Made by a program: the position numbers and the translations under genes. From Paenibacillus sonchi (GTDB lineage: Bacteria; Bacillota; Bacilli; Paenibacillales; Paenibacillaceae), in NCBI RefSeq assembly GCF_016772475.1, contig NZ_CP068595.1, positions 3,596,001 through 3,660,000 of the forward strand: DNA of 64,000 nucleotides, in the 5' to 3' direction. The notes under the pieces were generated by a model. That model ran no database searches. It was not told where the DNA came from and saw only the letters and a program-made list of their open reading frames with translations. Numbering within the stretch: position 1 is the stretch's first letter; the number at the start of each line of letters is the position of its first letter. This document shows positions 1 to 64,000 of the stretch, piece by piece.

Positions 1-347
1 GCTTCACGGATCAGCAGTACTGCGATGCCGCGGCCCCGGACACTTGGAGAAACCGCCAGCAGGCGGATAATTGGGGAGCGAATGCCCAGCTCGGGACGCC
101 CGTACGCTTCTTCGGAGGACAGGAAGAGCAGCACGCTGCCGACAATCCGGTTATCTATTTCAGCGACGATCCGCGCATAGGGGGCAGCTCCGTGCACAGA
201 ATCAAGAATGGAACGACGGTACTCCGCCCAGAACGGTTCAGGCAGCTCAGCGGCATACTGGCCGTACGCCTCCAGCAGCACTTTGGCGATAGCATCCCGG
301 TCTGAATCAGCTGCGTTACGGATAAGGATCTCTTTGGAGTTGGACAT
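1..347 (-). CDS. GNAT N-acetyltransferase (N-terminal part, cut by window start)
   Basis: The first about 115 residues of a GNAT-family acetyltransferase are visible; the C-terminus lies outside the window. The protein starts MSNSKEILIRNAADSDRDAI, and the segment IIRLLAVSPSVRGRGIAVLL is the typical acetyl-CoA-binding strand plus V-x-x-x-x-R-G-x-G-I/A loop of the family. The ATG at 347 is preceded by a strong AGGAGG (complement of 354-359) at good spacing. It is divergent from the LysR gene at 628. Substrate is unknown: GNAT proteins acetylate many small molecules and protein termini. A link to the neighbouring sulfur operon is possible from context only. Confidence 0.85.
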   Translation of the reverse strand, partial: MSNSKEILIRNAADSDRDAIAKVLLEAYGQYAAELPEPFWAEYRRSILDSVHGAAPYARIVAEIDNRIVGSVLLFLSSEEAYGRPELGIRSPIIRLLAVSPSVRGRGIAVLLIRE

Positions 348-382
348 CTTGTGCCTCCTGTGAATCAAAATGAATGAGGCTT

Positions 383-388
383 ATTATA
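383..388 (-). promoter_or_regulatory. probable -10 box for the GNAT gene
   Basis: The complement reads TATAAT about 36 bases upstream of the GNAT start codon. No convincing -35 hexamer is seen at 17 bp, so this is a tentative assignment. Confidence 0.35.
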
Positions 389-437
389 GACGACAAATCC
401 GATGAATATAAGTGGAATTTAATAATTACGATCAATG

Positions 438-454
438 GATAGAAAAGTTCTATC
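438..454. promoter_or_regulatory. 17-bp inverted repeat in the GNAT/LysR intergenic region
   Basis: GATAGAA-AAG-TTCTATC is a perfect 7-bp inverted repeat between the divergent GNAT and LysR genes. Its size suits an operator, possibly for the LysR protein, but no T-N11-A core was established. Confidence 0.35.
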
Positions 455-506
455 TATTTTTGTGATTTTTTTAATGGTGTTCCTGAATAACAACAAGGAA
501 ATTCAG

Positions 507-535
507 TTGACAAAAAAAGGGGCTGTGACTAAGAT
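507..535 (+). promoter_or_regulatory. sigma-A-type promoter for the LysR gene
   Basis: TTGACA (507-512) is separated by 17 bp from TAAGAT (530-535). The predicted start near 542 leaves a leader of about 85 nt before the TTG start at 628, and the dyad at 566-592 falls inside this leader, where a bound repressor could block elongation. Confidence 0.6.
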
Positions 536-565
536 ATAAACAAAATCTATAGGAAACTTCGCCTT

Positions 566-600
566 TAATTCATTGTTAATCTATCGGAATTATAAAATTT
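566..600. promoter_or_regulatory. 27-bp dyad operator candidate, copy 1 (upstream of LysR gene)
   Basis: TAATTC (566-571) and GAATTA (587-592) form a 27-bp interrupted palindrome. The following stretch 581-600 is repeated with 18 of 20 identities at 1595-1614 upstream of the acetyltransferase operon. In B. subtilis, ytlI is repressed by the cysteine regulator CymR, an Rrf2-family protein whose sites contain GGAAT-type half sites. A CymR-like box is therefore my inference; the motif has not been scored against a matrix. Confidence 0.45.
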
Positions 601-627
601 AGTGAATAGGGATGAGGGGGGCTACTA

Positions 628-1521
628 TTGAACATTGAAAATATCGAAGCGTTTGTCTATATCAACCACTACGGGAGCTTCAATAAGGCAGCGGATGTTC
701 TGTATATTTCCCAGCCTACAGTTACTGCCCGCATACACTCGCTTGAACGTGAGCTGGATTGCAGAGTCTTCGACCGGGTGGGCAAGCAGATTAATCTCAC
801 GGATAAAGGCAGGCAGTTCCTTCCCTACGCCCAGCAAATTCTTCAGGTCTATCAATCGGGCAAACATCAGATTCAATCTAAAGGGCTGGTCCCGGATGAG
901 CTGCGAATCGGCAGCACGATATCCGTCTCCAACTATCTGATGCCGCAGCTTCTGGTTCATCTGAAGGGGGCGTATCCGAATCTGAATATTAAACTGACTA
1001 CGGCCCCCACGGAGGTGTTGATTGACAAGCTGAAGGCGAAGGATATCGATCTGGCCTTCATCCGCAAGGTGGTGAATCCGGCGATCCAGGCTTATCCGTT
1101 CTGTGAGGACCCGATTTCTCTATATGTGTATGAAGGGCATCCTCTGGCCCAGGCTAGACATGCTTCAATCCAGGATATCCGCAGGGAGACGCTCGTGTTT
1201 TTTGAATGCGGCTCTTTGGACTGGCTGCGGCTGCACCGTGTATTCGAGAGTATGGAGCAGCCGCCGGATATTGTATACCAGGTGGATAATCTGGAGACGG
1301 CCAAAAAGCTGGTGCTGCGAAAGGCGGGCATTGCTTTTCTCCCGGCTTTGAGTGTGCAAGAGGAGGTTGCAGCCGGAACCCTGACCCGGGTAGAGATTGC
1401 CGAGACGGAAGGGATCTCGCTGCGGACCAGCCTGATCTCCCTAAATGGAGAGTATGCCGGCTTTATCCAAACGCTGCTGGAGCTGGGAACGGGCAGTCAG
1501 CTAAATCGACTTATTGTATAG
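628..1521 (+). CDS. LysR-family transcriptional regulator (YtlI/CysL-like)
   Basis: This 297-residue protein has an N-terminal winged helix-turn-helix (about residues 1-60, with SQPTVTARIHSLERELDCRV as the recognition region) followed by a periplasmic-binding-like effector domain. The TTG start at 628 follows a GAGGGGGG ribosome site. It precedes an operon with the gene content of the B. subtilis ytmI cluster, whose activator is the LysR protein YtlI, so the likely role is to activate 1636-9956 when sulfur is limiting. Effector identity is not visible from sequence. It shares an operator-like element with the downstream operon, suggesting co-regulation by a common repressor or autoregulation. 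Family assignment is certain, orthology to YtlI is inferred from context. Confidence 0.9.
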   Translation: MNIENIEAFVYINHYGSFNKAADVLYISQPTVTARIHSLERELDCRVFDRVGKQINLTDKGRQFLPYAQQILQVYQSGKHQIQSKGLVPDELRIGSTISVSNYLMPQLLVHLKGAYPNLNIKLTTAPTEVLIDKLKAKDIDLAFIRKVVNPAIQAYPFCEDPISLYVYEGHPLAQARHASIQDIRRETLVFFECGSLDWLRLHRVFESMEQPPDIVYQVDNLETAKKLVLRKAGIAFLPALSVQEEVAAGTLTRVEIAETEGISLRTSLISLNGEYAGFIQTLLELGTGSQLNRLIV

Positions 1522-1572
1522 ATCAATTAAAAAACTCTATTAGCGCATGGCTGCATGCAGTGATAAAGTTGA

Positions 1573-1614
1573 TTGCAGATAATCACCACTAATTCTATAG
1601 GGATTATAAAATTT
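1573..1614. promoter_or_regulatory. operator/promoter element, copy 2 (upstream of the GNAT operon)
   Basis: The stretch 1595-1614 repeats 581-600 almost exactly (two mismatches in 20). ATAATC (1579-1584) and GATTAT (1602-1607) make an interrupted palindrome around it. TTGCAG (1573-1578) and TATAGG (1596-1601) are 17 bp apart and could be a weak, activator-dependent promoter. It lies 22-63 bases upstream of the acetyltransferase ATG. Confidence 0.45.
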
Positions 1615-1635
1615 AAAACGGACGGAGGTGGCAGA

Positions 1636-2226
1636 ATGGGAGAGGTTTACCGGCTGGCAGAGCTGAAGGATGCGGAGCGGCTGCTGGATATAACCTATCG
1701 TGCGTATGAGACGATTCGTGAACTCGGGCTGCACTGGCCTGCGGCCACAGCCGATCTGGCGCTGATTAAGGACAATATAGCTACGAACGAGTGTTATGTG
1801 CTGGAGATCGATGGCAGCGTGGAAGCCACAATTACGTTGTCCAGAGGTGAAGAGATCAAGGCGCTCACTGAGCTGCCTTTTGTCAAATGGTTTGCGGTAA
1901 ACCCGGATGCCCGGGGAAAAAGGTACGGCGGCAAGCTGCTGGACTGGGTTGAGGAGAATGTGATTCTCGGCAAGCTGGGCGCTGCTGCAGTTACTTTGGC
2001 TACGGCGGAGAAACATCCCTGGCTGGTTCCGATGTATGAACGGCGGGGATACGAGCGGATTCTGGAGCTGGACCCGCAAAATGGCGACGGGATTATGTAT
2101 TTGATGCGAAAAAGCTTATCGGTCAACCAACTACTATTCAAAGGGGCTAAAAACGATGAAGAAGACGATCCCGCTGGTATATGGACTATTGCTGACACTG
2201 GTGATTGCGGGCTGCGGCACGAATAA
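1636..2226 (+). CDS. GNAT N-acetyltransferase (YtmI/SnaB-like)
   Basis: A GNAT acetyltransferase heads the operon. The start chosen is ATG 1636, with GGAGG just upstream; the reading frame stays open further 5' but without a ribosome site. The acetyl-CoA motif is seen in FAVNPDARGKRYGGKLLDW. In B. subtilis the equivalent YtmI acetylates S-alkylcysteines before oxidation and cleavage, which I infer here from the neighbours. The family core ends near IMYLMRKSL, yet the frame runs on for about 35 residues and overlaps the next gene by 71 bp. That tail is probably read-through of an unusual stop position, or the natural stop has been lost. Confidence 0.85.
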   Translation: MGEVYRLAELKDAERLLDITYRAYETIRELGLHWPAATADLALIKDNIATNECYVLEIDGSVEATITLSRGEEIKALTELPFVKWFAVNPDARGKRYGGKLLDWVEENVILGKLGAAAVTLATAEKHPWLVPMYERRGYERILELDPQNGDGIMYLMRKSLSVNQLLFKGAKNDEEDDPAGIWTIADTGDCGLRHE

Positions 2227-3031
2227 TAATGCAAGCAGCAGCCAGGGCAGCAATACCGCTGAAGCAGCAGCGAAAACATCCACAGAGGCTCCTGCCGCAA
2301 CTGACGCGGGCCAAGTAACCAAAATTGTCGTCGGCACGGGCACCGGTTTTCCACAGGTATGCTTCATTGATGAGAACGGCAAGCTTACAGGCTTCGATGT
2401 GGAGCTGCTCAAGGATATCGACAGCCGGCTGCCGCAGTATGAATTTGAACTGCAGACGATGGATTTCAGCAATCTGCTGCTGAGCCTGGATACGAAGAAG
2501 ATTGATCTGGTCGCTCACGTCATGGAGAAGAATCCGGAGAGAGAGCAGAAATATCTTTTTAATACAGAGCCTTATGCACACTGGAGAAACCGGATTGTGG
2601 TCGCCAAGGATAACAACTCGATTAAGACCCTCGATGATCTGAAGGGTAAAAAAGCCCTCGTCGGCGCAACCAGTGCCCAGGCGCAAATCCTGGAGAACTA
2701 CAACAAGGAGCATGACAATGCAATCAAAATCGTCTATCAGAACGGAGCCGCCAACGATACGGTAAGCCAAATCAGCTCCGGACGGGTGGATGCCACGCTC
2801 GCGGCGGATTTTGTACTGCCGGTCATTGATCCGCAAGCCAAGCTGAAGGCATCAGGGCCAGAGCTGTCCTCTGCGGACATTCTCTACGTATTGCGCAAGG
2901 ATGATGCCGATTCCAAGACGCTGGCTGATGCCATCGACGGAGCAATCAAGGAACTGAAGGCCGATGGAACACTGGCAAAACTGAGCACCGAATGGCTGGG
3001 AGCAGACGTTACTGCAGATGAAGTGAAATGA
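2156..3031 (+). CDS. Amino-acid ABC transporter substrate-binding lipoprotein (TcyJ/TcyK-like)
   Basis: This 291-residue protein has a lipoprotein signal peptide (lipobox VIAGC, Cys about residue 20), a Ser/Thr/Ala-rich linker, then a type-3 solute-binding domain (SBP_bac_3). Typical features include GKLTGFDVELLKDI and DLKGKKALVGATSAQ. It would sit on the outer face of the membrane and hand substrate to the permeases at 3071 and 3849. In the B. subtilis operon two such proteins (TcyJ, TcyK) serve cystine and S-alkylcysteine uptake; here one is present. Its start lies inside the 3' end of the preceding reading frame, with an AGGGG ribosome site at about 2141. Confidence 0.88.
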   Translation: MKKTIPLVYGLLLTLVIAGCGTNNNASSSQGSNTAEAAAKTSTEAPAATDAGQVTKIVVGTGTGFPQVCFIDENGKLTGFDVELLKDIDSRLPQYEFELQTMDFSNLLLSLDTKKIDLVAHVMEKNPEREQKYLFNTEPYAHWRNRIVVAKDNNSIKTLDDLKGKKALVGATSAQAQILENYNKEHDNAIKIVYQNGAANDTVSQISSGRVDATLAADFVLPVIDPQAKLKASGPELSSADILYVLRKDDADSKTLADAIDGAIKELKADGTLAKLSTEWLGADVTADEVK

Positions 3032-3070
3032 TTGGCTTTTCAAAAACTATGGGGAGGGGAGAGTGAACGT

Positions 3071-3852
3071 ATGGGTGCACCGTTTGATATCAGCTATGTT
3101 TTTACCTTTTTGCCAAAATTGCTGACTACGCTGGGTACAACGCTTCTGATTGTCGGCTTCTCTCTGCTGGCAGGTATTGTGGTAGGCTTCCTGGTGGCCC
3201 TCCCCCGTCTGTATAAGGTGCCGGTTCTAAAAACTTTTGCCGGGATTTATATCTCATTTTTCCGGGAACCCCGATCCTGATTCAGCTGTTCTTGTTCTAT
3301 TATGGTCTGCCGGAAATATTGAAGCTGGTTCACGTGGATGTGACGCGGACGCCCGTGCTGTTCTTTGTGATTCTGACTTATGGGCTGCACACGGGAGCTT
3401 TCATGTCTGAAATGATCCGGGCTTCTGTGACGGCTGTTGACCGGGGACAGGTGGAGGCAGCTTATGCGGCGGGAATGACGTCTTTTCAAGCTTTTTCACG
3501 GATTGTGCTGCCTCAGGCGCTGGGGATCGCGGTTCCTGTATTCTCCAACCTGGTGATTGCCCTGCTGAAGGATACCTCGCTCGCTTTTACCCTCGGGGTG
3601 ATGGAGATGACGGGAAAAGCGCAGACGCTGGGGAGCATCAGCCAGCATTTTATTGAGACTTATATTGCGCTTGCCCTGATTTATCTGGTGATCAGCTTTA
3701 CGCTTGAGAAGCTGCTGCTGGCGGCCGAACGCCGTCTCTTGCGGCATGAAGTACCGGGGAATCCTGCGAGAAAAACATTTAGTCTGCAAAAGCACGCTTC
3801 TTACCGGAGAATGATTGCCCAGATGGGCTCAGGTAAAGGAGGCGGCGGATGA
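3071..3852 (+). pseudogene. tcyL: Amino-acid ABC permease TcyL-like, interrupted by a -1 frameshift
   Basis: The ATG at 3071 follows GGGGAGGGGAG and opens a normal permease start, MGAPFDISYVFTFLPKLL, with membrane helices. The frame stops at 3280, but the neighbouring frame carries the rest from FYYGLPEILKLV through the EAA loop (GQVEAAYAAGMTSFQAF) to 3852. Adding one G to the GGG at 3264-3266 restores the family sequence SFFRGTPILIQLF and gives 260 residues, the normal size. Either the gene is inactivated or this is a sequencing undercall. Its stop overlaps the next start (ATGA). With a real frameshift the importer would be a non-functional heterodimer. Confidence 0.85.
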
Positions 3853-4562
3853 TGAAGCTGGACCCTTCATTTATATGGACAGCATTTGTGCAAATTCTCA
3901 GTGCAATCCCAACAACATTGTATATTACGCTTGTTTCGGTAAGTGCCGGTTTGATTATTGGCATCGCCGTTGCGCTTATCCGGATTTACAAGGTGCCGTT
4001 TCTGCATCCACTAGCGACCGGGTATGTCACCTTTATCCGCGGGACGCCGATGCTTACCCATCTGCTGCTGATCTATTTCGGGCTGCCGATGATTATTGAC
4101 GGGCTGGCGGCGCATTTCGGCTGGGGCTTCCGGTCGGTATCCATTCCGATGATCGGCTTTGCCTACATTGCATTCTCGATTACGGCAGGCGCTTATATGT
4201 CAGAGGTAGTCCGCTCGGGTCTGCTGGCGGTGGAACGCGGGCAAATGGAGGCTGCCCATGCTGTAGGCATGACTACGTTCCAGGCGCTGCGGCGGATTGT
4301 CTTCCCCCAGGCTTTGGCGGCGAGCCTGCCGAATCTCTCCAATTCCGTGATTGGCATGCTGCATGGATCAACCCTTGCTTTTACCGTATCAGTGGTGGAT
4401 ATCAATGCCCAGGCGCAGATCGTCGCCTCCACGAACTGGAGGTTTTTTGAGGCCTATCTGGCGGCGGCGCTGATCTTCTGGGGGCTTACGTTCCTGATTG
4501 AACGGGCCACCGCCCTGATCGAAAAGCGGATCAATCTGTACAATCGAGGTGGAGTCATATGA
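3849..4562 (+). CDS. tcyM: Amino-acid ABC transporter permease (TcyM-like)
   Basis: This intact 237-residue His/Glu/Gln/Arg-type permease has about five membrane helices and the cytoplasmic EAA loop ([20 protein letters not shown]) that contacts the ATPase. The start ATG overlaps the end of the upstream permease and its own end overlaps the ATPase start, so the three are translationally coupled. It is the partner of the frameshifted permease at 3071, together forming the membrane channel of a cystine/S-alkylcysteine importer by analogy with TcyJKLMN. Confidence 0.88.
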
Positions 4563-5311
4563 TTAAGCTGAAGCAGATTTCGAAGGCCTTCGGACGCCAT
4601 CAGGTGCTGAACCATATTGATCTGACGGTTGCCAAAGGTGAGGTTGTGGTCATTCTCGGCCCCAGCGGCTCAGGCAAAACCACGCTGCTCCGCTGCGTGA
4701 ACTATCTGGAGAAGCCCAGCGGCGGAGAAATCGCCATCGGTGATTTCAAGCTGGACTGCAGGCATGCCCGCAAGAAGGATATTCACCGGCTGCGGCAAAG
4801 GACGGCGATGGTCTTCCAGCAGTACAATCTGTTCCGGCACAAAACAGCGCTGGAGAATGTGATGGAGGGACTGCTGATCGTGAAAAAGCTTCCGAAGGAG
4901 GAAGCGAGGAAGAAAAGTATAGCACTGCTGGAGAAGGTGGGCCTCGGCGCAAAGCTGGACGCCTATCCAAGCCAGCTGTCCGGAGGCCAGCAGCAGCGCG
5001 TCGGGATTGCCCGGGCGCTTGCGCTGGAGCCGGAAGTGATTCTGTTCGATGAGCCTACTTCGGCTCTCGACCCGGAGCTGGTAGGTGAGGTGCTCGCCGT
5101 CATCCGCAAAATAGCCAAGGAAGGCATCACGATGATCGTGGTGACGCATGAGATGGGTTTTGCCCGCGATGTGGCCAATCACGTGGTGTTTATGGACGGC
5201 GGGCTGATCGTTGAAGAGGGGACACCAACGGAGGTGTTCAACCATCCGCGTGAAGAAAGAACCAAGCAGTTCCTGAAGCGGATTACGCCGGAGCTGAACT
5301 ATTCAATCTAG
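4559..5311 (+). CDS. tcyN: Amino-acid ABC transporter ATPase (TcyN-like)
   Basis: This 250-residue ATPase shows Walker [10 protein letters not shown] (residues 34-42), a Q-loop at FQQYNLF, the signature LSGGQQQR near residue 143, Walker B VILFDEP and the switch histidine in VVTHEMGFA. Sequence style is that of polar amino-acid uptake ATPases. It starts by ATGA overlap with the permease and is followed 11 bases later by a monooxygenase gene, as in the B. subtilis ytm operon, where TcyN is followed by YtmO. Energises import through 3071 and 3849. Confidence 0.92.
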
Positions 5312-5322
5312 GAGGGAAGCCC

Positions 5323-6338
5323 ATGGCTATTGTAATCAGCGTATTGGATCAGAGTCCAATCTACCCCGGTGAAACACCGGAAGAAGCCTTTCAGCATACG
5401 GTCAAGCTGGCTCAGCTGTCCGAACGGCTGGGCTTCCGCCGTTTCTGGGTATCAGAGCATCATGATTCCGAGCAGGTGGCGGGCTCATCCCCGGAGGTGC
5501 TGGTCTCGCATCTGCTTGCCAAGACAGAGCGTATCCGGGTAGGCTCCGGCGGCATCATGCTCCAGCATTACAGCCCTTATAAGGTAGCGGAAAATTTTAA
5601 TGTGCTGGCTTCGCTGGCACCGGGACGGGTGGATCTTGGAGTCGGCCGGGCGCCGGGGGATTGCCCCGGAGCACTCAGGCACTGCAGCAGGGCGGAGCCG
5701 AAGCGCCTTCCCTGACGGACAAAATTATAGAGCTTGAGCAATATGTGCATAACCGGCTGGCGGCAGATCATCCGCTGGCCGGACTAAAAGCGGGACCGGT
5801 TCCGGGCACTCCGCCGGAGCTCTATGTGCTGGGGGCGAGCGTAGCCAGCGCAGAAATTGCCGCCAGCCTTGGACTGCCTTACGTCTTCTCGCTGTTCATC
5901 AGCGGTGACCAGGCGGTGGCGCTGGAAGCGATCCGGGCCTACCGGAGCGGCTTTGACACCTCGCAAGGGAGAGAGCCGCAGGCCATAATCGCCCTTGCCG
6001 TGCTGGCTGCTGAGACGGAGGCGGAGGCCAAGGAGCTGGCCGGAGCGCATAAGCTGATCCGGATTCATCTGGCCAGCGGCAAGACGCTGACGGTGGCGAC
6101 CCGCGAGCAGGCGGAAGAGTTTACCCGGCAGAGCAAGGAAGCGTACACGCTCGAAGAGCGGGAGCCGATGATCACGAAGGGAACCAAGGAAGCGGTCCGT
6201 GAACAGCTGCTGGCGCTGGCCGGGGCCTCCGGTGTCACGGAGTTCATCGTGACGACGAATGTTCAGTCCTTTGACAAGCGGCTCCGATCCTTTGAGCTCC
6301 TGCATGAGGCATTTGCTGAAGTGCCTGCGGAGGCATAG
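5323..6338 (+). pseudogene. Luciferase-like monooxygenase (YtmO/CmoO-like), interrupted by a -1 frameshift
   Basis: The gene starts at ATG 5323 after GGAGGG and encodes a group-1 luciferase-like flavin protein (SVLDQSPIYPGETPEEAFQH, RRFWVSEHH). The first frame leaves the family after VDLGVGRAPG and stops at 5715; the second frame resumes at 5661 with PRSTQALQQGG and runs to 6338. One extra G in the run at 5655-5659 restores GRAPGGLPRSTQAL and gives a 338-residue protein of ordinary length. In the B. subtilis operon YtmO sits at the same position after TcyN. Real inactivation and a homopolymer sequencing error are equally possible. Confidence 0.85.
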
Positions 6339-6360
6339 TATTTGGCTGAAGGGAGGGATT

Positions 6361-7545
6361 ATGATGAGTATTCGCAACGCGGAGCATGGTATACAGGCTT
6401 TAAATGAAAAGGTGATTGGCATCCGCCGCCATCTTCACCGGTACCCGGAGCTTTCGAACGAAGAATTCGAAACGACCCGATATATTATCTCTCTGCTGGA
6501 ACAAGCCGGAATAACCATTATTGACTATGGCCTGACGACCGGTGTCATCGCGGAGATCGGCGGATTGCAGGAGGGGCCGGTGGTCGCCCTGCGAGCCGAT
6601 ATTGATGCGCTGCCGATTCAGGAGGAAACCGGGCTGCCCTATGCTTCGCTTCATCCCGGCAAAAGCCATGCCTGCGGACATGACTTTCATACGGCAGCGC
6701 TGATGGGTGCCGCCTATCAATTGAAACAGCAGGAGCCTTATTTGAAAGGAAAGGTCCGGCTTCTGTTCCAGCCCGCTGAGGAGAAGGCAAAAGGCGCACA
6801 GCAGATTATAGCCAGCGGAGCGCTGGAGGGCGTCCGTGCAGTCATCGGCATGCATAATAAGCCGGACCTGCCGGTAGGCACCCTTGGCATAACCGGCGGG
6901 CCTTTGATGGCGGCGGCGGACGGCTTTGTGGTGGAGGTGCGGGGAGCCGGATCGCATGCGGCCGTGCCGGAGGCAGGGACGGACCCCATTGTGGCCGCTT
7001 CGCATATCGTTACGGCGCTGCAGAGCATTGTCAGCCGCAACGTCAGCACGCTGCAAAGTGCGGTAGTCAGCGTTACGAAGCTGCATAGCGGGAATTCCTG
7101 GAACATTATCCCTGAGACAGCGGTGCTGGAGGGCACGATCCGCACGTTTGAAGAAGCCGTGCGGAGCAAAGTGCTGGAGCGCTTCGGGCAGGTAGCGGCC
7201 GGTGTAGCCGCTGCCTTGGGAGCCGAAGCGGCGGTGCGCTGGCTCGGCGGACCGCCGCCGGTGAATAATGATGCCGGACTGGCCCGGCTGGGCGAAGAAA
7301 CCGCCGCCACGCTGGGTTTCGATTATGTGAAGCCTCAGCCATCGCCGGCGGGAGAGGATTTTGCTTTTTATCAGCGCGTGGTTCCCGGGTTGTTCGTCTT
7401 TGTGGGCACTGCGGGAAGCCGGGAGTGGCATCATCCCGCATTCAATCTGGATGAGGCGGCACTGCCGGTGGGAGCTGCATTTTTTGCCGGCCTGGCTGTC
7501 CGGGTGCTGGAGCATTTCTCTGCGGAAGAGGGTGCAGCATCATAG
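6361..7545 (+). CDS. M20D-family amidohydrolase / N-acyl amino-acid deacylase (YtnL/SndA-like)
   Basis: This 394-residue zinc/manganese amidohydrolase starts at ATG 6361 with GGGAGG at good spacing. Metal-binding and catalytic motifs are HACGHDFHTA, FQPAEEKAKGA, GMHNKPDLPVG, and a C-terminal His in WHHPAFNLDE. The insert between them is the dimerisation (lid) domain. Family members (hippuricase, IAA-amino acid hydrolases) deacylate N-acyl amino acids. In the ytm pathway YtnL/SndA removes the acetyl group put on by the GNAT enzyme, which fits this position. It acts in the cytoplasm. Confidence 0.9.
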   Translation: MMSIRNAEHGIQALNEKVIGIRRHLHRYPELSNEEFETTRYIISLLEQAGITIIDYGLTTGVIAEIGGLQEGPVVALRADIDALPIQEETGLPYASLHPGKSHACGHDFHTAALMGAAYQLKQQEPYLKGKVRLLFQPAEEKAKGAQQIIASGALEGVRAVIGMHNKPDLPVGTLGITGGPLMAAADGFVVEVRGAGSHAAVPEAGTDPIVAASHIVTALQSIVSRNVSTLQSAVVSVTKLHSGNSWNIIPETAVLEGTIRTFEEAVRSKVLERFGQVAAGVAAALGAEAAVRWLGGPPPVNNDAGLARLGEETAATLGFDYVKPQPSPAGEDFAFYQRVVPGLFVFVGTAGSREWHHPAFNLDEAALPVGAAFFAGLAVRVLEHFSAEEGAAS

Positions 7546-8086
7546 CGAAGCCCCCGGGTTATGACGTTATTATTGTCGGTGCCGGCTCAATGGGCATGAG
7601 TGCCGGAGCGTGGTTTGGGTCCTTGCCGCCGTTTGCCGCCTTGCCGATCCAAGCGATCCGCAAGGTGGTCGGCTGGTTTCAAAGCATACCGGGTTTTGAT
7701 GCCGGGAGCTTTCCGGGCTTTACGCTGGGTACCGGGGAGGGCGGCTATTACGGCTTTCCCAGCATTGGCAGGGCAGGACTGAAGATCGGCCGCCATGATA
7801 CCGGCAGGGTATGGAGGCCGGAAGGCTGCTCAAAGGGTCGGTCTGCAAATATGAGCATACCCCGGATGAGGATTTCATTATCGACCGCCACCCAGCTTAT
7901 CGCCATATTCTGCTCGCCGGAGGGTTCTCGGGGCATGGCTTTAAATTTTCCAGCGTGGTCGGCGAAATATTGGCGGATCTGGCGGCAGGGAGAGCTTCGA
8001 AACAGAATATCGGGCCATTTTCCTTGTCCCGCTTTGACTTATCACCGGACCGGCCACAGTCCGGACTTACTTTGGAGGGGATCTAA
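7542..8086 (+). pseudogene. FAD-dependent sarcosine/N-methyltryptophan oxidase-like gene, deletion remnant
   Basis: From 7560 the frame reads YDVIIVGAGSMGMSAGAW, the FAD-binding GxGxxG start of the monomeric sarcosine oxidase family. It then jumps directly to family sequence from the middle of the protein (GYYGFPSIGRAGLKIGRHD, to about 7800). The C-terminal part continues in another frame, 7811-8086, with LKGSVCKYEHTPDEDFIIDRHP and AGGFSGHGFKFSS. Roughly 200 internal residues and then a further short stretch are missing, and no ATG/GTG/TTG start fits the first frame (ATA lies at 7542). The remnant abuts the DinB-like gene by stop/start overlap, so it was an operon member. Confidence 0.85.
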
Positions 8087-8571
8087 TGAGCAGCGTGCAA
8101 ATCCGGGATTATCTCAATACGTATGACCAACTGGTACAGTCACTGGAAGGGCTGAGTGAGGAACAGCTAAGATGGAAAGCTGCACCGTCCAGCTGGAGCG
8201 TCACCGAGGTGCTCGCGCATCTGGCCGATCACAGCATTGTGGTTTCCTTCCGCATCCGCGACATTCTGGCCGGGACTGAGGCACAGCTGCCGGTATTTAA
8301 CCAGGACGCCTGGGTAAGCGGCCAGCATGCCAATGGCGGCCATGCCGCAGACAGCCTGGAGCTGTTCCGCAGCCTCCTCCACTACAACAGTCTGCTGTTC
8401 AACCGGTTGGGGGACGGGGAATGGGAGAAAAGCGGAATTAATTTCAAGGGAGAAGCCGTCAGTATTGCGGACATCCTCCGCAGCTTCACAGGGCATGTGC
8501 AGACGCATCTGGCCCAGATCGAGCGGATTAAGCTGGACGCTGTAAGCAGGGCGCTGCCGCGGTTCCATTAA
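8086..8571 (+). CDS. DinB-like (DinB_2) four-helix bundle protein
   Basis: This 161-residue protein has the DinB/YfiT layout: a first helix with YDQLVQSLEGLSEEQLRWK, the diagnostic P-x-x-W-S-V-x-E-v-l-x-H-L-x-D-H block (metal-binding His), and a late His in FTGHVQTHLAQIERIK. Family members bind divalent metal and several transfer bacillithiol or other thiols, which would suit a cysteine-salvage operon, but this is inferred. The start overlaps the stop of the upstream oxidase remnant and follows GGAGGGG. Confidence 0.82.
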   Translation: MSSVQIRDYLNTYDQLVQSLEGLSEEQLRWKAAPSSWSVTEVLAHLADHSIVVSFRIRDILAGTEAQLPVFNQDAWVSGQHANGGHAADSLELFRSLLHYNSLLFNRLGDGEWEKSGINFKGEAVSIADILRSFTGHVQTHLAQIERIKLDAVSRALPRFH

Positions 8572-8618
8572 CGTAATTCAGGAAGTAATGCTCCATAAAA
8601 CTCTGAGGAGGAATGAAC

Positions 8619-9956
8619 ATGACCAAGCCCAAACAACTGAAGCTGGGTGCGCTGCTGCACGGAGTCGGGGGCAGCACATCCATGTGGCGCCATCCTGACG
8701 CCAAGCCGGATGCCAGTGTAAACTTTGAGCTCTACAAGCAGTGGGTGCAAAAGGCTGAGGAAGGCAAGCTGGATCTGATCTTCATAGCTGACGGTTTATA
8801 TATCAATGAGAAATCTATTCCGCATTTCTTGAACCGTTTTGAGCCGCTGACCATTCTTAGCGCACTGGCGGGAGTCAGCAGCAAAATTGGCCTGGTCGGC
8901 ACGTTGTCTACCTCCTATAGCGAGCCTTTCACCGTGGCGCGGCAATTCGGATCACTGGATGTGATCAGCGGCGGCCGGGCAGGCTGGAATGTGGTAACTT
9001 CGCCGCTGGAAGGCTCTGCACTGAATTATGGCCGCAAGGAGCATCCCGACCATGGCAAACGCTACCGGATTGCTGCGGAATATTTGAAGGTGGCGCGCGG
9101 CTTATGGGACTCCTGGGAAGATGATGCATTTGTCCGCAATAAGGAGACTGGTGTTTTTTTTGATCCGGAAAAAATGCATACACTGGACCATGAAGGTGAA
9201 TTCTTCTCCGTCAAAGGTCCGCTGAACATCGCCCGCTCGAAGCAGGGCGGGCCGGTTATTTTCCAGGCGGGTTCTTCAGAGGTCGGAAAAAACTATGCCT
9301 CCCAAGAGGCGGATGCCGTCTTCACCGGGCATGATACGCTGGAGGAAGCGCAGGAATTTTACCGGGACGTGAAGACGCGCGTAACTTCGTTTGGGCGGAA
9401 TCCCGATGAGGTGCTGATCTTTCCCGGCATCGGTCCCATCCTTGGCGATACGCCGGAGGAAGCGGAGCGCAAATATCAGGAGGTGGCCGGACTCGTAACG
9501 ATTGAGAACGCGCTGAATTATCTGGGCCGGTTCTTTGAGCATCATGATTTCTCGCAATATCCGCTGGATGAGCCTTTTCCGGAGCTGGGAGACTTGGGCC
9601 GGAACAGCTTTCAGAGCGGCACGGATAAAATCAAGAAAAATGCCAAGGAAAAAGGCCTGACCCTGCGTGAGGTTGCCCTGCAGGCGGCTACTCCGCGCAG
9701 CAGCTTCATCGGAACACCGGAGCAGGTGGCGGATCAGATTCAGGCCTGGTTTGAAGCCGGGGCGGCAGATGGATTTATGCTGGCAGCGGCTGTGCCAAAC
9801 GGCCTGGAGGAATTTGTGGACCGTGTGGTTCCGATCCTGCAGGAACGGGGATTGTTCCGCACCGAATATGAAAGTGATACTCTGCGGGGCAATCTCGGTC
9901 TTCCGGTTCCGCAGAACCGGTATGCGCAGGCTCCGGAGCCTTCACCGCTGGTGTGA
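8619..9956 (+). CDS. FMN-dependent NtaA/SnaA/DszA-type monooxygenase (YtnJ/CmoJ-like)
   Basis: This 445-residue class-C flavin monooxygenase has the signatures [37 protein letters not shown] and [13 protein letters not shown], all characteristic of the NtaA/SnaA/SoxA group. Two in-frame ATGs exist; 8619 is preferred because GAGGAGG (8605-8611) stands seven bases away, while it almost touches 8613. In B. subtilis the equivalent YtnJ (CmoJ) oxidises the thioether of N-acetyl-S-alkylcysteine during salvage. FMNH2 would come from a separate reductase, not seen nearby. Last gene of the operon, followed by a strong terminator. Confidence 0.9.
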
Positions 9957-9988
9957 CGGCAGCATGCGTGATGCTGCCAACTTCTGCA

Positions 9989-10039
9989 AACCTAAAAAGG
10001 ATACTCTTCCTGTCATCAGGAAGAGTATCCTTTTAGGTT
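9989..10039. terminator. Bidirectional terminator between monooxygenase and pspA
   Basis: A near-perfect hairpin with arms of about 23 nt (9989-10012 and 10017-10039; core GGATACTCTTCCTG) and a four-base loop, with A/T-rich edges on both sides. It separates convergent genes. Confidence 0.85.
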
Positions 10040-10065
10040 ATGCACAGATTTTAGAGCTGGCCGTC

Positions 10066-10749
10066 TTACTTGCTGTCTCCGGCCTTCCGGCTGCGGAGGC
10101 GTTCCAGCTCAGCTTCAACGGCGCTGTTCAGCGGGGATTCAGGGATGCCTGCCGAGTAATGTGCAGAGCTTTCGACAGCGGCTTCCCATTCGTTGATTTT
10201 GTCTTCCATGCGCTCGAAGCCGCGTGAGGCCGCACCGGCATTCAAGATCTGTCCGGGGTGTCCGGGATGGGCAGAATAGCTGCTGCTTTCGGAGGCGCGC
10301 TTTAACTCAGCCGCTTTGCGGGCGCGGGCTGCCAGCTCGGCTCTTTTTGCCTTAAGCCGTTTATGCTCTTCCCTGGCATTCAGAAGACTGCTGTCCAGGA
10401 CTGCGAGCGTTTCACGGGTTTCTTCCAGCCCTGCGGTGCATTCTTGAACACTTTCGGTGTAGCGCAGCTTAGCCATAACCGCTGCTCTGGCAGCAGGTTC
10501 GTTCCCTTCGTTCATCGCCTGCACGGCTTCCGCTTCACTTCGTTCAGCCAGCACCTGATTCTCGTAGATACGGCGCTCCAGGACACTTGCTGCCGCTTGG
10601 AACTCACGCTGTTTAGTTTCGGCACTGGAGATTTTTTCCTCCAGGTCCCGCAAATATTGTCCGGTCAGCAGTACCGGGTCCTCTAATTTATTTAGTCCTT
10701 CGTGGATTGCCGCCTTGGTCAGGGTTGTGATTCTTTGGAAAATACTCAT
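10066..10749 (-). CDS. pspA: PspA/IM30 family phage-shock (membrane stress) protein
   Basis: This 227-residue, almost entirely helical, Glu/Arg/Ala-rich protein starts MSIFQRITTLTKAAIHEGLN, the amphipathic N-terminal helix of the PspA/IM30/LiaH family, followed by long coiled-coil segments. Start 10749 is preferred to 10755 because AAAGGAG (complement of 10758-10764) stands eight bases upstream. The protein polymerises on the inner face of the membrane to maintain integrity under stress. The PspC-domain gene directly upstream on the same strand makes a two-gene psp unit. Confidence 0.92.
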   Translation of the reverse strand: MSIFQRITTLTKAAIHEGLNKLEDPVLLTGQYLRDLEEKISSAETKQREFQAAASVLERRIYENQVLAERSEAEAVQAMNEGNEPAARAAVMAKLRYTESVQECTAGLEETRETLAVLDSSLLNAREEHKRLKAKRAELAARARKAAELKRASESSSYSAHPGHPGQILNAGAASRGFERMEDKINEWEAAVESSAHYSAGIPESPLNSAVEAELERLRSRKAGDSK

Positions 10750-10803
10750 GTTCATTTCTCCTTTGTCTCTTATATTATGGAATTTGGTATTGTCGGCTTG
10801 GAA

Positions 10804-11022
10804 TTAGTAGTACTCGTAACCTTCAGGGTAACTGTTGTAGTTCTCTTTAGGCATCAGGATGCTTGCCAGAATGTACAGGAACACTACAGTGCCTAAGCTG
10901 AATAGGGCAGCGGCGACAGCCAGCAGCCGGACGAGAGTGGTGTCGATGTTCAAATAACGGGCCAAACCTCCGCAAACGCCGCTGATTCTCTTGTCCCTAT
11001 CGGAACGGTACAATTTTTTCAT
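10804..11022 (-). CDS. PspC-domain membrane protein
   Basis: This 72-residue protein begins with the PspC hallmark (KKLYRSDRDKRISGVCGGLA, then RYLNIDTTLVRLL) followed by one hydrophobic helix and a polar Tyr-rich tail. It is probably a membrane partner or anti-sigma-like regulator of stress response, located upstream of pspA and probably co-transcribed. A GAGGAAGAG ribosome site precedes the ATG. Confidence 0.9.
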   Translation of the reverse strand: MKKLYRSDRDKRISGVCGGLARYLNIDTTLVRLLAVAAALFSLGTVVFLYILASILMPKENYNSYPEGYEYY

Positions 11023-11324
11023 AATTAATCTCTTCCTCTCATATGGGTTGAACCGGGGAGCGGTTCGTCTTAGCCGTTGTCTATGTGTTTATTGTAAAGC
11101 TATTAGCTTTGCTGCAAAACGGCCTGAAGACTGTTCTTTGATCCCGACCTTAGTCGGGGATGGCCTCGGCAGTAAGGCGGGGAAAGCTTGGACAAACGCA
11201 GGATAACGCATAGTTGTCCCCGTTTTTTACATAACCTGTAAGCTTGTTTATTCGGATTTAACACTTGCGGCCTATACTGGACAGTACCGGATCACATCCG
11301 CATCTGGACAAAAGGAGGACTGGC
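11023..11324. other. Intergenic region between pspC and the HD gene
   Basis: No gene is supported here. It contains the divergent promoters and a small hairpin, ATCCCGAC-CTTA-GTCGGGGAT (about 11142-11162), with no T-run, so it is not a typical terminator. Confidence 0.5.
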
Positions 11325-11954
11325 ATGGGAATTCATAAATATTTCCGTTCGCTGAACGAACTGGAACGTATTATCCGCTGCCCCGGCAAATTCAAATTCG
11401 AGGAGCACAGCGTGGCCGCCCATTCCTGGAAGGTCGTGCAGTATGCCAAAACACTGGCCGACATTGAGGAGCAAAACGGTGCCGTCATTGACTGGAAGAA
11501 GCTGTACGAAATTACGAGCAGCCATGATTATGGTGAGATTTTTATCGGCGATATCAAAACCCCGGTCAAGCATTCATCGCTGCAGCTGCGGTCCTTGATC
11601 CAGCAGGTTGAAGAGGGGATGATCGATAACTTCATTAAGGAGCACATTCCCGAGGAGTTCAAAAGCATTTTCTATCAGCAACTTCGTGAAGGCAAGGATG
11701 ATTCGCTGGAAGGGCTGATTCTGGAGGTAGCCGACAAGATGGACCAGGTGTATGAGGCTTTTGCCGAACTGCAGAGAGGGAACACGGAGAAGGAATTTGT
11801 GGTGATGTACCGCAATGCCCTGATCAAAATCAAGAACATTGAATTGAAGTGTGTTGAATATTTCCTGACGGAAATTCTGCCGGATATGGTGAATGAAGAA
11901 ACGATTTCCTCCATTGATATCAGACAAATAACGGAAGAGGCGCTGGCTCTGTAG
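11325..11954 (+). CDS. HD-domain phosphohydrolase (YfbR-like 5'-nucleotidase family)
   Basis: This 209-residue protein has HD-domain metal ligands in FEEHSVAAHSW, SSHDYGEIFIGD and LEVADKMDQV, the arrangement of the HD_3/YfbR-type 5'-deoxyribonucleotidase and related hydrolases. The start ATG 11325 has AAAGGAGG at ideal spacing; the longer upstream reading frame has none. Likely acts on nucleotides in the cytoplasm; exact substrate cannot be read. It is a single gene with its own promoter region. Confidence 0.85.
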   Translation: MGIHKYFRSLNELERIIRCPGKFKFEEHSVAAHSWKVVQYAKTLADIEEQNGAVIDWKKLYEITSSHDYGEIFIGDIKTPVKHSSLQLRSLIQQVEEGMIDNFIKEHIPEEFKSIFYQQLREGKDDSLEGLILEVADKMDQVYEAFAELQRGNTEKEFVVMYRNALIKIKNIELKCVEYFLTEILPDMVNEETISSIDIRQITEEALAL

Positions 11955-12013
11955 GAATGCCGGGTACGCTTCTTTTTTTATACCTGGTAATTCTGTATAG
12001 GGTAATCTGCACA

Positions 12014-12022
12014 TGCTATAAT
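12014..12022 (+). promoter_or_regulatory. Extended -10 promoter element
   Basis: TGCTATAAT (TGN-TATAAT, with the hexamer at 12017-12022) lies 30 bases before the GTG start of the membrane protein gene. No clear -35 is present, as often with extended -10 promoters. Confidence 0.5.
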
Positions 12023-12051
12023 GTAGGAAAAATCTGGAATGTGGTGCAGGC

Positions 12052-12630
12052 GTGGGTTATTTGGATGTATTGCCGGTTTCCAGTGTATTGGCCTGGTTCG
12101 GTGCTTTAATGCTTATGATTTATATTTTTGATTTTTTGTGGAGTCCTCCAGCAAGCAGGCTGAAGAGAAACGGCTTGAGGACAGTTGTGAAAAAAATAAC
12201 AGCCGATGTCCTGATCTTTTTGATTCTTACGAGTGTCCTTGTCTATTCGCTCCATCCGCAAAAGAGCCTGACCCTGCTGCTGCTGGTCTTTGCTTTAAGT
12301 ATTGTTACCTACCTGCTCGGCACGGGGCTGCTGAAGCTGCCCTTTTCTTTTCGCGCCATGGGAACGGTAGGACATATTCTGATCTGTGCAGGTTTTTATT
12401 GGCTGTTCGGCATGATGCTGATGGACTCGCTGAAGGTTGTATTCAATCTCAACATGACGGATAACTTCGACATTTTGTATTTTGTGTACGGGCAGGAGCG
12501 GGGAGTTGTCTATGGGGTTCTGATCGTGCTGGCGGTCCTTTATTTTATAATCGGTAAGCTGTATATGCGACCCGTTTATGAGTTGTACGCTGAAGCTATA
12601 CATAGCCGGGAACATAAAGGGGGTTCTTAA
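12052..12630 (+). CDS. Multi-pass membrane protein of unknown function
   Basis: This 192-residue protein has about five hydrophobic helices (residues 10-28, 48-65, 70-90, 100-122, 150-168). I do not recognise the family. The start taken is GTG 12052, preceded by only a weak ribosome site. It has no polar catalytic motif, so a structural, sensing or transport-accessory role is possible. An extended -10 promoter lies immediately upstream, so it is probably transcribed alone. Confidence 0.6.
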   Translation: MGYLDVLPVSSVLAWFGALMLMIYIFDFLWSPPASRLKRNGLRTVVKKITADVLIFLILTSVLVYSLHPQKSLTLLLLVFALSIVTYLLGTGLLKLPFSFRAMGTVGHILICAGFYWLFGMMLMDSLKVVFNLNMTDNFDILYFVYGQERGVVYGVLIVLAVLYFIIGKLYMRPVYELYAEAIHSREHKGGS

Positions 12631-12899
12631 GTTAGATTCAACATACACAAAGTTTTTTACTTTATATTCATTAAGCAAAAAAACTAGGAATTGAAAAATC
12701 GGAAGAAAAATTGCATATTATCTAGCTCAAACCAAGTAGGCTCACATAATGAACTTATGGAATTGAAGTTAAAAAATGAATGATAAACATTTAAATATAG
12801 ATATATAAACAATCCTTCTTTTTTTTGGTCGATACCTTAGTCCACTTACTAAAGCTGAGTTTAACATTTATAATTTTTGAGAAGGAGTTGTACCATCAG

Positions 12900-13205
12900 A
12901 TGAATTATCTACATGAAACCACTGAAAAACAGATTCGCGAAGTACTTCTAAAAGGGGTTCCAATACCAGAAGGAATGCTTGAGGAGCTTGTTGAAAGGAA
13001 TTCTTTAAGTACAGATGGAATGATGAGATTGAAAGAAATCATGAAGAACCCTAAAAACGATGTTAAAAGTATAACCGTAACTATTTCAGATGAAAAGATA
13101 GACTATTTAGAGGAATTAATTAAGTCAGGACATGTGAGTAATCATAATGAGGGTGTTGAATTGCTATTATCTGAGGGTATTAAATCTTTTTTTCAGAGTA
13201 AATAA
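12900..13205 (+). CDS. Small protein of unknown function with ribbon-helix-helix-like C-terminus
   Basis: The protein has 101 residues from ATG 12900 (GAAGGAG upstream, spacing slightly long). The second half, SITVTISDEKIDYLEELIKS followed by GVELLLSEGIKSFF, has the strand-helix-helix pattern of Arc/CopG-type proteins, so DNA binding is possible. No toxin partner is seen next to it. The gene and its flanks are clearly more AT-rich than the genes on either side, which suggests acquired DNA. Function is not assigned. Confidence 0.6.
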   Translation: MNYLHETTEKQIREVLLKGVPIPEGMLEELVERNSLSTDGMMRLKEIMKNPKNDVKSITVTISDEKIDYLEELIKSGHVSNHNEGVELLLSEGIKSFFQSK

Positions 13206-13551
13206 TTATAAACTCAACTTTCGCAGCCCAAGCAAGTCCCACTACACAAAGTTTGGTTGCACATGATGTATGCTATAAGGTTTATTTGAAATCGGCGATT
13301 ACCCAGATTAAGCCGCTTACGGTGGGGAAAGTTCAAATCTTCGAAGTATAAGGGCGGCGGAACTGTGAGGGTGGCGGAACTGTGAGTCTCTACGACAGTG
13401 ACGGATTCATTGGGGAAGCCATATTTTATTAGGGAAATGAATAGTTAGAATCATTTTGAGAACTTTGAGCCTTTTTTCACTTGTTGCTTCCTGTTCCATT
13501 ATTTACTATTTATAGTGGTGCTCCACATAATATAAGGAAGAAGGATTGTAC
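13206..13551. other. Gap with a 17-bp tandem repeat and a short coding remnant
   Basis: GGCGGAACTGTGAG occurs twice with a 17-bp period (13356-13369, 13373-13386). Just before it, 13279-13351 reads LKSAITQIKPLTVGKVQIFE before a stop, which looks like the tail of a decayed gene of unknown family. Nothing else is seen. Confidence 0.4.
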
Positions 13552-14376
13552 ATGAGTCTGAACAAAAGGCTATCTCAAATACTGTTCCCGGTCATGATTA
13601 TGTCTGTGATGGCGGGCTGCGGAGGTAACAACCAGAACGGCAAGGCAGAAGGCACACAGGAGCCGCCAGCCACGGCAAGCGCTCATCAGGCCCATTGGTC
13701 CTACGAAGGGGAAACGTCACCGGAGCATTGGGCGGAACTCGACGAACTATTCACAACATGCAGTACCGGTAAGGCCCAGTCCCCCATTAATATTCTCCAG
13801 GAGAAAGTGAAGGATGAGGGGAGCCTATCGCCTGTTGGAGTGGAGTATTCACCGTCTCCGGTAGCTGTGATTAATAACGGCCATACCATTCAGGTGAATT
13901 TGAAGAATCAGAAGAACCGGATCACTGTTGAAGGCAAAACATATACCCTGCAGCAGTTCCATTTCCACTTGCCCAGCGAGCACGAGGTGGATGGCAAACA
14001 TGCGGACATGGAGCTTCATTTTGTACATAAAAATGAAGAAGGCCAGCTTGCGGTACTGAGTGTGCTGATCACTAAAGGTACGGAAAATGCCGGGCTGAAC
14101 AAGCTTTGGTCCGTGCTTCCGGGCGAAGAAAGTGAAGAGGAAGTTCCGGTGGATGGCGAGTTCGATATGAATAAGCTGCTTCCGGCAGATCTTCATTCCT
14201 TCCGCTACCAGGGATCGCTCACCACGCCCCCATGCACCGAAGGGGTGCAGTGGATCGTCATGGAACATCCGGTTCAATGGTCCGGGGAGCAAATCAATCA
14301 ATTTGCCGCGATTTTCCCGCATGATAACCGTCCTGTACAAGCGCTCGGCTCCCGGGAAGTTGAGTCGGATGAGTAG
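13552..14376 (+). CDS. Alpha-class carbonic anhydrase, lipoprotein
   Basis: This 274-residue protein catalyses CO2/bicarbonate interconversion outside the cell. It has a lipoprotein signal (lipobox VMAGC) then the eukaryotic-type alpha-CA fold: HWSYEG, QSPINI, zinc ligands in QQFHFHLPSEHEVDG and MELHFVH, and the hydrophobic-pocket motif LTTPPCTEGVQW. Start ATG 13552 is chosen over an upstream in-frame codon because of AAGGAAGAAGGA. It is a single gene ended by a strong hairpin terminator. Confidence 0.93.
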   Translation: MSLNKRLSQILFPVMIMSVMAGCGGNNQNGKAEGTQEPPATASAHQAHWSYEGETSPEHWAELDELFTTCSTGKAQSPINILQEKVKDEGSLSPVGVEYSPSPVAVINNGHTIQVNLKNQKNRITVEGKTYTLQQFHFHLPSEHEVDGKHADMELHFVHKNEEGQLAVLSVLITKGTENAGLNKLWSVLPGEESEEEVPVDGEFDMNKLLPADLHSFRYQGSLTTPPCTEGVQWIVMEHPVQWSGEQINQFAAIFPHDNRPVQALGSREVESDE

Positions 14377-14434
14377 GCCTGAGCTAACTGGAGGTTCTCC
14401 CGGAATAGATGAACCTTAATCCTAGACGGAATAC

Positions 14435-14478
14435 AAAAGACCTTCAACTCCATCATTCCGTGGAGTTGAAGGTCTTTT
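14435..14478. terminator. Bidirectional terminator after carbonic anhydrase
   Basis: Perfect 18-bp arms (14435-14452 and 14461-14478; AAAAGACCTTCAACTCCA) with an eight-base loop. The A-run and T-run edges serve both the carbonic anhydrase and the convergent SLH phosphatase gene. Confidence 0.9.
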
Positions 14479-14504
14479 ACATAGTGTAGAGGTTCTACAG
14501 ACGA

Positions 14505-17500
14505 TTATTTAGACAATTGATCCATCAGAGCTTTGATTTCCGGGTCCAGGCAAAGGGCGTTCATGACGATGGTCAATGCCTCTGCCCGGGTTGAGGATTG
14601 GGCAGGGGCGAATTTGCCATTGCCTTTTCCGTTAATTAGCCCGATTTGGGCAGCTCTGGCAATTTGGTCCTTGTTCCACGAATCCGCCGTGTCACTGAAG
14701 ATGATGCCGGCTTTTACCGGTGCTGCGCTGTTGAAGTTCACGATCCTGGACAAGATCATTATGATCTCAGAGCGGCTGATCTCCCGGGCCGGCTTAAAGG
14801 TTCCGTCCGGGTAACCGGCAATGATCCCGTTGGAAGCTAATACAGCAATCGCTTCCTGGGCCCAATGGGTATTAACGTCACTCAATTGAAGGGCAGAAGC
14901 GTCCGATTTCGCCAGCCCAAATGCTTTGGCAACGATAGCAGCGAACTCCCCTCTGGTGATGGTTTTGTCGGGTCTGAAAGTGCCATCGGCATAACCGTTG
15001 ATGACTTTCAGTTTAAGGAAAGCCGATATCGTCCGGGTGCTCCACAGATCAGCAATGTCCTTAAGGACAGGTGCAGGAACGTTTCCGTCTTTCCCGGCAA
15101 TCGCACCCTTTAGGGTGTCTTTTAAAGCTTGAGAATTTACTCCTGCAGCAAATATAGAACCTTGTGGTGCCTCAACAGGTACAGGTTTGGTTGTCGGAAC
15201 GGCTGTGGGCGCTGCCGTAGCCACAGCACTTGGCATTGTACTAGGTACCGTGCCCGGATTGGAGCCTGTCCCGGAGCCAGGGGTTGGAGTAGGGTTCGGA
15301 CTTGGCGTCTGGCTTGGTTCCGGACTTGGATCTGAGCTTGGCAGCGGGCTTGGCGACGGACTCGGTGCCGGGCTTGGACTTGTGCCAGGCTCAGGTTCAG
15401 GCTCTGAGGTCTTAGCTTTTTCAATGGTCAAGGCTTGCAGTTGTTCGCCATCGGCCTTTCTGGCTTCGATCAAGATCTGATCCTTGCCGATCGTGATGGC
15501 GGAATATACCGGGAAATTGTCATCATACAGATACTCCAGATAATCGAACTTGACCGCATCATAAAATTTCCAGCCGGAGGACCCGCCGGACAGATACACA
15601 GTCCCTGGACTGCCATCCTTCATGGGCTGGCCATTTTTCATAGGATAGGTCCAAGCGAGCGCATGATCGTGGCCCACCAGCACCAGGTCTGCGCCAAGCT
15701 CCTCAAGGACAGGGGCCAGATATTTGGTGACGAGCTCCGGACCACGCCCATCCTCTGTATGATAAGCAGGCCGGTGGAACATGGCGATGTTCCATTTTTT
15801 GGAGCTGGCCTGCAGGTTTCCCCGCAGCCATTCTGCCTGTTTTTGCATGTCCACTTCATCGGCTTCAGAATTGAGCACGATAAAATGAGTATCCTCATAA
15901 TCATACGAATACGTCAGCTGCTCCTGTCCGGCCATTCCATTGCCAGGGAGCCCCAAAGCGGTTCTAAATACTTCCTTCCCGCCATTCTTCACATCATGAT
16001 TTCCCATCGTATAGGCAGATGGCACGCTCCCGCTGTATAGCTGTGAAGCCTTCATATCCTGCTCCCATTCATTCATGATGCCGCCATCGTCAACAATATC
16101 GCCACCGTGCATCACAAACCGGGCATCCGGGTAGTTGGTAAAAGCACTGCTCAGCAAATTTTGATGAATATGATAGGCTTCTTCAGTATTGGTGTGAGAG
16201 TCCGTGACAAACAAGAAGGAAAAGGCTTCCGGGCTTGCTGACTCTGTCGTAAACCTATACTGCTCACTCCACAATCCCGGTGATCCGACACGGTAGATGT
16301 ATTCCGTACCCGGTGACAGGCTCTGGAGCAACCCTTTATGAAACAACGTTTCTCCGACACGGTCGGGAGCCAGCAGAAGCTGCGGTTCCGCCGTCTGCTC
16401 TTTGATATTAGGCTGGTCAAAACCGGTGAACTTACTGGCCTCCACGTAATGAATCACACCGCGCTCCACGCGGGGGGCCGTTTTCCAGACGATGCTTTGG
16501 GTGGTTTTCATATCCTCTGTAACATAGGTTCTTACATATTCAGGCATATCTGAGCCAAGCTGCGGCACTACGGACAAAGAGAATACCTTGCTGACTTTAT
16601 CCCCATTCACTGCCTGAAGATTAAGGTTCGTTAAGGCCAGTGTTGTCAGGGAGGTCCGGATTTCACCCTGCGCATCGGTTAGCCCCCAACCATCCTTCAG
16701 AAGCTTCACATCAACAGCTGCGGTGGAAATCCAGCCTGTGGTTTTGCCGTCGGGCAGACGGATTGCGGTATATTCCCCGCGGGTCACTCCGTCCGAAAAA
16801 AATTGTTCACCTTGGGTGAAGGAAGCAAGTTTGGCCGAAACCGGGTCAGCGTCCGCGTAGACGTCAGCCGTTACCGGCTTCACCTCAGCGAAATACTGGG
16901 GAAAAAGAGGATCGGACGGGATGATGGACACCCCTTTGGCCGGCACTCCTGCATCATCTGTGACACGAAGGGTGCTTTTCGTATGAAGGGAGCTCCCTTT
17001 TACAGTGAGCTTGTAAGGAAAACCAATCGTATACTTGTGGGATGCAGCCAGTGCATAGACAGCTTCACCTACAGTCTTACGAAAACTGCCGTCGCTCATT
17101 ACGATGGATTTGAATGCCTCGCCGCGCTCCATTTTGGCACTGGGTTTTACAGCCACATTTAATAGCGCAATCGTCTCATCAGCCGGCAGGGAATCCTTGC
17201 TCAGTCCAGCAAGCTGCAGCCGGTACTGCCCTTTTACAGGGTCGATCTCATTCTGCGCAACGAACGGTGCCGCTACCTGAGGTTCAGCAGTGGTAATTTC
17301 CAGCGTCTGGGGATCGTATTGAAGCTGGGCATAGGAATCCTGCAAATCAACAGCATTTTTGACCTGAAGCTTCAATTGGAATGTTTTGTTGCTGATGACT
17401 TCTGTGGGGGCGTTCAGGTGGTATTGAATCCCGTCTTGAATAAAAAAGGTGCTGCTGCTCTCGGCAGGATTGCCGGATCTGTCATATACGGCTGACTGGA

Positions 17501-18361
17501 CGGTATGATATCCCCCTGCCAGCGGAGCGGAAGGCTGATAGGAAATGAGGCCGCTGGCCGCTTCATACTCGGGCTGTACTGGATGTCCATCCAGCTTCAG
17601 CGTAACTGAGCCGGGATCAATGCCTGATTGGGCATCGGCGGCCGCAAGCTGAATGCGGGGGAGTTCGTATCGATCACAGCTTCATTTGCCGGAGAGAGTA
17701 CATCCAGTGTTGGGACGGCCATATCTTCATTAGGGTCCTGCTCATAGATCAAGCGTACATCATCAACCCATACCGTGCCTTTATTTTTTTTGTCAAAAAT
17801 GGATTGTTCAATCCGCATATATATTTCGAGTGTGATCGGTCCGACTTTATCTTGAGGAATGTCACCCTCAATGTATTTCCAGCCTGTCCAGTCCACGCCA
17901 ACGTTCTCGTCCAAATATTCCACCTCAAAGGATTTTCCGTTGCCATCCCTGAACTTGCTGAAGATGAGATGTCCATCGTTGTTACCGTATACCCACATCC
18001 CGATTTTTTGGGGTAGGCCGTTAACAGGATACGGAGCTGCAGGGCCTAAATACACATAGGAAGGGTTTTCCTTAACGCCAATGTAGTCATAATCCACACG
18101 TACGGAATTATTCCCTGAGCGGACATGCCGGGGATCGGATTCCAGGCTCATCGCGCCTGAGAAATTCCTTTTTTGAACCAGCACGTTATCGCTCAGGTTG
18201 TTCTCGAAATCCTCGATGACTACGGTATTGGGTAGGGGCGGGTCAGCGGCAATGAGGCCTGCCGGTTGCAGGGTGCTTACGATAACGGTGATGAGTAGGA
18301 GGAGCATTGTTGCGCTTGAGGATATAAATTTATACCTTCGGCGGATACGTTCTTTGAACAT
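14505..18361 (-). pseudogene. Giant SLH-anchored metallophosphoesterase, split by a -1 frameshift
   Basis: The N-terminal frame starts at ATG 18361 (GAGGGAGAG upstream) with a signal peptide and a carbohydrate-binding-like domain (ending WVDDVRLIYEQ). It drifts out of frame at the C-run complementary to 17657-17660, after VIDTNSP. The other frame then carries an Ig-like repeat, a cohesin-like domain, an SH3-like segment (FFSDGVTRGEYTAIRLPDG), a fibronectin-type domain and the phosphoesterase (FVTDSHTNTEE, MHGGDIVDDGG, MGNHDVKNGG, VLVGHDHAL). A Pro/Ser linker and three SLH domains follow. One added base gives about 1285 residues. It would be a cell-wall-attached phosphatase; truncation would detach the catalytic part from its signal peptide. 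Confidence 0.85.
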
Positions 18362-18497
18362 GGTTTTTCTCTCCCTCTGCGTTAACAAGATTTATATTAT
18401 GAGAAATTATAAAGCTGATCTGTACCGATAGTATTAATTTAAAGAATTAACTATGTAAACAGTCAGTAGGGAGAGAGGCTCCATATATCCAAAATAA

Positions 18498-19334
18498 TTA
18501 GCTTTTTTTTCGGTATTGGCCGGGGGTGTAGCCCGTGAAATTCTTGAAGGTACGGATGAAATTGGCGTAATCATTGAAGCCGGACAGATAGCAGGTGTCA
18601 GATACCGAGTTGCCGGCGGTGAGGAGCTGCTTGGCTAAGGTTATTTTTTTCAACAGGACATAGCGGTAGAGGGTTCCTCCGGTCTGCTGCTTGAACAGAT
18701 GGCTGAGATAATATTTATCTACGGACAGTTCCTCAGCGATCCCCTCCAGCGAAAGGGGCAGATGCAGATGGTGATCAATATAGGCCATGGCCGACTGAAT
18801 CAGTGTGGAGATCAGACTGGGAACCGCCGAAAAGCTGCGGCTGTACAGATCGTTGACCTGCACCAGCAGCTGAATCAGATAAGTGAGCGCCAGAACGTCG
18901 CTGCCGTACTGCGGATGCTTCAGGATATCGATGAGACGGAAGGCCAGTCCGGTAAAAGCTTCAAGCTCTGCCTCATCCATCTGCGAAAGGTTATGTTCCC
19001 CGGTCTGACGGTTCTGGAAGCAGGCGAGCAGATTTGTGTCAGCGGTGCAAAAAGGGTAAACCAGCGGTGCTTTGAAGTGGATCGTAATCCGTTCATAGGG
19101 CTCTGGGGACAGGTTGATGATTTTATGGATTTCCTGATTGTTGAATATTAGGACATTTCCGGGACTCAAAGGATAGCTGTACTGTTCCACAAAACAGTTC
19201 ACCTGTCCGCCCAGGAACAGAAAGATTTCATAATGGTCATGAATGTGAAAATCCTTGGTTGGAGAGGTCGGGGAATTGCCGATTCCCGCCAGGATATCAC
19301 CATGGAACTGCTGATAATATTCGGCATGCTTCAT
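18498..19334 (-). CDS. AraC-family transcriptional regulator with cupin sensor domain
   Basis: This 278-residue protein has an N-terminal cupin (DFHIHDHYEIFLFLGG) and two C-terminal helix-turn-helix motifs (LSLEGIAEELSVDKYYLSHL and DTCYLSGFNDYANFIRTFKN, then TPGQYRKK). ATG 19334 is preferred because GAAGGTGG lies eight bases upstream. It is divergent from the DUF2264/heparinase/GH88 operon, with three TTATCGCAA boxes between, so it most likely controls that operon and itself. The inducer is probably an unsaturated uronic acid or disaccharide, by inference from the enzymes. Confidence 0.9.
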   Translation of the reverse strand: MKHAEYYQQFHGDILAGIGNSPTSPTKDFHIHDHYEIFLFLGGQVNCFVEQYSYPLSPGNVLIFNNQEIHKIINLSPEPYERITIHFKAPLVYPFCTADTNLLACFQNRQTGEHNLSQMDEAELEAFTGLAFRLIDILKHPQYGSDVLALTYLIQLLVQVNDLYSRSFSAVPSLISTLIQSAMAYIDHHLHLPLSLEGIAEELSVDKYYLSHLFKQQTGGTLYRYVLLKKITLAKQLLTAGNSVSDTCYLSGFNDYANFIRTFKNFTGYTPGQYRKKS

Positions 19335-19355
19335 ATCGTAGGCCACCTTCGGAAT

Positions 19356-19407
19356 TTATCGCAATAAACGCAACAAATCATTAATTATCGCAAAGACATT
19401 GCGATAA
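19356..19407. promoter_or_regulatory. Three-copy TTATCGCAA operator between AraC regulator and DUF2264 operon
   Basis: TTATCGCAA is found at 19356-19364 and 19385-19393, and its inverse TTGCGATAA at 19399-19407. The last two form a perfect 9-bp inverted repeat with a 5-bp spacer. The first copy lies just upstream of the regulator's ribosome site, as expected for autoregulation. Direct and inverted half sites are typical of AraC-type operators. Confidence 0.65.
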
Positions 19408-19472
19408 CATAAAACTAAACTATAAATGAAGTTTAGACAATCCCGAAGAGCGAAGCCATGGAGGAATGGAAT

Positions 19473-20612
19473 ATGAACGGTAAGGAACAGCGTAAATATT
19501 GGCTGGATACGATGCTGCTGATCGGTGCTCCGGTGCTGGAAGCATTGAGGCGGAGAACACTTGCGGAAACGCTGCCGGTGGAATTCCACAGCGGCCGGAG
19601 CGGCTTCGCGCCGCTGGAAGCTTTTGCCCGGCTGGCCTGCGGAATGGCGCCCTGGCTGGAGCTGGAAGGCCTTGAGGGTGAAGAAGAACAGCTTAGAGGT
19701 TATTACGCCAAGCTGATGCTGGAAGCGCTTGATGCAGCTACGGACCCGGATTCTGCGGATTATATGGATTTTGAGGCGGAGGGGCAGCCGCTGGTCGATG
19801 CGGCTTTTCTGGCGCATGCGCTGGTGCGGGCACCAAAGCGCCTGGCCTCGCAGTTGAATGAACGCGTCAGGCGCAACGTGATTGCGGCCTTAAAAAAGAC
19901 CCGCCGGACGGCCCCCAGCGGCAGCAACTGGCTGCTGTTCAGCGCAATGGTGGAGGCGGCGCTGTACATTCTCGGCGATCCGGAATACGACCGGATGCGG
20001 GTAGGTTATGCAGTCCATATGTTCATGGACTGGTATAAAGGCGACGGAGTATACGGAGACGGCAAAGATTATCACTGGGATTATTACAACAGCTTTGTTA
20101 TTCAGCCGATGCTCGTGGATGTGATTACCCTTTTTGAGCAGGATTCGGCGCATTACCCCCAATTGAAGCCTCTGATTATGCAGCGGGCCCGGCGGTATGC
20201 CGCCGTGCTGGAGCGGATGATTGCACCGGACGGCACTTATCCGTTCCTTGGACGTTCCATCGTGTACCGCTTCGGGGCGTTTCAGCTGCTCGCGCAGGCG
20301 GCGCTTCAGCATTTCCTTGAAGCATCCCTGCAGCCTGCGCAGGTACGCTGTGCCCTGACGGCTGTGATCAGGCGGATAATGGAGTTCCCGGGCAATCTGG
20401 ATGAGAACGGCTGGCTGCGCCCGGGCGTATACGGCTATCAGCCGGAGCTGGCCGAGAGCTATATCAATACAGGCAGCTTGTACTTATGCGCAGCCGTATT
20501 TCTTCCGCTGGGGCTGCTGCCTGAAGATTCATTCTGGAGCGGGGAAAATCAGAATTGGACTTCGCAGCAAATTGCTGCAGGTGAGAATGTTATGCGCGAC
20601 CATGCTTTGTAA
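19473..20612 (+). CDS. DUF2264 family protein (uronate/polysaccharide locus)
   Basis: This 379-residue protein matches DUF2264, an all-helical family with an (alpha/alpha) toroid-like fold found beside polysaccharide lyases and unsaturated uronyl hydrolases. Recognisable segments are RSGFAPLEAFARLACGMAPW and YGDGKDYHWDYYNSFVIQPM. ATG 19473 is chosen over 19458 because GGAGG (19460-19464) stands eight bases away. It has no signal peptide and so is cytoplasmic. It is the first gene of the operon with 20644 and 22477; a carbohydrate-active role is likely but not established for the family. Confidence 0.85.
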   Translation: MNGKEQRKYWLDTMLLIGAPVLEALRRRTLAETLPVEFHSGRSGFAPLEAFARLACGMAPWLELEGLEGEEEQLRGYYAKLMLEALDAATDPDSADYMDFEAEGQPLVDAAFLAHALVRAPKRLASQLNERVRRNVIAALKKTRRTAPSGSNWLLFSAMVEAALYILGDPEYDRMRVGYAVHMFMDWYKGDGVYGDGKDYHWDYYNSFVIQPMLVDVITLFEQDSAHYPQLKPLIMQRARRYAAVLERMIAPDGTYPFLGRSIVYRFGAFQLLAQAALQHFLEASLQPAQVRCALTAVIRRIMEFPGNLDENGWLRPGVYGYQPELAESYINTGSLYLCAAVFLPLGLLPEDSFWSGENQNWTSQQIAAGENVMRDHAL

Positions 20613-20643
20613 TTCTTGCGCTACTGGAAAGGGGAGAGCAGAT

Positions 20644-22458
20644 ATGGATCAACAGGAACTGCTTGATATCATCGGGGAGGCTGGACCGCTGCAAGTGAGC
20701 CATTATTATCCGCAGGGGGATCAGGATGCTTTCTGGAAGCGGGCGGCGGAGTCCGGCGAATGGAAGGAGATGATCTCTGAAATCCGGGCTGAGGGTCTGC
20801 GGCTGGAAGCTCTGGACATCAAGGAACTGAAATATTCCCTGTTCACGGCCTTTGCGCGAACAGGCTCCAGGCTGGAGTATGAACGGGTCTATTTCGAACG
20901 GAGAAGAAGGCTGAATACGTATGCTGTGCTTGCTTTGCTGGAGCCGGAGAATCCGGGATACCTGAGGGAGCTGGAGGATATCTTGTGGTCTATCTGCGGG
21001 GAGTACACCTGGTGTGTTCCCGCCCATTTGCCTCCGGATTTTGCGGTCACGGAGATCGGACGGTTTATTGATCTTTTTTCGTCTGAGACCGGTTTTACCC
21101 TAAGCGAAATATCGTTACTTCTGGGCGGGCGGCTGTCGCCGCTGCTGCGTTCCCGGATCTCGGCTGAAGTGGAACGCAGGATATTCCGGCCTTTTCTGGA
21201 AGACGGCCCTTATCACTGGGAGACCGCCACACATAACTGGTCTGCTGTCTGTGCAGGGTCGGTCGGGGCGGCGGCTATGCTGGCACTGGATGACCCGGCT
21301 CAGCTGAGCCGGATTCTGCACAAGACGGAACGCTGCATGCACTTCTATCTGGAGGGCTTCGGGGAGGATGGAGCGTGTGCGGAGGGGCTTGGCTATTGGA
21401 ATTACGGATTCGGCTATTTCACGTATTACAGCGATCTTCTGCGGGCCAGAAGCGGAGGGAAGCTGGACTGGTTCCAAAATGATAAGGTCCGCAGCATCGC
21501 CGCGTTCCAGCAGAAATGCTTCATAGGCGGCAGCCTTGTAGCGAATTTCTCTGATTCGACGCCCCGGGTCCGTGTACATATGGGCCTGTCCCATTATCTG
21601 GCGGCTGAATATTCCGGTATCGAGCCGCCTCCGGCACAGCTTCGTGCTCCATATACAGAGGATCATTGCAGCCGCTGGGCTCCGGCACTGCGCAATCTGA
21701 TCTGGACCAGGCAGGGCAGGGGTGCGCAGGAGTGGGATGCCGCCAGCTTTTATCTTCCTGATGCGGCCTGGATCGTTGCACGGCACGGTTCTCCGGGGAA
21801 GGTCTTTGGCTTCGCTGCCAAGGGCGGCCATAACGATGAACCGCATAATCATAATGATCTGGGCCATTTCATTCTGGCCGGCGGCGGGGAAGTCTACGCC
21901 GCGGACCTTGGAAGCGGAGAGTACACGGCGGATTATTTCGGCAAAGGCCGCTACCGGTATGACTGCAATGGTTCGCAGGGTCATTCGGTGCCGATAATAA
22001 GCGGCCGGTATCAGAGTGCAGGACCGGAATATGCCGCAGCAGTGCTGCATGCTGCCGCCGGGACGGACAGGGACGAGCTAAAGCTGGAGTTGTCTAAGGC
22101 ATATGAAACGGAAGGCTTGAAGTCACTGATCCGTTCTCTGGTATGGCACAAGGAGGAACTCCCCCGTTTGGAGCTGTGTGACGAGTACCTGCATAAGGGG
22201 GCGCCGGAGAGCTGGACCGAGCGGTTCGTAACCTGGCGGCAGCCGGAACTCCTCCGGGCCGGCATCGTCCTGCTGCCGGGAAGTGATGGCGGCGGAGTAG
22301 AAGTACATTATGATGACAAGCTGGTGGAACCCGAAATTACGCAACGTGAGTACCGTGATCATTACGGCCGGGAGACGGTCTGGCATACGCTGGATTTTCA
22401 TGTGCTCCGGCCCGGCTCTGAGGGCAGATTGGTATTCACATTTCAATTCCTATCATAG
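20644..22458 (+). CDS. Heparinase II/III-like polysaccharide lyase
   Basis: This 604-residue protein has an N-terminal helical domain and a heparinase II/III-like C-terminal beta domain. The motifs WETATHNWSAVCAGSVGAAA, DGACAEGLGYWNYGFGYF and GGHNDEPHNHNDLGHFIL (His/Asn-rich active-site stretch) support it. ATG 20644 follows AGGGGAGAG; the frame extends further upstream inside the DUF2264 gene but without a start signal. It has no signal peptide, so it probably acts on imported oligosaccharides, leaving unsaturated uronyl ends that the downstream GH88 enzyme removes. Confidence 0.87.
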   Translation: MDQQELLDIIGEAGPLQVSHYYPQGDQDAFWKRAAESGEWKEMISEIRAEGLRLEALDIKELKYSLFTAFARTGSRLEYERVYFERRRRLNTYAVLALLEPENPGYLRELEDILWSICGEYTWCVPAHLPPDFAVTEIGRFIDLFSSETGFTLSEISLLLGGRLSPLLRSRISAEVERRIFRPFLEDGPYHWETATHNWSAVCAGSVGAAAMLALDDPAQLSRILHKTERCMHFYLEGFGEDGACAEGLGYWNYGFGYFTYYSDLLRARSGGKLDWFQNDKVRSIAAFQQKCFIGGSLVANFSDSTPRVRVHMGLSHYLAAEYSGIEPPPAQLRAPYTEDHCSRWAPALRNLIWTRQGRGAQEWDAASFYLPDAAWIVARHGSPGKVFGFAAKGGHNDEPHNHNDLGHFILAGGGEVYAADLGSGEYTADYFGKGRYRYDCNGSQGHSVPIISGRYQSAGPEYAAAVLHAAAGTDRDELKLELSKAYETEGLKSLIRSLVWHKEELPRLELCDEYLHKGAPESWTERFVTWRQPELLRAGIVLLPGSDGGGVEVHYDDKLVEPEITQREYRDHYGRETVWHTLDFHVLRPGSEGRLVFTFQFLS

Positions 22459-22476
22459 ATGAACGGCGGTGTTTGA

Positions 22477-23616
22477 ATGATGAAACAAATGGAAGATACG
22501 GCCTGGGTAGAAGAAGCCTGGAGTAAGGCACTGGAGAAAACGGGGATAAACAGCCAAAGAATCGGCGCTGAATTCCCTCATGCAAGTCAGAGCGGCAAAT
22601 ATGTGCTGGAAGCCCCGGATTGGTGGACAGCCGGATTTTGGCCCGGTATGCTGTGGCAGTTCTACGGAGAATGCGGTGACGAGAGCCTGAAAGCGATTGC
22701 CATGCGCTGTGAGAAACGGCTTGACGAGGTGCTGGAAGGATACGTCAGACTGGATCATGATCTGGGCTTTATGTGGACTTTAACCAGTGTGGCGAATTAC
22801 AAGCTGACAGGAAATGAAATATCGCGGATTCGGGCCTTAAAAGCGGCCAATTACTTGTCCGCCCGCTTCAACCTGAAAGGCCGCTATATCCGGGCCTGGA
22901 ATCCTTGGCGGGAAGGGGAGGACAACAGTGGTGTTGCAATTATTGACTGCTGCATGAATACCAGCCTGTTGTTCTGGGCTTCCGCAGAGACAGGCGATCC
23001 GCGCTACCGTCATACCGCCGAGGCGCACATGGATACCGTGCTGGAGCATTTCATCCGGGCAGACGGCTCGGTGTACCATATCGTCAACTTCAATCCGGAC
23101 ACGGGGGAGGTGAAGGAGAAGCTTGGCGGGCAGGGCTACGGTTCTGAATCTGCCTGGTCGCGCGGCGCAGCCTGGGCTATTTACGGCCTGGCGCTGGCGT
23201 ACCACCATTCGGGCAAACAGGAGTATCTGCATGCTGCCCAGCGGGTTGCGGATTTCTTTTTGACCCGGCTTCCGGAAGATCATGTTCCCCATTGGGACTT
23301 CAGGGCGCCAGGGGAAACCGGTGAAATCCGCGATACCTCTGCCGGCTCCTGCGCAGCGAGCGGCCTGCTGCTGCTGGCCCGCCTGGCAGACGATCCGGAG
23401 TCACATGTGTACCGCAGCGGTGCGCTGAAGATCATGGAGTCTCTCTACCGGAATTACGGAACCTGGGACCAGCCGGACGAGGAAGGGCTGCTGCTTCACG
23501 GAACAAGCAACTATCCGGAGAACCGCAACATTGACGTTCCCCTTATCTACGGTGATTTCTTTTATGTCGAGGCGCTGGCCCGGCTTAAGGAAGCCGGCCC
23601 GTTCTACTGGGAATAG
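22477..23616 (+). CDS. GH88 unsaturated glucuronyl hydrolase
   Basis: This 379-residue protein has an (alpha/alpha)6 barrel with the GH88 signatures: DHDLGFMWTLTS (one catalytic Asp), AIIDCCMNTSLLFWAS (second Asp) and GYGSESAWSRGAAWAIYGLA. It hydrates the double bond of unsaturated uronic acid at the end of oligosaccharides produced by lyases, releasing a 4-deoxy keto sugar. It is the third gene of the operon, 18 bases after the heparinase gene, and is cytoplasmic. No transporter for the oligosaccharides is adjacent, so uptake must be encoded elsewhere. Confidence 0.93.
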   Translation: MMKQMEDTAWVEEAWSKALEKTGINSQRIGAEFPHASQSGKYVLEAPDWWTAGFWPGMLWQFYGECGDESLKAIAMRCEKRLDEVLEGYVRLDHDLGFMWTLTSVANYKLTGNEISRIRALKAANYLSARFNLKGRYIRAWNPWREGEDNSGVAIIDCCMNTSLLFWASAETGDPRYRHTAEAHMDTVLEHFIRADGSVYHIVNFNPDTGEVKEKLGGQGYGSESAWSRGAAWAIYGLALAYHHSGKQEYLHAAQRVADFFLTRLPEDHVPHWDFRAPGETGEIRDTSAGSCAASGLLLLARLADDPESHVYRSGALKIMESLYRNYGTWDQPDEEGLLLHGTSNYPENRNIDVPLIYGDFFYVEALARLKEAGPFYWE

Positions 23617-23786
23617 GAGCCTTTTCCGGTGATTTCGGGGGTGGATTTTCCTAAAGATCCGGACGAAACTGAGACAGCGCCGAAGGCTATCTTTTAGCAT
23701 TCTGGTGAGAGTTAATAAAATTTTCATATGACTCTCCGTGTTACTTAAGCTATAATGAGGTCTAAAAAAGAAAACGGGGCGTTAGG

Positions 23787-25139
23787 ATGAATCAGTTTAA
23801 AGGTGAAACAAGCCTGCTTTCGGAGAAAAAGGAGCGTTTTTCTTCCAGCGGCTTTATTTTTGCGGCCATCGGCAGCTCAGTGGGTCTGGGAAATATGTGG
23901 AAGTTCCCTTATATTACAGGAGAAAATGGAGGGGCGGCTTTTTTCCTGCTCTTCATCGTCTGCCTGGTGCTGATCGGCTTGCCGGTATTGCTGGCTGAGC
24001 TGGCCATCGGACGCAGCGGACGCGGAAGCGCGGCGACTTCGTTCATACGGGCCGGAGGCGGGAAGGGCTGGAAGGCAGCCGGAATTCTGCAAGTGGTGGC
24101 GCCGTTTCTGATCCTCTCCTTTTATATTATTGTTGCAGGCTGGACGCTGAACTACGCGCTGATCGCCTTCAATGGACAATTGTTCAGCACAAGTGATTAC
24201 GCGGGTCAGTTTGGCTCCTTTATCTCAGGGTATATGCCGATAGTCTGGCAGGGCGTTGCCATGCTGATTACGGCGGGGGTAGTTATCCTTGGGGTTTCTG
24301 GCGGGATTGAGAAATTTAATAAAGTATTGATTCCCGGCCTGGTCGTTCTTCTCATTGTGTTGATGATCCGCGCCGTAACGCTGCCGGGTTCAGGCGAAGG
24401 GGTATCCTTTTTCCTCAAACCGGACTTCTCGGTGCTGACGGCCGAATCCGCGCTGGTCGCCTTGGGACATGCCTTCTTCTCGCTGTCGCTCGGGATGGGG
24501 ATTCTGCTGACTTACGGTTCTTATGTGGATAAAAGACAGTCGCTGGGCAGCGCAGCACTGGCGATTGGCGCCGGAGATCTGGTGTACGCGTTTATCGCCG
24601 GATTGATTATTTTTCCGACGACGTTCTCGTTTGGCATTGCCCCCGATCAGGGGCCTTCACTGATTTTCATCGCGCTGCCGGCAGCTTTCTCGGCCATGCC
24701 TTTTGGTTCGTTCTTCGGCGGCCTGTTCTTCATTCTGCTGGCGATTGCCGCTTTGACCTCAGCCGTATCATTGCTTGAAGTGCCTGTATCCTTCGCTATG
24801 GAGCGCTGGAATTGGAGCCGCCAGCGTGCAGTCTGGATCTTGTCTCTCATCTGTTTCCTGCTCGGTATTCCCTCAGCGATGTCGCTGGGGATGTTCCCGG
24901 AGCTTACATTCGGCGGCAAAGCCTTGTTTGACTGGATGGATTTCATCACCTCCAACATTATGCTGCCCCTTGGCGGCCTGCTGATCACCATTTTTGCCGG
25001 GTACTTCTGGAAGGGGGCAGCGGAAGCGGCCGGGCTGCAGGCGCGCTGGTTCCGCATCTGGCTGTTCATGCTCCGGTATGTCGCCCCGGTTCTGGTGTTC
25101 CTGGTGCTGCTGCATACCTCGGGAATTTTGACCTTTTAA
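23787..25139 (+). CDS. Sodium:neurotransmitter symporter family amino-acid transporter
   Basis: This 450-residue transporter has about eleven membrane helices. Helix 1 has the NSS signature GSSVGLGNMWKFPYITGENG, followed by LLAELAIGRSGRGSAATSF; the LeuT-type Na+ and substrate sites lie in this region and in helix 6 (GHAFFSLSLGMGILLTYGS). Bacterial members of this size (MhsT type) take up hydrophobic or aromatic amino acids with Na+. It is a single gene, followed by a hairpin terminator shared with the convergent SDR gene. Confidence 0.93.
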   Translation: MNQFKGETSLLSEKKERFSSSGFIFAAIGSSVGLGNMWKFPYITGENGGAAFFLLFIVCLVLIGLPVLLAELAIGRSGRGSAATSFIRAGGGKGWKAAGILQVVAPFLILSFYIIVAGWTLNYALIAFNGQLFSTSDYAGQFGSFISGYMPIVWQGVAMLITAGVVILGVSGGIEKFNKVLIPGLVVLLIVLMIRAVTLPGSGEGVSFFLKPDFSVLTAESALVALGHAFFSLSLGMGILLTYGSYVDKRQSLGSAALAIGAGDLVYAFIAGLIIFPTTFSFGIAPDQGPSLIFIALPAAFSAMPFGSFFGGLFFILLAIAALTSAVSLLEVPVSFAMERWNWSRQRAVWILSLICFLLGIPSAMSLGMFPELTFGGKALFDWMDFITSNIMLPLGGLLITIFAGYFWKGAAEAAGLQARWFRIWLFMLRYVAPVLVFLVLLHTSGILTF

Positions 25140-25170
25140 TAGCCGTACTCCGGCAGAAAGAACACACTCA

Positions 25171-25203
25171 AACCCTGCAACCACAAGAGTTGTAGGGTTT
25201 TTG
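25171..25203 (+). terminator. Terminator after the symporter gene
   Basis: AACCCTGCAAC and GTTGTAGGGTT form an 11-bp stem (one G-U pair) with a seven-base loop, followed by a T-rich tract. Confidence 0.8.
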
Positions 25204-25222
25204 TTGTGTTATTCATTTGGAA

Positions 25223-25990
25223 TCAAACCGAGGTCCAGCCCCCGTCAACATACAGGGTTTGGCCCGTCGTGTAGCTGGAAGCGTCCGAGGCAAAATAGAT
25301 GGCTGCACCGTTCAATTCCTCCGGATTGCCGGGCCGGCCGATGGGACACTGCGCATTGTACAACTGGAGAAAACTGTCCTGATACAGGGCGCGTTCAGTC
25401 ATTTCCGTGCGGAACAGGCTGGGGCCAATGGCATTCACAGTTATGCCGTATGGAGCCAAGGAAGCCCCCATGCCCCGGGTCATACTCAAGACCGCGCCTT
25501 TGGAGGCATTATAGGCATGAAGCGGAAATGACTTGCTGCCGGTCATGCCGCAGACGGAGGCCATGTTGATAATCCGGCCATACCTTCTCTCCTTCATGGG
25601 CTTAATGACATGCTTGGACATAAGAAATATACTTTTCAGGTTGGTGTCGATCACCCGGTCCCATTCCCGCTCTTCCAGCTCCTCCACTGAACCGGCGGAG
25701 GCGACCCCGGCATTGTTCACCAGAATATCGATTTTGCCCCAATGCTGTAAAATCGCCTGGACCGCAGCCTCAATCTCATCCTCCCGGATGACATCGCATC
25801 CCAGTGACAGGGTCTGGCGGCCTGCGGATTCGATCTCCCTGGCCGGTGTTATCAGCTTGTCCGGTCTTAGATCCAGAAGGGCCACATCCGCGCCCTGGGC
25901 GGCGAGCGCCTTAGCCAATTCTGCGCCAATCCCGCCAGCTGCGCCGGTTACAACGGCCACTTTGCCGCTTAAATCAAACAGATTATTCAT
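25223..25990 (-). CDS. Short-chain dehydrogenase/reductase (gluconate-5-dehydrogenase-like)
   Basis: This 255-residue classical SDR has cofactor motif TGAAGGIG, NNAG, catalytic Ser in NMASVCG and YNASK. The acidic residue after the second strand (LLDLRPDK) favours NAD+. The closest-looking group is gluconate 5-dehydrogenase/2-deoxy-gluconate 3-dehydrogenase, but SDR specificity is hard to read. It is divergent from the PucR-type regulator at 26119, which may control it. Confidence 0.9.
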   Translation of the reverse strand: MNNLFDLSGKVAVVTGAAGGIGAELAKALAAQGADVALLDLRPDKLITPAREIESAGRQTLSLGCDVIREDEIEAAVQAILQHWGKIDILVNNAGVASAGSVEELEEREWDRVIDTNLKSIFLMSKHVIKPMKERRYGRIINMASVCGMTGSKSFPLHAYNASKGAVLSMTRGMGASLAPYGITVNAIGPSLFRTEMTERALYQDSFLQLYNAQCPIGRPGNPEELNGAAIYFASDASSYTTGQTLYVDGGWTSV

Positions 25991-26118
25991 GATACCCCTC
26001 CTTCTTCATCGTCAGCTTCAATGTAACATAGACCTTTTCACGATCATATATATGGAAAATATAAAAATAAATGGAATCGTTGTGCAACCCGCACTATAAT
26101 AAACAGAGGGTGAGAGTG

Positions 26119-27690
26119 ATGAGTATTAGCTTTGAGCAACTGAGCAGGCATTTTGACAAGCAAGCAGTCCGTGTTCACCGGAACAGGAGATTAGAGGATG
26201 AGATCTACAGTGATGCTATACTCATTACGAAGAGTCTAACCTCCTTTGCGCCCGAATTTATCTATGTGGGCAAGAGATCCATGCTGCCGGGAAATGCCGC
26301 TAATATGGAGAATGCCAGCCTGATGCTGATCAATGACGCGGAGCTTCCTGTACAGGAGGATGTCGAGAGCAGCCCGAATATCATTGAGTTTACAGCGGGA
26401 GAAGATGTCTTCGAAATCTACAATCAGACCAGGGAGCTGTTTCTGGAAAAAGCGGAAACGGAGCAGGCCAAGGCAACGCTGCTCAAAGCTTTTGCGGCCG
26501 GAAAAGGGATGGATCACATCGTATCGGTGGCAGCGGATATATTGGGTAATCCGGTAATCGTCATTGATTTAAGCTATAAAGTTCTGGCCTATTCAGACAG
26601 CGAAGTGAACGATCCGGTCTGGAGGGATAATCTGCAGAAGGGCTACTGCTCCTATGATTTTATTGCCGCCGTCCAAAAGATGAAAAGCGTACAAAACGGT
26701 GCAAAGTCCGGGGAACCGTATGAAGTGTTCTGCAGCGGCAGTGCTGCCGCGAAAATGGTGGCCAGGATTAAAATCGGGGACAAGCCTGTCGGCAATCTTA
26801 TTTTGCTGGGCACAGAACGGCCTATCCATCCGAGGGACCGTGACCTAGCCGCTTTTGCCGGGGAGATGGTGGCGGCGGAACTGCAGAAGAACAGCTTTTA
26901 CCGGAATTCTGCGCATGCCGTGTATGATGAGCTGATCTATGATCTGCTGGAAAATCACTTGAGCGGCAAGGAACTTGTCCAAGAGAGGCTTAGAAGCGGT
27001 AATATCAGGCTGACCGGCAGGCTGTCCGTGCTGGTGCTGGATATTGCGCAGTATGATGCTTCCGGCAAATACAACGGATATTTACGGGACCGGATCAGTA
27101 CGCTTTTTACCGCGGAACGTCAGATCTTTTATAATGGGTATATTGTCAGTATCTGGGAACGGGAGCTTAAGGCAGCAAGAATGGATTGTGGTCCTGATAT
27201 GCGCGAATTCCTGACCTCGAATCAGATTCGCCTGGGAATCAGCAGTGAATTCAGCGATATTGCGGATTGCCGCAAATACTATCTGCAGGCGGTCAAAGCG
27301 CTGGAGATCGGCCTGATCGCCATGCCTGCCGACCCTGTGGTCTTATACTCCGATGTGCAGCTGTACGACATGTTGTCTGCCTACACACAAGGGGATTACC
27401 GGGAGGTATGCCATCCGGCGCTGCTTACGTTGCGGGAATACGACGGGAAGCACCATGCTGACCTGTATCATACCCTTTTTATCTATCTGAAAAACAACCG
27501 GCAGCTGCAAAGAACCGCCACCGAGCTGTTCATCCACCGCAACACCCTGCGGTACCGTCTGCACCAGATCCGTGTATTGATCCATGTGGATTTAGACAAT
27601 ATTGATAACGTTCTGAAATTATATATGTCCTATAAAATGACCGCCTACCTTGATAGATTGAGGGAAGCAGGAGAATGCACAAGCGGATAG
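26119..27690 (+). CDS. PucR-family transcriptional regulator
   Basis: This 523-residue regulator carries a C-terminal PucR helix-turn-helix (ATELFIHRNTLRYRLHQIRV) after a GGDEF-like/sensor middle part and an N-terminal signal-binding region (GNPVIVIDLSYKVLAYSDSE). ATG 26119 has GAGGG eight bases upstream, so I use it rather than the longer frame. A TATAAT box lies at about 26093. Divergent placement suggests it regulates the SDR gene at 25223. The signal molecule is unknown. Confidence 0.88.
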   Translation: MSISFEQLSRHFDKQAVRVHRNRRLEDEIYSDAILITKSLTSFAPEFIYVGKRSMLPGNAANMENASLMLINDAELPVQEDVESSPNIIEFTAGEDVFEIYNQTRELFLEKAETEQAKATLLKAFAAGKGMDHIVSVAADILGNPVIVIDLSYKVLAYSDSEVNDPVWRDNLQKGYCSYDFIAAVQKMKSVQNGAKSGEPYEVFCSGSAAAKMVARIKIGDKPVGNLILLGTERPIHPRDRDLAAFAGEMVAAELQKNSFYRNSAHAVYDELIYDLLENHLSGKELVQERLRSGNIRLTGRLSVLVLDIAQYDASGKYNGYLRDRISTLFTAERQIFYNGYIVSIWERELKAARMDCGPDMREFLTSNQIRLGISSEFSDIADCRKYYLQAVKALEIGLIAMPADPVVLYSDVQLYDMLSAYTQGDYREVCHPALLTLREYDGKHHADLYHTLFIYLKNNRQLQRTATELFIHRNTLRYRLHQIRVLIHVDLDNIDNVLKLYMSYKMTAYLDRLREAGECTSG

Positions 27691-27721
27691 ATGAAGAAGA
27701 AATAAGTTCCCCTGTACAGGC

Positions 27722-27749
27722 ACTTCTAGGCGCTTACCCACATACAATA
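27722..27749 (+). promoter_or_regulatory. Sigma-K/sigma-E-type sporulation promoter for sigK
   Basis: AC (27722-27723), a 17-bp spacer, then CATACAATA (27741-27749) match the sigma-K consensus (AC, 16-17 bp, CATAnnnTA). Transcription would start about 65 bases before the sigK TTG codon, consistent with autoregulation in the mother cell. Confidence 0.6.
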
Positions 27750-27819
27750 AAAGGACCATGAACCCGTAGTTCAAACTACAGATCGGTTTCATTGTACATG
27801 TGCGGGAGGTGTCGCCAAC

Positions 27820-28521
27820 TTGCCAGGAATAATAAGCACGATAGCGCTGCTGATCAAAGAACTGACACTGCTGGTATCCTACGTAAGGAACAATGCTTTT
27901 CCCCAGCCGCTCTCCGAACAGGATGAAAGCAAATACTTAGGGAGGATGGCGGAGGGAGATGCTAAGGCTCGTAACTTGTTAATTGAACACAACTTGCGCT
28001 TAGTCGCCCACATAGTAAAAAAATTCGACAATACCGGCGAAGACATGGAGGACCTGATCTCCATCGGCACCATCGGGCTAATAAAAGCTATCGAGAGCTA
28101 CCGCCCGAACAAAGGGACGAAGCTCGCTACTTTTGCTGCCCGTTGTATCGAAAATGAAATCCTGATGCACCTGAGATCGCTGAAAAAGACGCGCAAGGAC
28201 GTATCCCTGCATGATCCGATAGGAACCGATAAGGAAGGTAATGAAATTACACTTATAGATATCCTTGGCTCCGAGGCCGACGATGTAATCAAGGAAGTCG
28301 ATCTGAAGATCGAGAAGAGCAAGATCTACCGCAATCTCGACATCCTGGATGACCGGGAGAAGGAGGTCGTGGTGGGCCGCTTCGGTCTGGATACGGGGGG
28401 CGAGGAGCGGACGCAGCGGGAGATTGCGAAGGAGCTGGGGATTTCGCGGAGCTACGTTTCAAGAATAGAGAAAAGGGCGCTCATGAAGCTGTATCATGAG
28501 TTTTATAAGGCGAAGCGGTGA
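27820..28521 (+). CDS. sigK: RNA polymerase sporulation sigma factor SigK (uninterrupted)
   Basis: This 233-residue sigma factor directs late mother-cell transcription during sporulation. It has a hydrophobic N-terminal pro-sequence (about 20 residues, normally cleaved by SpoIVFB), region 2 ([32 protein letters not shown]) and region 4 ([36 protein letters not shown]). The TTG start follows GGGAGGTG. The frame is intact, with no skin-type insertion. From codon 145 to the stop it is duplicated at 46972-47242, where only the 3' part exists. Confidence 0.95.
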
Positions 28522-28529
28522 GTTTTATA

Positions 28530-28563
28530 AAGCGACTTGTCTACGGATGAGTTGCTTTTATTA
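28530..28563 (+). terminator. Terminator after sigK
   Basis: AAGCGACTTGTC-TACG-GATGAGTTGCTT followed by TTATT. Nearly the same hairpin occurs at 48064-48100, beyond the second sigK 3' copy. Confidence 0.75.
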
Positions 28564-28615
28564 TAAATATGCTTTAACTAATCTCAGAATATACAACAAA
28601 GGGAGTTTCACTAAA

Positions 28616-28715
28616 ATGTGCTGCAAGGACATATATGATCTTCATGTTCAACTACTACATACGTAGGAGAAACATGAACAGCATCAAGGCCAACATCAAA
28701 AAGAAATTAATTATT
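28616..28715 (+). pseudogene. Short conserved peptide fragment, copy A (DLHVQLLHT element)
   Basis: After AAAGGGAG, ATG 28616 reads MCCKDIYDLHVQLLHT and meets a TAG at 28664; beyond it the same frame continues EKHEQHQGQHQ. The related copy at 38463-38556 is open through this point. Between 28625-28696 and 38479-38550 there are seven synonymous and four conservative or mild amino-acid changes, so the forward frame was under coding selection. The family is not recognised. Confidence 0.5.
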
Positions 28716-28860
28716 TCAAAAGACAGTTTTTTATGACAGAAGATTAGTTCAAAAGATTTTTGTTTTGAATCAGCTAGTGAAAATACATGAGCAGGAAAGA
28801 GCGATTGTAGTGAAGTGGTGTTCTGAGAAGTATTTCAATTGAATTTGGAATGATGAATGT

Positions 28861-28907
28861 TAAAAGCGGGTATCGTCCTAATTTAAGGATAATATCCGCT
28901 TTTAAAT
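28861..28907 (+). terminator. Hairpin, probable terminator
   Basis: TTAAAAGCGG and CCGCTTTTAA bracket a further partially paired stem. It is A/T-rich at both ends and separates the fragments of this decayed region. Confidence 0.6.
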
Positions 28908-28932
28908 AGTTATAAGGAAGTACTTCATAGAT

Positions 28933-29049
28933 TTATAGTAAGGTACCTACCTCCAATAATCTAGCACCCCCAGCAATACATACACCATCACAAATAATGT
29001 CCACACCGGTCAGATATCCCATTCGTTCATCTGCACCAAGCTGCATATA
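28933..29049 (-). pseudogene. C-terminal remnant of a short-chain dehydrogenase
   Basis: The minus strand reads YMQLGADERMGYLTGVDIIC and then DGVCIAGGA before a stop at 28933. This is the typical SDR C-terminal segment (YLTGxDIxxDGG), but nothing of the catalytic part is present upstream. It lies opposite to the intact SDR gene at 29251. Confidence 0.7.
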
Positions 29050-29154
29050 GAGCGGCAATTTTATTAGGGGGCTCCAGTTGATCGATTGTATTATTTTTAA
29101 TATGAATCATCGAATCTTCTTATTTGAACTCACGGATGATTTGTTATCGCGTTT

Positions 29155-29197
29155 GCCCAAAAGGGCAGAGGGTCTTGCCCCTATGTACGATGTTAAA
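29155..29197 (+). repeat. 43-bp element, copy A (upstream of SDR gene)
   Basis: It begins GCCCAAAAGGGCA and ends ACGATGTTAAA, and aligns without gaps to 35963-36005 with about three quarters identity. It lies 53 bases upstream of the SDR start. In copy B the sequence forms an 11-bp perfect stem; here the stem is degraded. In one frame both copies encode PKRA...DVK, so they may instead be tails of related regulator genes. Confidence 0.5.
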
Positions 29198-29250
29198 AGA
29201 CAGTACGTCCTGTATCATAAAGCTATAAACAACATGAGGAGGAAAAAGAT

Positions 29251-30012
29251 ATGCGTTTAGAAAATAAAGTAGCAGTTGTCACAGGTGCAGCTTCAGGAAT
29301 GGGTAAAGCGATCGCCGAGTTGTACGCTAAAGAGGGGGCTAAGGTAATTGTCTCCGATTTGAACTTAGCTGGAGCGGAAGAGGTTGCAGCTGGTATTAAT
29401 AGTATTGGAGGCGAAGCCGTTGCTGTTAAAACGAATGTTGCTCACGAAAGTGACATTAATGAGATGATTGATCTGGCGATTTTTACCTTTGGGGGGCTGG
29501 ACATTCTGGTCAACAATGCTGGAATAATGGATGATATGGCACCAGTTGGCGATGTACTGGATGGGAAGTGGGAGCTTATGTTTGATGTGAATACGAAAAG
29601 TGTAATGCGGGCCATTCGCAAAGCGATCCCTATATTCCTGGAACAAGGAAATGGCATTATTGTTAATGTAGCATCAACCGGCGGTTTTAGCGGAGCTCAT
29701 GCCGGTGTTGCTTACACAGCTTCCAAACACGCAGTGGTTGGTATTACAAAAAATACTGGTTTTATGTATGCACAGAAGGGGATTCGCTGCAATGCGATAG
29801 CGCCTGGAGCCACAATGACCAATATCGTCAATACAATATCAAATGTGAATGAATTAGGTGCAGCACGCACAAAGGTGATTAAAGGTGTAATTCCCCGTCT
29901 CGGACAGCCGGAGGAAATTGCTCAGGTTGCGTTATTCCTCGCATCAGATGAATCCAGCTTCGTCAACGGTGCTGTAATTACGGCAGACGCAGGCTGGACA
30001 GCAGGCTTTTAA
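29251..30012 (+). CDS. Short-chain dehydrogenase/reductase (FabG-like)
   Basis: This 253-residue classical SDR has TGAASGMG, NNAG, catalytic Ser in NVASTGG and YTASK; the tail ends FVNGAVITADAGWTAGF as in FabG-like enzymes. The Asp after the second strand (VSDLNLAG) favours NAD+. ATG 29251 follows GAGGAGG. Substrate is unknown. It is the first intact gene of the AT-richer segment between the two sigK 3' copies. Confidence 0.9.
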   Translation: MRLENKVAVVTGAASGMGKAIAELYAKEGAKVIVSDLNLAGAEEVAAGINSIGGEAVAVKTNVAHESDINEMIDLAIFTFGGLDILVNNAGIMDDMAPVGDVLDGKWELMFDVNTKSVMRAIRKAIPIFLEQGNGIIVNVASTGGFSGAHAGVAYTASKHAVVGITKNTGFMYAQKGIRCNAIAPGATMTNIVNTISNVNELGAARTKVIKGVIPRLGQPEEIAQVALFLASDESSFVNGAVITADAGWTAGF

Positions 30013-30037
30013 ATGAAGGATTTTTTGGAGTGCACGT

Positions 30038-31681
30038 ATGGGGAATATTCTATCCTATTTAAGATGGCGTGGCGATATTAGCCTCAAAGAACGCCCTTTT
30101 AACGAAGTTGACAACCTGGTATTGGCGGCGTTATCCTACCTTGATCTTGAGGGAATTGTTCCGGGTATAGGTCAAGGCAAGTGTATTACTGTGGAGGAAG
30201 CCTGCGATTCTTATTTTAAAAATCAAAAGGAGGTAGATATAGAGCGTTTGAAGCGCTTGTCCATTGTGGATAATGCTTTGCTCAAAGAAATGGCACAATC
30301 AGAACGCTTTAAACATGCAAAGCTCTCAAACTTTGTTGATATTATGGATGAAGCTAAACTTATGCAGTTTTCCGCACTACTTATAGAACTAGATGATGGT
30401 ACGTTTTATGTTGCTTACCGTGGAACAGATAATTCCATTTTGGGATGGCGAGAAGACTTTACTATTAGTTTTCAGACAGTATCTGCCCAGCTTTCGGCCT
30501 TGGCCTATCTTGAAACAGTCGTAGCCCCTAACCAGAAGATGTATCGTGTTGGGGGCCATTCTAAAGGCGGGAATCTTGCGATGTATGCCTCCATGATGTG
30601 CGCTGATTCTGTTAGAGAACGGATTCTGGAAATCTATAATAACGATGGTCCTGGATTTTGTAAGGATTTACCATGGGCTACGAATATTGAAAAGATTCAA
30701 GATAGAACCGTTCAAATTGTACCTGAGTTTAGTGTAATAGGTATGTTATTTACGGCAACCGAAACATCCTCAAACATTATTGGAAGCTGTGCAACAGGTC
30801 TAATGCAACATCACCCCATGACCTGGGAAGTCGAAGGCAGTGCATTTGTCCGAAAAAGTGACTTAATCAATCGCTGTAAATTAATAAATGAAATGATTGA
30901 TAACTGGATCGAAAATGTTGATTTTGAACAGAGAAAAACCTTTACGAGTGACTTATTTGATGCTTTAGGAGCGGGTGGAGCAAACTTAGTGACAGATCTG
31001 CCCAACGGCGGGGTTGACGGTTTTGAATCCATCTTATTTGCTTTAGGTAGTTCAGATGTTAAGACAAAGGCAGCCATATCGATATTTTTTAAATCTGTTA
31101 TTGCAGGGTGTCGAAAAATTGACATAGTCGCTCTTCTTAAATCCAAGACAATGATAAAAGGTGCCTGCGTTGCACTACTAGGATTGTTTTTTATGCAGAA
31201 TCCCGAATTTCCATTTAGAATTCTCGGTTCACTGTTCTTTTTTTCAATTTTTTCATTTTCTGTTTTCAAATATGTCCGTCATCTTAAAAAGGTTAAAAAT
31301 AATGTACCTGTTTGGAAACACACATCCAAGTTATACTTACTACTCTTGGGATTATCCTCAATTATTTTATTGAAGGGAAATACCTTTTCCGTATCTACAC
31401 ATATGCTGCTTAGCTTTGGATTTTTAGTAAATGCTTATCTGAACTTTAATCAATATCTGAAAACAACGAATATGAAAAGCAAAAAATGGGTGTTGCTACC
31501 GAACTCTGTTATTTCATTGTTGCTCGGAATCGTTTCGTGGGTGACTGCCAATCATATCGAGACTATATTCATTTACTTTATGGCAACTTATTTAATTCTC
31601 TCAGGAGTTGCTGAGATGATTGATTCGATGTATGAGAATGCCCAAAACAGGTTGCAAAAGGAGCATAGACTAAGGTCGTGA
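30038..31681 (+). CDS. Mbeg1-like (DUF2974) alpha/beta hydrolase with C-terminal membrane domain
   Basis: This 547-residue protein starts MGNILSYLRWRGDISLKERP, the hallmark of the Mbeg1/DUF2974 hydrolase family. The lipase-like nucleophile elbow is GHSKGG after VAYRGTDNSILGWREDF. The last 180 residues add about six hydrophobic helices (GACVALLGLFFM, LSSIILLKG and others), so the hydrolase is membrane-anchored, longer than the simple family members. Substrate is unknown; lipid or ester hydrolysis is inferred from the fold. Confidence 0.85.
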   Translation: MGNILSYLRWRGDISLKERPFNEVDNLVLAALSYLDLEGIVPGIGQGKCITVEEACDSYFKNQKEVDIERLKRLSIVDNALLKEMAQSERFKHAKLSNFVDIMDEAKLMQFSALLIELDDGTFYVAYRGTDNSILGWREDFTISFQTVSAQLSALAYLETVVAPNQKMYRVGGHSKGGNLAMYASMMCADSVRERILEIYNNDGPGFCKDLPWATNIEKIQDRTVQIVPEFSVIGMLFTATETSSNIIGSCATGLMQHHPMTWEVEGSAFVRKSDLINRCKLINEMIDNWIENVDFEQRKTFTSDLFDALGAGGANLVTDLPNGGVDGFESILFALGSSDVKTKAAISIFFKSVIAGCRKIDIVALLKSKTMIKGACVALLGLFFMQNPEFPFRILGSLFFFSIFSFSVFKYVRHLKKVKNNVPVWKHTSKLYLLLLGLSSIILLKGNTFSVSTHMLLSFGFLVNAYLNFNQYLKTTNMKSKKWVLLPNSVISLLLGIVSWVTANHIETIFIYFMATYLILSGVAEMIDSMYENAQNRLQKEHRLRS

Positions 31682-31725
31682 CAGAATTTAATTCTTCATG
31701 ACCTTTTTATTTGAGGAGGAAAGGT

Positions 31726-32049
31726 ATGTTTAATCCGCAATTCAATGGAAACGATAGAACAATAAATACTAACAACAAACTTCTAATTCTGAGTGTAATT
31801 TTCTTTGCAATACTTGCCTTGTATAATCCGGATAAAGGAGACTTTGTGGAGTATAAATTAAGCAACGTAGGTGAACATACTCTGATTAAAAGTGATTTTT
31901 TGTCAAACGTTACGAAGCTAATTGATGAACCTTTAATAGAATCAACAACGAAAAGAAAAAACCGGTTGTTCTTTTCTGTTTTTACAACCTCAGATCATAC
32001 AAAGTATCTTGGAATTGGCTTATTTAAAGTTATATTTATTAAAATGTAG
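31726..32049 (+). CDS. Small membrane-anchored protein (DUF4359-like)
   Basis: This 107-residue protein starts at ATG 31726 with GAGGAGG well placed. It has one N-terminal membrane helix (KLLILSVIFFAILALY), then NPDKGDFVEY, and later RLFFSVFTT and YLGIGLFK. This order (helix, NPxxxDY, FSVxTT, YLGI) resembles the DUF4359 proteins of bacilli. Function is unknown. The C-terminal tail is slightly abnormal and may be altered. Confidence 0.65.
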   Translation: MFNPQFNGNDRTINTNNKLLILSVIFFAILALYNPDKGDFVEYKLSNVGEHTLIKSDFLSNVTKLIDEPLIESTTKRKNRLFFSVFTTSDHTKYLGIGLFKVIFIKM

Positions 32050-32086
32050 GATATAGCTATGGTCCAGCTTGTTTAGGAGGCTTCAT

Positions 32087-32530
32087 ATGAAAAATGTACG
32101 GGTATTTACGGATAGTCTGACTACGTTTCCTATGGTTTGAGTGTTCTAATATCAGTTCTCATTATCATTTTTCTTTACTAGGCGGATCTTAAAAAGACTT
32201 CAAAAAGTATATATTTTTACAGAGCAACTAGGTAAAGGAGATTTATCTAATGAGCTGCATTTCAATGGGAATGATAATATAAGCAGAGCACTAAATAAAG
32301 TTCCAGTAATATAAAAATGCTTACCTATAGTGAAAGACAAGATAACAGGTACCTCTCAACAAACTTCAAAATATACGAGTGGAATTAACTCAAGTTTACC
32401 GAAGATAAACCTGGTAATGAATCGGACTACGGAATCTATGGAGAATCAGGCTAAACTAATGTATCAATTAATGAATTCCATGGAAGAATTTAAGTTAACA
32501 GAGGACCCGCATAAGGGGGAGTTATGTTGA
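32087..32530 (+). pseudogene. Broken HAMP/chemoreceptor-like signalling protein
   Basis: TAGGAGG precedes ATG 32087, but the frame stops after 17 codons. Fragments follow in shifted frames: a hydrophobic helix (SVLISVLIIIFLY), a HAMP-like piece (TEQLGKGDLSNELHF), then a helical signalling segment (KDKITGTSQQTSKYTSGINS, NRTTESMENQAKLMYQLMNS). At least two stops or shifts interrupt it. It overlaps the kinase start at 32524, so it was probably the first gene of that operon. Confidence 0.65.
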
Positions 32531-33720
32531 ACGAAAAAAACGGAATGCAAAGCATCAGTGAGCTGTTCGCCTCAAGGCTGCCGACTATAATATGGTTATC
32601 CATTGTGTATGCCGGAACAATAGTACTGCAATTTCTTAAAGATCCATTAATTCTCGAAAGTGCTGTATTTACAGGTTTATTTACACTTCATGTGTTGTTG
32701 CATTGGAACTCTTACAGAATCACACAAAAAACATTCTGGATATACTTTTCTATTCAAGCTGTTCTGGTCTATCTTTGTGCCATTTTAATGCGTGACGGTT
32801 ATCAGGCTGTTTTAGTTGGACTGCTGCCTATATTGATAGCCCAGAGCCTTGGTTATTCGTTTCGGGTGAAGCGGGTCATTTTTATTTCCTTTATTAGTAT
32901 TATTGTCTTTTTTGATTCAGCTTTGACTGTGGGAGATACGGATGAATTACTCGTGTTTCTTCCTATTTTTATCCTGATGCTTATTGTTGTTCTGGCTTAT
33001 GCAATATTATTCTTCAAGCAAGTACAGGAGCGGCTTAGAATTCAGAGTTTCCTTGAGGATCTAAGGGAAGCGCATGAAAAAGTAGAGGAATTAACACTTG
33101 CGAATGAACGCCAGCGTATGGCGCGGGACTTGCATGATACACTGGCGCAGGGAGTTGCCGGACTCATTATGCGGCTTGAGGCTGCAGATGCACATATGTC
33201 ACAAAATCATACAGAGCGGGCACATGAAATCATCGGTCAGTCGATGCAGCAGGCACGCCGGACGCTGGCTGAAGCCCGGAGAGCGATTGACAACTTACGT
33301 TTAAAATCGGCTCCGGAGATAGACTTCAAAGAGGCGGTAGCAGATGAAATCGAGCATTTTAATGAAGCTACCGGTATCATCGTTACAAAGGATTATCGTT
33401 TGAACAAAAGATTATCCAGGCTGCAGATGGAACACAGTTTACACATTATTAAAGAATGTCTTACTAATATTGCCCGTCATGCCAAGGCTGATAAAGTATG
33501 CGTATCGGTTTCTTCACATAACGACAAGTTAATCGTTGAAATTAGAGACAACGGCATTGGTTTTAAAACAGATGATATCGGCAAGGACGCCGGACACTAT
33601 GGATTATTGGGACTAAAAGAACGGGTAAGGCTGATTGGCGGAGAAGTTTATATGAACAGTACTTCCGAAGGCACCACTATTAAATTTGCAGCGCCCTTAA
33701 CTAAAGGAGAACGTATATGA
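32524..33720 (+). CDS. NarL-type sensor histidine kinase
   Basis: This 398-residue kinase has about six N-terminal membrane helices (residues 20-165), a short coiled coil, then HisKA_3 with phospho-acceptor His in MARDLHDTLAQGVAGL and a HATPase domain (ECLTNIARHAKA, IRDNGIGF, HYGLLGLKERV). There is no large extracellular domain, so it probably senses membrane state or a membrane-active compound, like the B. subtilis LiaS/LnrJ/YfiJ group. ATGA overlap with the response regulator. The MmpL exporter and ABC-2 transporter nearby are candidate targets. Confidence 0.92.
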   Translation: MLNEKNGMQSISELFASRLPTIIWLSIVYAGTIVLQFLKDPLILESAVFTGLFTLHVLLHWNSYRITQKTFWIYFSIQAVLVYLCAILMRDGYQAVLVGLLPILIAQSLGYSFRVKRVIFISFISIIVFFDSALTVGDTDELLVFLPIFILMLIVVLAYAILFFKQVQERLRIQSFLEDLREAHEKVEELTLANERQRMARDLHDTLAQGVAGLIMRLEAADAHMSQNHTERAHEIIGQSMQQARRTLAEARRAIDNLRLKSAPEIDFKEAVADEIEHFNEATGIIVTKDYRLNKRLSRLQMEHSLHIIKECLTNIARHAKADKVCVSVSSHNDKLIVEIRDNGIGFKTDDIGKDAGHYGLLGLKERVRLIGGEVYMNSTSEGTTIKFAAPLTKGERI

Positions 33721-34370
33721 CGGTGTATAAAATTGTAATTGTAGACGATCACTTTGTAGTACGTGAAGGCCTAAAGCTGATTCTCGAAACAAATGAGCAA
33801 TTCGAAGTCATTGGTGAGGCTGAAAACGGGTTAGAGGCGTTGCCTATAATTGCGGAATTGCAGCCGAATGTGATTCTTATGGACTTAAATATGCCAGTTA
33901 TGGGCGGCCTGGAAACCATGCAGGAATTAAAGAAGCAAGGATCTAAGATTCCAGTTATTATCCTCACGACCTATAACGAAGATGATCTAATGATAGGCGG
34001 GCTGGCTATAGGGGCAAAGGGATATTTATTAAAAGATACCAGCCGTGAGAATCTGTTCAGAAATATTGAATCAGCTGTTCGTGGGGAAACCTTGCTGTCG
34101 ACAGATATAATGGAACGCGTAATTGCAGCAAGGTCCCAGGAGAAAGGACGGGTCTACGCTTCTAATGAAGCCAACAGCTTGAGTGACAAAGAAACACATA
34201 TTCTGCAAGCTGTTGCCCGTGGGCTAAAAAGCAAAGTGATTGCCCTGGATATGGGCATTTCCGAACGTACCGTTAAAGCTCATTTAACAACGATTTATAA
34301 TAAACTTGGAGTGGAATCACGTTCTCAGGCGGTAGCTGTTGCATTGGAGCGGGGGATTTTGGATAATTAA
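33717..34370 (+). CDS. NarL/FixJ-family response regulator
   Basis: This 217-residue regulator has a receiver domain (VDDHFVVREG, phospho-acceptor in VILMDLNMP, ILTTYN, LLKD) and a LuxR-type helix-turn-helix (LSDKETHILQAVARGLKSKV, MGISERTVKAHLTTIYNKLG). It is the cognate partner of the kinase at 32524, translationally coupled. Targets probably lie among nearby export genes, but no operator was identified. Confidence 0.94.
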   Translation: MTVYKIVIVDDHFVVREGLKLILETNEQFEVIGEAENGLEALPIIAELQPNVILMDLNMPVMGGLETMQELKKQGSKIPVIILTTYNEDDLMIGGLAIGAKGYLLKDTSRENLFRNIESAVRGETLLSTDIMERVIAARSQEKGRVYASNEANSLSDKETHILQAVARGLKSKVIALDMGISERTVKAHLTTIYNKLGVESRSQAVAVALERGILDN

Positions 34371-34392
34371 TGATCGTGCTTATTAAGTAAAG

Positions 34393-34616
34393 TTAATGTT
34401 TTATAACCACCACCGCGCCTGTTACAAATATTATGGCACTAACGAACATCCTAGAAAAGCGCTACTCTCCATAGCATTCGCAGATTCTGTATAAACGAGC
34501 AAAATGAACTGAGTAAAAACGATGGGAACAAGAGCATCTGCAAAATAAATCAATTTTAAGCCCTAAGCTATAGGGTTTTTCCAGCGGCTAATTACAATAG
34601 TACCGTATATAGCAGC
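34393..34616 (-). pseudogene. C-terminal remnant of an EamA/DMT-type transporter
   Basis: The minus strand reads AAAIYGTIVISRWKNPIA, a stop, then GLKLIYFADALVPIVFTQFI and, in another frame, MFVSAIIFVTGAVVVIKH before a final stop at 34393. These are hydrophobic helices in the style of a DMT permease C-terminus. The fragment is cut at its N-terminal side by the adjacent insertion sequence. Confidence 0.5.
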
Positions 34617-34677
34617 AGCATAAGAACCCCCACTCATATTGGTCAAGCCCCTATTTTGTAGACACTGAAAAAAGACC

Positions 34678-35688
34678 CTAGGCTGTAAGCTGCTTCCGGT
34701 ACTCCACCGGAGGCAGCTTATTTAGTCTTCGTTGCGGTCGATACTGGTTGTAAAATTGAATATAGGCTTCAATTCGTCTTTGTGCCTCGTCCAGATTTCG
34801 GATATCATAAGGGTAGAGCCCTTCCGTTTTGAGATGCGAGAAGAAGCTCTCCATGGAGGCATTGTCATAACCATTTCCTCGGCGGGACATGCTGATTCGG
34901 GCGCCAACCTTTGGCAGCATGTCATGGTATGCATGAGACGTGTATTGGAATCCCTGGTCGCTGTGAACGATCAGTCCGGTCACGTCTTTTGTCTTGTTAA
35001 AGGCTTTCTCAAAGGTCTGTAGAACCAGTGGATTGTCATTTTTCTGACTCATGTGGTAGGCTACAATTTCATTGTTAAACAAATCTTTCACCGCAGAAAG
35101 ATAGAGCCACGATTCTCCCACCCGGTATTGAGTCACATCGGTAACCCATTTTTGGTTAGGAGCATCCGCCTTGAAATCTCGCTTCAGTAGGTTTTTAGCG
35201 ACTCGCCCTCCGTCCGAAGATGCGTAATTACAGCGATGTTTTCGCCTTATTCGTGACCGGATTCCAAGTACCTGCATGAGCCGTAGCACCTTCTTATGAT
35301 TCATCCAGACTCCGTGATCCTGCAGCAAGAATAACTGGATCTGTCGGTATCCGTAAACTCCGTTGTAGTGCTCGTAAACCTTCTTCACAAGTTCTCTATC
35401 TTCTCGGTCCCGATCGAATGCTTTGCGCTTTAGAAAGGCGTAATATCCGCTTCTGGAGACCCCAAACACTTTGCACAAATGACGAACCGGATATTCACTT
35501 GAGGCTCTCTCAATCGTTACATACCGCTCTGTTTCATCTCCTGCATCCAGATTTCCAAGCACTTTTTTAGCATTTCGTTCTCCTGTTTGAGCCATTTGAC
35601 CTGTCTTTCTTGATCGACATATTGTTCTCGCCGTCCTCGCTGGTCCACAAGTCCGAACTCTCCCAATTCCCGGTATTTCCTCATCCAT
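34678..35688 (-). CDS. IS3-family transposase OrfB (DDE integrase domain)
   Basis: The catalytic triad is visible: Asp in KWVTDVTQYRVGES, Asp in LIVHSDQGFQYTS, and Glu in NASMESFFSHLKTEG, followed by YNQYRPQRRLNKLPPVEYRK. An HTH_21-like segment (YNGVYGYRQIQLFL) precedes the rve domain. The true product begins near TERYVTIERASSEYPV as an OrfAB fusion made through the A6G slippery site at 35562-35568; the extra N-terminal codons up to 35688 are orfA read in the other frame. Confidence 0.9.
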   Translation of the reverse strand: MDEEIPGIGRVRTCGPARTARTICRSRKTGQMAQTGERNAKKVLGNLDAGDETERYVTIERASSEYPVRHLCKVFGVSRSGYYAFLKRKAFDRDREDRELVKKVYEHYNGVYGYRQIQLFLLQDHGVWMNHKKVLRLMQVLGIRSRIRRKHRCNYASSDGGRVAKNLLKRDFKADAPNQKWVTDVTQYRVGESWLYLSAVKDLFNNEIVAYHMSQKNDNPLVLQTFEKAFNKTKDVTGLIVHSDQGFQYTSHAYHDMLPKVGARISMSRRGNGYDNASMESFFSHLKTEGLYPYDIRNLDEAQRRIEAYIQFYNQYRPQRRLNKLPPVEYRKQLTA

Positions 35689-35830
35689 GTTTTAACCGAT
35701 GTCTGTCTGTAATTTCGAACTTCTCCATAATTTTACGATAGGTCCAACCTTCGACCATATGAAGACGTATTGCCTCCAGCTTTGTTTCATAAGAATACGT
35801 TTTAGACTTCTTTCCTTTAATCGCTGGCAT
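35517..35830 (-). pseudogene. IS3-family transposase OrfA, frameshifted
   Basis: ATG 35830 opens KGKKSKTYSYETKLEAIRLH and the helix-turn-helix WTYRKIMEKFEIT, but the frame ends after ITDRHRLKHG. One additional G (GTCGGTT region, complement near 35720) would restore RHRVKTWMRKYRELGEFGLV and the leucine-zipper tail QVKWLKQENEMLKK ending at 35517. It is again a loss in a short G run. Confidence 0.75.
35562..35568 (-). other. A6G slippery site for programmed -1 frameshifting
   Basis: On the minus strand the orfA 3' region contains AAAAAAG within codons L-K-K, just before the orfB frame takes over. This is the standard IS3-family signal for making the OrfAB transposase. Confidence 0.65.
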
Positions 35831-35928
35831 AAAAAATGCACCCCCTAGAATTCATCGGATAAACCAGGGGTTTATTCCAATGTCTATTCTAAGGGGTGCA
35901 CTTCATATAGAGTGGGGGTTCTTATGCT

Positions 35929-36023
35929 TACTACTCCACTTGAATCAGTATGTTAAGGGGCAGCCCAAAAGGGCAAGGGCCGATGCCCTTTTGGACGATG
36001 TTAAACATTCTCCCAAAATGTAA
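35929..36023 (+). pseudogene. C-terminal remnant of a gene upstream of the MmpL transporter
   Basis: Directly after the IS end the plus strand reads LLLHLNQYVKGQPKRARADA followed by LLDDVKHSPKM and a stop at 36021. The IS appears to have removed or displaced the rest. A transcriptional regulator is commonly placed here before an MmpL gene, but the remnant is too short to name. Confidence 0.4.
35963..36005 (+). repeat. 43-bp element, copy B (upstream of MmpL gene)
   Basis: CCAAAAGGGCA-AGGGCCGA-TGCCCTTTTGG is a perfect 11-bp hairpin and the whole element matches 29155-29197. It ends 63 bases before the MmpL start, close to the 53 bases at copy A. Confidence 0.5.
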
Positions 36024-36068
36024 AATAAGGACAAGTTAAAGATATAGAACAGAGGAGACGGTACTGAA

Positions 36069-38288
36069 ATGGCTAAAATGTTATATCGACTGGGGTTTTG
36101 GTCGGCCAAGAATAGGATTAAGGTAATTATTGGATCAATTATGGTCCTGCTGATATCCTCAATACTGGCCATGTCGATGGGACCTAAACTTCATGAAGAG
36201 ACTACGATTCCCGGACTCGAGTCAATCGAAACGATGGGACAGATGTACCAAGAGTTTCCTTCCATGATCGACAATGGCGGACAAATCCAACTGGTGATGA
36301 AAGCAACGGCTAACGAAACGTTATCTACTGAAACAACAAAACAACTGATTATCACTGAACTCAACGAATTGGAAAAGGATCCGGCGGTGACAGCTGTTTC
36401 CAGCCCATACGAAAACCAGTCACTAAATACTGACGGCACGATCGGCTATGCAACGATATCTTATAATACATCAGGTGCTGATGTTACTGAAATATCAAAG
36501 GGACATGTGCTTGATGCCGCGGAAGCCCTTCGGGAAGCCGGCTTGCAGGCAGAATTAACTGGATCTGGTTTTGTTAAGATGGAAATCGGCGGTGCTACAG
36601 AAGGTATTGGTGTCCTGATTGCACTTGTTGTACTCACCTTTGCTTTTGGATCTTTCCTTACAGGGATTATTCCGGTTCTAACGGCAGTCATTGGCTTGGG
36701 AACTGGTGTAATGTTGATCATTATGGGCTCCAATTTTCTTGATACTCCTTCGTTTGCTTTATCGCTAGCCAGCATGATTGGTCTGGCGGTGGGTATTGAT
36801 TACGCATTGTTTATTATCTCCCGCTACCGTCAGCAGCTGGCTCAAGGCTTTGAGCGAAGAGAAGCAATAGCAATCGCTAATGGCACAGCAGGCAGCGCAG
36901 TCGTTTTTGCAGGGATTACAGTGATAATCGGTCTTGCCGGAATGACAGTTGTGGACATTCCGTTTCTAACGGCAATGGGTCTGGCCGCTGCGCTCTGCAT
37001 TTTCGTCGCTGTCTTAATCGCAATTATCACAGTGCCTGCTGTTCTCGATATGATGGGAGGAAGGATCAAAGTTAAGCAAAATAAACGCTCTGATAGGGCT
37101 ATCCTTCACCTTAAGAAAAAGGATCGCGGTAATAGATGGGGAAGATTTGTTACTGCACGTCCATGGCTGACAGTAATCTTTGGCCTTGCTCTGCTCGGAA
37201 CATTGTCGGTACCATTCTTACACATGGAGACAGGCACTATGGATGACGGACTGAAGTCAACGAGTCAGACAGAGAGAAGAGCATATGATCTGATGTCAGA
37301 GGCATATGGCGTTGGCTACCATAATCCGCTGATGATTCTAGCCAAGACAGATGGGAGTCCAGAGGCTGAGGCTAATCTAGCTAAAACAGTAGAAAAACTT
37401 AAGACCTACCCGAATATCGGTACTGTTGCTCCTGCCGTTACCGGAGCCTCAGGAAACCTCTCTTTAATTAATGTGATTCCGGCTACCGGCCATGCAGATG
37501 TAAAAACGGTAGAGCTGGTTAAGACGATTCGTAGTCATACTGAAGAAATTGCCCAAGAGAATCATGTGGAGCTTAAAGTAACCGGAAGCACAGCCATCAA
37601 TATTGATATTTCCCAAAAGCTTAACGAGGCATTACCTGAATTCTGTCTCATTATTGTCGGTTTAGCTTTTCTCCTGCTGATGATGGTATTCCGTTCCATT
37701 CTGGTTCCTATCAAAGCGGTTTTGGGCTTTGTCCTTTCTTTGGGTGCTACACTGGGATTCATAACCTATGTTGTACAGGACGGACATTTTCAAAAACTAT
37801 TCGGATTTAATGGAGAATCGTTAGTTCTGAATTTTCTCCCTATTATGGTTGTAGGTATCCTGTTCGGACTAGCTATGGATTACGAAGTATTTCTGGTCAG
37901 CAGGATGCGTGAGGATTACAAAAAGAATGGAGATGCTAAAAAGTCGGTACTGGCTGGAATTCGCCATAGCGGAGGTGTTGTTACAGCTGCGGGTCTCATA
38001 ATGATCTCGGTTTTTGCCGGATTCATGATGACCACCGATCCAAGTATTAAAGTAATGAGCTTTGCGCTTCTCTTCGGAGTTTTGTTTGATGCTTTTATTG
38101 TCCGCCTGCTCATTGTTCCCGGTGTGATGATACTATTGGGTAAAGCTGCCTGGTACCTGCCAAAGTGGTTAGACCGAATACTGCCAAATCTTGATGTTGA
38201 GGGTGAGGAAGTGATGAAAATTGCAGAGAACCGGCAACATAATAGTAGGAATGCTTCTAGTGATATTTTCCCTAGACCAGTTAAATAG
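36069..38288 (+). CDS. MMPL-family RND transporter (YdfJ-like)
   Basis: This 739-residue protein is built from two MMPL halves: one N-terminal helix, an extracellular domain, then five to six helices, repeated. Characteristic stretches are VGIDYALFIISRYRQQLAQG in the first half and FGLAMDYEVFLVSRMREDYK in the second, each with the conserved Asp-Tyr pair of helices 4 and 10 that carries protons. Export of a lipid or antimicrobial compound is inferred. GAGGAGA precedes the ATG. Length fits B. subtilis YdfJ. Followed by a strong terminator. Confidence 0.93.
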   Translation: MAKMLYRLGFWSAKNRIKVIIGSIMVLLISSILAMSMGPKLHEETTIPGLESIETMGQMYQEFPSMIDNGGQIQLVMKATANETLSTETTKQLIITELNELEKDPAVTAVSSPYENQSLNTDGTIGYATISYNTSGADVTEISKGHVLDAAEALREAGLQAELTGSGFVKMEIGGATEGIGVLIALVVLTFAFGSFLTGIIPVLTAVIGLGTGVMLIIMGSNFLDTPSFALSLASMIGLAVGIDYALFIISRYRQQLAQGFERREAIAIANGTAGSAVVFAGITVIIGLAGMTVVDIPFLTAMGLAAALCIFVAVLIAIITVPAVLDMMGGRIKVKQNKRSDRAILHLKKKDRGNRWGRFVTARPWLTVIFGLALLGTLSVPFLHMETGTMDDGLKSTSQTERRAYDLMSEAYGVGYHNPLMILAKTDGSPEAEANLAKTVEKLKTYPNIGTVAPAVTGASGNLSLINVIPATGHADVKTVELVKTIRSHTEEIAQENHVELKVTGSTAINIDISQKLNEALPEFCLIIVGLAFLLLMMVFRSILVPIKAVLGFVLSLGATLGFITYVVQDGHFQKLFGFNGESLVLNFLPIMVVGILFGLAMDYEVFLVSRMREDYKKNGDAKKSVLAGIRHSGGVVTAAGLIMISVFAGFMMTTDPSIKVMSFALLFGVLFDAFIVRLLIVPGVMILLGKAAWYLPKWLDRILPNLDVEGEEVMKIAENRQHNSRNASSDIFPRPVK

Positions 38289-38307
38289 AATGAATTAATA
38301 AATTGAA

Positions 38308-38351
38308 AGCAAGCACAGGAGACAGAATGTTTGATGTCTCCTGTGCTTGCT
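38308..38351 (+). terminator. Terminator after the MMPL gene
   Basis: Perfect 17-bp stem (AGCAAGCACAGGAGACA, 38308-38324 and 38335-38351) with a ten-base loop, followed by TGTTTCTG. Confidence 0.85.
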
Positions 38352-38462
38352 GTTTCTGTATGCAATTCGTACGTGCATAGATTTCTGCGAAGACGGCTGT
38401 GTTCAGCTCATACGGATTCTTGATCTATTCCAATGTGTATGCCATCCCTACAGTAAGAACCC

Positions 38463-38556
38463 AGGTGGCGAATCAAGTAAAGACCTATATGATCTCCATG
38501 TTCAATTGTTACATACGTATGAAAAACACGAAAAGCATCAAGGTCCATATCAATAA
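38463..38556 (+). CDS. Short conserved peptide, copy B (DLHVQLLHT element), tail of an unknown protein
   Basis: The frame reads GESSKDLYDLHVQLLHTYEK then HEKHQGPYQ and stops at 38554. It is open upstream to 38347, but only this part is shared with copy A (28616-28715). Synonymous differences between the copies show coding selection on this strand. The opposite strand also has a long open frame (38408-38749), which I regard as a shadow. No family is recognised. Confidence 0.45.
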
Positions 38557-38694
38557 AATTTAGAAAGTCAGATATTAGAAGGCGGGAGGAAGGACTTATA
38601 TCAGCTAAAGATTTGATAGGTGGAAATCTGTATTCCCCATACCCCAAATTTTCAAAACCGCAAAAGGTCAAAAGATCAGCCATTCTCCCATCAT

Positions 38695-38754
38695 GAACTG
38701 TGACCCGTAAGAGGTTCACTTTTTTCAAAGTTTCCATCTTACGGGTCACAGTTC
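38695..38754. repeat. Perfect 18-bp inverted repeat with 24-nt loop
   Basis: GAACTGTGACCCGTAAGA (38695-38712) and its exact inverse (38737-38754) flank an A/T-rich loop. It lies just downstream of the ABC-2 permease gene, whose stop is at 38773 on the minus strand. It may end transcription from that gene or be a tiny mobile-element relic. Confidence 0.6.
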
Positions 38755-38772
38755 AGGTGTTGCTTTCCCTGT

Positions 38773-39489
38773 TTATGGCTGCTCCGCATATCTCCACCAG
38801 GCAAAAGTTCCGGCTATTCCGATTATCCCCGTATACGCAAGAATGACTATACTGCTCAGCTGTAGAGAACCGGTGCTTTGAAATACCGACGGGATGGTCC
38901 AGGGGAAATAGGGGGCAAATCCAAAAGAGGCCAACACGTTGGAGAGAATGACGATGATCAGGATGAGCCCCAGGGGTGCCAGGTAGCCCTTGGTCACATT
39001 AGCCAAAAGAATGCTTGGTGCGGTCACAAAAATGTACAACAGCGAGGTGATCAGGAACTTAATGAATAAGCTCCAAATGAAAGCGGCGGACCCGCCTTCA
39101 ACGCCCAGGATTGCTCCTACGGCAAAACCTACGGCAAACATATAGATGGAAAGTAACAGGCACCATGCTAAAATGACAAGGAATTTGGACAATACAATTT
39201 TCGCTCTGGACACGGGTTTTGCCAGCAAATCTTTAATGGTTCTATCCGAAAACTCCCGTCCGAATACCCATGCCGCAACAAAGGTGTATCCGATCAGTCC
39301 CAGCGGGGCAAGCGTATCCAGCAATCCGGTTAAATACGCTTCCCACTGTACACCGCCGGCGTCACTGGATAATACATTTCCGACGCCCATCATGACGGGC
39401 CCGAAGCCTAAAACCAAAAACATGATCCAGAACACATTGGAGCGGATAATCTTGCGAATCTCACAATGTAACACAGATAGAATATTCAT
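38773..39489 (-). CDS. ABC-2 type transporter permease
   Basis: This 238-residue protein has six hydrophobic helices in the ABC2_membrane_5/BcrB style: an N-terminal CEIRKIIRSNVFWIMFLVLG, FGREFSDRTIKDLLAKPVSR as the cytoplasmic coupling loop, and a last helix with ILAYTGIIGIAGTFAWW. It is the membrane partner of the ATPase at 39486, with a four-base start/stop overlap. Export of a peptide antibiotic or resistance to one (bacitracin-type) is the usual role. Confidence 0.88.
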   Translation of the reverse strand: MNILSVLHCEIRKIIRSNVFWIMFLVLGFGPVMMGVGNVLSSDAGGVQWEAYLTGLLDTLAPLGLIGYTFVAAWVFGREFSDRTIKDLLAKPVSRAKIVLSKFLVILAWCLLLSIYMFAVGFAVGAILGVEGGSAAFIWSLFIKFLITSLLYIFVTAPSILLANVTKGYLAPLGLILIIVILSNVLASFGFAPYFPWTIPSVFQSTGSLQLSSIVILAYTGIIGIAGTFAWWRYAEQP

Positions 39490-40439
39490 CTTTTATTCCC
39501 CCTGTTGACTCCGATGGTGCGGAGAAAGTATCCTTCCAGATCCTCCGTAATTACCCGGAGCGACGTTGGCGGCTGATTGCTTTGAACGAGCAGTTCGGCC
39601 AGCCGTTCAGGATGATCTGCCGCATGTTCATTGGTTAGTTTAATAGAGCCGTCCGGGGTATCCTCAAAGGCATAGCCATGCTCTTCCAGCACCTTCTTTA
39701 AGGCAGGTTTGTTCCGGCCGTTCACGACCAGGCTTTTCTCTAAGGACTGCTCCAGCTTATCCATTGCGACTTCTTTAACCAGCTGGCCGCTGTGAATAAT
39801 TCCAATCCGTGTAGACACCTTCGAGAGCTCCTCTAACAGATGGCTGGATATAAAAACCGTAATGCCGAAATTGTTCGCCAGATTATATAACATATTCCGT
39901 ATCTCCGCCACGCCTGCGGGATCAAGGCCATTGATGGGCTCGTCCAAGATTAGAATTTCCGGATCGTGAATCATCGCCTTCGCAAGTCCCAGGCGCTGCT
40001 TGTTTCCCAAAGAGAGATGTTTTGCTTTTTTCTTTTTGTGCGGCTCAAGCCCCAGCTTATAGATCACCTGATGTACGGCATCTTTGTCCGGCAACCCTTG
40101 CATGCGTCTTGCGATGTCAAGATTCTCCGTTACAGTCAGATCAGGATAAAAAGTAGCCTCCTCCAAATATCCGACCTTGCTCCATAATTTATAATTTCCG
40201 GCATCGACCTTTTCACCTAACATATAGAGCTTACCGGAGGTTGGCCTCAGCATAGCCAGAAGCATCTTGATGGTCGTTGTCTTCCCGGCGCCATTCAGTC
40301 CCAGGAATCCAAAGATCTCTCCTCGGTTCACCTCCAGCGAAAGATTATTTAATACGGTATAGTCGCCAAACCTTTTATGCACTCCGTCAATTTGTATAGC
40401 AGGCGTGCTGCCTATTTTTTTCTTTGATAAAATTCGCAT
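39486..40439 (-). CDS. ABC-2 type transporter ATPase (BcrA-like)
   Basis: This 317-residue ATPase has Walker A GLNGAGKTT, signature LSLGNKQRLG, Walker B ILILDEPINGLDP, switch His in FISSHLLEELSK, then a C-terminal extension typical of DrrA/BcrA exporters. The ATG at 40439 is used; a longer frame upstream lacks a start signal. It energises the permease at 38773. Confidence 0.9.
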   Translation of the reverse strand: MRILSKKKIGSTPAIQIDGVHKRFGDYTVLNNLSLEVNRGEIFGFLGLNGAGKTTTIKMLLAMLRPTSGKLYMLGEKVDAGNYKLWSKVGYLEEATFYPDLTVTENLDIARRMQGLPDKDAVHQVIYKLGLEPHKKKKAKHLSLGNKQRLGLAKAMIHDPEILILDEPINGLDPAGVAEIRNMLYNLANNFGITVFISSHLLEELSKVSTRIGIIHSGQLVKEVAMDKLEQSLEKSLVVNGRNKPALKKVLEEHGYAFEDTPDGSIKLTNEHAADHPERLAELLVQSNQPPTSLRVITEDLEGYFLRTIGVNRGNKR

Positions 40440-40555
40440 AACCTTTAACTCCTCCATAAAGAGAGAGCTTATACAGGAATCTAAGGACAACATTCCTGAA
40501 CAAGCTCCATCGAAAATGTTTCAATAAATCTACTGCTTGATGATGTTATGACAAT

Positions 40556-41715
40556 CTAAGATTGGCGGGGCGCAGCTGGCCCAAGCCCAATGGAGCAGAG
40601 CCAATTCAGTGCTACCTCATGCAGCACGTTGATGTTATCTACCTGACAGTGTTCTAATCCGCCAAGCCGTCTATCCTCTATCGCATAGAATGTCTTGTTA
40701 GGCGAACCGGCCTGCTCGTAATTCTTCAAGGCTTGTGTTAGCGGATTGGGCTGAACCAATATCTCTTCCGCTCCATGCATGACAAGCAGCGGACATTGAA
40801 TCTGGTGAAGTACGCCCTCAAGATCATAGGCAAAACGCGGATTCCCGCAAAATCCTCCAGGCTTTCTGCCCCGAGAATTCTCATGCCGTGTGCGGCCAGA
40901 CTTGGCGGCATCCATGAAAGCATGGCTTTCCAGTCGAAGGCATGCGTACCGCCGTCGGAGATGACGGCAGCAATCCGGTGATCGAACGAAGCGAACCGCA
41001 GGGAGTCGTAAGCCGCAAAGCTCTCCCCGTGCACGATAATCTTATCCGGATCGACTTCCGGCCGGGTTAGAAGGAAGTCGATGGCCCGGGAATGAAAGGC
41101 CTCGCTGTCCGCCCGTCTCCCCTTCCCCTTTTCGTACATCGAGAGGCCGGTGCCGGGCTGGTCATAGACCAAAAAGTTATATCCACACGAAATGAAGGCA
41201 GGACCCAGCCAGAAATAGTTTTCAATGGACCACTCGTCACCACCGTTAAGTGCAAATACGGTCGGCTTTGGACCTTCTATCCAGGAAGGGGAGAAGAAGT
41301 ATCCATCCAGCTTGACATCCTCGTAATCGACCTCAATCTTCTCCGGACGGACCTCGAAGTATGTTCCGGCAGCCTCGAAAAGTTCATTCACCTTTTTAAA
41401 GATACGGATTTTCTCATTGTCATCATCCATCACTGCATACTCTGCGATTCTGTAGTAATTGCAGGCACGAATGTAGCAGTTCCGTGCGGTATACCAGTTT
41501 CCGGCCGTTTCTGCCTCCTTGCCGTGTCTTTCCAGTGCCTGAGCGGTGATGAGCCATTCCCTGTGCCACGTAGCCTTGTCATCGGGGTCGATTTTTTTGC
41601 AGGCCTCATAGATTTCAGTGACGTCTGTAGCACCAAGGCTTGCCATACCCAAAGCTTTGGTAACCTGGTATGACATCATGTAGTTATTAGGCCAGCGGCT
41701 GAACTCAATTGACAT
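40556..41715 (-). pseudogene. Alpha/beta hydrolase (dipeptidyl-peptidase/FrsA-like), interrupted by a -1 frameshift
   Basis: ATG 41715 follows AAGGAGG and opens an N-terminal helical domain (GNWYTARNCYIRACNYYRIA), then a hydrolase core with nucleophile elbow HGESFAAYDSLRFA. The frame departs after SLEDFAG near 40846, and the rest (NPRFAYDLEGVLHQIQCPLL, VMHGAEEILV with the acid region) lies in the other frame down to 40556. Adding one G to the GGG complementary to 40844-40846 joins them in a normal protein of about 386 residues. Inactive if the shift is real. Substrate is unknown. Confidence 0.8.
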
Positions 41716-41851
41716 TTCGACTTCCTCCTTCTTAAGTTCCAGTGATTGTAGTTTTCTGCTACAACTTATTTTTACATCCAAAGATGAAGCTTCTTTAAAA
41801 GAAAAATAAATAGATCTAAAGAGAATATAAAAAACTATAAACTGCCAAGCA

Positions 41852-41891
41852 GAAACGGCTTCGCCGTCCTTTAAAAGGACGGTATCGTTTC
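41852..41891. repeat. Palindromic cruciform-like sequence
   Basis: CCGTCCTTTAAAAGGACGG (41864-41882) is a perfect palindrome, flanked by GAAACG and CGTTTC. It sits in the 314-bp gap between the hydrolase and the kinase remnant; no gene is seen there. Confidence 0.5.
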
Positions 41892-41952
41892 AGCGAGAAA
41901 TATAAGGATGATTTGTGGCGTGAAACATATAAATCCTTATATTTTAAAAAAC

Positions 41953-41992
41953 AAAAAAAGGCTGTTACCTGGGTCCACACCCGGGAACAGCC
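41953..41992 (-). terminator. Terminator after the kinase remnant
   Basis: On the minus strand GGCTGTTCCCGGGT-GTGG-ACCCAGGTAACAGCC is followed by a run of seven T. Confidence 0.8.
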
Positions 41993-42030
41993 TGTAGCTT
42001 TGTTGTTGGAGAAGGAGTGCAAAAATAAAA

Positions 42031-42894
42031 TCAGCGTTGTACCGCCAGGGGAAGGCTGAATCTGATCCCCAAACCGCCATATTCGGAGGAGTAGGCAACA
42101 ATTTCGCCCCCGTGATGTTCAATAATAGAATATCTTACAGCATTGCTAAAGAGATTGCCGAACACCCGGCGGATCATCGGTTCATTGACCGTTAGCCCTA
42201 TACTGTCCGTGAAAGAATGGCGGCAAGTCAGTTCGATGTCAAGTCCCGCCAGCTCGTATTCATATTCAAAAGCAATGTCTTCAAATAATTCTGTTGCTTT
42301 TACAGGTTTAGCTATCATGGATTCGAGCTCCAGTTTTTCTTTGGTGAAGCTTGAGAAATCATTGAGGAGTTCAACCATATATGCTGACTTCCTTTGAATC
42401 AATTCATAATATTCCTGCTTTTCAGTTTCGGGTAAATCCTTGTGTGTAGCCAGCAGTTCAGTAAAACCGTTAATAGAGGTCAGGGGTGTTTTCAAATCGT
42501 GGGCGATGGCTGCAATCATATCGGTTTGTTCTCTGTGGGCGAGTTGAAGCCTATGCTCCATCTTATTGAAGTGCTTATAAAGTTCTCCGATCTCGTCCTT
42601 ACGCTTCAAAGCCAGCGGAGGCAGGGGATGGACCACATTTACTTCCCCCAGCCGGGTATTCAGACGCCGAATGGGCTTCTCTATGCGAAAATGAATATAG
42701 ATGATCAGAATAAAAAATATGCAACCAGCAATGGCGAATATGGGCAGCAGCAAGGCTATATATCGTGAGTCCAGCAAGGTGGTACGTATAGGAGAGTATA
42801 CTGCAAAGACAAACTTTAAATACAAACCAATAGAAAACATAAGAATTAGCAGCATCAGCAGGAATAATAGGGGAAGCTTTATTTTCAGTTTCAT
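42031..42894 (-). pseudogene. Sensor histidine kinase lacking most of its ATP-binding site
   Basis: This 287-residue frame has two membrane helices, a HAMP segment (FRIEKPIRRLNTRLGEVN), the dimerisation/phosphotransfer helix (IAAIAHDLKTPLTSINGFTE) and the N-box (MIRRVFGNLFSNAVRYS). It then jumps straight to IIEHHGGEIVAYSSEYGG. The D-x-G-x-G, F and G2 boxes, about 70 residues, are absent, so ATP cannot be bound. The reading frame stays open, so the deletion is in frame. It lies just downstream of its broken response regulator. Confidence 0.8.
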
Positions 42895-42895
42895 C

Positions 42896-43322
42896 CTATT
42901 GCTCTCTTTCTGTGTATTTATAGCCTATGCCCCAAATGGTTTTAATAAAGTTATGTTCAGGGCCCAGTTTCTTGCGGATATTTTTGATATGAACGTCGAG
43001 CTTCCGGCTGTACAGGAAGGCTTCAAACGTTTTATCATTCAAAATGAGCGGAGCATCAGCCTTTTCTTTAGTGGGACTAAGTTCGCCCCACTCTTTATGC
43101 AGCCTGTCCACTTTCCGGAAATGAGCCTTTATCCTGGAGGCCAGCTCCTGAATACTGAAAGGTTTGGTCATATAATCATCTGCGCCGATTTCAAGACCGA
43201 CAATTTTATCAATATCCTGATCCCGTGCACTTAATAACAGAATGGGAACATTATACGAGGACCGGATTGATGAGTTTCACGATTTCTTCATCATCGTCTA
43301 CTACTAATATCGTTTTTGGCAT
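42896..43322 (-). pseudogene. OmpR-family response regulator with two internal deletions
   Basis: ATG 43322 (GGGAGG upstream) begins PKTILVVDDDEEIVKLI, then the frame stops. In another frame the receiver resumes at SYNVPILLLSARDQDIDKIV and GLEIGADDYMTKPFS, so the middle of the receiver including the phospho-acceptor Asp is missing. The DNA-binding domain joins EAFLYSRKL to DVHIKNIRKKLG, lacking about 50 residues of the winged helix. The gene is 427 bp, against about 690 for the family. Confidence 0.85.
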
Positions 43323-43439
43323 TTGACTACCTCCCAGAAGCAAACGGACGTGATATAAATCATAATTCCTTAATCTGGTTGATGCAAACTTTCGCAGATC
43401 TCTTGATTGGACGGATTGGGTATGGCGATTTCACAGTTA

Positions 43440-43466
43440 AAGGCCATCCTTTTCGGGATGGCCCTT
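43440..43466. terminator. Bidirectional hairpin terminator
   Basis: AAGGCCATCC-TTTTC-GGGATGGCCCTTT serves the amidase gene on the minus strand; a short T tract follows on both strands. Confidence 0.7.
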
Positions 43467-43491
43467 TCTGTAATCTTTGAATGGAGCTTCA

Positions 43492-46400
43492 TTAGTTCAA
43501 GTTTTCCGATAATCTGGATACCATTGTGGCGAACTCTGCTCTGGTAATATCTTGTCCAGGCTTAAATGTACTGTCTGCGTATCCGGTAATAATTTTATTG
43601 GAGGCGAGTGCATCAATGGAATCATAATACCATGCATTTCTTTGTACATCCTTGAATGAGGTGTTTCCGGTACCCGTCAGCTTGAAGGCTCTGGTGATTA
43701 GTGTTGCTAATTCACTACGGCTAATCTTATCGTTCGGACGGAAGGTTCCATCGCTATATCCGTTCATCAAGCCTGATCCGGCAGCTGCACCAATATACTT
43801 ATTCGCCCAATGCGTTGAAGATACATCAGTAAAGTTGCTAGCTTGTCCTTCAAGTCCCATGTACGTTGCAATGACCTTAATCGCTTCGGCACGGGTCAAA
43901 CCTGAATCCGGACGGAAGGTTCCGTCGGCATAACCCGTTAGTAATCCCTTAGCAATAAGCAGGTCAATGCTTGCTTTCGCCCAATGATTCAGTGTATCTG
44001 CAAAACTGACAACTTCCGGCTTAGGTGTTGGTGTTGTTGTTTCTGCAGGTGCTGTAGGAGCCGGTGTTGGTGTAGGCGTTGTTGTTGCTGGAGGAGTCAC
44101 TGGACCTTCTCCAGTACCTAGATTTGGATTAGTTGTTCCATTATCTGTTGGATCAGGATTAGTAGGGCTTGGAACGTATTGAAGTGCTGGAGCAAAGGCT
44201 GTAAGCAGTCTGGCTTGACTTTGTTGCTCAAGAGCATAGCCCATACCTAAAACTTTTGCATCGTCCCATGCTCTGCCCACAAGCTGCATAGAGATCGAAT
44301 ATCCGCTGTCGTTCGTTCCTACAGGAACCACTACTGTAGGGAGACCGACATTAGACGTTAATACGCCTGTGTTGCGGTCAGAGCTTAATTGAGAAGCTGC
44401 TGCGTCATTGTTATATACGTCACTAATGAAACCTGCATAAACGACAGCATCCACGCCATTCTCGTCCATCCACCCTTTAATCACTTCCTTATAGTCGCTT
44501 CTATACTTGATGTAATCCTGTACCGCCTGTTCAGTCATCCGCGCAGGCTGAGTATATCCTCTTTGATTATAGATAAGCACCTTATCTGAAGCCAGCACAC
44601 TTGCTCCATCCAGGTAAGGGAAGTTCTTATGAAGCTCGATATAGCGCGCCCAGCCTTCAGTAGATCCATTAATGCCTGAAGGACGGCTGGGAGCTGAAGG
44701 TATTGCTGACATTTCAACCATTGTTGCACCCGCTGCCTGAAGCTCAGAGAACTTATCCTTTACCGCTTGTCCAGTATCATCATCAGCATAGCTAGATACA
44801 AAGGATGAGGGGATATATCCGATTTTCTTTCCTTTCAATGCATTGGCATCCAGAGCTTCCTTCCAGTTCACCGGACGCTTATGATCTGCATCAGCAGTCA
44901 CGGTGAAAATATCCTGTGGGTCTGTACCCGTTGTAGCATTCAACATAATGGCCAGGTCAGTTACTGTTTTGGCAATGGGACCTGCATAATCCTGTCCCCA
45001 AGTGAGCGGCAGTACACCTGTAGTACTGGCCATACCGTCTGTACCACGGAAGCTTTTTAAGCTGGCGCCTGTCGTAGGTGCATAGAGAGATACCCCTGTT
45101 TGTGATCCCATGGCTGCTGCTGCAAAATCGGCTGCAACAGATACCGCCGATCCGCCGCTTGAGCCAAAAGATGTTTTGGATGGATACAGCGCATTCCATG
45201 TTTGCATCCAGCCGCTTTCACTAAAGCTTCCGCTATTTGCAAACTCAGAAGTATTTACTTTACCAATAATGACAGCGCCAGCTTCCCGCAGCTTATTCAC
45301 CTGGAAGGCATCGGATTCAGGCCGCCAGCCTTCAAGCGCTTTGCTGCCGCCTGTAGTGGGCATATCCTTTGTGTCATAAATATCTTTTATGGCAATCGGA
45401 ATCCCCAGCAGATCACCTTTTGCGCCTTGTGCACGGGCATTGTCAGCAGCTTTGGCTTGGGCTAGCGCAGTTTCGGATACGTGCAGGAAGGCATGGAATC
45501 CGAGTTGCCCCTCATCGTACGCCTTGATTCTATCCAAATACGCTTGAGTAATTTGTACAGAAGTCGTTTTTCCATTGATCATATCCTGCTGCATCTCTGC
45601 AATTGATTTATTCACAACATCATAGGGGGATGAAGTGACGAATGTTTTGGCTGCTGGGGCATCTGGAATAACCAGGTTATCTCCGGTATCCAGCCCCTCT
45701 ATAGCAGAGATATCCCAGTTACTGATGGACCTGATTTGTGCATGGGTTAATCCAGATACATCTAGCTGCTGATTAAGTCCATTAAGCGTGGTAACCAGAT
45801 TGTTCAGCCCTGCTTCGCCAGCTTCTCCAACTTGTACAAAATGCACCAGGGATTTGGACTGACCCGGCTCAATATTTAAGGTATTAATGAAGCCATAGAA
45901 ATTCGCCTCATTTCCGGACTTAGCCAGGGGTGTCGTGAATGGATTCTGCTGCTGATTCCCCAGAGCAGTTAATCCATTATGAAACGGATATGGAGATCCA
46001 ACTGCAATACCTAGGGGGTTATTGTTTTTGGCACTGCTATCGACAACAATCCATGAATCGTCTGTCGTCACCTCCAGATCATTGGAGTAGGTTGCCTTGA
46101 CTACAGAAGCATTTGCCGCTGTTCCATATCCTAAAGAGCCGCCGAAAGACACATCAATCTTTACAGCCATATCATTCTTATTAGTAAAAGTATCAAAGAA
46201 TCTCGTTCTATTATTAATAGTATCTACATACACATCACGGGTGACTGTGACATTTCCCAGATTTACAGATTGAGTTGAAGTGAATCTATTAACGCCATCG
46301 TATTTCAGGTCGAACCCGCGCATCATCTGTCCATTCATCAGTGAAGCTGAAGGAGATGACACTTTAACAAAGATATTACCGAAGCCTTGCACTTGTGTAG

Positions 46401-46602
46401 TACCCACTGTACGTAAACTTCCTGTGTCTAAGCTGGGAGCAAAAGCATCGTGAATCTCCCATACTGTGCCACTTTGTGAAGTCACCCGGGTTAAAGCATC
46501 AGCGGTTTGAAACGGAATCACTGCCGAAGCCATAACTGATAGCGCAATGGAAGTAGCCATAACTTGCCTTTTAGTCTTACGCAGACGTTTTAACTTATTC
46601 AT
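43492..46602 (-). CDS. Secreted amidase-signature enzyme with three C-terminal SLH domains
   Basis: This 1036-residue protein starts at ATG 46602 after AAAGGAG, with a signal peptide (VMATSIALSVMASAVIPF, cut after ADA). An N-terminal beta-rich domain of about 300 residues is followed by an amidase-signature domain: catalytic Lys in GIPIAIKDIYDTKDMPTTGG and the Ser pair in SFGSSGGSAVSVA. A Pro/Thr linker and three SLH motifs (FADTLNHWAKASIDLLIAKG, GYADGTFRPDSGLTRAEAI and repeats) anchor it to the wall. The usual GxQTxGS segment is altered to MGSQTGVSLYAPTTGAS. Likely substrate is an extracellular amide or peptide. Confidence 0.92.
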   Translation of the reverse strand: MNKLKRLRKTKRQVMATSIALSVMASAVIPFQTADALTRVTSQSGTVWEIHDAFAPSLDTGSLRTVGTTQVQGFGNIFVKVSSPSASLMNGQMMRGFDLKYDGVNRFTSTQSVNLGNVTVTRDVYVDTINNRTRFFDTFTNKNDMAVKIDVSFGGSLGYGTAANASVVKATYSNDLEVTTDDSWIVVDSSAKNNNPLGIAVGSPYPFHNGLTALGNQQQNPFTTPLAKSGNEANFYGFINTLNIEPGQSKSLVHFVQVGEAGEAGLNNLVTTLNGLNQQLDVSGLTHAQIRSISNWDISAIEGLDTGDNLVIPDAPAAKTFVTSSPYDVVNKSIAEMQQDMINGKTTSVQITQAYLDRIKAYDEGQLGFHAFLHVSETALAQAKAADNARAQGAKGDLLGIPIAIKDIYDTKDMPTTGGSKALEGWRPESDAFQVNKLREAGAVIIGKVNTSEFANSGSFSESGWMQTWNALYPSKTSFGSSGGSAVSVAADFAAAAMGSQTGVSLYAPTTGASLKSFRGTDGMASTTGVLPLTWGQDYAGPIAKTVTDLAIMLNATTGTDPQDIFTVTADADHKRPVNWKEALDANALKGKKIGYIPSSFVSSYADDDTGQAVKDKFSELQAAGATMVEMSAIPSAPSRPSGINGSTEGWARYIELHKNFPYLDGASVLASDKVLIYNQRGYTQPARMTEQAVQDYIKYRSDYKEVIKGWMDENGVDAVVYAGFISDVYNNDAAASQLSSDRNTGVLTSNVGLPTVVVPVGTNDSGYSISMQLVGRAWDDAKVLGMGYALEQQSQARLLTAFAPALQYVPSPTNPDPTDNGTTNPNLGTGEGPVTPPATTTPTPTPAPTAPAETTTPTPKPEVVSFADTLNHWAKASIDLLIAKGLLTGYADGTFRPDSGLTRAEAIKVIATYMGLEGQASNFTDVSSTHWANKYIGAAAGSGLMNGYSDGTFRPNDKISRSELATLITRAFKLTGTGNTSFKDVQRNAWYYDSIDALASNKIITGYADSTFKPGQDITRAEFATMVSRLSENLN

Positions 46603-46971
46603 TTGGCAATCTCCTTTTCCTATGTATATTATTAATAATGTTAGGTAATATAACATTGTATATTAATTCAGTCAATGAATAATATGAAATTGAACTATTT
46701 TTAGAGTTTTCAACAAAGAGAAAATACTATAATTATTATAATGTGTAATATAAATGGCAATTTTAAGGCGTGATATATAACGCTTTATGTTATATATTGT
46801 TCTAGATGCTTTTGGATATACTTGGTAAAGGTTAGTACTATGGATACATAAACAACAGTTAAGGGGACTCATAAAGCTGAAGGAGAATTTATTCTTGAAA
46901 CAGATAGAAGTGGAATAAAATAGTATTTAAATGAATTACCTGAATGGGGCAAAATTGAAATGAGGATCAAG
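46603..46971. other. AT-rich gap upstream of the amidase
   Basis: No gene is supported. The stretch is very A/T-rich and must hold the amidase promoter on the minus strand. It ends exactly where homology to sigK begins. Confidence 0.5.
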
Positions 46972-47242
46972 TTATAGATATCCTTGGCTCGGAGGCCGAC
47001 GATGTGATCAAGGAAGTCGATCTGAAGATCGAGAAGAGCAAGATCTACCGCAATCTCGACATCCTGGATGACCGGGAGAAGGAGGTCGTAGTCGGCCGCT
47101 TTGGCCTGGATACGGGGGGCGAGGAGCGGACGCAGCGGGAGATTGCGAAGGAGCTGGGGATTTCGCGGAGCTATGTTTCACGGATAGAGAAAAGGGCGCT
47201 GATGAAGCTGTATCATGAGTTTTATAAGGCGAAGCGGTGAGT
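46972..47242 (+). repeat. Partial second copy of sigK (3' 271 bp)
   Basis: This matches 28253-28523 without gaps, 261 of 271 positions, from codon 145 (TTATAGATATCC) through the stop codon. All ten differences are synonymous. The region encodes sigma region 4 only ([20 protein letters not shown] to FYKAKR) and has no start signal, so it is not a working gene. It is a direct repeat, 18,719 bp from the first copy. Confidence 0.93.
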
Positions 47243-47447
47243 ATGGCGATTGTAGACTACCAAAAACAACCGTAGATAAAGGATCTTCGTGGACTTCAGT
47301 TTATTGAAAGAAGTCCAAAGTTTCTTTATAATAGGAAGAATGAAGGCGGTATTTTTACATTATTTCCCTATGGAAGTCCTTAAGAAGTGAGTTTTTTACA
47401 GGTAAAAGGGATTTCTGTTTTATTAGACCACAAAGGAGAAGTTAAGC

Positions 47448-48047
47448 ATGAAGAGCAAATGGTTAAAGGTGATGACAATTATAATCGGCACTACTATTGT
47501 TGCAGCTGCACTTAAGCATCCTCATCCCTTGGCGATCGCAACGGTCAAAGCTTCCTCAAAGGTGATTCAGACGGAACCACACATATACAGCAGTACGAAC
47601 GCTTTTATCAATCATTACAATAAGAAATCCAAGCTTGGACCGATTGAATCCTATGCGATCATAAAGAAGTATGGAGAAATTAAGTTACAGGCCAGTCTTG
47701 GAGGATATGGTTCGATGACCGCTGTAATGAATGTGGATAAAAGCTTGAGAAACATCGTATATCAGCAAAAATACATGTACTATCCGCAAGAAACATTAGA
47801 TGATATGAAGAAAAATGGCATTGAGGGTGATGGGGGAGTAGAAATATTTTTGACTATAGAAACGCTACTATCGATATTTTCACCTGATGCCACAATAGAG
47901 GAACAACAAGAAGTGATCGCTATGTTTGACCACACGCCAAGACTAGATCCTAAACAGGCTAGCTGGAGGACGGCTAAAATCGGGAATATTACCTACAGTC
48001 TTCATATGTCGGAGGAGGGAATGTGCTCGTTCAAAGTCTCTCGGTAA
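47448..48047 (+). CDS. Exported protein of unknown function
   Basis: This 199-residue protein has a signal peptide (KVMTIIIGTTIVAAALKH) and a mixed polar body with no cysteine-type lipobox. ATG 47448 has AAAGGAG upstream. I recognise no domain. It is followed by a terminator very similar to the one after sigK, and it is the first gene beyond the second sigK 3' copy, so it may be the original neighbour of sigK. Confidence 0.7.
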   Translation: MKSKWLKVMTIIIGTTIVAAALKHPHPLAIATVKASSKVIQTEPHIYSSTNAFINHYNKKSKLGPIESYAIIKKYGEIKLQASLGGYGSMTAVMNVDKSLRNIVYQQKYMYYPQETLDDMKKNGIEGDGGVEIFLTIETLLSIFSPDATIEEQQEVIAMFDHTPRLDPKQASWRTAKIGNITYSLHMSEEGMCSFKVSR

Positions 48048-48063
48048 TTAACAATAAGCGATT

Positions 48064-48100
48064 AAAAAGCAACTCGTCTGCGGATGAGTTGCTTTTTGTT
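48064..48100 (+). terminator. Terminator resembling the sigK terminator
   Basis: AAAAAGCAACTCGTC-TGCG-GATGAGTTGCTTTTTG gives a strong stem and T-run and matches 28530-28563 closely. Confidence 0.85.
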
Positions 48101-48206
48101 TTTAAACTAAGCAGCTTATCGTCCCGGTAGTTTTAGAAACCAGGATGTTACTATTAGAGGGGGAAAGTAAGCATTGACAAGAAAAAATAAACAGGATAAT
48201 TTTAAG

Positions 48207-48218
48207 GTAAGCGTTTAC
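48207..48218. promoter_or_regulatory. Operator-like palindrome GTAAGCGTTTAC, site 1
   Basis: It is near-palindromic, 149 bases upstream of the kinase start. It resembles cre/LacI-family sites (TGNAANCGNTNNCA), although the outer bases differ from cre. Confidence 0.5.
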
Positions 48219-48292
48219 GTATACATATTGCACTCAATTTTTTCGGATGGGGAGAGGAAGTTCTCAATAAAGATATAGTTTTACTCATTGGA

Positions 48293-48304
48293 GTAAACGT
48301 TTAC
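48293..48304. promoter_or_regulatory. Operator-like palindrome GTAAACGTTTAC, site 2
   Basis: This is a perfect 12-bp palindrome, 86 bp from site 1, suited to a LacI/CcpA-type repressor. Two sites could permit looping over the promoter of the carbohydrate operon. Confidence 0.55.
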
Positions 48305-48366
48305 GTTGTGCTTGCACTATCTCTACAGGTAAGAAAAGATGATCCTGGCCACAGAAAGGATACATT

Positions 48367-50117
48367 ATGAAAAACAGGAAAAACTCACTGGGTGTAAGGC
48401 TTATTCAACTGTTTGCCGCTATAACTGTTCCGCTCCTCTCTGTGCTGTTTGCAGGGGGGTACTATGCCAAGGCTAATGTATTGGATCAGGTATCCAGATC
48501 CTATCAGAATTTAGTAAATTCCAATCTGAAAATGATGGAGAGCAGTCTGGAGGACATTACGATTAATCTGGTGGATATTGTCGATCACGACGTGAATTTT
48601 CTTCAATTCAATCGTCCAGGGCTGACAGATTCCGAATATTATTTTGCCCGTATGGGGATTATGCAAAGAAATCAAGCCTATCAGGCATATTATCATAGCG
48701 TGGACATGTTTTATCTACACTCCAGCGTCAATGATACGTTGACACTATCCAATGTATTAGGAACGACGGAGGATTATATGGATGAGGTACGGACCTGGAT
48801 TACGAACAGGGTTCACAATGAAGATTATTTAGAACCACTCCAGTACAAATGGACAATCGTTAAGATTGCCGGGGATTACTATTTAAACCGGACAGTCAGC
48901 AATAATCTGGGCGATCCCTCCTATATTGGCGCGCTTATCCGAATCGACTCCATGCGCTCACCGCTGGGCAATCTAAACCTGCAATCCGGCGGCGATGTTC
49001 TGATCGTGGATAATGAAGGGAATATCTTAACCAGTCCTTCAGAAACAATGGGCTACGACTTCAAGCTGCCGCGTGAGAAGTTGAACCGGAATTCTTCGTT
49101 TTCTTTTTCGCATGATGGCGTGAAACTATTCGTTGTGTCCAGCCAGTCAGCCGCCCTGGGGATCAATCTTTCGGTGGTCATTCCCGATTCAGAGCTGCTT
49201 CAGGGATTGAATATCTTCCAGATGATTATTAATGTTCTTCCCTTTTTGTTTTGATTATTTTGCTGGTTTACTTATATTATTTTCGCCGTATGGTCATCCG
49301 CCCGATTCTGGATTTGCTGGGAGGCATCCACCGCATCCGTAAAGGGTCTATGGAAACCCAGCTTCCTTCTTCTAACCTGTTGGAGTTTCAAGCACTGAAT
49401 CAAGCGTTCAATAGCATGGTTGTGGAAATTCAAGACTTGAAAATTGATGTATACGAGGAACGGTTAAACGCACAAAAAGCAGAATTGAAGCATTTGCAAA
49501 TGCAAATTAATCCGCACTTTTTTCTGAACACACTCAATATCATTTTTCAGCTTGCCGACCTGAAACGTTATGAACTGGTAAAAAAGACAGTACGCCATCT
49601 GGTGCGGTATTTCCGTTTTATGCTTCAGATCAAGGATAACAGCATTACTTTGGGACAAGAACTGGAGCATCTCCGCAATTATCTCGAAATTCAAAAAATG
49701 CGTTACCAGCAATCGTTTGATTTTCAGATTACCGTGGATGAAGAGATTAGCGGCGCCTCTATACCTTCCTTGATTATTCAGCCCTTTGTAGAAAATGCCA
49801 TGCTTCACGGTATAAGTTTGAAAACAGAGACGTTCAATCTCCGGATATCGGCAGTCCAATCAGAAGAAGAGGCCGATATTATGATCATTGAAATCGCGGA
49901 TAACGGAAAAGGCAGCAGTGCCCGGAAACTACAGGAATTAAATTCACCGGATTACACACCCGGAACGGAGGACGGGCATATTGGCATCTGGAATGTCAAA
50001 AAAAGGTTGGCCATGCGGTATCAGGAGAAAGCTGACATTTACTTCAGCGAAAATGAGCCGACCGGATTCCGTGTGCGTCTGATATTGCCCGTTGAATATG
50101 CAGAAGGAGAACGATAA
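48367..50117 (+). pseudogene. YesM-type sensor histidine kinase, split by a -1 frameshift in a T run
   Basis: The first frame (48367-49254) holds a membrane helix and a large extracellular sensor domain, ending INVLPFLF. The second (from 49251) continues IILLVYLYYFRRMVIRPIL as second helix plus HAMP, then His_kinase (LQMQINPHFFLNTLNIIFQL, the phospho-His region) and ATPase (IIQPFVENAMLHG, EIADNGKG). One more T in the run at 49249-49252 joins them in a kinase of about 583 residues. The response regulator at 50121 follows directly. If real, sensing is uncoupled from the kinase. Confidence 0.88.
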
Positions 50118-50120
50118 GCC

Positions 50121-51746
50121 ATGCGATTATTAATTGTAGATGATGAACAATTCGCTGTAGAGGGGATTCTCTATTGCTGCGACTGGAAGGAGTTTGGGGT
50201 AGAAGAGGTCTTGACGGCCAATAGAGCAGACAGAGCCAGGGATATTGTAAATGATAAAAAAATAGATTTGCTGATTTGCGATATTGAGATGCCCGATGAA
50301 GACGGGCTTTCGCTGGTTGGCTGGGTGAGGGAGCACTCTCCCTGGACGGAATCGATATTTTTGACCTGCCATTCCGAATTTTCCTACGCCAAAAAAGCAG
50401 TTAACCTCGGAAGTTTTGATTACCTGCTGAAGCCTGTTGACTCAGATGAACTGTTGTCTGCCGTATCGGGTATGATTGCAGCCATCCGCGAGAAGGAAGA
50501 GTATGAGTCTTACAATAAAATGTACCATAAGTATCTAAATCTGTGGCAAAAAGAAAAGCCGAAGCGTGTGGAGCGTTTCTGGCAGGACCTGTTGTCTCGC
50601 AGCATCCTGTCCTTCGGGGATTTTTTTGAACGGGAGCTGGCAGGTGCCGGCGTAGGGTTAACCACTGGAGATTTGGTGCTTCCCATTCTAATCAGCATTG
50701 AGGAGTGGAGCAAACCCTTAAATCAGCGTGATCAGGAAATCATGGAATATGCTGTGAAGAAAGCATCGGAGGAATTTTTTACAGAAGAGCAACAAGGCGA
50801 GGCAGTCACAGACAAAAGCGGGGTTTTGTTCATTCTGCTGTACGCCAAAGGTGAGGAAGAAGGAGAACGGGCGGCTGAGAAGCCTAGAATTCAGAAGCTC
50901 ACTGCCATGGGAAAACGTTTTATTAAGGCATGCCAGGAGTTGTTCTATAGTATAGTAACCTGCTATGTCGGCTCGTTCAAACCCCTTCAAGAGCTGCCGG
51001 GAATGTGCGAAAGCTTAAAGATTATGGAGCGTGACAATATCTCAAGGACGCAATCGGTGCTCTTATACTTGCCGCAAGACCAGATATTACTGTCACCTAA
51101 TTTGGATGACATCCGGCTCGATGACCTGATCTCTTATATGCTAAGCGGAAAGCGTGAGTCCGCTGTCCGCTTTATTCATAACCTGACAGAGAAATTGGAA
51201 GCCAATCCTTGCTTTCAGGGAAGAAATCTGGATGCATTGCATCAGGATACAATGCAGATTATATACCACTTCCTGCAGGTAAGAGGAATCAATGCAGGAA
51301 GTATTGTCCTGTTTTCAGACTGGACAACCGCCCATATTCGGGGACTGCTTCAGTACAGGCATTGGGCAGAGGGGATCGTCTCAGCCGTCATGGAAACAGA
51401 ATTCGAGCGGCAGGAAAAGGGTGGTGTGATTGAACGATCCATTCGATACATCCAGCAAAATGTAGAGGAAGAGATCTCAAGAGCGAGTGTCGCTGATTAT
51501 GTGGGATTGAACCCAGCCTATCTTTCCAGGCTGTTTAAAAAAGAGACAGGCCAAAACCTTATTGATTTCCTGATTTCGGTGAAGATGAACCGTACCCGCG
51601 AACTCTTGGACACAACGGATATGTCTGTCAGTTCGATAGCGCAACAGGTAGGGTACAGTAATTTTTCGCATTTCACTAAAATGTTCCGCAAGCAGTTTGA
51701 CGTTAATCCTCAGGAATATCGCAAGGTCACAAAACGATTAGACTGA
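50121..51746 (+). CDS. AraC-type response regulator (YesN-like)
   Basis: This 541-residue regulator has a receiver (VDDEQFAVEGI, phospho-acceptor in DLLICDIEMPDEDGLS, FDYLLKPVDSDE), a long middle region, and two AraC helix-turn-helix motifs (RASVADYVGLNPAYLSRLFK, VSSIAQQVGYSNFSHFTKMF). It is the partner of the kinase at 48367 and is expected to activate the transporter/glycosidase genes 51822-58756 when substrate is sensed outside the cell. Confidence 0.94.
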   Translation: MRLLIVDDEQFAVEGILYCCDWKEFGVEEVLTANRADRARDIVNDKKIDLLICDIEMPDEDGLSLVGWVREHSPWTESIFLTCHSEFSYAKKAVNLGSFDYLLKPVDSDELLSAVSGMIAAIREKEEYESYNKMYHKYLNLWQKEKPKRVERFWQDLLSRSILSFGDFFERELAGAGVGLTTGDLVLPILISIEEWSKPLNQRDQEIMEYAVKKASEEFFTEEQQGEAVTDKSGVLFILLYAKGEEEGERAAEKPRIQKLTAMGKRFIKACQELFYSIVTCYVGSFKPLQELPGMCESLKIMERDNISRTQSVLLYLPQDQILLSPNLDDIRLDDLISYMLSGKRESAVRFIHNLTEKLEANPCFQGRNLDALHQDTMQIIYHFLQVRGINAGSIVLFSDWTTAHIRGLLQYRHWAEGIVSAVMETEFERQEKGGVIERSIRYIQQNVEEEISRASVADYVGLNPAYLSRLFKKETGQNLIDFLISVKMNRTRELLDTTDMSVSSIAQQVGYSNFSHFTKMFRKQFDVNPQEYRKVTKRLD

Positions 51747-51821
51747 GGTTATAAAAACGGCAGAGCAGTTGCAGACAGCTCCTTATAATTAAGCCATAAC
51801 CCAATAAGAAGGTGTGGAACT

Positions 51822-52784
51822 ATGGCTTCGGAAAAAGCATTCATAACCCAACCCGGCATCTCACAGCCCAATACAAAATGGAGACACTTATGGAAGTACA
51901 GGGCATTAATTGTTCTGGCGATGCCGGGAATACTGCTGATGTTAATCAATAACTATCTGCCGATGTTTGGTATTTTTTTGGCCTTCAAGGACCTGAATTA
52001 TACAGACGGCATATGGGATAGCAAATGGATCGGACTGGACAACTTTAAGTTTTTGTTTGCTTCCAACGACGCTTGGCTGATCATTAAGAACACTTTGCTG
52101 TACAACATTAGCTTTTTGCTGATTAATACGATATTAGCTGTGATGCTGGCCCTTCTCCTTAACGAGGTTAAAAATAAATTTGCCTCTAAATTCTTTCAGA
52201 GCACTGTGATCTTGCCCAATTTTATTTCCATGGTCATTGTTGGCTACATCGTCTATGGATTTTTGAATCCGGAGCTGGGGTTCGCTAATAAATTTATTTT
52301 GGAGCCTTTCGGTATTGACCCTAAAAATTGGTACGCGGAAGCGCAGCATTGGCCATATATCTTGACCATTGTTAACACATGGAAGAATGTGGGTTACGCG
52401 GCCGTCGTCTATCTGGCAGCCATTGTTGGGATAGACTCTGAATATTATGAAGCCGCTGTCATTGATGGAGCCAGCCGCTGGAAGCAAATGACGAAAATTA
52501 CGATTCCTCTGATTGCCCCGATCATTATTATCATGACATTGCTGGCGATTGGCCGGATTTTCAACGCCGATTTCGGTCTGTTTTATCAGGCGACAATGGC
52601 ATCCGGTATGATCAAAGAGACAACAGAAGTTATTGATACCTATGTATACAGCGCACTAATGGTCACCGGCGATACGGGACTCGCCTCCTCGGCAGGGCTG
52701 TTGCAATCCGTTGTTGGCTTTACACTTGTCGTGACTGTCAACCTGATTGTTCGTAAATTCAGCAGAGAAAATGCTCTATTTTAA
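51822..52784 (+). CDS. Sugar ABC transporter permease (LplB-like)
   Basis: This 320-residue permease has six membrane helices with the LplB N-terminus (LIVLAMPGILLMLINNYLPM, FGIFLAFKDLNY) and the EAA loop (EYYEAAVIDGASRWKQMTKI). It forms a channel with 52796 and receives substrate from 53757. As usual in this family no ATPase gene is adjacent; an MsmX-like shared ATPase elsewhere is expected. Confidence 0.94.
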   Translation: MASEKAFITQPGISQPNTKWRHLWKYRALIVLAMPGILLMLINNYLPMFGIFLAFKDLNYTDGIWDSKWIGLDNFKFLFASNDAWLIIKNTLLYNISFLLINTILAVMLALLLNEVKNKFASKFFQSTVILPNFISMVIVGYIVYGFLNPELGFANKFILEPFGIDPKNWYAEAQHWPYILTIVNTWKNVGYAAVVYLAAIVGIDSEYYEAAVIDGASRWKQMTKITIPLIAPIIIIMTLLAIGRIFNADFGLFYQATMASGMIKETTEVIDTYVYSALMVTGDTGLASSAGLLQSVVGFTLVVTVNLIVRKFSRENALF

Positions 52785-52795
52785 AGGAGACCAAT

Positions 52796-53674
52796 ATGAA
52801 CCAAAAGAGAACCAACCCCATCATCGTCATTGTTTTGACATTGTTTAGCTTGGCGTGCCTGATCCCGTTCTGGCTCGTGTTCATGATATCGGTGGCCGAC
52901 GAAAATTGGGTAACCGCTCACGGATACAGCTTTTGGCCCGGCAAATTCAGCCTTGTCGCTTACCAGTATTTAATTGAAGATGCCGAGAAAATATTGCGGG
53001 CTTACGGCGTGTCGGCTTTGGTTACAGTGATTGGTGTGGTCGTCAGTTTGTTCGTGACTTCCGCAATGGCCTACGCCTTGTCACGGAAAGAGTTTCCGCT
53101 CAGAGGGGCTCTTAGCTTCTACATCTTGATCACCATGCTGTTTTCGGGAGGTTTGCTGCCCTGGTATCTTGTATACACCCGCTTTTTACATGTTCAGGAT
53201 ACTTTGGTGGCGTTAATCATTCCGGGTCTGATCGGCGGCTTCAATGTCATTATCATGCGGACTTTCTTTACGAACAGCATTCCGCCTTCCCTGATTGATT
53301 CTTCTCAGATCGATGGTGCAGGAGAATTCCGGACATATTTCAGCATTATTTTGCCGCTGTCACTTCCTGTCATGGCCACGATTGGGCTCTTCACCACCGT
53401 ATCCTACTGGAATGACTGGTTTACAAGCCTGGTCTTCATCCAGAATGAGAAGCTATTCTCTCTGCAGTATTTGTTGACCAAAACCTTGATGAATGCTTCG
53501 TTCCTGCAGACGATAGCCAATAAGGCCTATAGCTCGACCGCACAGGTCACGACGCCGCTGGAATCTATCCGAATGGCGATGGCAATGATTGCAATCGGTC
53601 CACTGGTGCTGGTGTTCCCTTTCCTGCAGAAGTATTTTGTAAGGGGTCTTACCGTAGGCGCTGTGAAAGGCTGA
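52796..53674 (+). CDS. Sugar ABC transporter permease (YtcP-like)
   Basis: This 292-residue permease has six helices, the EAA loop in LIDSSQIDGAGEFRTYFSII, and the typical end KYFVRGLTVGAVKG. AAAGGAG lies before the ATG, 11 bases after the previous gene. It is the second half of the importer channel. Confidence 0.94.
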   Translation: MNQKRTNPIIVIVLTLFSLACLIPFWLVFMISVADENWVTAHGYSFWPGKFSLVAYQYLIEDAEKILRAYGVSALVTVIGVVVSLFVTSAMAYALSRKEFPLRGALSFYILITMLFSGGLLPWYLVYTRFLHVQDTLVALIIPGLIGGFNVIIMRTFFTNSIPPSLIDSSQIDGAGEFRTYFSIILPLSLPVMATIGLFTTVSYWNDWFTSLVFIQNEKLFSLQYLLTKTLMNASFLQTIANKAYSSTAQVTTPLESIRMAMAMIAIGPLVLVFPFLQKYFVRGLTVGAVKG

Positions 53675-53756
53675 TCCCGGTATAATGCCGGATTAGTATA
53701 CGCAAGCAAATGTTCCAAAGGCAAAAATAGAAGGATTCCAGGGAGGGCTATTGTTT

Positions 53757-55331
53757 ATGAAGTGGTTAAAAAAGAGTTCCGCTGTGCTGGCATCGTTGAT
53801 GTTGACTTCAGTCGTAGCGGCCGGTTGCGGCGGAAATAAAGCGTCGAATACGCCGGCGGGTTCAGCTCAGCCAGATGGAGCGGCCAGTTCGGCGTTGAAG
53901 CCTTACGAAGTCATGATGGTCTTCCCCGATGCGCCTCAAAAAGACAATCAACTGGTTCAGGATGCGATGAATGATTATCTGAAGAAAACCTATCCGGAAT
54001 TAAACATGACTGTCAAGCTGAATCCCATTGACTGGGGCGCATGGAGCGATAAAACGAACCTAATGCTGGCGTCCGGCGACAAAATGGATTTGCTGTTCAC
54101 GGCGGATTGGCTCGGATTCCAGCAACAGGTTACAAAAGGGGGGCTGCTGCCGCTTGATAATTTGCTCGCCAGATATGGGCCTGATATCGAAGCTGTGGAA
54201 AAGGATTACCACGAACCGGCTAAACGCGGCGGCAAGCTTTACGGTATCCATACCCATCAAGAGCTGGGCGGTGCACAAGGGGTTTATTTGAATAAGGAGC
54301 TAGTGGACAAATATAACTTTGACCTGACTGCACTGAAATCTGGAAAGGTCGAGGACCTGGAGCCCATGCTGAAAACGATCAAGGAAAACGAATCGGGTAT
54401 TACGCCTTTAGTCGCACCTAGTTTTCCACTCGAAGCTTACTATTCATCCACAAATCTGGACTCCATCACAAGCATCGCTGCTATTAACACTGCAGGAACG
54501 GCTCCAGATAACTATACTGTAATCAATTCCTTCACAACTCCCCGGTATATGGAGCTTGCCAAGTTGACTAACAAGTGGTACAAGGCAGGATATATAAACA
54601 AGGATGCACTGACACCTGGTTTGGATGCCTGGAAAAAAATGCAGGCCGGCAAAGGATTTGCATTTGTCAGCGATATGGATATTCTGGCTGATATGGAGAT
54701 CGGAAAAGCTGACATCTCGCCGAATGGTTCGATTAAAGCGGGCCGTGAGATGCTGCAGATTCCTCTAAATATTGACCGTTTGCAAACCGGAAAGATGACA
54801 GCTACTATGTATGCGATTTCGAAAAGCTCTGAAGATCCTGAACGTGCCATGATGCTGCTTAATCTCTTCTATAAAGACAAGGAATTACTGACCCTCTTTA
54901 ATTTCGGAATCGAAGGGAAACATTATGTGCTTAAGGATGGCCAAATTGCACTGCCGGAAGGTCAAACTACGGATAGCGTCGGCTATTATCATGATATTAT
55001 GTGGCAATTGGGCAATCAAATGCTTAACTACACCCGTGTAGGGGAAGATCCGAATAAATACCAGAACTATGAGAAATTCAACGAAAAAATTTCTTCCAAC
55101 CGTTCCCGTATTTTTGGATTTGTCTTTGATCCGGAGCCTGTAAAGAATGAGCTGATCTCGATCGACAATGCCAACAAAACATTTGTGGACGGACTAAAGT
55201 CCGGTCAATTGGACCCGGAAGAGGTTGTTCCTAAGATGTTGGAGAAACAAAAAGCAGCAGGAGCTGACAAGGTAATCGCTGAAGCGCAAAAACAACTTGA
55301 TGCTTGGCTTAAAGAAAACGGCAAGAAATAG
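53757..55331 (+). CDS. Extracellular sugar-binding lipoprotein
   Basis: This 524-residue type-1 solute-binding protein has a lipoprotein signal (lipobox VAAGC). ATG 53757 is chosen because GGGAGGG is nine bases upstream; a TTG at 53751 is too close. The C-terminal part (WQLGNQMLNYTRVGEDPNKY) has the DUF3502-like tail of this group. It probably binds an isomalto-oligosaccharide, as indicated by the two downstream hydrolases. Confidence 0.92.
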   Translation: MKWLKKSSAVLASLMLTSVVAAGCGGNKASNTPAGSAQPDGAASSALKPYEVMMVFPDAPQKDNQLVQDAMNDYLKKTYPELNMTVKLNPIDWGAWSDKTNLMLASGDKMDLLFTADWLGFQQQVTKGGLLPLDNLLARYGPDIEAVEKDYHEPAKRGGKLYGIHTHQELGGAQGVYLNKELVDKYNFDLTALKSGKVEDLEPMLKTIKENESGITPLVAPSFPLEAYYSSTNLDSITSIAAINTAGTAPDNYTVINSFTTPRYMELAKLTNKWYKAGYINKDALTPGLDAWKKMQAGKGFAFVSDMDILADMEIGKADISPNGSIKAGREMLQIPLNIDRLQTGKMTATMYAISKSSEDPERAMMLLNLFYKDKELLTLFNFGIEGKHYVLKDGQIALPEGQTTDSVGYYHDIMWQLGNQMLNYTRVGEDPNKYQNYEKFNEKISSNRSRIFGFVFDPEPVKNELISIDNANKTFVDGLKSGQLDPEEVVPKMLEKQKAAGADKVIAEAQKQLDAWLKENGKK

Positions 55332-55386
55332 GGGAGCTCCCTCACTAATATTTCATTTGTACGTCGAAATGGAGTGAAGTATTCAC

Positions 55387-57105
55387 ATGGAAAATTCAAT
55401 GCTGACCTATACAGATATGTATCCCGATCAAGCCCAGTACAAACCTGGCCAACCAGGCAACATTGTAATCGAACTGGAGACCCGGGAGGATAAAATTCTG
55501 GACCTGGTTGTCGGGTTTTACAAGTTAGAACGGCTAGTTGCCGAAGAAACAATTAGAATCAGCACGGAAAAAGGATTGAGACAAATTGTGCACATTCCCT
55601 TGTTTGCTGAAGATACAAAGTGGGCCGGTTATGGGGTCAAGGCTACAATGTTTTGTGATAAAATTGCAGTGTCAACAGCCTATACTTCGTATGACATTGC
55701 CGATCACTGGAGTCGGGCACCGCGGTATGGCTTTTTAAGCGATTTTCGGACAGAAGAATCCGGAGATTTCCGTGACGTCGAAAGTATGAACAAATTCCAC
55801 TTGAATGTCATACAGTTCTACGATTGGATGTATCGCCATGATGAACTTGTTCCGCAACAAGACGAATTTATCGATCCGATGGGCCGGGCGATGTCCTATA
55901 AAGTTGTGCGTGAAAAAGTGTCAGCCGTGCACGATAAAGGGATGGCAGCCATGGCCTATGGGGCTGTATACGCGAGCCTAAAAGATTTTTTGCAAACACG
56001 ACCGGAATGGGGACTGTATAATCGCCAGGGAGAGCCGTTTCAGCTAATAGATTTATTCTATATTATGGACATTACACCGGATTCGCCTTGGAGCGATCAT
56101 ATTGTTGAACAGTTCCGTCAGGCAGTAATGGCCGGATTCGACGGGATTCATATGGATCAATACGGTTTTCCCAAGAAAGCAATACGCCGGGTCGAAGGAA
56201 GAGAAGAAATGTTGGATCTGGCGGAATGTTACCCGGCGCTTATTGACCGAGCCAGCTCAGCAGTGAAGGAAATCAAAGCCGGGGCCGGGGTCATATTCAA
56301 TAATGTGGGCAATTACCCTATAAGCAAGACTGCTTCGTCGGATCAGGAGGCACTTTATATTGAAGTGTGGCCGCCTGTAGTCCGGTTGCGTGAGCTTAAA
56401 GGACTGATCGATAATGCAAGATCATTGGACCCGGCCAAGCCGATTATCCTTTCCGCTTATCTGCACTCCTTCTATCCGAAGGCCGGCCATGACAAGGAAT
56501 GGGCCGAGAATGGTGCGCTGTTAACCATAGCATCTATTTTTGCAAGCGGTGGATATCACCTCTTATTGGGTGAGAACAATGGGCTGCTGACAATGCCCTA
56601 CTACCCGGATTATGCAGTGATGCGGACTGAATTTGCCGTTGAGGTCAGACGGTACTATGATTTCATAGTCCGGTTTGGTACGCTGATACACAATGCACAG
56701 TTGGAAGATGTGTCTTATACGTATACAGCAGGGGTTAATACCGAAATCACCTTCGAAGGCAGTGTGCCTTTTGCGCCGAATGGAGATATTGATTCCGTAT
56801 GGACCATCATCAAGCGGATGCCAGGTTACCAGATATTGCAGCTCATTAACCTAGTTGGACTTGAGGATGATTATTGGGAGCACGGCAAGAAACAGCGGCC
56901 TGAGCCTCAAACTGGAGTGGTTTGCACTTTGCTGATTGAACAGCCGATTGAGTACATCTACACAGCCAGCCCGGATGATCGTAACCAGGAAGTATGTTTC
57001 CTGGATTACGAGGTTGTTCCTCACGGACAAGGACTGGCAGCCAGATTCACTTTGCCGTCACTGAGAGTTTGGACCATGGTTGTAGTGAAATATAGTGAAG
57101 TATAA
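55387..57105 (+). CDS. GH66 dextranase-like protein
   Basis: This 572-residue protein resembles glycoside hydrolase family 66: RYGFLSDF, LNVIQFYDWMYRHDELV, a catalytic Asp in GFDGIHMDQYG and the acid Glu in ALYIEVWPPV. The family cleaves alpha-1,6-glucan (dextranase) or makes cyclo-isomaltooligosaccharides. There is no signal peptide, so it would work in the cytoplasm on imported oligosaccharides, unlike the classical secreted dextranases. It lies between the importer and a GH13 glucosidase. Confidence 0.9.
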   Translation: MENSMLTYTDMYPDQAQYKPGQPGNIVIELETREDKILDLVVGFYKLERLVAEETIRISTEKGLRQIVHIPLFAEDTKWAGYGVKATMFCDKIAVSTAYTSYDIADHWSRAPRYGFLSDFRTEESGDFRDVESMNKFHLNVIQFYDWMYRHDELVPQQDEFIDPMGRAMSYKVVREKVSAVHDKGMAAMAYGAVYASLKDFLQTRPEWGLYNRQGEPFQLIDLFYIMDITPDSPWSDHIVEQFRQAVMAGFDGIHMDQYGFPKKAIRRVEGREEMLDLAECYPALIDRASSAVKEIKAGAGVIFNNVGNYPISKTASSDQEALYIEVWPPVVRLRELKGLIDNARSLDPAKPIILSAYLHSFYPKAGHDKEWAENGALLTIASIFASGGYHLLLGENNGLLTMPYYPDYAVMRTEFAVEVRRYYDFIVRFGTLIHNAQLEDVSYTYTAGVNTEITFEGSVPFAPNGDIDSVWTIIKRMPGYQILQLINLVGLEDDYWEHGKKQRPEPQTGVVCTLLIEQPIEYIYTASPDDRNQEVCFLDYEVVPHGQGLAARFTLPSLRVWTMVVVKYSEV

Positions 57106-57124
57106 CCTATAGGAGTGGATGATA

Positions 57125-58756
57125 ATGAACAATACCAAATGGTGGCAGACAGCTGTTATTTACCAGATTTATCCCAGGAGTTTTCAAGACAGCGACGGGG
57201 ATGGGATCGGGGATCTCCGGGGGATTATCAATCGGCTAGACTATCTCGAGCACCTTGGCATCACCGCAATATGGCTTAGTCCTGTATACAAGTCTCCCAA
57301 TGACGACAACGGATATGATATCAGCGACTACCAGGATATTATGAGCGAATTCGGAACGATGGAGGACATGGAAGAATTAATTGAAAGAGCCAAGCTTTGC
57401 AACATTCGGATTATTATGGATCTGGTCGTCAATCACACCTCGGATGAGCATCCATGGTTCATTGAAGCCCGCAAGGGAAAAGACAATCCGTATCGGAATT
57501 ATTATATCTGGCGTGGTCCGGTAAACGGCGGAGTTCCCAATTCCTTGCGTTCAACATTCAGCGGGTCGGCTTGGGAGTTCGATGAAGCAAGCGGCCAGTA
57601 TTATCTGCACTTGTTCAGCCGCAGACAGCCTGACCTGAACTGGGAGAATAGTAAAGTCCGGCAAGAGGTATGGGATATGATGAATTTCTGGCTGGACAAA
57701 GGCGTCGGCGGATTCCGCATGGATGTGATTGATCTGGTCGGCAAAATACCGGATAAGGAGATTACAGGAAATGGTCCGAAGCTTCATGAATATCTGCAGG
57801 ATATGAACCGTGAGACGTTCGGAAAGCATGATGTTCTGACAGTGGGAGAGACATGGGGCGCGACTCCGGAAGTGGCCAAGCTCTATTCCGATCCGGACCG
57901 GAACGAGCTTTCGATGGTATTCCAGTTTGAACATATTGGTCTGGATCAACAGGACGGGGGAGAAAAGTGGGATTTGAAGCCCCTAGACGTAAGGGAATTA
58001 AAACAGGTATTGGCAAAATGGCAAACCGAACTGGGGAACGCGGGCTGGAACAGTCTGTTCTGGAACAATCATGATTTGCCGAGAATCGTATCCCGTTGGG
58101 GCGATGACAAGCAATACCGTGTACAAAGCGCCAAAATGTTCGCCATTCTTCTGCATTTGATGAAGGGCACACCTTACATTTATCAAGGCGAAGAAATCGG
58201 AATGACCAATTATCCGATTCAAGAGATCAGCGAAGCGCAGGATATTGAGACCATCAATATGTATCAGGAACGGATTGCAGAGGGATATGCCAAGGAAGAT
58301 ATTATTCATTCCATTAATGTCAAGGGAAGAGATAATGCCCGAACCCCGGTACAATGGGATCATTCCCCTAACGGAGGATTTACAACCGGAGAGCCATGGC
58401 TGCATGTAAATTCAAATTATAAGGAAATAAATGTGGAAGCAAATCTGAAAGATCCAGATTCGGTTTTTCACTGCTACCGTAAGCTGATTGAGCTGCGGAA
58501 GAACAACCCAATCGTTGTATGGGGCGATTTTGAACTGGTGACCCGCGTACCGGATCAAGTGTTCATGTATTTCCGCCGGTATGAAGGGGAAACCTGGCTG
58601 GTAACGGCCAATTTTAGCAGGGAACCCATTACGCTTGAATTACCGGAGACGGGTCAGGCCGGGGAATTCATCATTGGCAACTATACCAGAGATGACGTGG
58701 ACTTTAAGCAATTACAATTACAGCCTTACGAAGCGTTTGCCGTCAAACTCGCGTAG
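57125..58756 (+). CDS. GH13 oligo-1,6-glucosidase / alpha-glucosidase
   Basis: This 543-residue GH13 enzyme has conserved regions DLVVNHTSDEH, nucleophile Asp in GGFRMDVIDLVG, acid Glu in LTVGETWGATP and third Asp in WNNHDLPRIVSRWG. The order and lengths fit oligo-1,6-glucosidase (subfamily 31-like). ATG 57125 is preferred because AGGAG is nine bases away. It hydrolyses isomaltose-type products to glucose, completing the pathway with 55387. Confidence 0.94.
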   Translation: MNNTKWWQTAVIYQIYPRSFQDSDGDGIGDLRGIINRLDYLEHLGITAIWLSPVYKSPNDDNGYDISDYQDIMSEFGTMEDMEELIERAKLCNIRIIMDLVVNHTSDEHPWFIEARKGKDNPYRNYYIWRGPVNGGVPNSLRSTFSGSAWEFDEASGQYYLHLFSRRQPDLNWENSKVRQEVWDMMNFWLDKGVGGFRMDVIDLVGKIPDKEITGNGPKLHEYLQDMNRETFGKHDVLTVGETWGATPEVAKLYSDPDRNELSMVFQFEHIGLDQQDGGEKWDLKPLDVRELKQVLAKWQTELGNAGWNSLFWNNHDLPRIVSRWGDDKQYRVQSAKMFAILLHLMKGTPYIYQGEEIGMTNYPIQEISEAQDIETINMYQERIAEGYAKEDIIHSINVKGRDNARTPVQWDHSPNGGFTTGEPWLHVNSNYKEINVEANLKDPDSVFHCYRKLIELRKNNPIVVWGDFELVTRVPDQVFMYFRRYEGETWLVTANFSREPITLELPETGQAGEFIIGNYTRDDVDFKQLQLQPYEAFAVKLA

Positions 58757-58806
58757 GCTAACCTGTCCAACCGGGCAAAATTCAGGGTCTCCTGATCTAA
58801 CCGCAG

Positions 58807-58852
58807 AAGCCACAACTTGCAAAAGAAATTTTTGCAGGCTATGGCTTTTTTT
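58807..58852 (+). terminator. Terminator after the GH13 gene
   Basis: AAGCC...TTGCAAAA pairs with TTTTGCA...GGCTT and is followed by seven T. It separates the first carbohydrate operon from the next. Confidence 0.8.
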
Positions 58853-58978
58853 GTGCCTTAGTTTCTACTTTTTTAAGTTATTACAAAATTGATTTAAGGG
58901 AGTACATTTTTTTATTTTCTCCTGAAGGTAAAATGAAAAATATGAGAGCTCCTTAATACAGTCGGAGGGATGAGAAAT

Positions 58979-59929
58979 ATGAAAGCGGTTTTAGACAGCT
59001 CCCGGGAGTACGTTGCAACAAAAAAGAAAAATCATTTTCTGCACAACCTCAAAAGAGACAGTCTGTTATATTTTCTTTTGCTGCTGCCTATCGGGTATAT
59101 CCTGATATTCAAGTATGCTCCCATCTATGGTCTGATTATGGCATTCCAGGATTACAACATTTTTGAAGGCATTAAGGGAAGCGAATGGGTAGGACTGGAT
59201 GTGTTCCGGTTTATTTTCGAGCAGGACAGCTTCTACCGTGCATTGAAGAATACGCTGGTCCTGAATGTTCTGGACTTGATCGCGGGATTTCCGGCGCCCA
59301 TTCTGCTGGCAATTCTGCTCAACGAAGTGAGGCAGGCAACATTCAAGAAAGTGACCCAGACCGTGTTGTATCTGCCCCACTTTTTGTCCTGGGTGATCAT
59401 CGGCGGTATGGTCTATTTGATGTTTTCTAACAGCGGCATGATCAACAATTTCCTGGCGGGTTTCGGACTGGATAAGATTGAGTTTCTGTCACAGAAAACA
59501 CCTTGGCTGATTACCTATATCTCCGTTGGGGTATGGCAAAATATCGGATGGGGCACTATCATCTATCTGGCGGCCATTACCGGAATCAATAAGGAATTGT
59601 ATGAGGCCTCCGATATTGACGGCTGCAGCAGGCTTCGCCAAATGTGGCATATTACACTGCCCGGTATCAAGTCGACGATTAATATTTTGCTGATTCTCCA
59701 AATTGGCCGAATGGTTTCCATCGGGTTCGACCGCCCGTTCGTGATGGGGAATTCACTGGTTAACGAATACTCCGATGTTATCAGTACCTTTGTGTACAGA
59801 GTTGGTATTAGTTCGGGAGATTTCTCCCAGGCAACAGCAGTCGGATTATTCCAATCCGTGGTTGGCCTGGTTCTGCTGCTCTCTGCCAACTTTATCGCCA
59901 AAAAATTAGGTGAGGATGGGATATGGTGA
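58979..59929 (+). CDS. Sugar ABC transporter permease (LplB-like), second system
   Basis: This 316-residue permease has six helices, the LplB-type start (LYFLLLLPIGYILIFKYAPI, YGLIMAFQDYN) and EAA loop ELYEASDIDGCSRLRQMWHI. ATG 58979 has GGAGGG nine bases upstream; ATG 58970 is too near. It is a paralogue of 51822 and starts a second importer with its own regulator. Confidence 0.93.
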   Translation: MKAVLDSSREYVATKKKNHFLHNLKRDSLLYFLLLLPIGYILIFKYAPIYGLIMAFQDYNIFEGIKGSEWVGLDVFRFIFEQDSFYRALKNTLVLNVLDLIAGFPAPILLAILLNEVRQATFKKVTQTVLYLPHFLSWVIIGGMVYLMFSNSGMINNFLAGFGLDKIEFLSQKTPWLITYISVGVWQNIGWGTIIYLAAITGINKELYEASDIDGCSRLRQMWHITLPGIKSTINILLILQIGRMVSIGFDRPFVMGNSLVNEYSDVISTFVYRVGISSGDFSQATAVGLFQSVVGLVLLLSANFIAKKLGEDGIW

Positions 59930-60819
59930 GGATGGTGAACAAGAAGAGCAAAAAGAAAAAAATGAATGTGGCGGATATTGTGATTATCGTATTTATTGTA
60001 GCATTGTCCTTTACATGTATTGTTCCGTTCCTATATATGATTGCGCTTTCTTTTAGCTCCAACGAAGCGATTATTGCCCAAAAAGTAGGGCTATGGCCAG
60101 TAGAATTCACAGCAGAAACGTACAAAACCATCCTGAGCGATGTGGATATGCTGTATACGCTTGGGTACAGTATTGTACTTACGATTTTTTACACTGGGGT
60201 ATGTATGTTCCTGACCATTTGTGCAGCGTATCCGTTAACGAAGAAGCGGCTGATGGGAAGAAGCTTTATTTTGACGGCGTTGGTCTTCACCATGTATTTC
60301 AGCGGCGGTTTGATTCCCTCCTATATTCTGGTTAAAAACCTGGGAATGATGAATACGGTGTGGAGCCTGGTTTTGCCGGGTGCCATGAGCGTGTTTAATA
60401 TGATCATCCTGAAGACCTTTTTCACCAACCTTCCGGAGAGCCTGGAGGAATCGGCCGCCATTGACGGATGTTCGGATCTGGGCATTCTCATCAAGATTGT
60501 GCTGCCCCTCTCGTTGCCTTCGATCGCCACATTAAGCCTCTTCTATGCGGTGGACAGATGGAACGGATTCCAGGATGCGCTGTTCTACATTACGAAAAAA
60601 GAGCTGTATCCTATGCAGATGAAGCTGTACCAGATCATATCGGCCAATCAGCAGCTGGATAGCCAGCAAGGGGGAGAAGGAAGTATCGGCTCCTACATTG
60701 TGCCTGAGTCTCTGAAAGCGGCCAGCGTTATGTTTACGACCCTCCCGATTTTGTTGATCTATCCTAAGCTGCAGAAGTATTTCGTAGATGGTGTGATGAC
60801 CGGAGCGATCAAGGGCTGA
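59923..60819 (+). CDS. Sugar ABC transporter permease (YtcP-like), second system
   Basis: This 298-residue permease has a lysine-rich N-terminus, six helices, the EAA loop SLEESAAIDGCSDLGILIKI, and the usual end KYFVDGVMTGAIKG. Its start overlaps the previous stop by seven bases, with AGGTGAGG at seven bases. Confidence 0.93.
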   Translation: MVRMVNKKSKKKKMNVADIVIIVFIVALSFTCIVPFLYMIALSFSSNEAIIAQKVGLWPVEFTAETYKTILSDVDMLYTLGYSIVLTIFYTGVCMFLTICAAYPLTKKRLMGRSFILTALVFTMYFSGGLIPSYILVKNLGMMNTVWSLVLPGAMSVFNMIILKTFFTNLPESLEESAAIDGCSDLGILIKIVLPLSLPSIATLSLFYAVDRWNGFQDALFYITKKELYPMQMKLYQIISANQQLDSQQGGEGSIGSYIVPESLKAASVMFTTLPILLIYPKLQKYFVDGVMTGAIKG

Positions 60820-60944
60820 TGGGCAAACAGATCAAGCTAAAGGGGGTGGGGCATTCCCGTTCCGGTGGATGATGGATGTATAGCTACAAGGGATTTGCAG
60901 CACGGATGATTTGCAAGATATTCGACTTGAAAGGGAGGCATACA

Positions 60945-62549
60945 ATGAATACAGGTATAAAGAAGAGAATAGCAATTCTGTGCAGTACAGCGCTTCTGGC
61001 CATTGCAGCAGCAGGTTGTGGAAATTCTGGCAAGAATAGCGGCGAGGGGGCATCTCAGACTGCGGCAACTGAATCAACAGCTGCTTCCGGTCCGCCTGCT
61101 ACCTTGACTGTGGAAGTGTTTGACAGAGGTGTCCAGGGACAGCCGGATTTGAACAACAACATGTGGACCAAATATGTCAATGAAAAATTCGGAAAGCCCA
61201 ATAACGCTATTGTAAAATATGTTTCTGTACCCCGCTCGCAAGAAATCGACAAGCTGAATGTGTTGATGGCTGCCGGCGAAGCACCGGATATTTCCTTCAC
61301 CTATGACGGTACTACAGTAACCCGCTATGCCAAAAGCAAGGGCATTTATACACTTGATGAACTGCTGGAGGAGCACGGGCAGCAATTGAAGTCTTATCTG
61401 GGCGAAAAAGTGCTTTCCTACGGGAAATACGAGGGCAAACAAGTCTCCATCCCGGGCAAACGGACTCTGCTTGCCTGGAATGGTATGTTTATCCGCAAGG
61501 ATTGGCTGGATAAGCTGGGAATGCCTGTTCCGACTAATAAGGATGAATTGTACAATACGCTTGTTGCCTTCCGTGACAAGAACCCCGGCAATGTGGATCA
61601 TGTCATTCCGTGGGCAACAGCTGCTGCCGGCATGAACTACACCTTTGGTAATCTTATTCAATCCTTCTGGGGTCCGATGACGGAGGAGGAATTCGTTACC
61701 ACCACCAACTGGCTGAAGCCCGGCCACAAGGATGCATTCAAATGGCTGAACAAACTGTATCATGAAAAGCTGATCAGCCCCGACTTTGCGCTGGACAAAA
61801 CAACCAAGCAAGCGGATGCCGATGTGACCAACGGCAAGGTAGGCTTCTACGCTGCCAACTGGGATTATCCGCTGTCGCAAAAAATCCGTGAGCCGCTGAA
61901 GCAAAATGTGCCGGAGGCCAACTATGTTCCGGTTGATACCTTCAAAAATGACGAAGGCAAATACCTCAAAGAGGTATATAATGAGAATGGAATATTCTCC
62001 TTCATTCCCAAAAGCAGCAAGAACGCGGAGCTGGCGATCAAATATCTGAACTGGATGGCTGACCCGGAAGTTATGTTCTTCCTGCAGTTCGGTGAAGAAG
62101 GCGTTAACCACAAGCTGGTAGACGACATCCCGCACGGGATTGCACAAACCGGCGAAAAAATGCAAACGAGCAATTTGAATATGGATTATACGCCGATTGT
62201 AAATGGCGCTGAGCTGGGCGATACCGAAAAGAATGTCAGAACATATGCCGCAGCGCTGGCAGCCGGGGACAAGAGTTACGAGAAGCTGGCTACCGATTCC
62301 TACAAAATCAATACAACGGACGGCTATTCCAGCTTCAACTATGGCGTACCGAACGAAGCCAATATCAAGTACGGCAAAACCCTGGGCGACATGAACAAGC
62401 AAATGATTGACAGATTGATCGTTGCCAAGCCGGCAGAGTTCGACGCCTTATACGACAAGCTGGTGAAAGAATATATGGACGCCGGCGGCCAGGCTGTTCA
62501 AGATGAGAATGTGAAGAACTACAGAGCAGTCCAAGCCAAGAATAAGTAA
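60945..62549 (+). CDS. Extracellular sugar-binding lipoprotein, second system
   Basis: This 534-residue type-1 solute-binding protein has signal peptide and lipobox AAAGC, then a Gly/Ser/Thr-rich linker. ATG 60945 has GGGAGG six bases upstream; the longer frame from 60876 would add residues before the signal peptide and is unlikely. No glycosidase is adjacent, so the substrate is unknown. Followed by a hairpin terminator and the regulator at 62670. Confidence 0.92.
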   Translation: MNTGIKKRIAILCSTALLAIAAAGCGNSGKNSGEGASQTAATESTAASGPPATLTVEVFDRGVQGQPDLNNNMWTKYVNEKFGKPNNAIVKYVSVPRSQEIDKLNVLMAAGEAPDISFTYDGTTVTRYAKSKGIYTLDELLEEHGQQLKSYLGEKVLSYGKYEGKQVSIPGKRTLLAWNGMFIRKDWLDKLGMPVPTNKDELYNTLVAFRDKNPGNVDHVIPWATAAAGMNYTFGNLIQSFWGPMTEEEFVTTTNWLKPGHKDAFKWLNKLYHEKLISPDFALDKTTKQADADVTNGKVGFYAANWDYPLSQKIREPLKQNVPEANYVPVDTFKNDEGKYLKEVYNENGIFSFIPKSSKNAELAIKYLNWMADPEVMFFLQFGEEGVNHKLVDDIPHGIAQTGEKMQTSNLNMDYTPIVNGAELGDTEKNVRTYAAALAAGDKSYEKLATDSYKINTTDGYSSFNYGVPNEANIKYGKTLGDMNKQMIDRLIVAKPAEFDALYDKLVKEYMDAGGQAVQDENVKNYRAVQAKNK

Positions 62550-62560
62550 CCCATCGTAAT

Positions 62561-62605
62561 ATACGGATAAGCCATTGATTGTTCTTCACCGTGGTTTATC
62601 CGTAT
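62561..62605 (+). terminator. Terminator after the second solute-binding protein gene
   Basis: ATACGGATAA (62561-62570) pairs with TTATCCGTAT (62596-62605), followed by TTCATT; a long loop makes it moderate. Confidence 0.65.
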
Positions 62606-62669
62606 TTCATTGCTATTCCATGATAGTTTTGCTATTATTCGGAGATTCCATATATTCAGGAGGATACCC

Positions 62670-64000
62670 GTGTATAAGGTCATGATTGTAGATGATGAAG
62701 CGTGGGCAATTAAAGGAATCTGCAACGCCTTTGATTGGGATAAGTATGGGTTTGAAATCGTCGGTCAATTTAAAAGCGCTTACAATGCCTGGGATGCCAT
62801 AAGAGCGGATAAACCAGATCTGGTATTTACCGATATCCGTATGCCGGATATTTCCGGGCTGGATCTGATGAAGAGGGCCAAGACACACGGGCTGGACACT
62901 GAGTTTGTCATCGTAAGCGGATATGCGGAATTTGAATATGCTCAGGAAGCGCTGCGCTACGGAGCGCTGGATTATTTCCTGAAGCCATTGGATATTGATA
63001 TGGCTGATCAGTTCATTATGAAGTTGGCCATGCATTTCTCCCGGAGAAGCGAAGCACGCAATCAAATCCTTCTGGATGCGCTGACCTCGGCAGATCAGGA
63101 CGAGATAAAACGCTTATTGCCGTATTCCGATTGCGCGGCTGTATGTTATTACCGGGTGCTTGCGGTCGATTTCGAGGGCGAGAACAAGGATTTCAATACC
63201 CTGCTGTCTTTCAAGGGAAAGCCCATTCATGCTGTGGAGGTTGAAGCCGGAACCAGAAAAATGCTGGTTGTTCTGATGTCGGAGCATAGGGCTTGCTTAG
63301 AGGGATATTGGGATGAATGGGTTCTGGAAAATACCGGCATCAATGCTGTGGGCATCAGCAGCATCTCCAGCCAGCTTAAGCATATGAGCAAGCTGATTAA
63401 AGAAGCGGACATGTCCGCTTCCCAGGTATTTCTGGAGGAAGCCGGGGGCGTCGTTCACTACGAGCCGAAGCTTCATCTGGTGAAGCCATGTATCGATGAG
63501 ATCTACCGTATCATCCAGGGAAATCAATTTGATGACATGGACGTGTTCATTATAGGGCTGCAGGAATACTTCAGAGATCATCATCTGGGGATGGCTGAAG
63601 TTGTCTACTTGTGGAATCAGGCAGCCGGAATCCTTATAAACGCTTATTCCGAGGAATTGAAGGATATGGAACTGGAATTCCTGAATTATTCCGAGATCAA
63701 GGAGCGTTTTGAACACTTTGAGTCTCTGTGCAGCTTTCTGCATGAGGTCCTGGCCTCTATCAGGCAGGAGAACAGCCGCTCTTTGCAGGAAGGGGACATC
63801 CTGTCCTGCTTCAACAGGATGGTCGCCTATATCAACCAGCACTTTGAGCAGAAATTGTATTTGAAGGATTTATCCGCCCAATTCTTCATCAACCAGGTGT
63901 ATTGCTGTCAATTATTCAAAAAAAATCTGGGCAAAACCTTCTCTGAATATGTGTCGGAGCTCAGAATCAAGAAAGCCCGTGAGCTTCTGAAGCATACTGA
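62670..64000 (+). CDS. AraC-type response regulator (YesN-like), cut by window end
   Basis: GTG 62670 follows CAGGAGG at six bases. The frame stays open to the window end (about 443 residues seen). It has a receiver (VMIVDDEAWAIKGI, phospho-acceptor in DLVFTDIRMPDISGLDL, DYFLKPLDID), a middle region, and the first AraC helix-turn-helix (LYLKDLSAQFFINQVYCCQL, FKKNLGKTFSEYVSELRIKK). It likely controls the importer 58979-62549. The kinase partner probably lies beyond the window. Confidence 0.93.
   Translation, partial: MYKVMIVDDEAWAIKGICNAFDWDKYGFEIVGQFKSAYNAWDAIRADKPDLVFTDIRMPDISGLDLMKRAKTHGLDTEFVIVSGYAEFEYAQEALRYGALDYFLKPLDIDMADQFIMKLAMHFSRRSEARNQILLDALTSADQDEIKRLLPYSDCAAVCYYRVLAVDFEGENKDFNTLLSFKGKPIHAVEVEAGTRKMLVVLMSEHRACLEGYWDEWVLENTGINAVGISSISSQLKHMSKLIKEADMSASQVFLEEAGGVVHYEPKLHLVKPCIDEIYRIIQGNQFDDMDVFIIGLQEYFRDHHLGMAEVVYLWNQAAGILINAYSEELKDMELEFLNYSEIKERFEHFESLCSFLHEVLASIRQENSRSLQEGDILSCFNRMVAYINQHFEQKLYLKDLSAQFFINQVYCCQLFKKNLGKTFSEYVSELRIKKARELLKHT

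Follow-up and report, generated by a model that had tools for sequence, protein, structure and literature searches.

A truncated second copy of the sigK 3' end in Paenibacillus sonchi as a probable decayed remnant of repeated insertions at codon 67

Introduction

Staphylococcal cassette chromosome (SCC) elements insert at the 3' end of rlmH and form composite arrays at this one gene, with defence genes among their cargo. Some integrative islands replace the 3' end of their target gene, the old end being displaced downstream, and mobile integrons receive serial additions behind one anchor, an arrangement that recurs in the sigK arrays described below. As in the elements considered here, a recombinase of the large serine recombinase (LSR) type lies inside a sporulation gene in the skin elements of Bacillus and Clostridioides and in the gin element of gerE. 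According to PMC5595907, sigK-intervening elements occur across strains, and the gin element carries three genes for serine recombinases but lacks phage-related ones.

In the present study we analysed a stretch of 64,000 nucleotides from Paenibacillus sonchi (contig NZ_CP068595.1, positions 3,596,001 to 3,660,000), hereafter called the window, in which an intact sigK gene is followed at a distance by a second copy of its 3' end. With a probability of roughly three in four, we consider this second copy to be a decayed remnant of repeated insertions of LSR elements at codon 67 of sigK. The elements found in related genomes, which are denoted here by G numbers, differ from the systems mentioned above. 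Compared with skin, the target at codon 67 differs from the break near codon 116 in the skin-type genome G034, four of the elements hold an intact sigK, and displaced 3' ends form arrays. The best NCBIfam matches of the recombinase are the SCC proteins CcrB and CcrC; however, the scores (114 and 106 bits) are far below the cut-off of 900 bits, and the target is codon 67 of sigK, inside a sporulation sigma gene, rather than the 3' end of rlmH. An assignment to SCC was therefore rejected, and the carriage of a whole replacement gene is a further difference. Compared with islands that replace a 3' end, about 70% of a sporulation gene would be exchanged, and the four fuller elements add a promoter and a full gene. 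The differences from mobile integrons lie in the LSR-type ends and the sigma-factor gene that serves as anchor; no integron integrase was placed at an array. In the titles and opening lines of abstracts listed from the open-licence PMC literature on skin, SPbeta, gin, recombinase trios and related subjects, there is no description of sigK arrays in Paenibacillus.

Results

The initial annotation of the window had proposed that sigK is intact and that its 3' end recurs downstream, and both statements were confirmed. The gene at 27820-28521 was identified as SigK by the NCBIfam equivalog TIGR02846 (371 bits against a cut-off of 298.65). Alignment of 28253-28523 with 46972-47242 gave 271 bp in the same orientation without gaps and with 10 mismatches (96.3% identity), in agreement with a repeat search, and because of this length and identity a chance origin of the repeat is excluded. 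The second copy extends from within codon 145 to 2 nt beyond the stop codon. No further sigK copy was found in this genome, the remaining matches of a genome search being other sigma factors with at most 49% identity. The second copy is closest to the strain's own sigK (96.2%), followed by that of G028 (95.5%). The features of the window to which we refer are the following.

27820..28521, plus strand: intact sigK, 233 aa, TTG start
27995..28040, plus strand: presumed attB, by homology to attL and attR of relatives; its extent is the analyst's choice
28018-28019, plus strand: presumed crossover AA at bases 1 and 2 of codon 67, again by homology to attL and attR of relatives
28560..38478, no strand: youngest cargo layer (Y), with SDR enzyme, Mbeg1-like protein, histidine kinase and response regulator, transposase ORF and MMPL transporter
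34678..35688, minus strand: transposase ORF (HTH_21 and rve), labelled IS3-like, the sole mobility gene seen between the repeats
38479..38556, plus strand: relic of post-sigK DNA, 82% identical to 28625-28702
38648..46971, no strand: cargo block common to relatives, with ABC transporter, FrsA-like esterase, broken two-component pair and amidase with SLH domains
46972..47242, plus strand: truncated displaced sigK 3' copy, codon 145 to stop; the site holds 8.5 kb of other DNA in G031
48062..48096, plus strand: relic of the hairpin-like stretch after sigK, 88.6% identical to 28525-28559; terminator by eye

As the initial annotation had noted, the DNA between the copies is low in G+C (37-48% in 2-kb bins, compared with 50-60% in all but one of the 13 bins covering 1-26 kb). 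However, the G+C content remains at 42-48% from 48 kb through the window end, and the 18.4 kb is therefore not delimited by it. The 14 ORFs between the copies that were scanned with Pfam include an SDR enzyme, an Mbeg1-like protein, a two-component pair, a transposase and an MMPL transporter, as well as an ABC transporter, an FrsA-like esterase, a broken kinase with a regulator, and an amidase with SLH domains. The scan for integrase remnants that had been suggested for the 18.4 kb revealed no integrase among these 14 ORFs. The absence of a recombinase between the repeats, claimed previously, holds for the window, and the whole genome is without a match to the LSR of G011 at E≤1e-60.

Comparison with relatives spoke against the earlier supposition that the intervening DNA is a single 18.4-kb element. 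The cargo block matches G031 from 38754 onwards (89-97% by segment) and G015 from 38648 to 43387 (91-96%); in G031 the part at 38754-46971 is found soon after sigK without 28560-38478, and the same is true in G015 for 38648-43387. Apart from the first 150-300 bases after sigK, layer Y is unmatched in the compared stretches of G015, G031 and G028. A 43-nt direct repeat (29155-29197 and 35963-36005, 79% identical) flanks 6.8 kb reaching from the SDR gene to the transposase ORF. The bases at 38479-38552 are 96% identical to the DNA just after sigK in G015, and the relic to which they belong is read here as the putative mark of a lost sigK 3' fragment. The site equivalent to 48062-48096 is immediately preceded, in both G015 and G031, by a relic of sigK codons 77-119.

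In G031 the cargo block continues into 8.5 kb that is unmatched in window positions 22001-56000. DNA that is common to G015 and G028 follows the block in G031. In the window this position is taken by the truncated copy at 46972, and no sigK fragment was found in G031 at the place of this copy. Because the G031 block runs into other DNA that is free of a fragment where the window has its copy, a deletion would be required, and the history of the window would need several layers and at least one deletion. The sigK gene of the window is 97.5% identical to that of G015 in the 5' coding part and 88.0% in the 3' coding part. A skin element was rejected for the window, where sigK is intact; the skin type is seen separately, in G034. 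The sequence AATGA, which occurs near the skin core site, is likewise found beside the window junction; the next 8 nt differ and the left side is G031 cargo block, and we attribute it to chance. In the fetched data, the only match of the 60 bp at 47243-47302 at E≤1e-3 was to the genome from which they come.

Extra pieces of the sigK 3' end are frequent in the genus. Among the matches listed for 60 related genomes, an intact sigK with extra 3' pieces in the same orientation was seen in many congeners, and many of these pieces begin at residue 60-67. At E≤1e-20, 64 of 100 genus genomes have more than two sigK matches and 36 have two; the genome of the window is among the 64, in which split genes and perhaps further sigma factors are counted too, and the pairs are presumably sigK and SigE. 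In most of the 3' pieces shown from the fetched stretches, the first bases are ACATCGYATCGTGTCCAYAACCTC, fused to AAAAAATTCGA or a close variant, and a few pieces are truncated. This 24-nt end motif was found, with at most 2 mismatches, in 49 of the 100 genus genomes (reversed-pattern control: 0). A scan of species-level contigs (84,980 species by the database description) gave 38 stretches with the motif, 37 of them from Paenibacillus. These stretches contain 41 copies of the motif: 34 adjoin codon 67 of sigK, 3 adjoin sigK 5' sequence, and the remaining 4 adjoin neither, or do so only in a degraded state. The lone Staphylococcus match was rejected as a sigK element, as sigK does not follow the motif there. 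A prophage was likewise rejected: a pattern scan found the exact motif in 0 viral contigs, no phage structural or lysis genes were detected among the scanned element proteins, and no phage genes of any kind among the 14 window ORFs (Pfam).

We infer the attP site to be P-AA-P', with inverted arms around a central AA, an arrangement that LSR sites are expected to have. In the fetched arrays the motif is usually fused to sigK at codon 67, the displaced 3' copies lie behind the intact sigK, and the order is regular (sigK 3', cargo, P). The fetched stretches contain 57 right and 7 left junctions at codon 67 with a P arm, two of the 57 being weak (G027 at 29086, G094 at 19932). The search for right ends demanded part of the motif, and agreement was counted in the 13 remaining columns: in 11 of them 44-55 of the 57 ends have the same base, and in the other two 38 and 28 ends do. 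Left ends, in which sigK codons 1-66 are joined to the inverted motif, are rarer than right ends and were found in G003 (on a separate contig), G011, G022, G108 and G122, with a variant in G012 and G107. By eye, a Paenibacillus marchantiophytorum record (L100) has another left end, with sigK 5' sequence and the inverted motif.

The P end is absent from the window (best match with 8 mismatches in 25), and therefore the codon-67 junction is not directly visible there. Entry at codon 145, as originally proposed, was rejected, the recurrent junction being at codon 67 and the window copy looking truncated. The more general proposal of an insertion with replacement of the 3' end was upheld: sigK was invaded, the piece downstream is most readily understood as a displaced sigK 3' end, and other genomes of the genus have this pattern with its junction at a constant place.

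Fuller elements were found in G003, G011, G108 and G122. Each has an LSR gene 370-930 bp upstream of the intact sigK with a small ORF (61-98 aa) between them, a tyrosine-recombinase trio further upstream (Pfam for the G011 trio only), and a left end, that of G003 being on another contig. Among the fetched stretches, the trio was detected at more than 30% identity only in these four genomes; it was not found in those of G012, G107, G080 and G066, in which LSRs lie beside their own ends and of which the G080 stretch covered only 3.3 kb before the LSR. On the right side, G108 has a P end after the intact sigK and then no sigK, the right P arm of G011 has a degenerate outer half, and the nearest P end in G003 lies 35 kb beyond sigK. 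The cargo gave PADLOC model matches to GajA and GajB (G011), LmuA and LmuB (G003, second contig), PD-Lambda-4_A (G108; a G122 protein is 98% identical) and PDC-S37 (G122), each of them a gene-level match. Two full-length sigK genes lie 26 kb apart in G095 (C1:1641146-1641847 and 1667029-1667727; L195, L196), with one right end and a truncated fragment behind the second. By eye, the cargo left of the intact sigK in G022 (assembled stretch 28574-34430; L144, L052) resembles a peptide-biosynthesis cluster.

With the G011 LSR as query, matches at E≤1e-60 were obtained in 9 of the 100 genus genomes, including the skin-type G034, and 42 of the 49 motif genomes have none. The G011 protein has resolvase, recombinase and zinc-ribbon domains (Pfam, G011 only). 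By similarity, LSRs are located near an att site or an intact sigK in G003, G011, G108, G122, G012, G107, G080 and G066; outside G003, G011, G012, G108 and G122, the fetched array stretches with an intact sigK contain no LSR match above 30%. The LSRs of G012 and G107 are found at the same target; their identity with the G011 LSR is 43% and about 49%, respectively, and each has its own P variant. The variant of G012 is alike at both ends, which share GGAGTTTGTTCACAAC, and the arms of G107 are alike only in part, by eye. In G107 and G080, sigK is broken at codon 66/67, its 3' half adjoins the LSR, and a full-length sigK was not matched, a skin-like state. The break near codon 116 in G034, also accompanied by an LSR, is of the skin type. 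A homologue of the small ORF, a candidate directionality factor, adjoins the sigK 5' half there (C1:1658057-1706697; L192, L193). In G080, a palindromic attP-like sequence was seen (C36 near 4715; L191), with no LSR match in the 10 kb fetched. In G066 (C9 near 127265-128894; L188), a related LSR ends beside the same P type at a site outside sigK, and the LSR family may thus use targets beyond sigK.

Related genomes are alike in the 5' part of sigK and diverge from about codon 67. In 22 pairs, the ratio of close to distant divergence is 0.02-0.19 for codons 1-66, 0.28 for 67-77, 0.40-0.44 for 78-99, 0.47-0.65 for 100-209 and 0.34-0.53 beyond 209; the pairs are not independent of each other, and this profile leaves out native fragments, G099/G096 (opposite pattern) and six window-clade pairs. 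The step is weaker in all 29 pairs, to which G009/G083 was added by hand (0.33 at codons 45-55, 0.41 at 67-77); this pair had not entered the list of pairs, presumably because its upstream DNA aligned over too short a length. Pairs off the pattern are G015/G031 (5' 90.9%, 3' 96.0%), G028/window (93.4% in both parts), G099/G096 (5' 83.3%, 3' 89.4%) and G093/G110 (3' 95.8%). For a control, 20 stretches were fetched and 18 used, G010 and G066 being dropped for carrying the motif. In these 18 motif-free genomes (4 close pairs) the ratio is 0.06-0.11 for codons 67-132, 0.37 for 45-66 and 0.22-0.47 from 133 on. Because codons 45-66 and those from 133 onward are not flat, this support for the codon-67 step is suggestive only.

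G009, G083 and the native fragment of G011 do not differ at any of the 198 nt of 5' coding sequence. Of the gene families located 5' of this native fragment, four are also found ahead of the intact sigK in G009 and three in G083. In their 3' parts, G009 and G083 share 89.6% identity, with the first mismatch past nt 198 at nt 212. In several pairs, even rather distant ones, the region of sigK from -130 to +132 is better conserved than the rest.

Discussion

The observations to be accounted for are the junctions, the end variants paired with their LSRs, the intact sigK inside the elements, and the change in divergence near codon 67. In relatives, the order within fully or almost fully preserved elements is attL (sigK codons 1-66 and P'), defence cargo with the tyrosine-recombinase trio, the LSR gene, the small ORF, an intact sigK together with its promoter, and attR (P, then as a rule the old sigK codons 67-233). 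The host sigK is broken by the element, which brings an intact replacement. Because of the intact sigK that it carries, excision should not be needed for sporulation, unlike in the case of the skin element. The activity of the recombinase and the function of the carried sigK are predicted from sequence.

As the carried sigK would itself be an attB, elements could nest. Most motif genomes have an intact sigK, cargo, at least one attR or 3' fragment, and no LSR. In a nested element, the outer attL might recombine with the inner attR, which would leave the native 5' end, the element 3' end, the right-hand cargo and an orphan attR. Such a ratchet via mispaired attL and attR could yield the features of 3'-only arrays with ordinary LSR reactions. 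Taken together, these steps would describe a break-and-rescue element, in which an LSR element with anti-phage cargo destroys sigK and carries a whole sigK as antidote beside its integrase. The antidote would also be the target, permitting nesting, and the ratchet, running one way only, would swap the last 70% of sigK and stack recombinase-less cargo, resulting in a genus-wide gene-capture platform. We advance this full scheme tentatively, at somewhat less than even odds.

The window is most likely a decayed member of this family, with a copy cut at codon 145, two smaller relics and a block shared with relatives; neither an LSR nor a P end was present in it according to Pfam, motif and LSR searches. 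As no P end survives there, its link to the family is by homology, synteny and mosaicism only. Further points that weigh against our reading are the deletion that the comparison with G031 requires, the irregular right ends of G003, G011 and G108, the pairs off the divergence pattern, the weaker step in all 29 pairs, the uneven control, and the 42 motif genomes with no LSR match at E≤1e-60.

Several other explanations were weighed. The same LSR elements might give rise to 3'-only arrays by homologous recombination between the native 5' fragment and the promoter and 5' part of the element's sigK, with loss of attL and the LSR. No unusual LSR step would be required, the overlap between the native fragment and the carried sigK amounts to about 330 bp (-130 to codon 66), with 92.5% identity in G012, and scattered crossovers could explain the rise in divergence from about nt 134-143 in the window clade and G063/G087. 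In this case, the switch points should lie upstream of codon 67, yet the aggregate divergence rises near that codon; G009, G083 and the G011 native fragment are free of mismatches at nt 0-198, the first mismatch between G009 and G083 being at nt 212, and the shared stretch is less than 80% identical in G108 and G122. We regard this route to the arrays as rather unlikely. The Campbell-type integration and homologous excision envisaged by the initial annotation did not stand up: the relatives have recombinase-type attL and attR and a constant junction, and the window copy is fragmentary. For the window by itself, an unlikely alternative is that illegitimate recombination duplicated a patch of this strain's sigK at the 3' end, with no relation to codon-67 elements. 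The closeness of the fragment to its own sigK (96.2%; G028 95.5%), the lack of a P end and the 8.5 kb at this place in G031 would agree with it, as would the often lower similarity of first fragments elsewhere to the intact 3' end, for example 86.8% in G001. Nevertheless, some displaced fragments elsewhere are similarly close (G018 96.4%, G027 95.4%, G083 93.6%), and the window has two more post-sigK relics and a sigK that is mosaic with respect to G015.

An integron-like process, in which circles of P and sigK 3' with cargo enter an intact sigK through an LSR acting in trans (attB x attR) and each donate a new 3' end, would account for the regular order of sigK 3', cargo and P, for the lack of LSR matches above 30% in array stretches with intact sigK outside G003, G011, G012, G108 and G122, and for the divergence switch near codon 67. 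However, LSRs recombine attP with attB and are not known to recombine attB with attR, no free circles were seen, and the elements of the relatives have ordinary attL and attR ends, which makes this process quite improbable. Insertion by the tyrosine-recombinase trio instead of the LSR is highly improbable. The trio is present in all four elements with LSR and sigK, and elements with a recombinase in trio have terminal inverted repeats, as which the end motif would then have to be interpreted; against this, the trio was not found in the fetched stretches of G012, G107, G080 (3.3 kb before the LSR) and G066.

Repeated LSR insertion at codon 67 with later decay remains our preferred reading of the window. 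Elements that insert into the coding region of a gene required late in sporulation have left their end sequence in roughly half of the species genomes sampled from the genus, and most motif-bearing genomes still have a full-length sigK. Here a mobile element seems to compensate for the broken target with a spare copy of its own. Several LSRs with one common target and different attP arms should be useful for testing LSR site recognition. The findings suggest that sigK 3' ends have been exchanged between lineages, and because of this apparent exchange a sigK tree is not usable as a species tree. Lastly, these elements link a sporulation locus to the turnover of defence genes.
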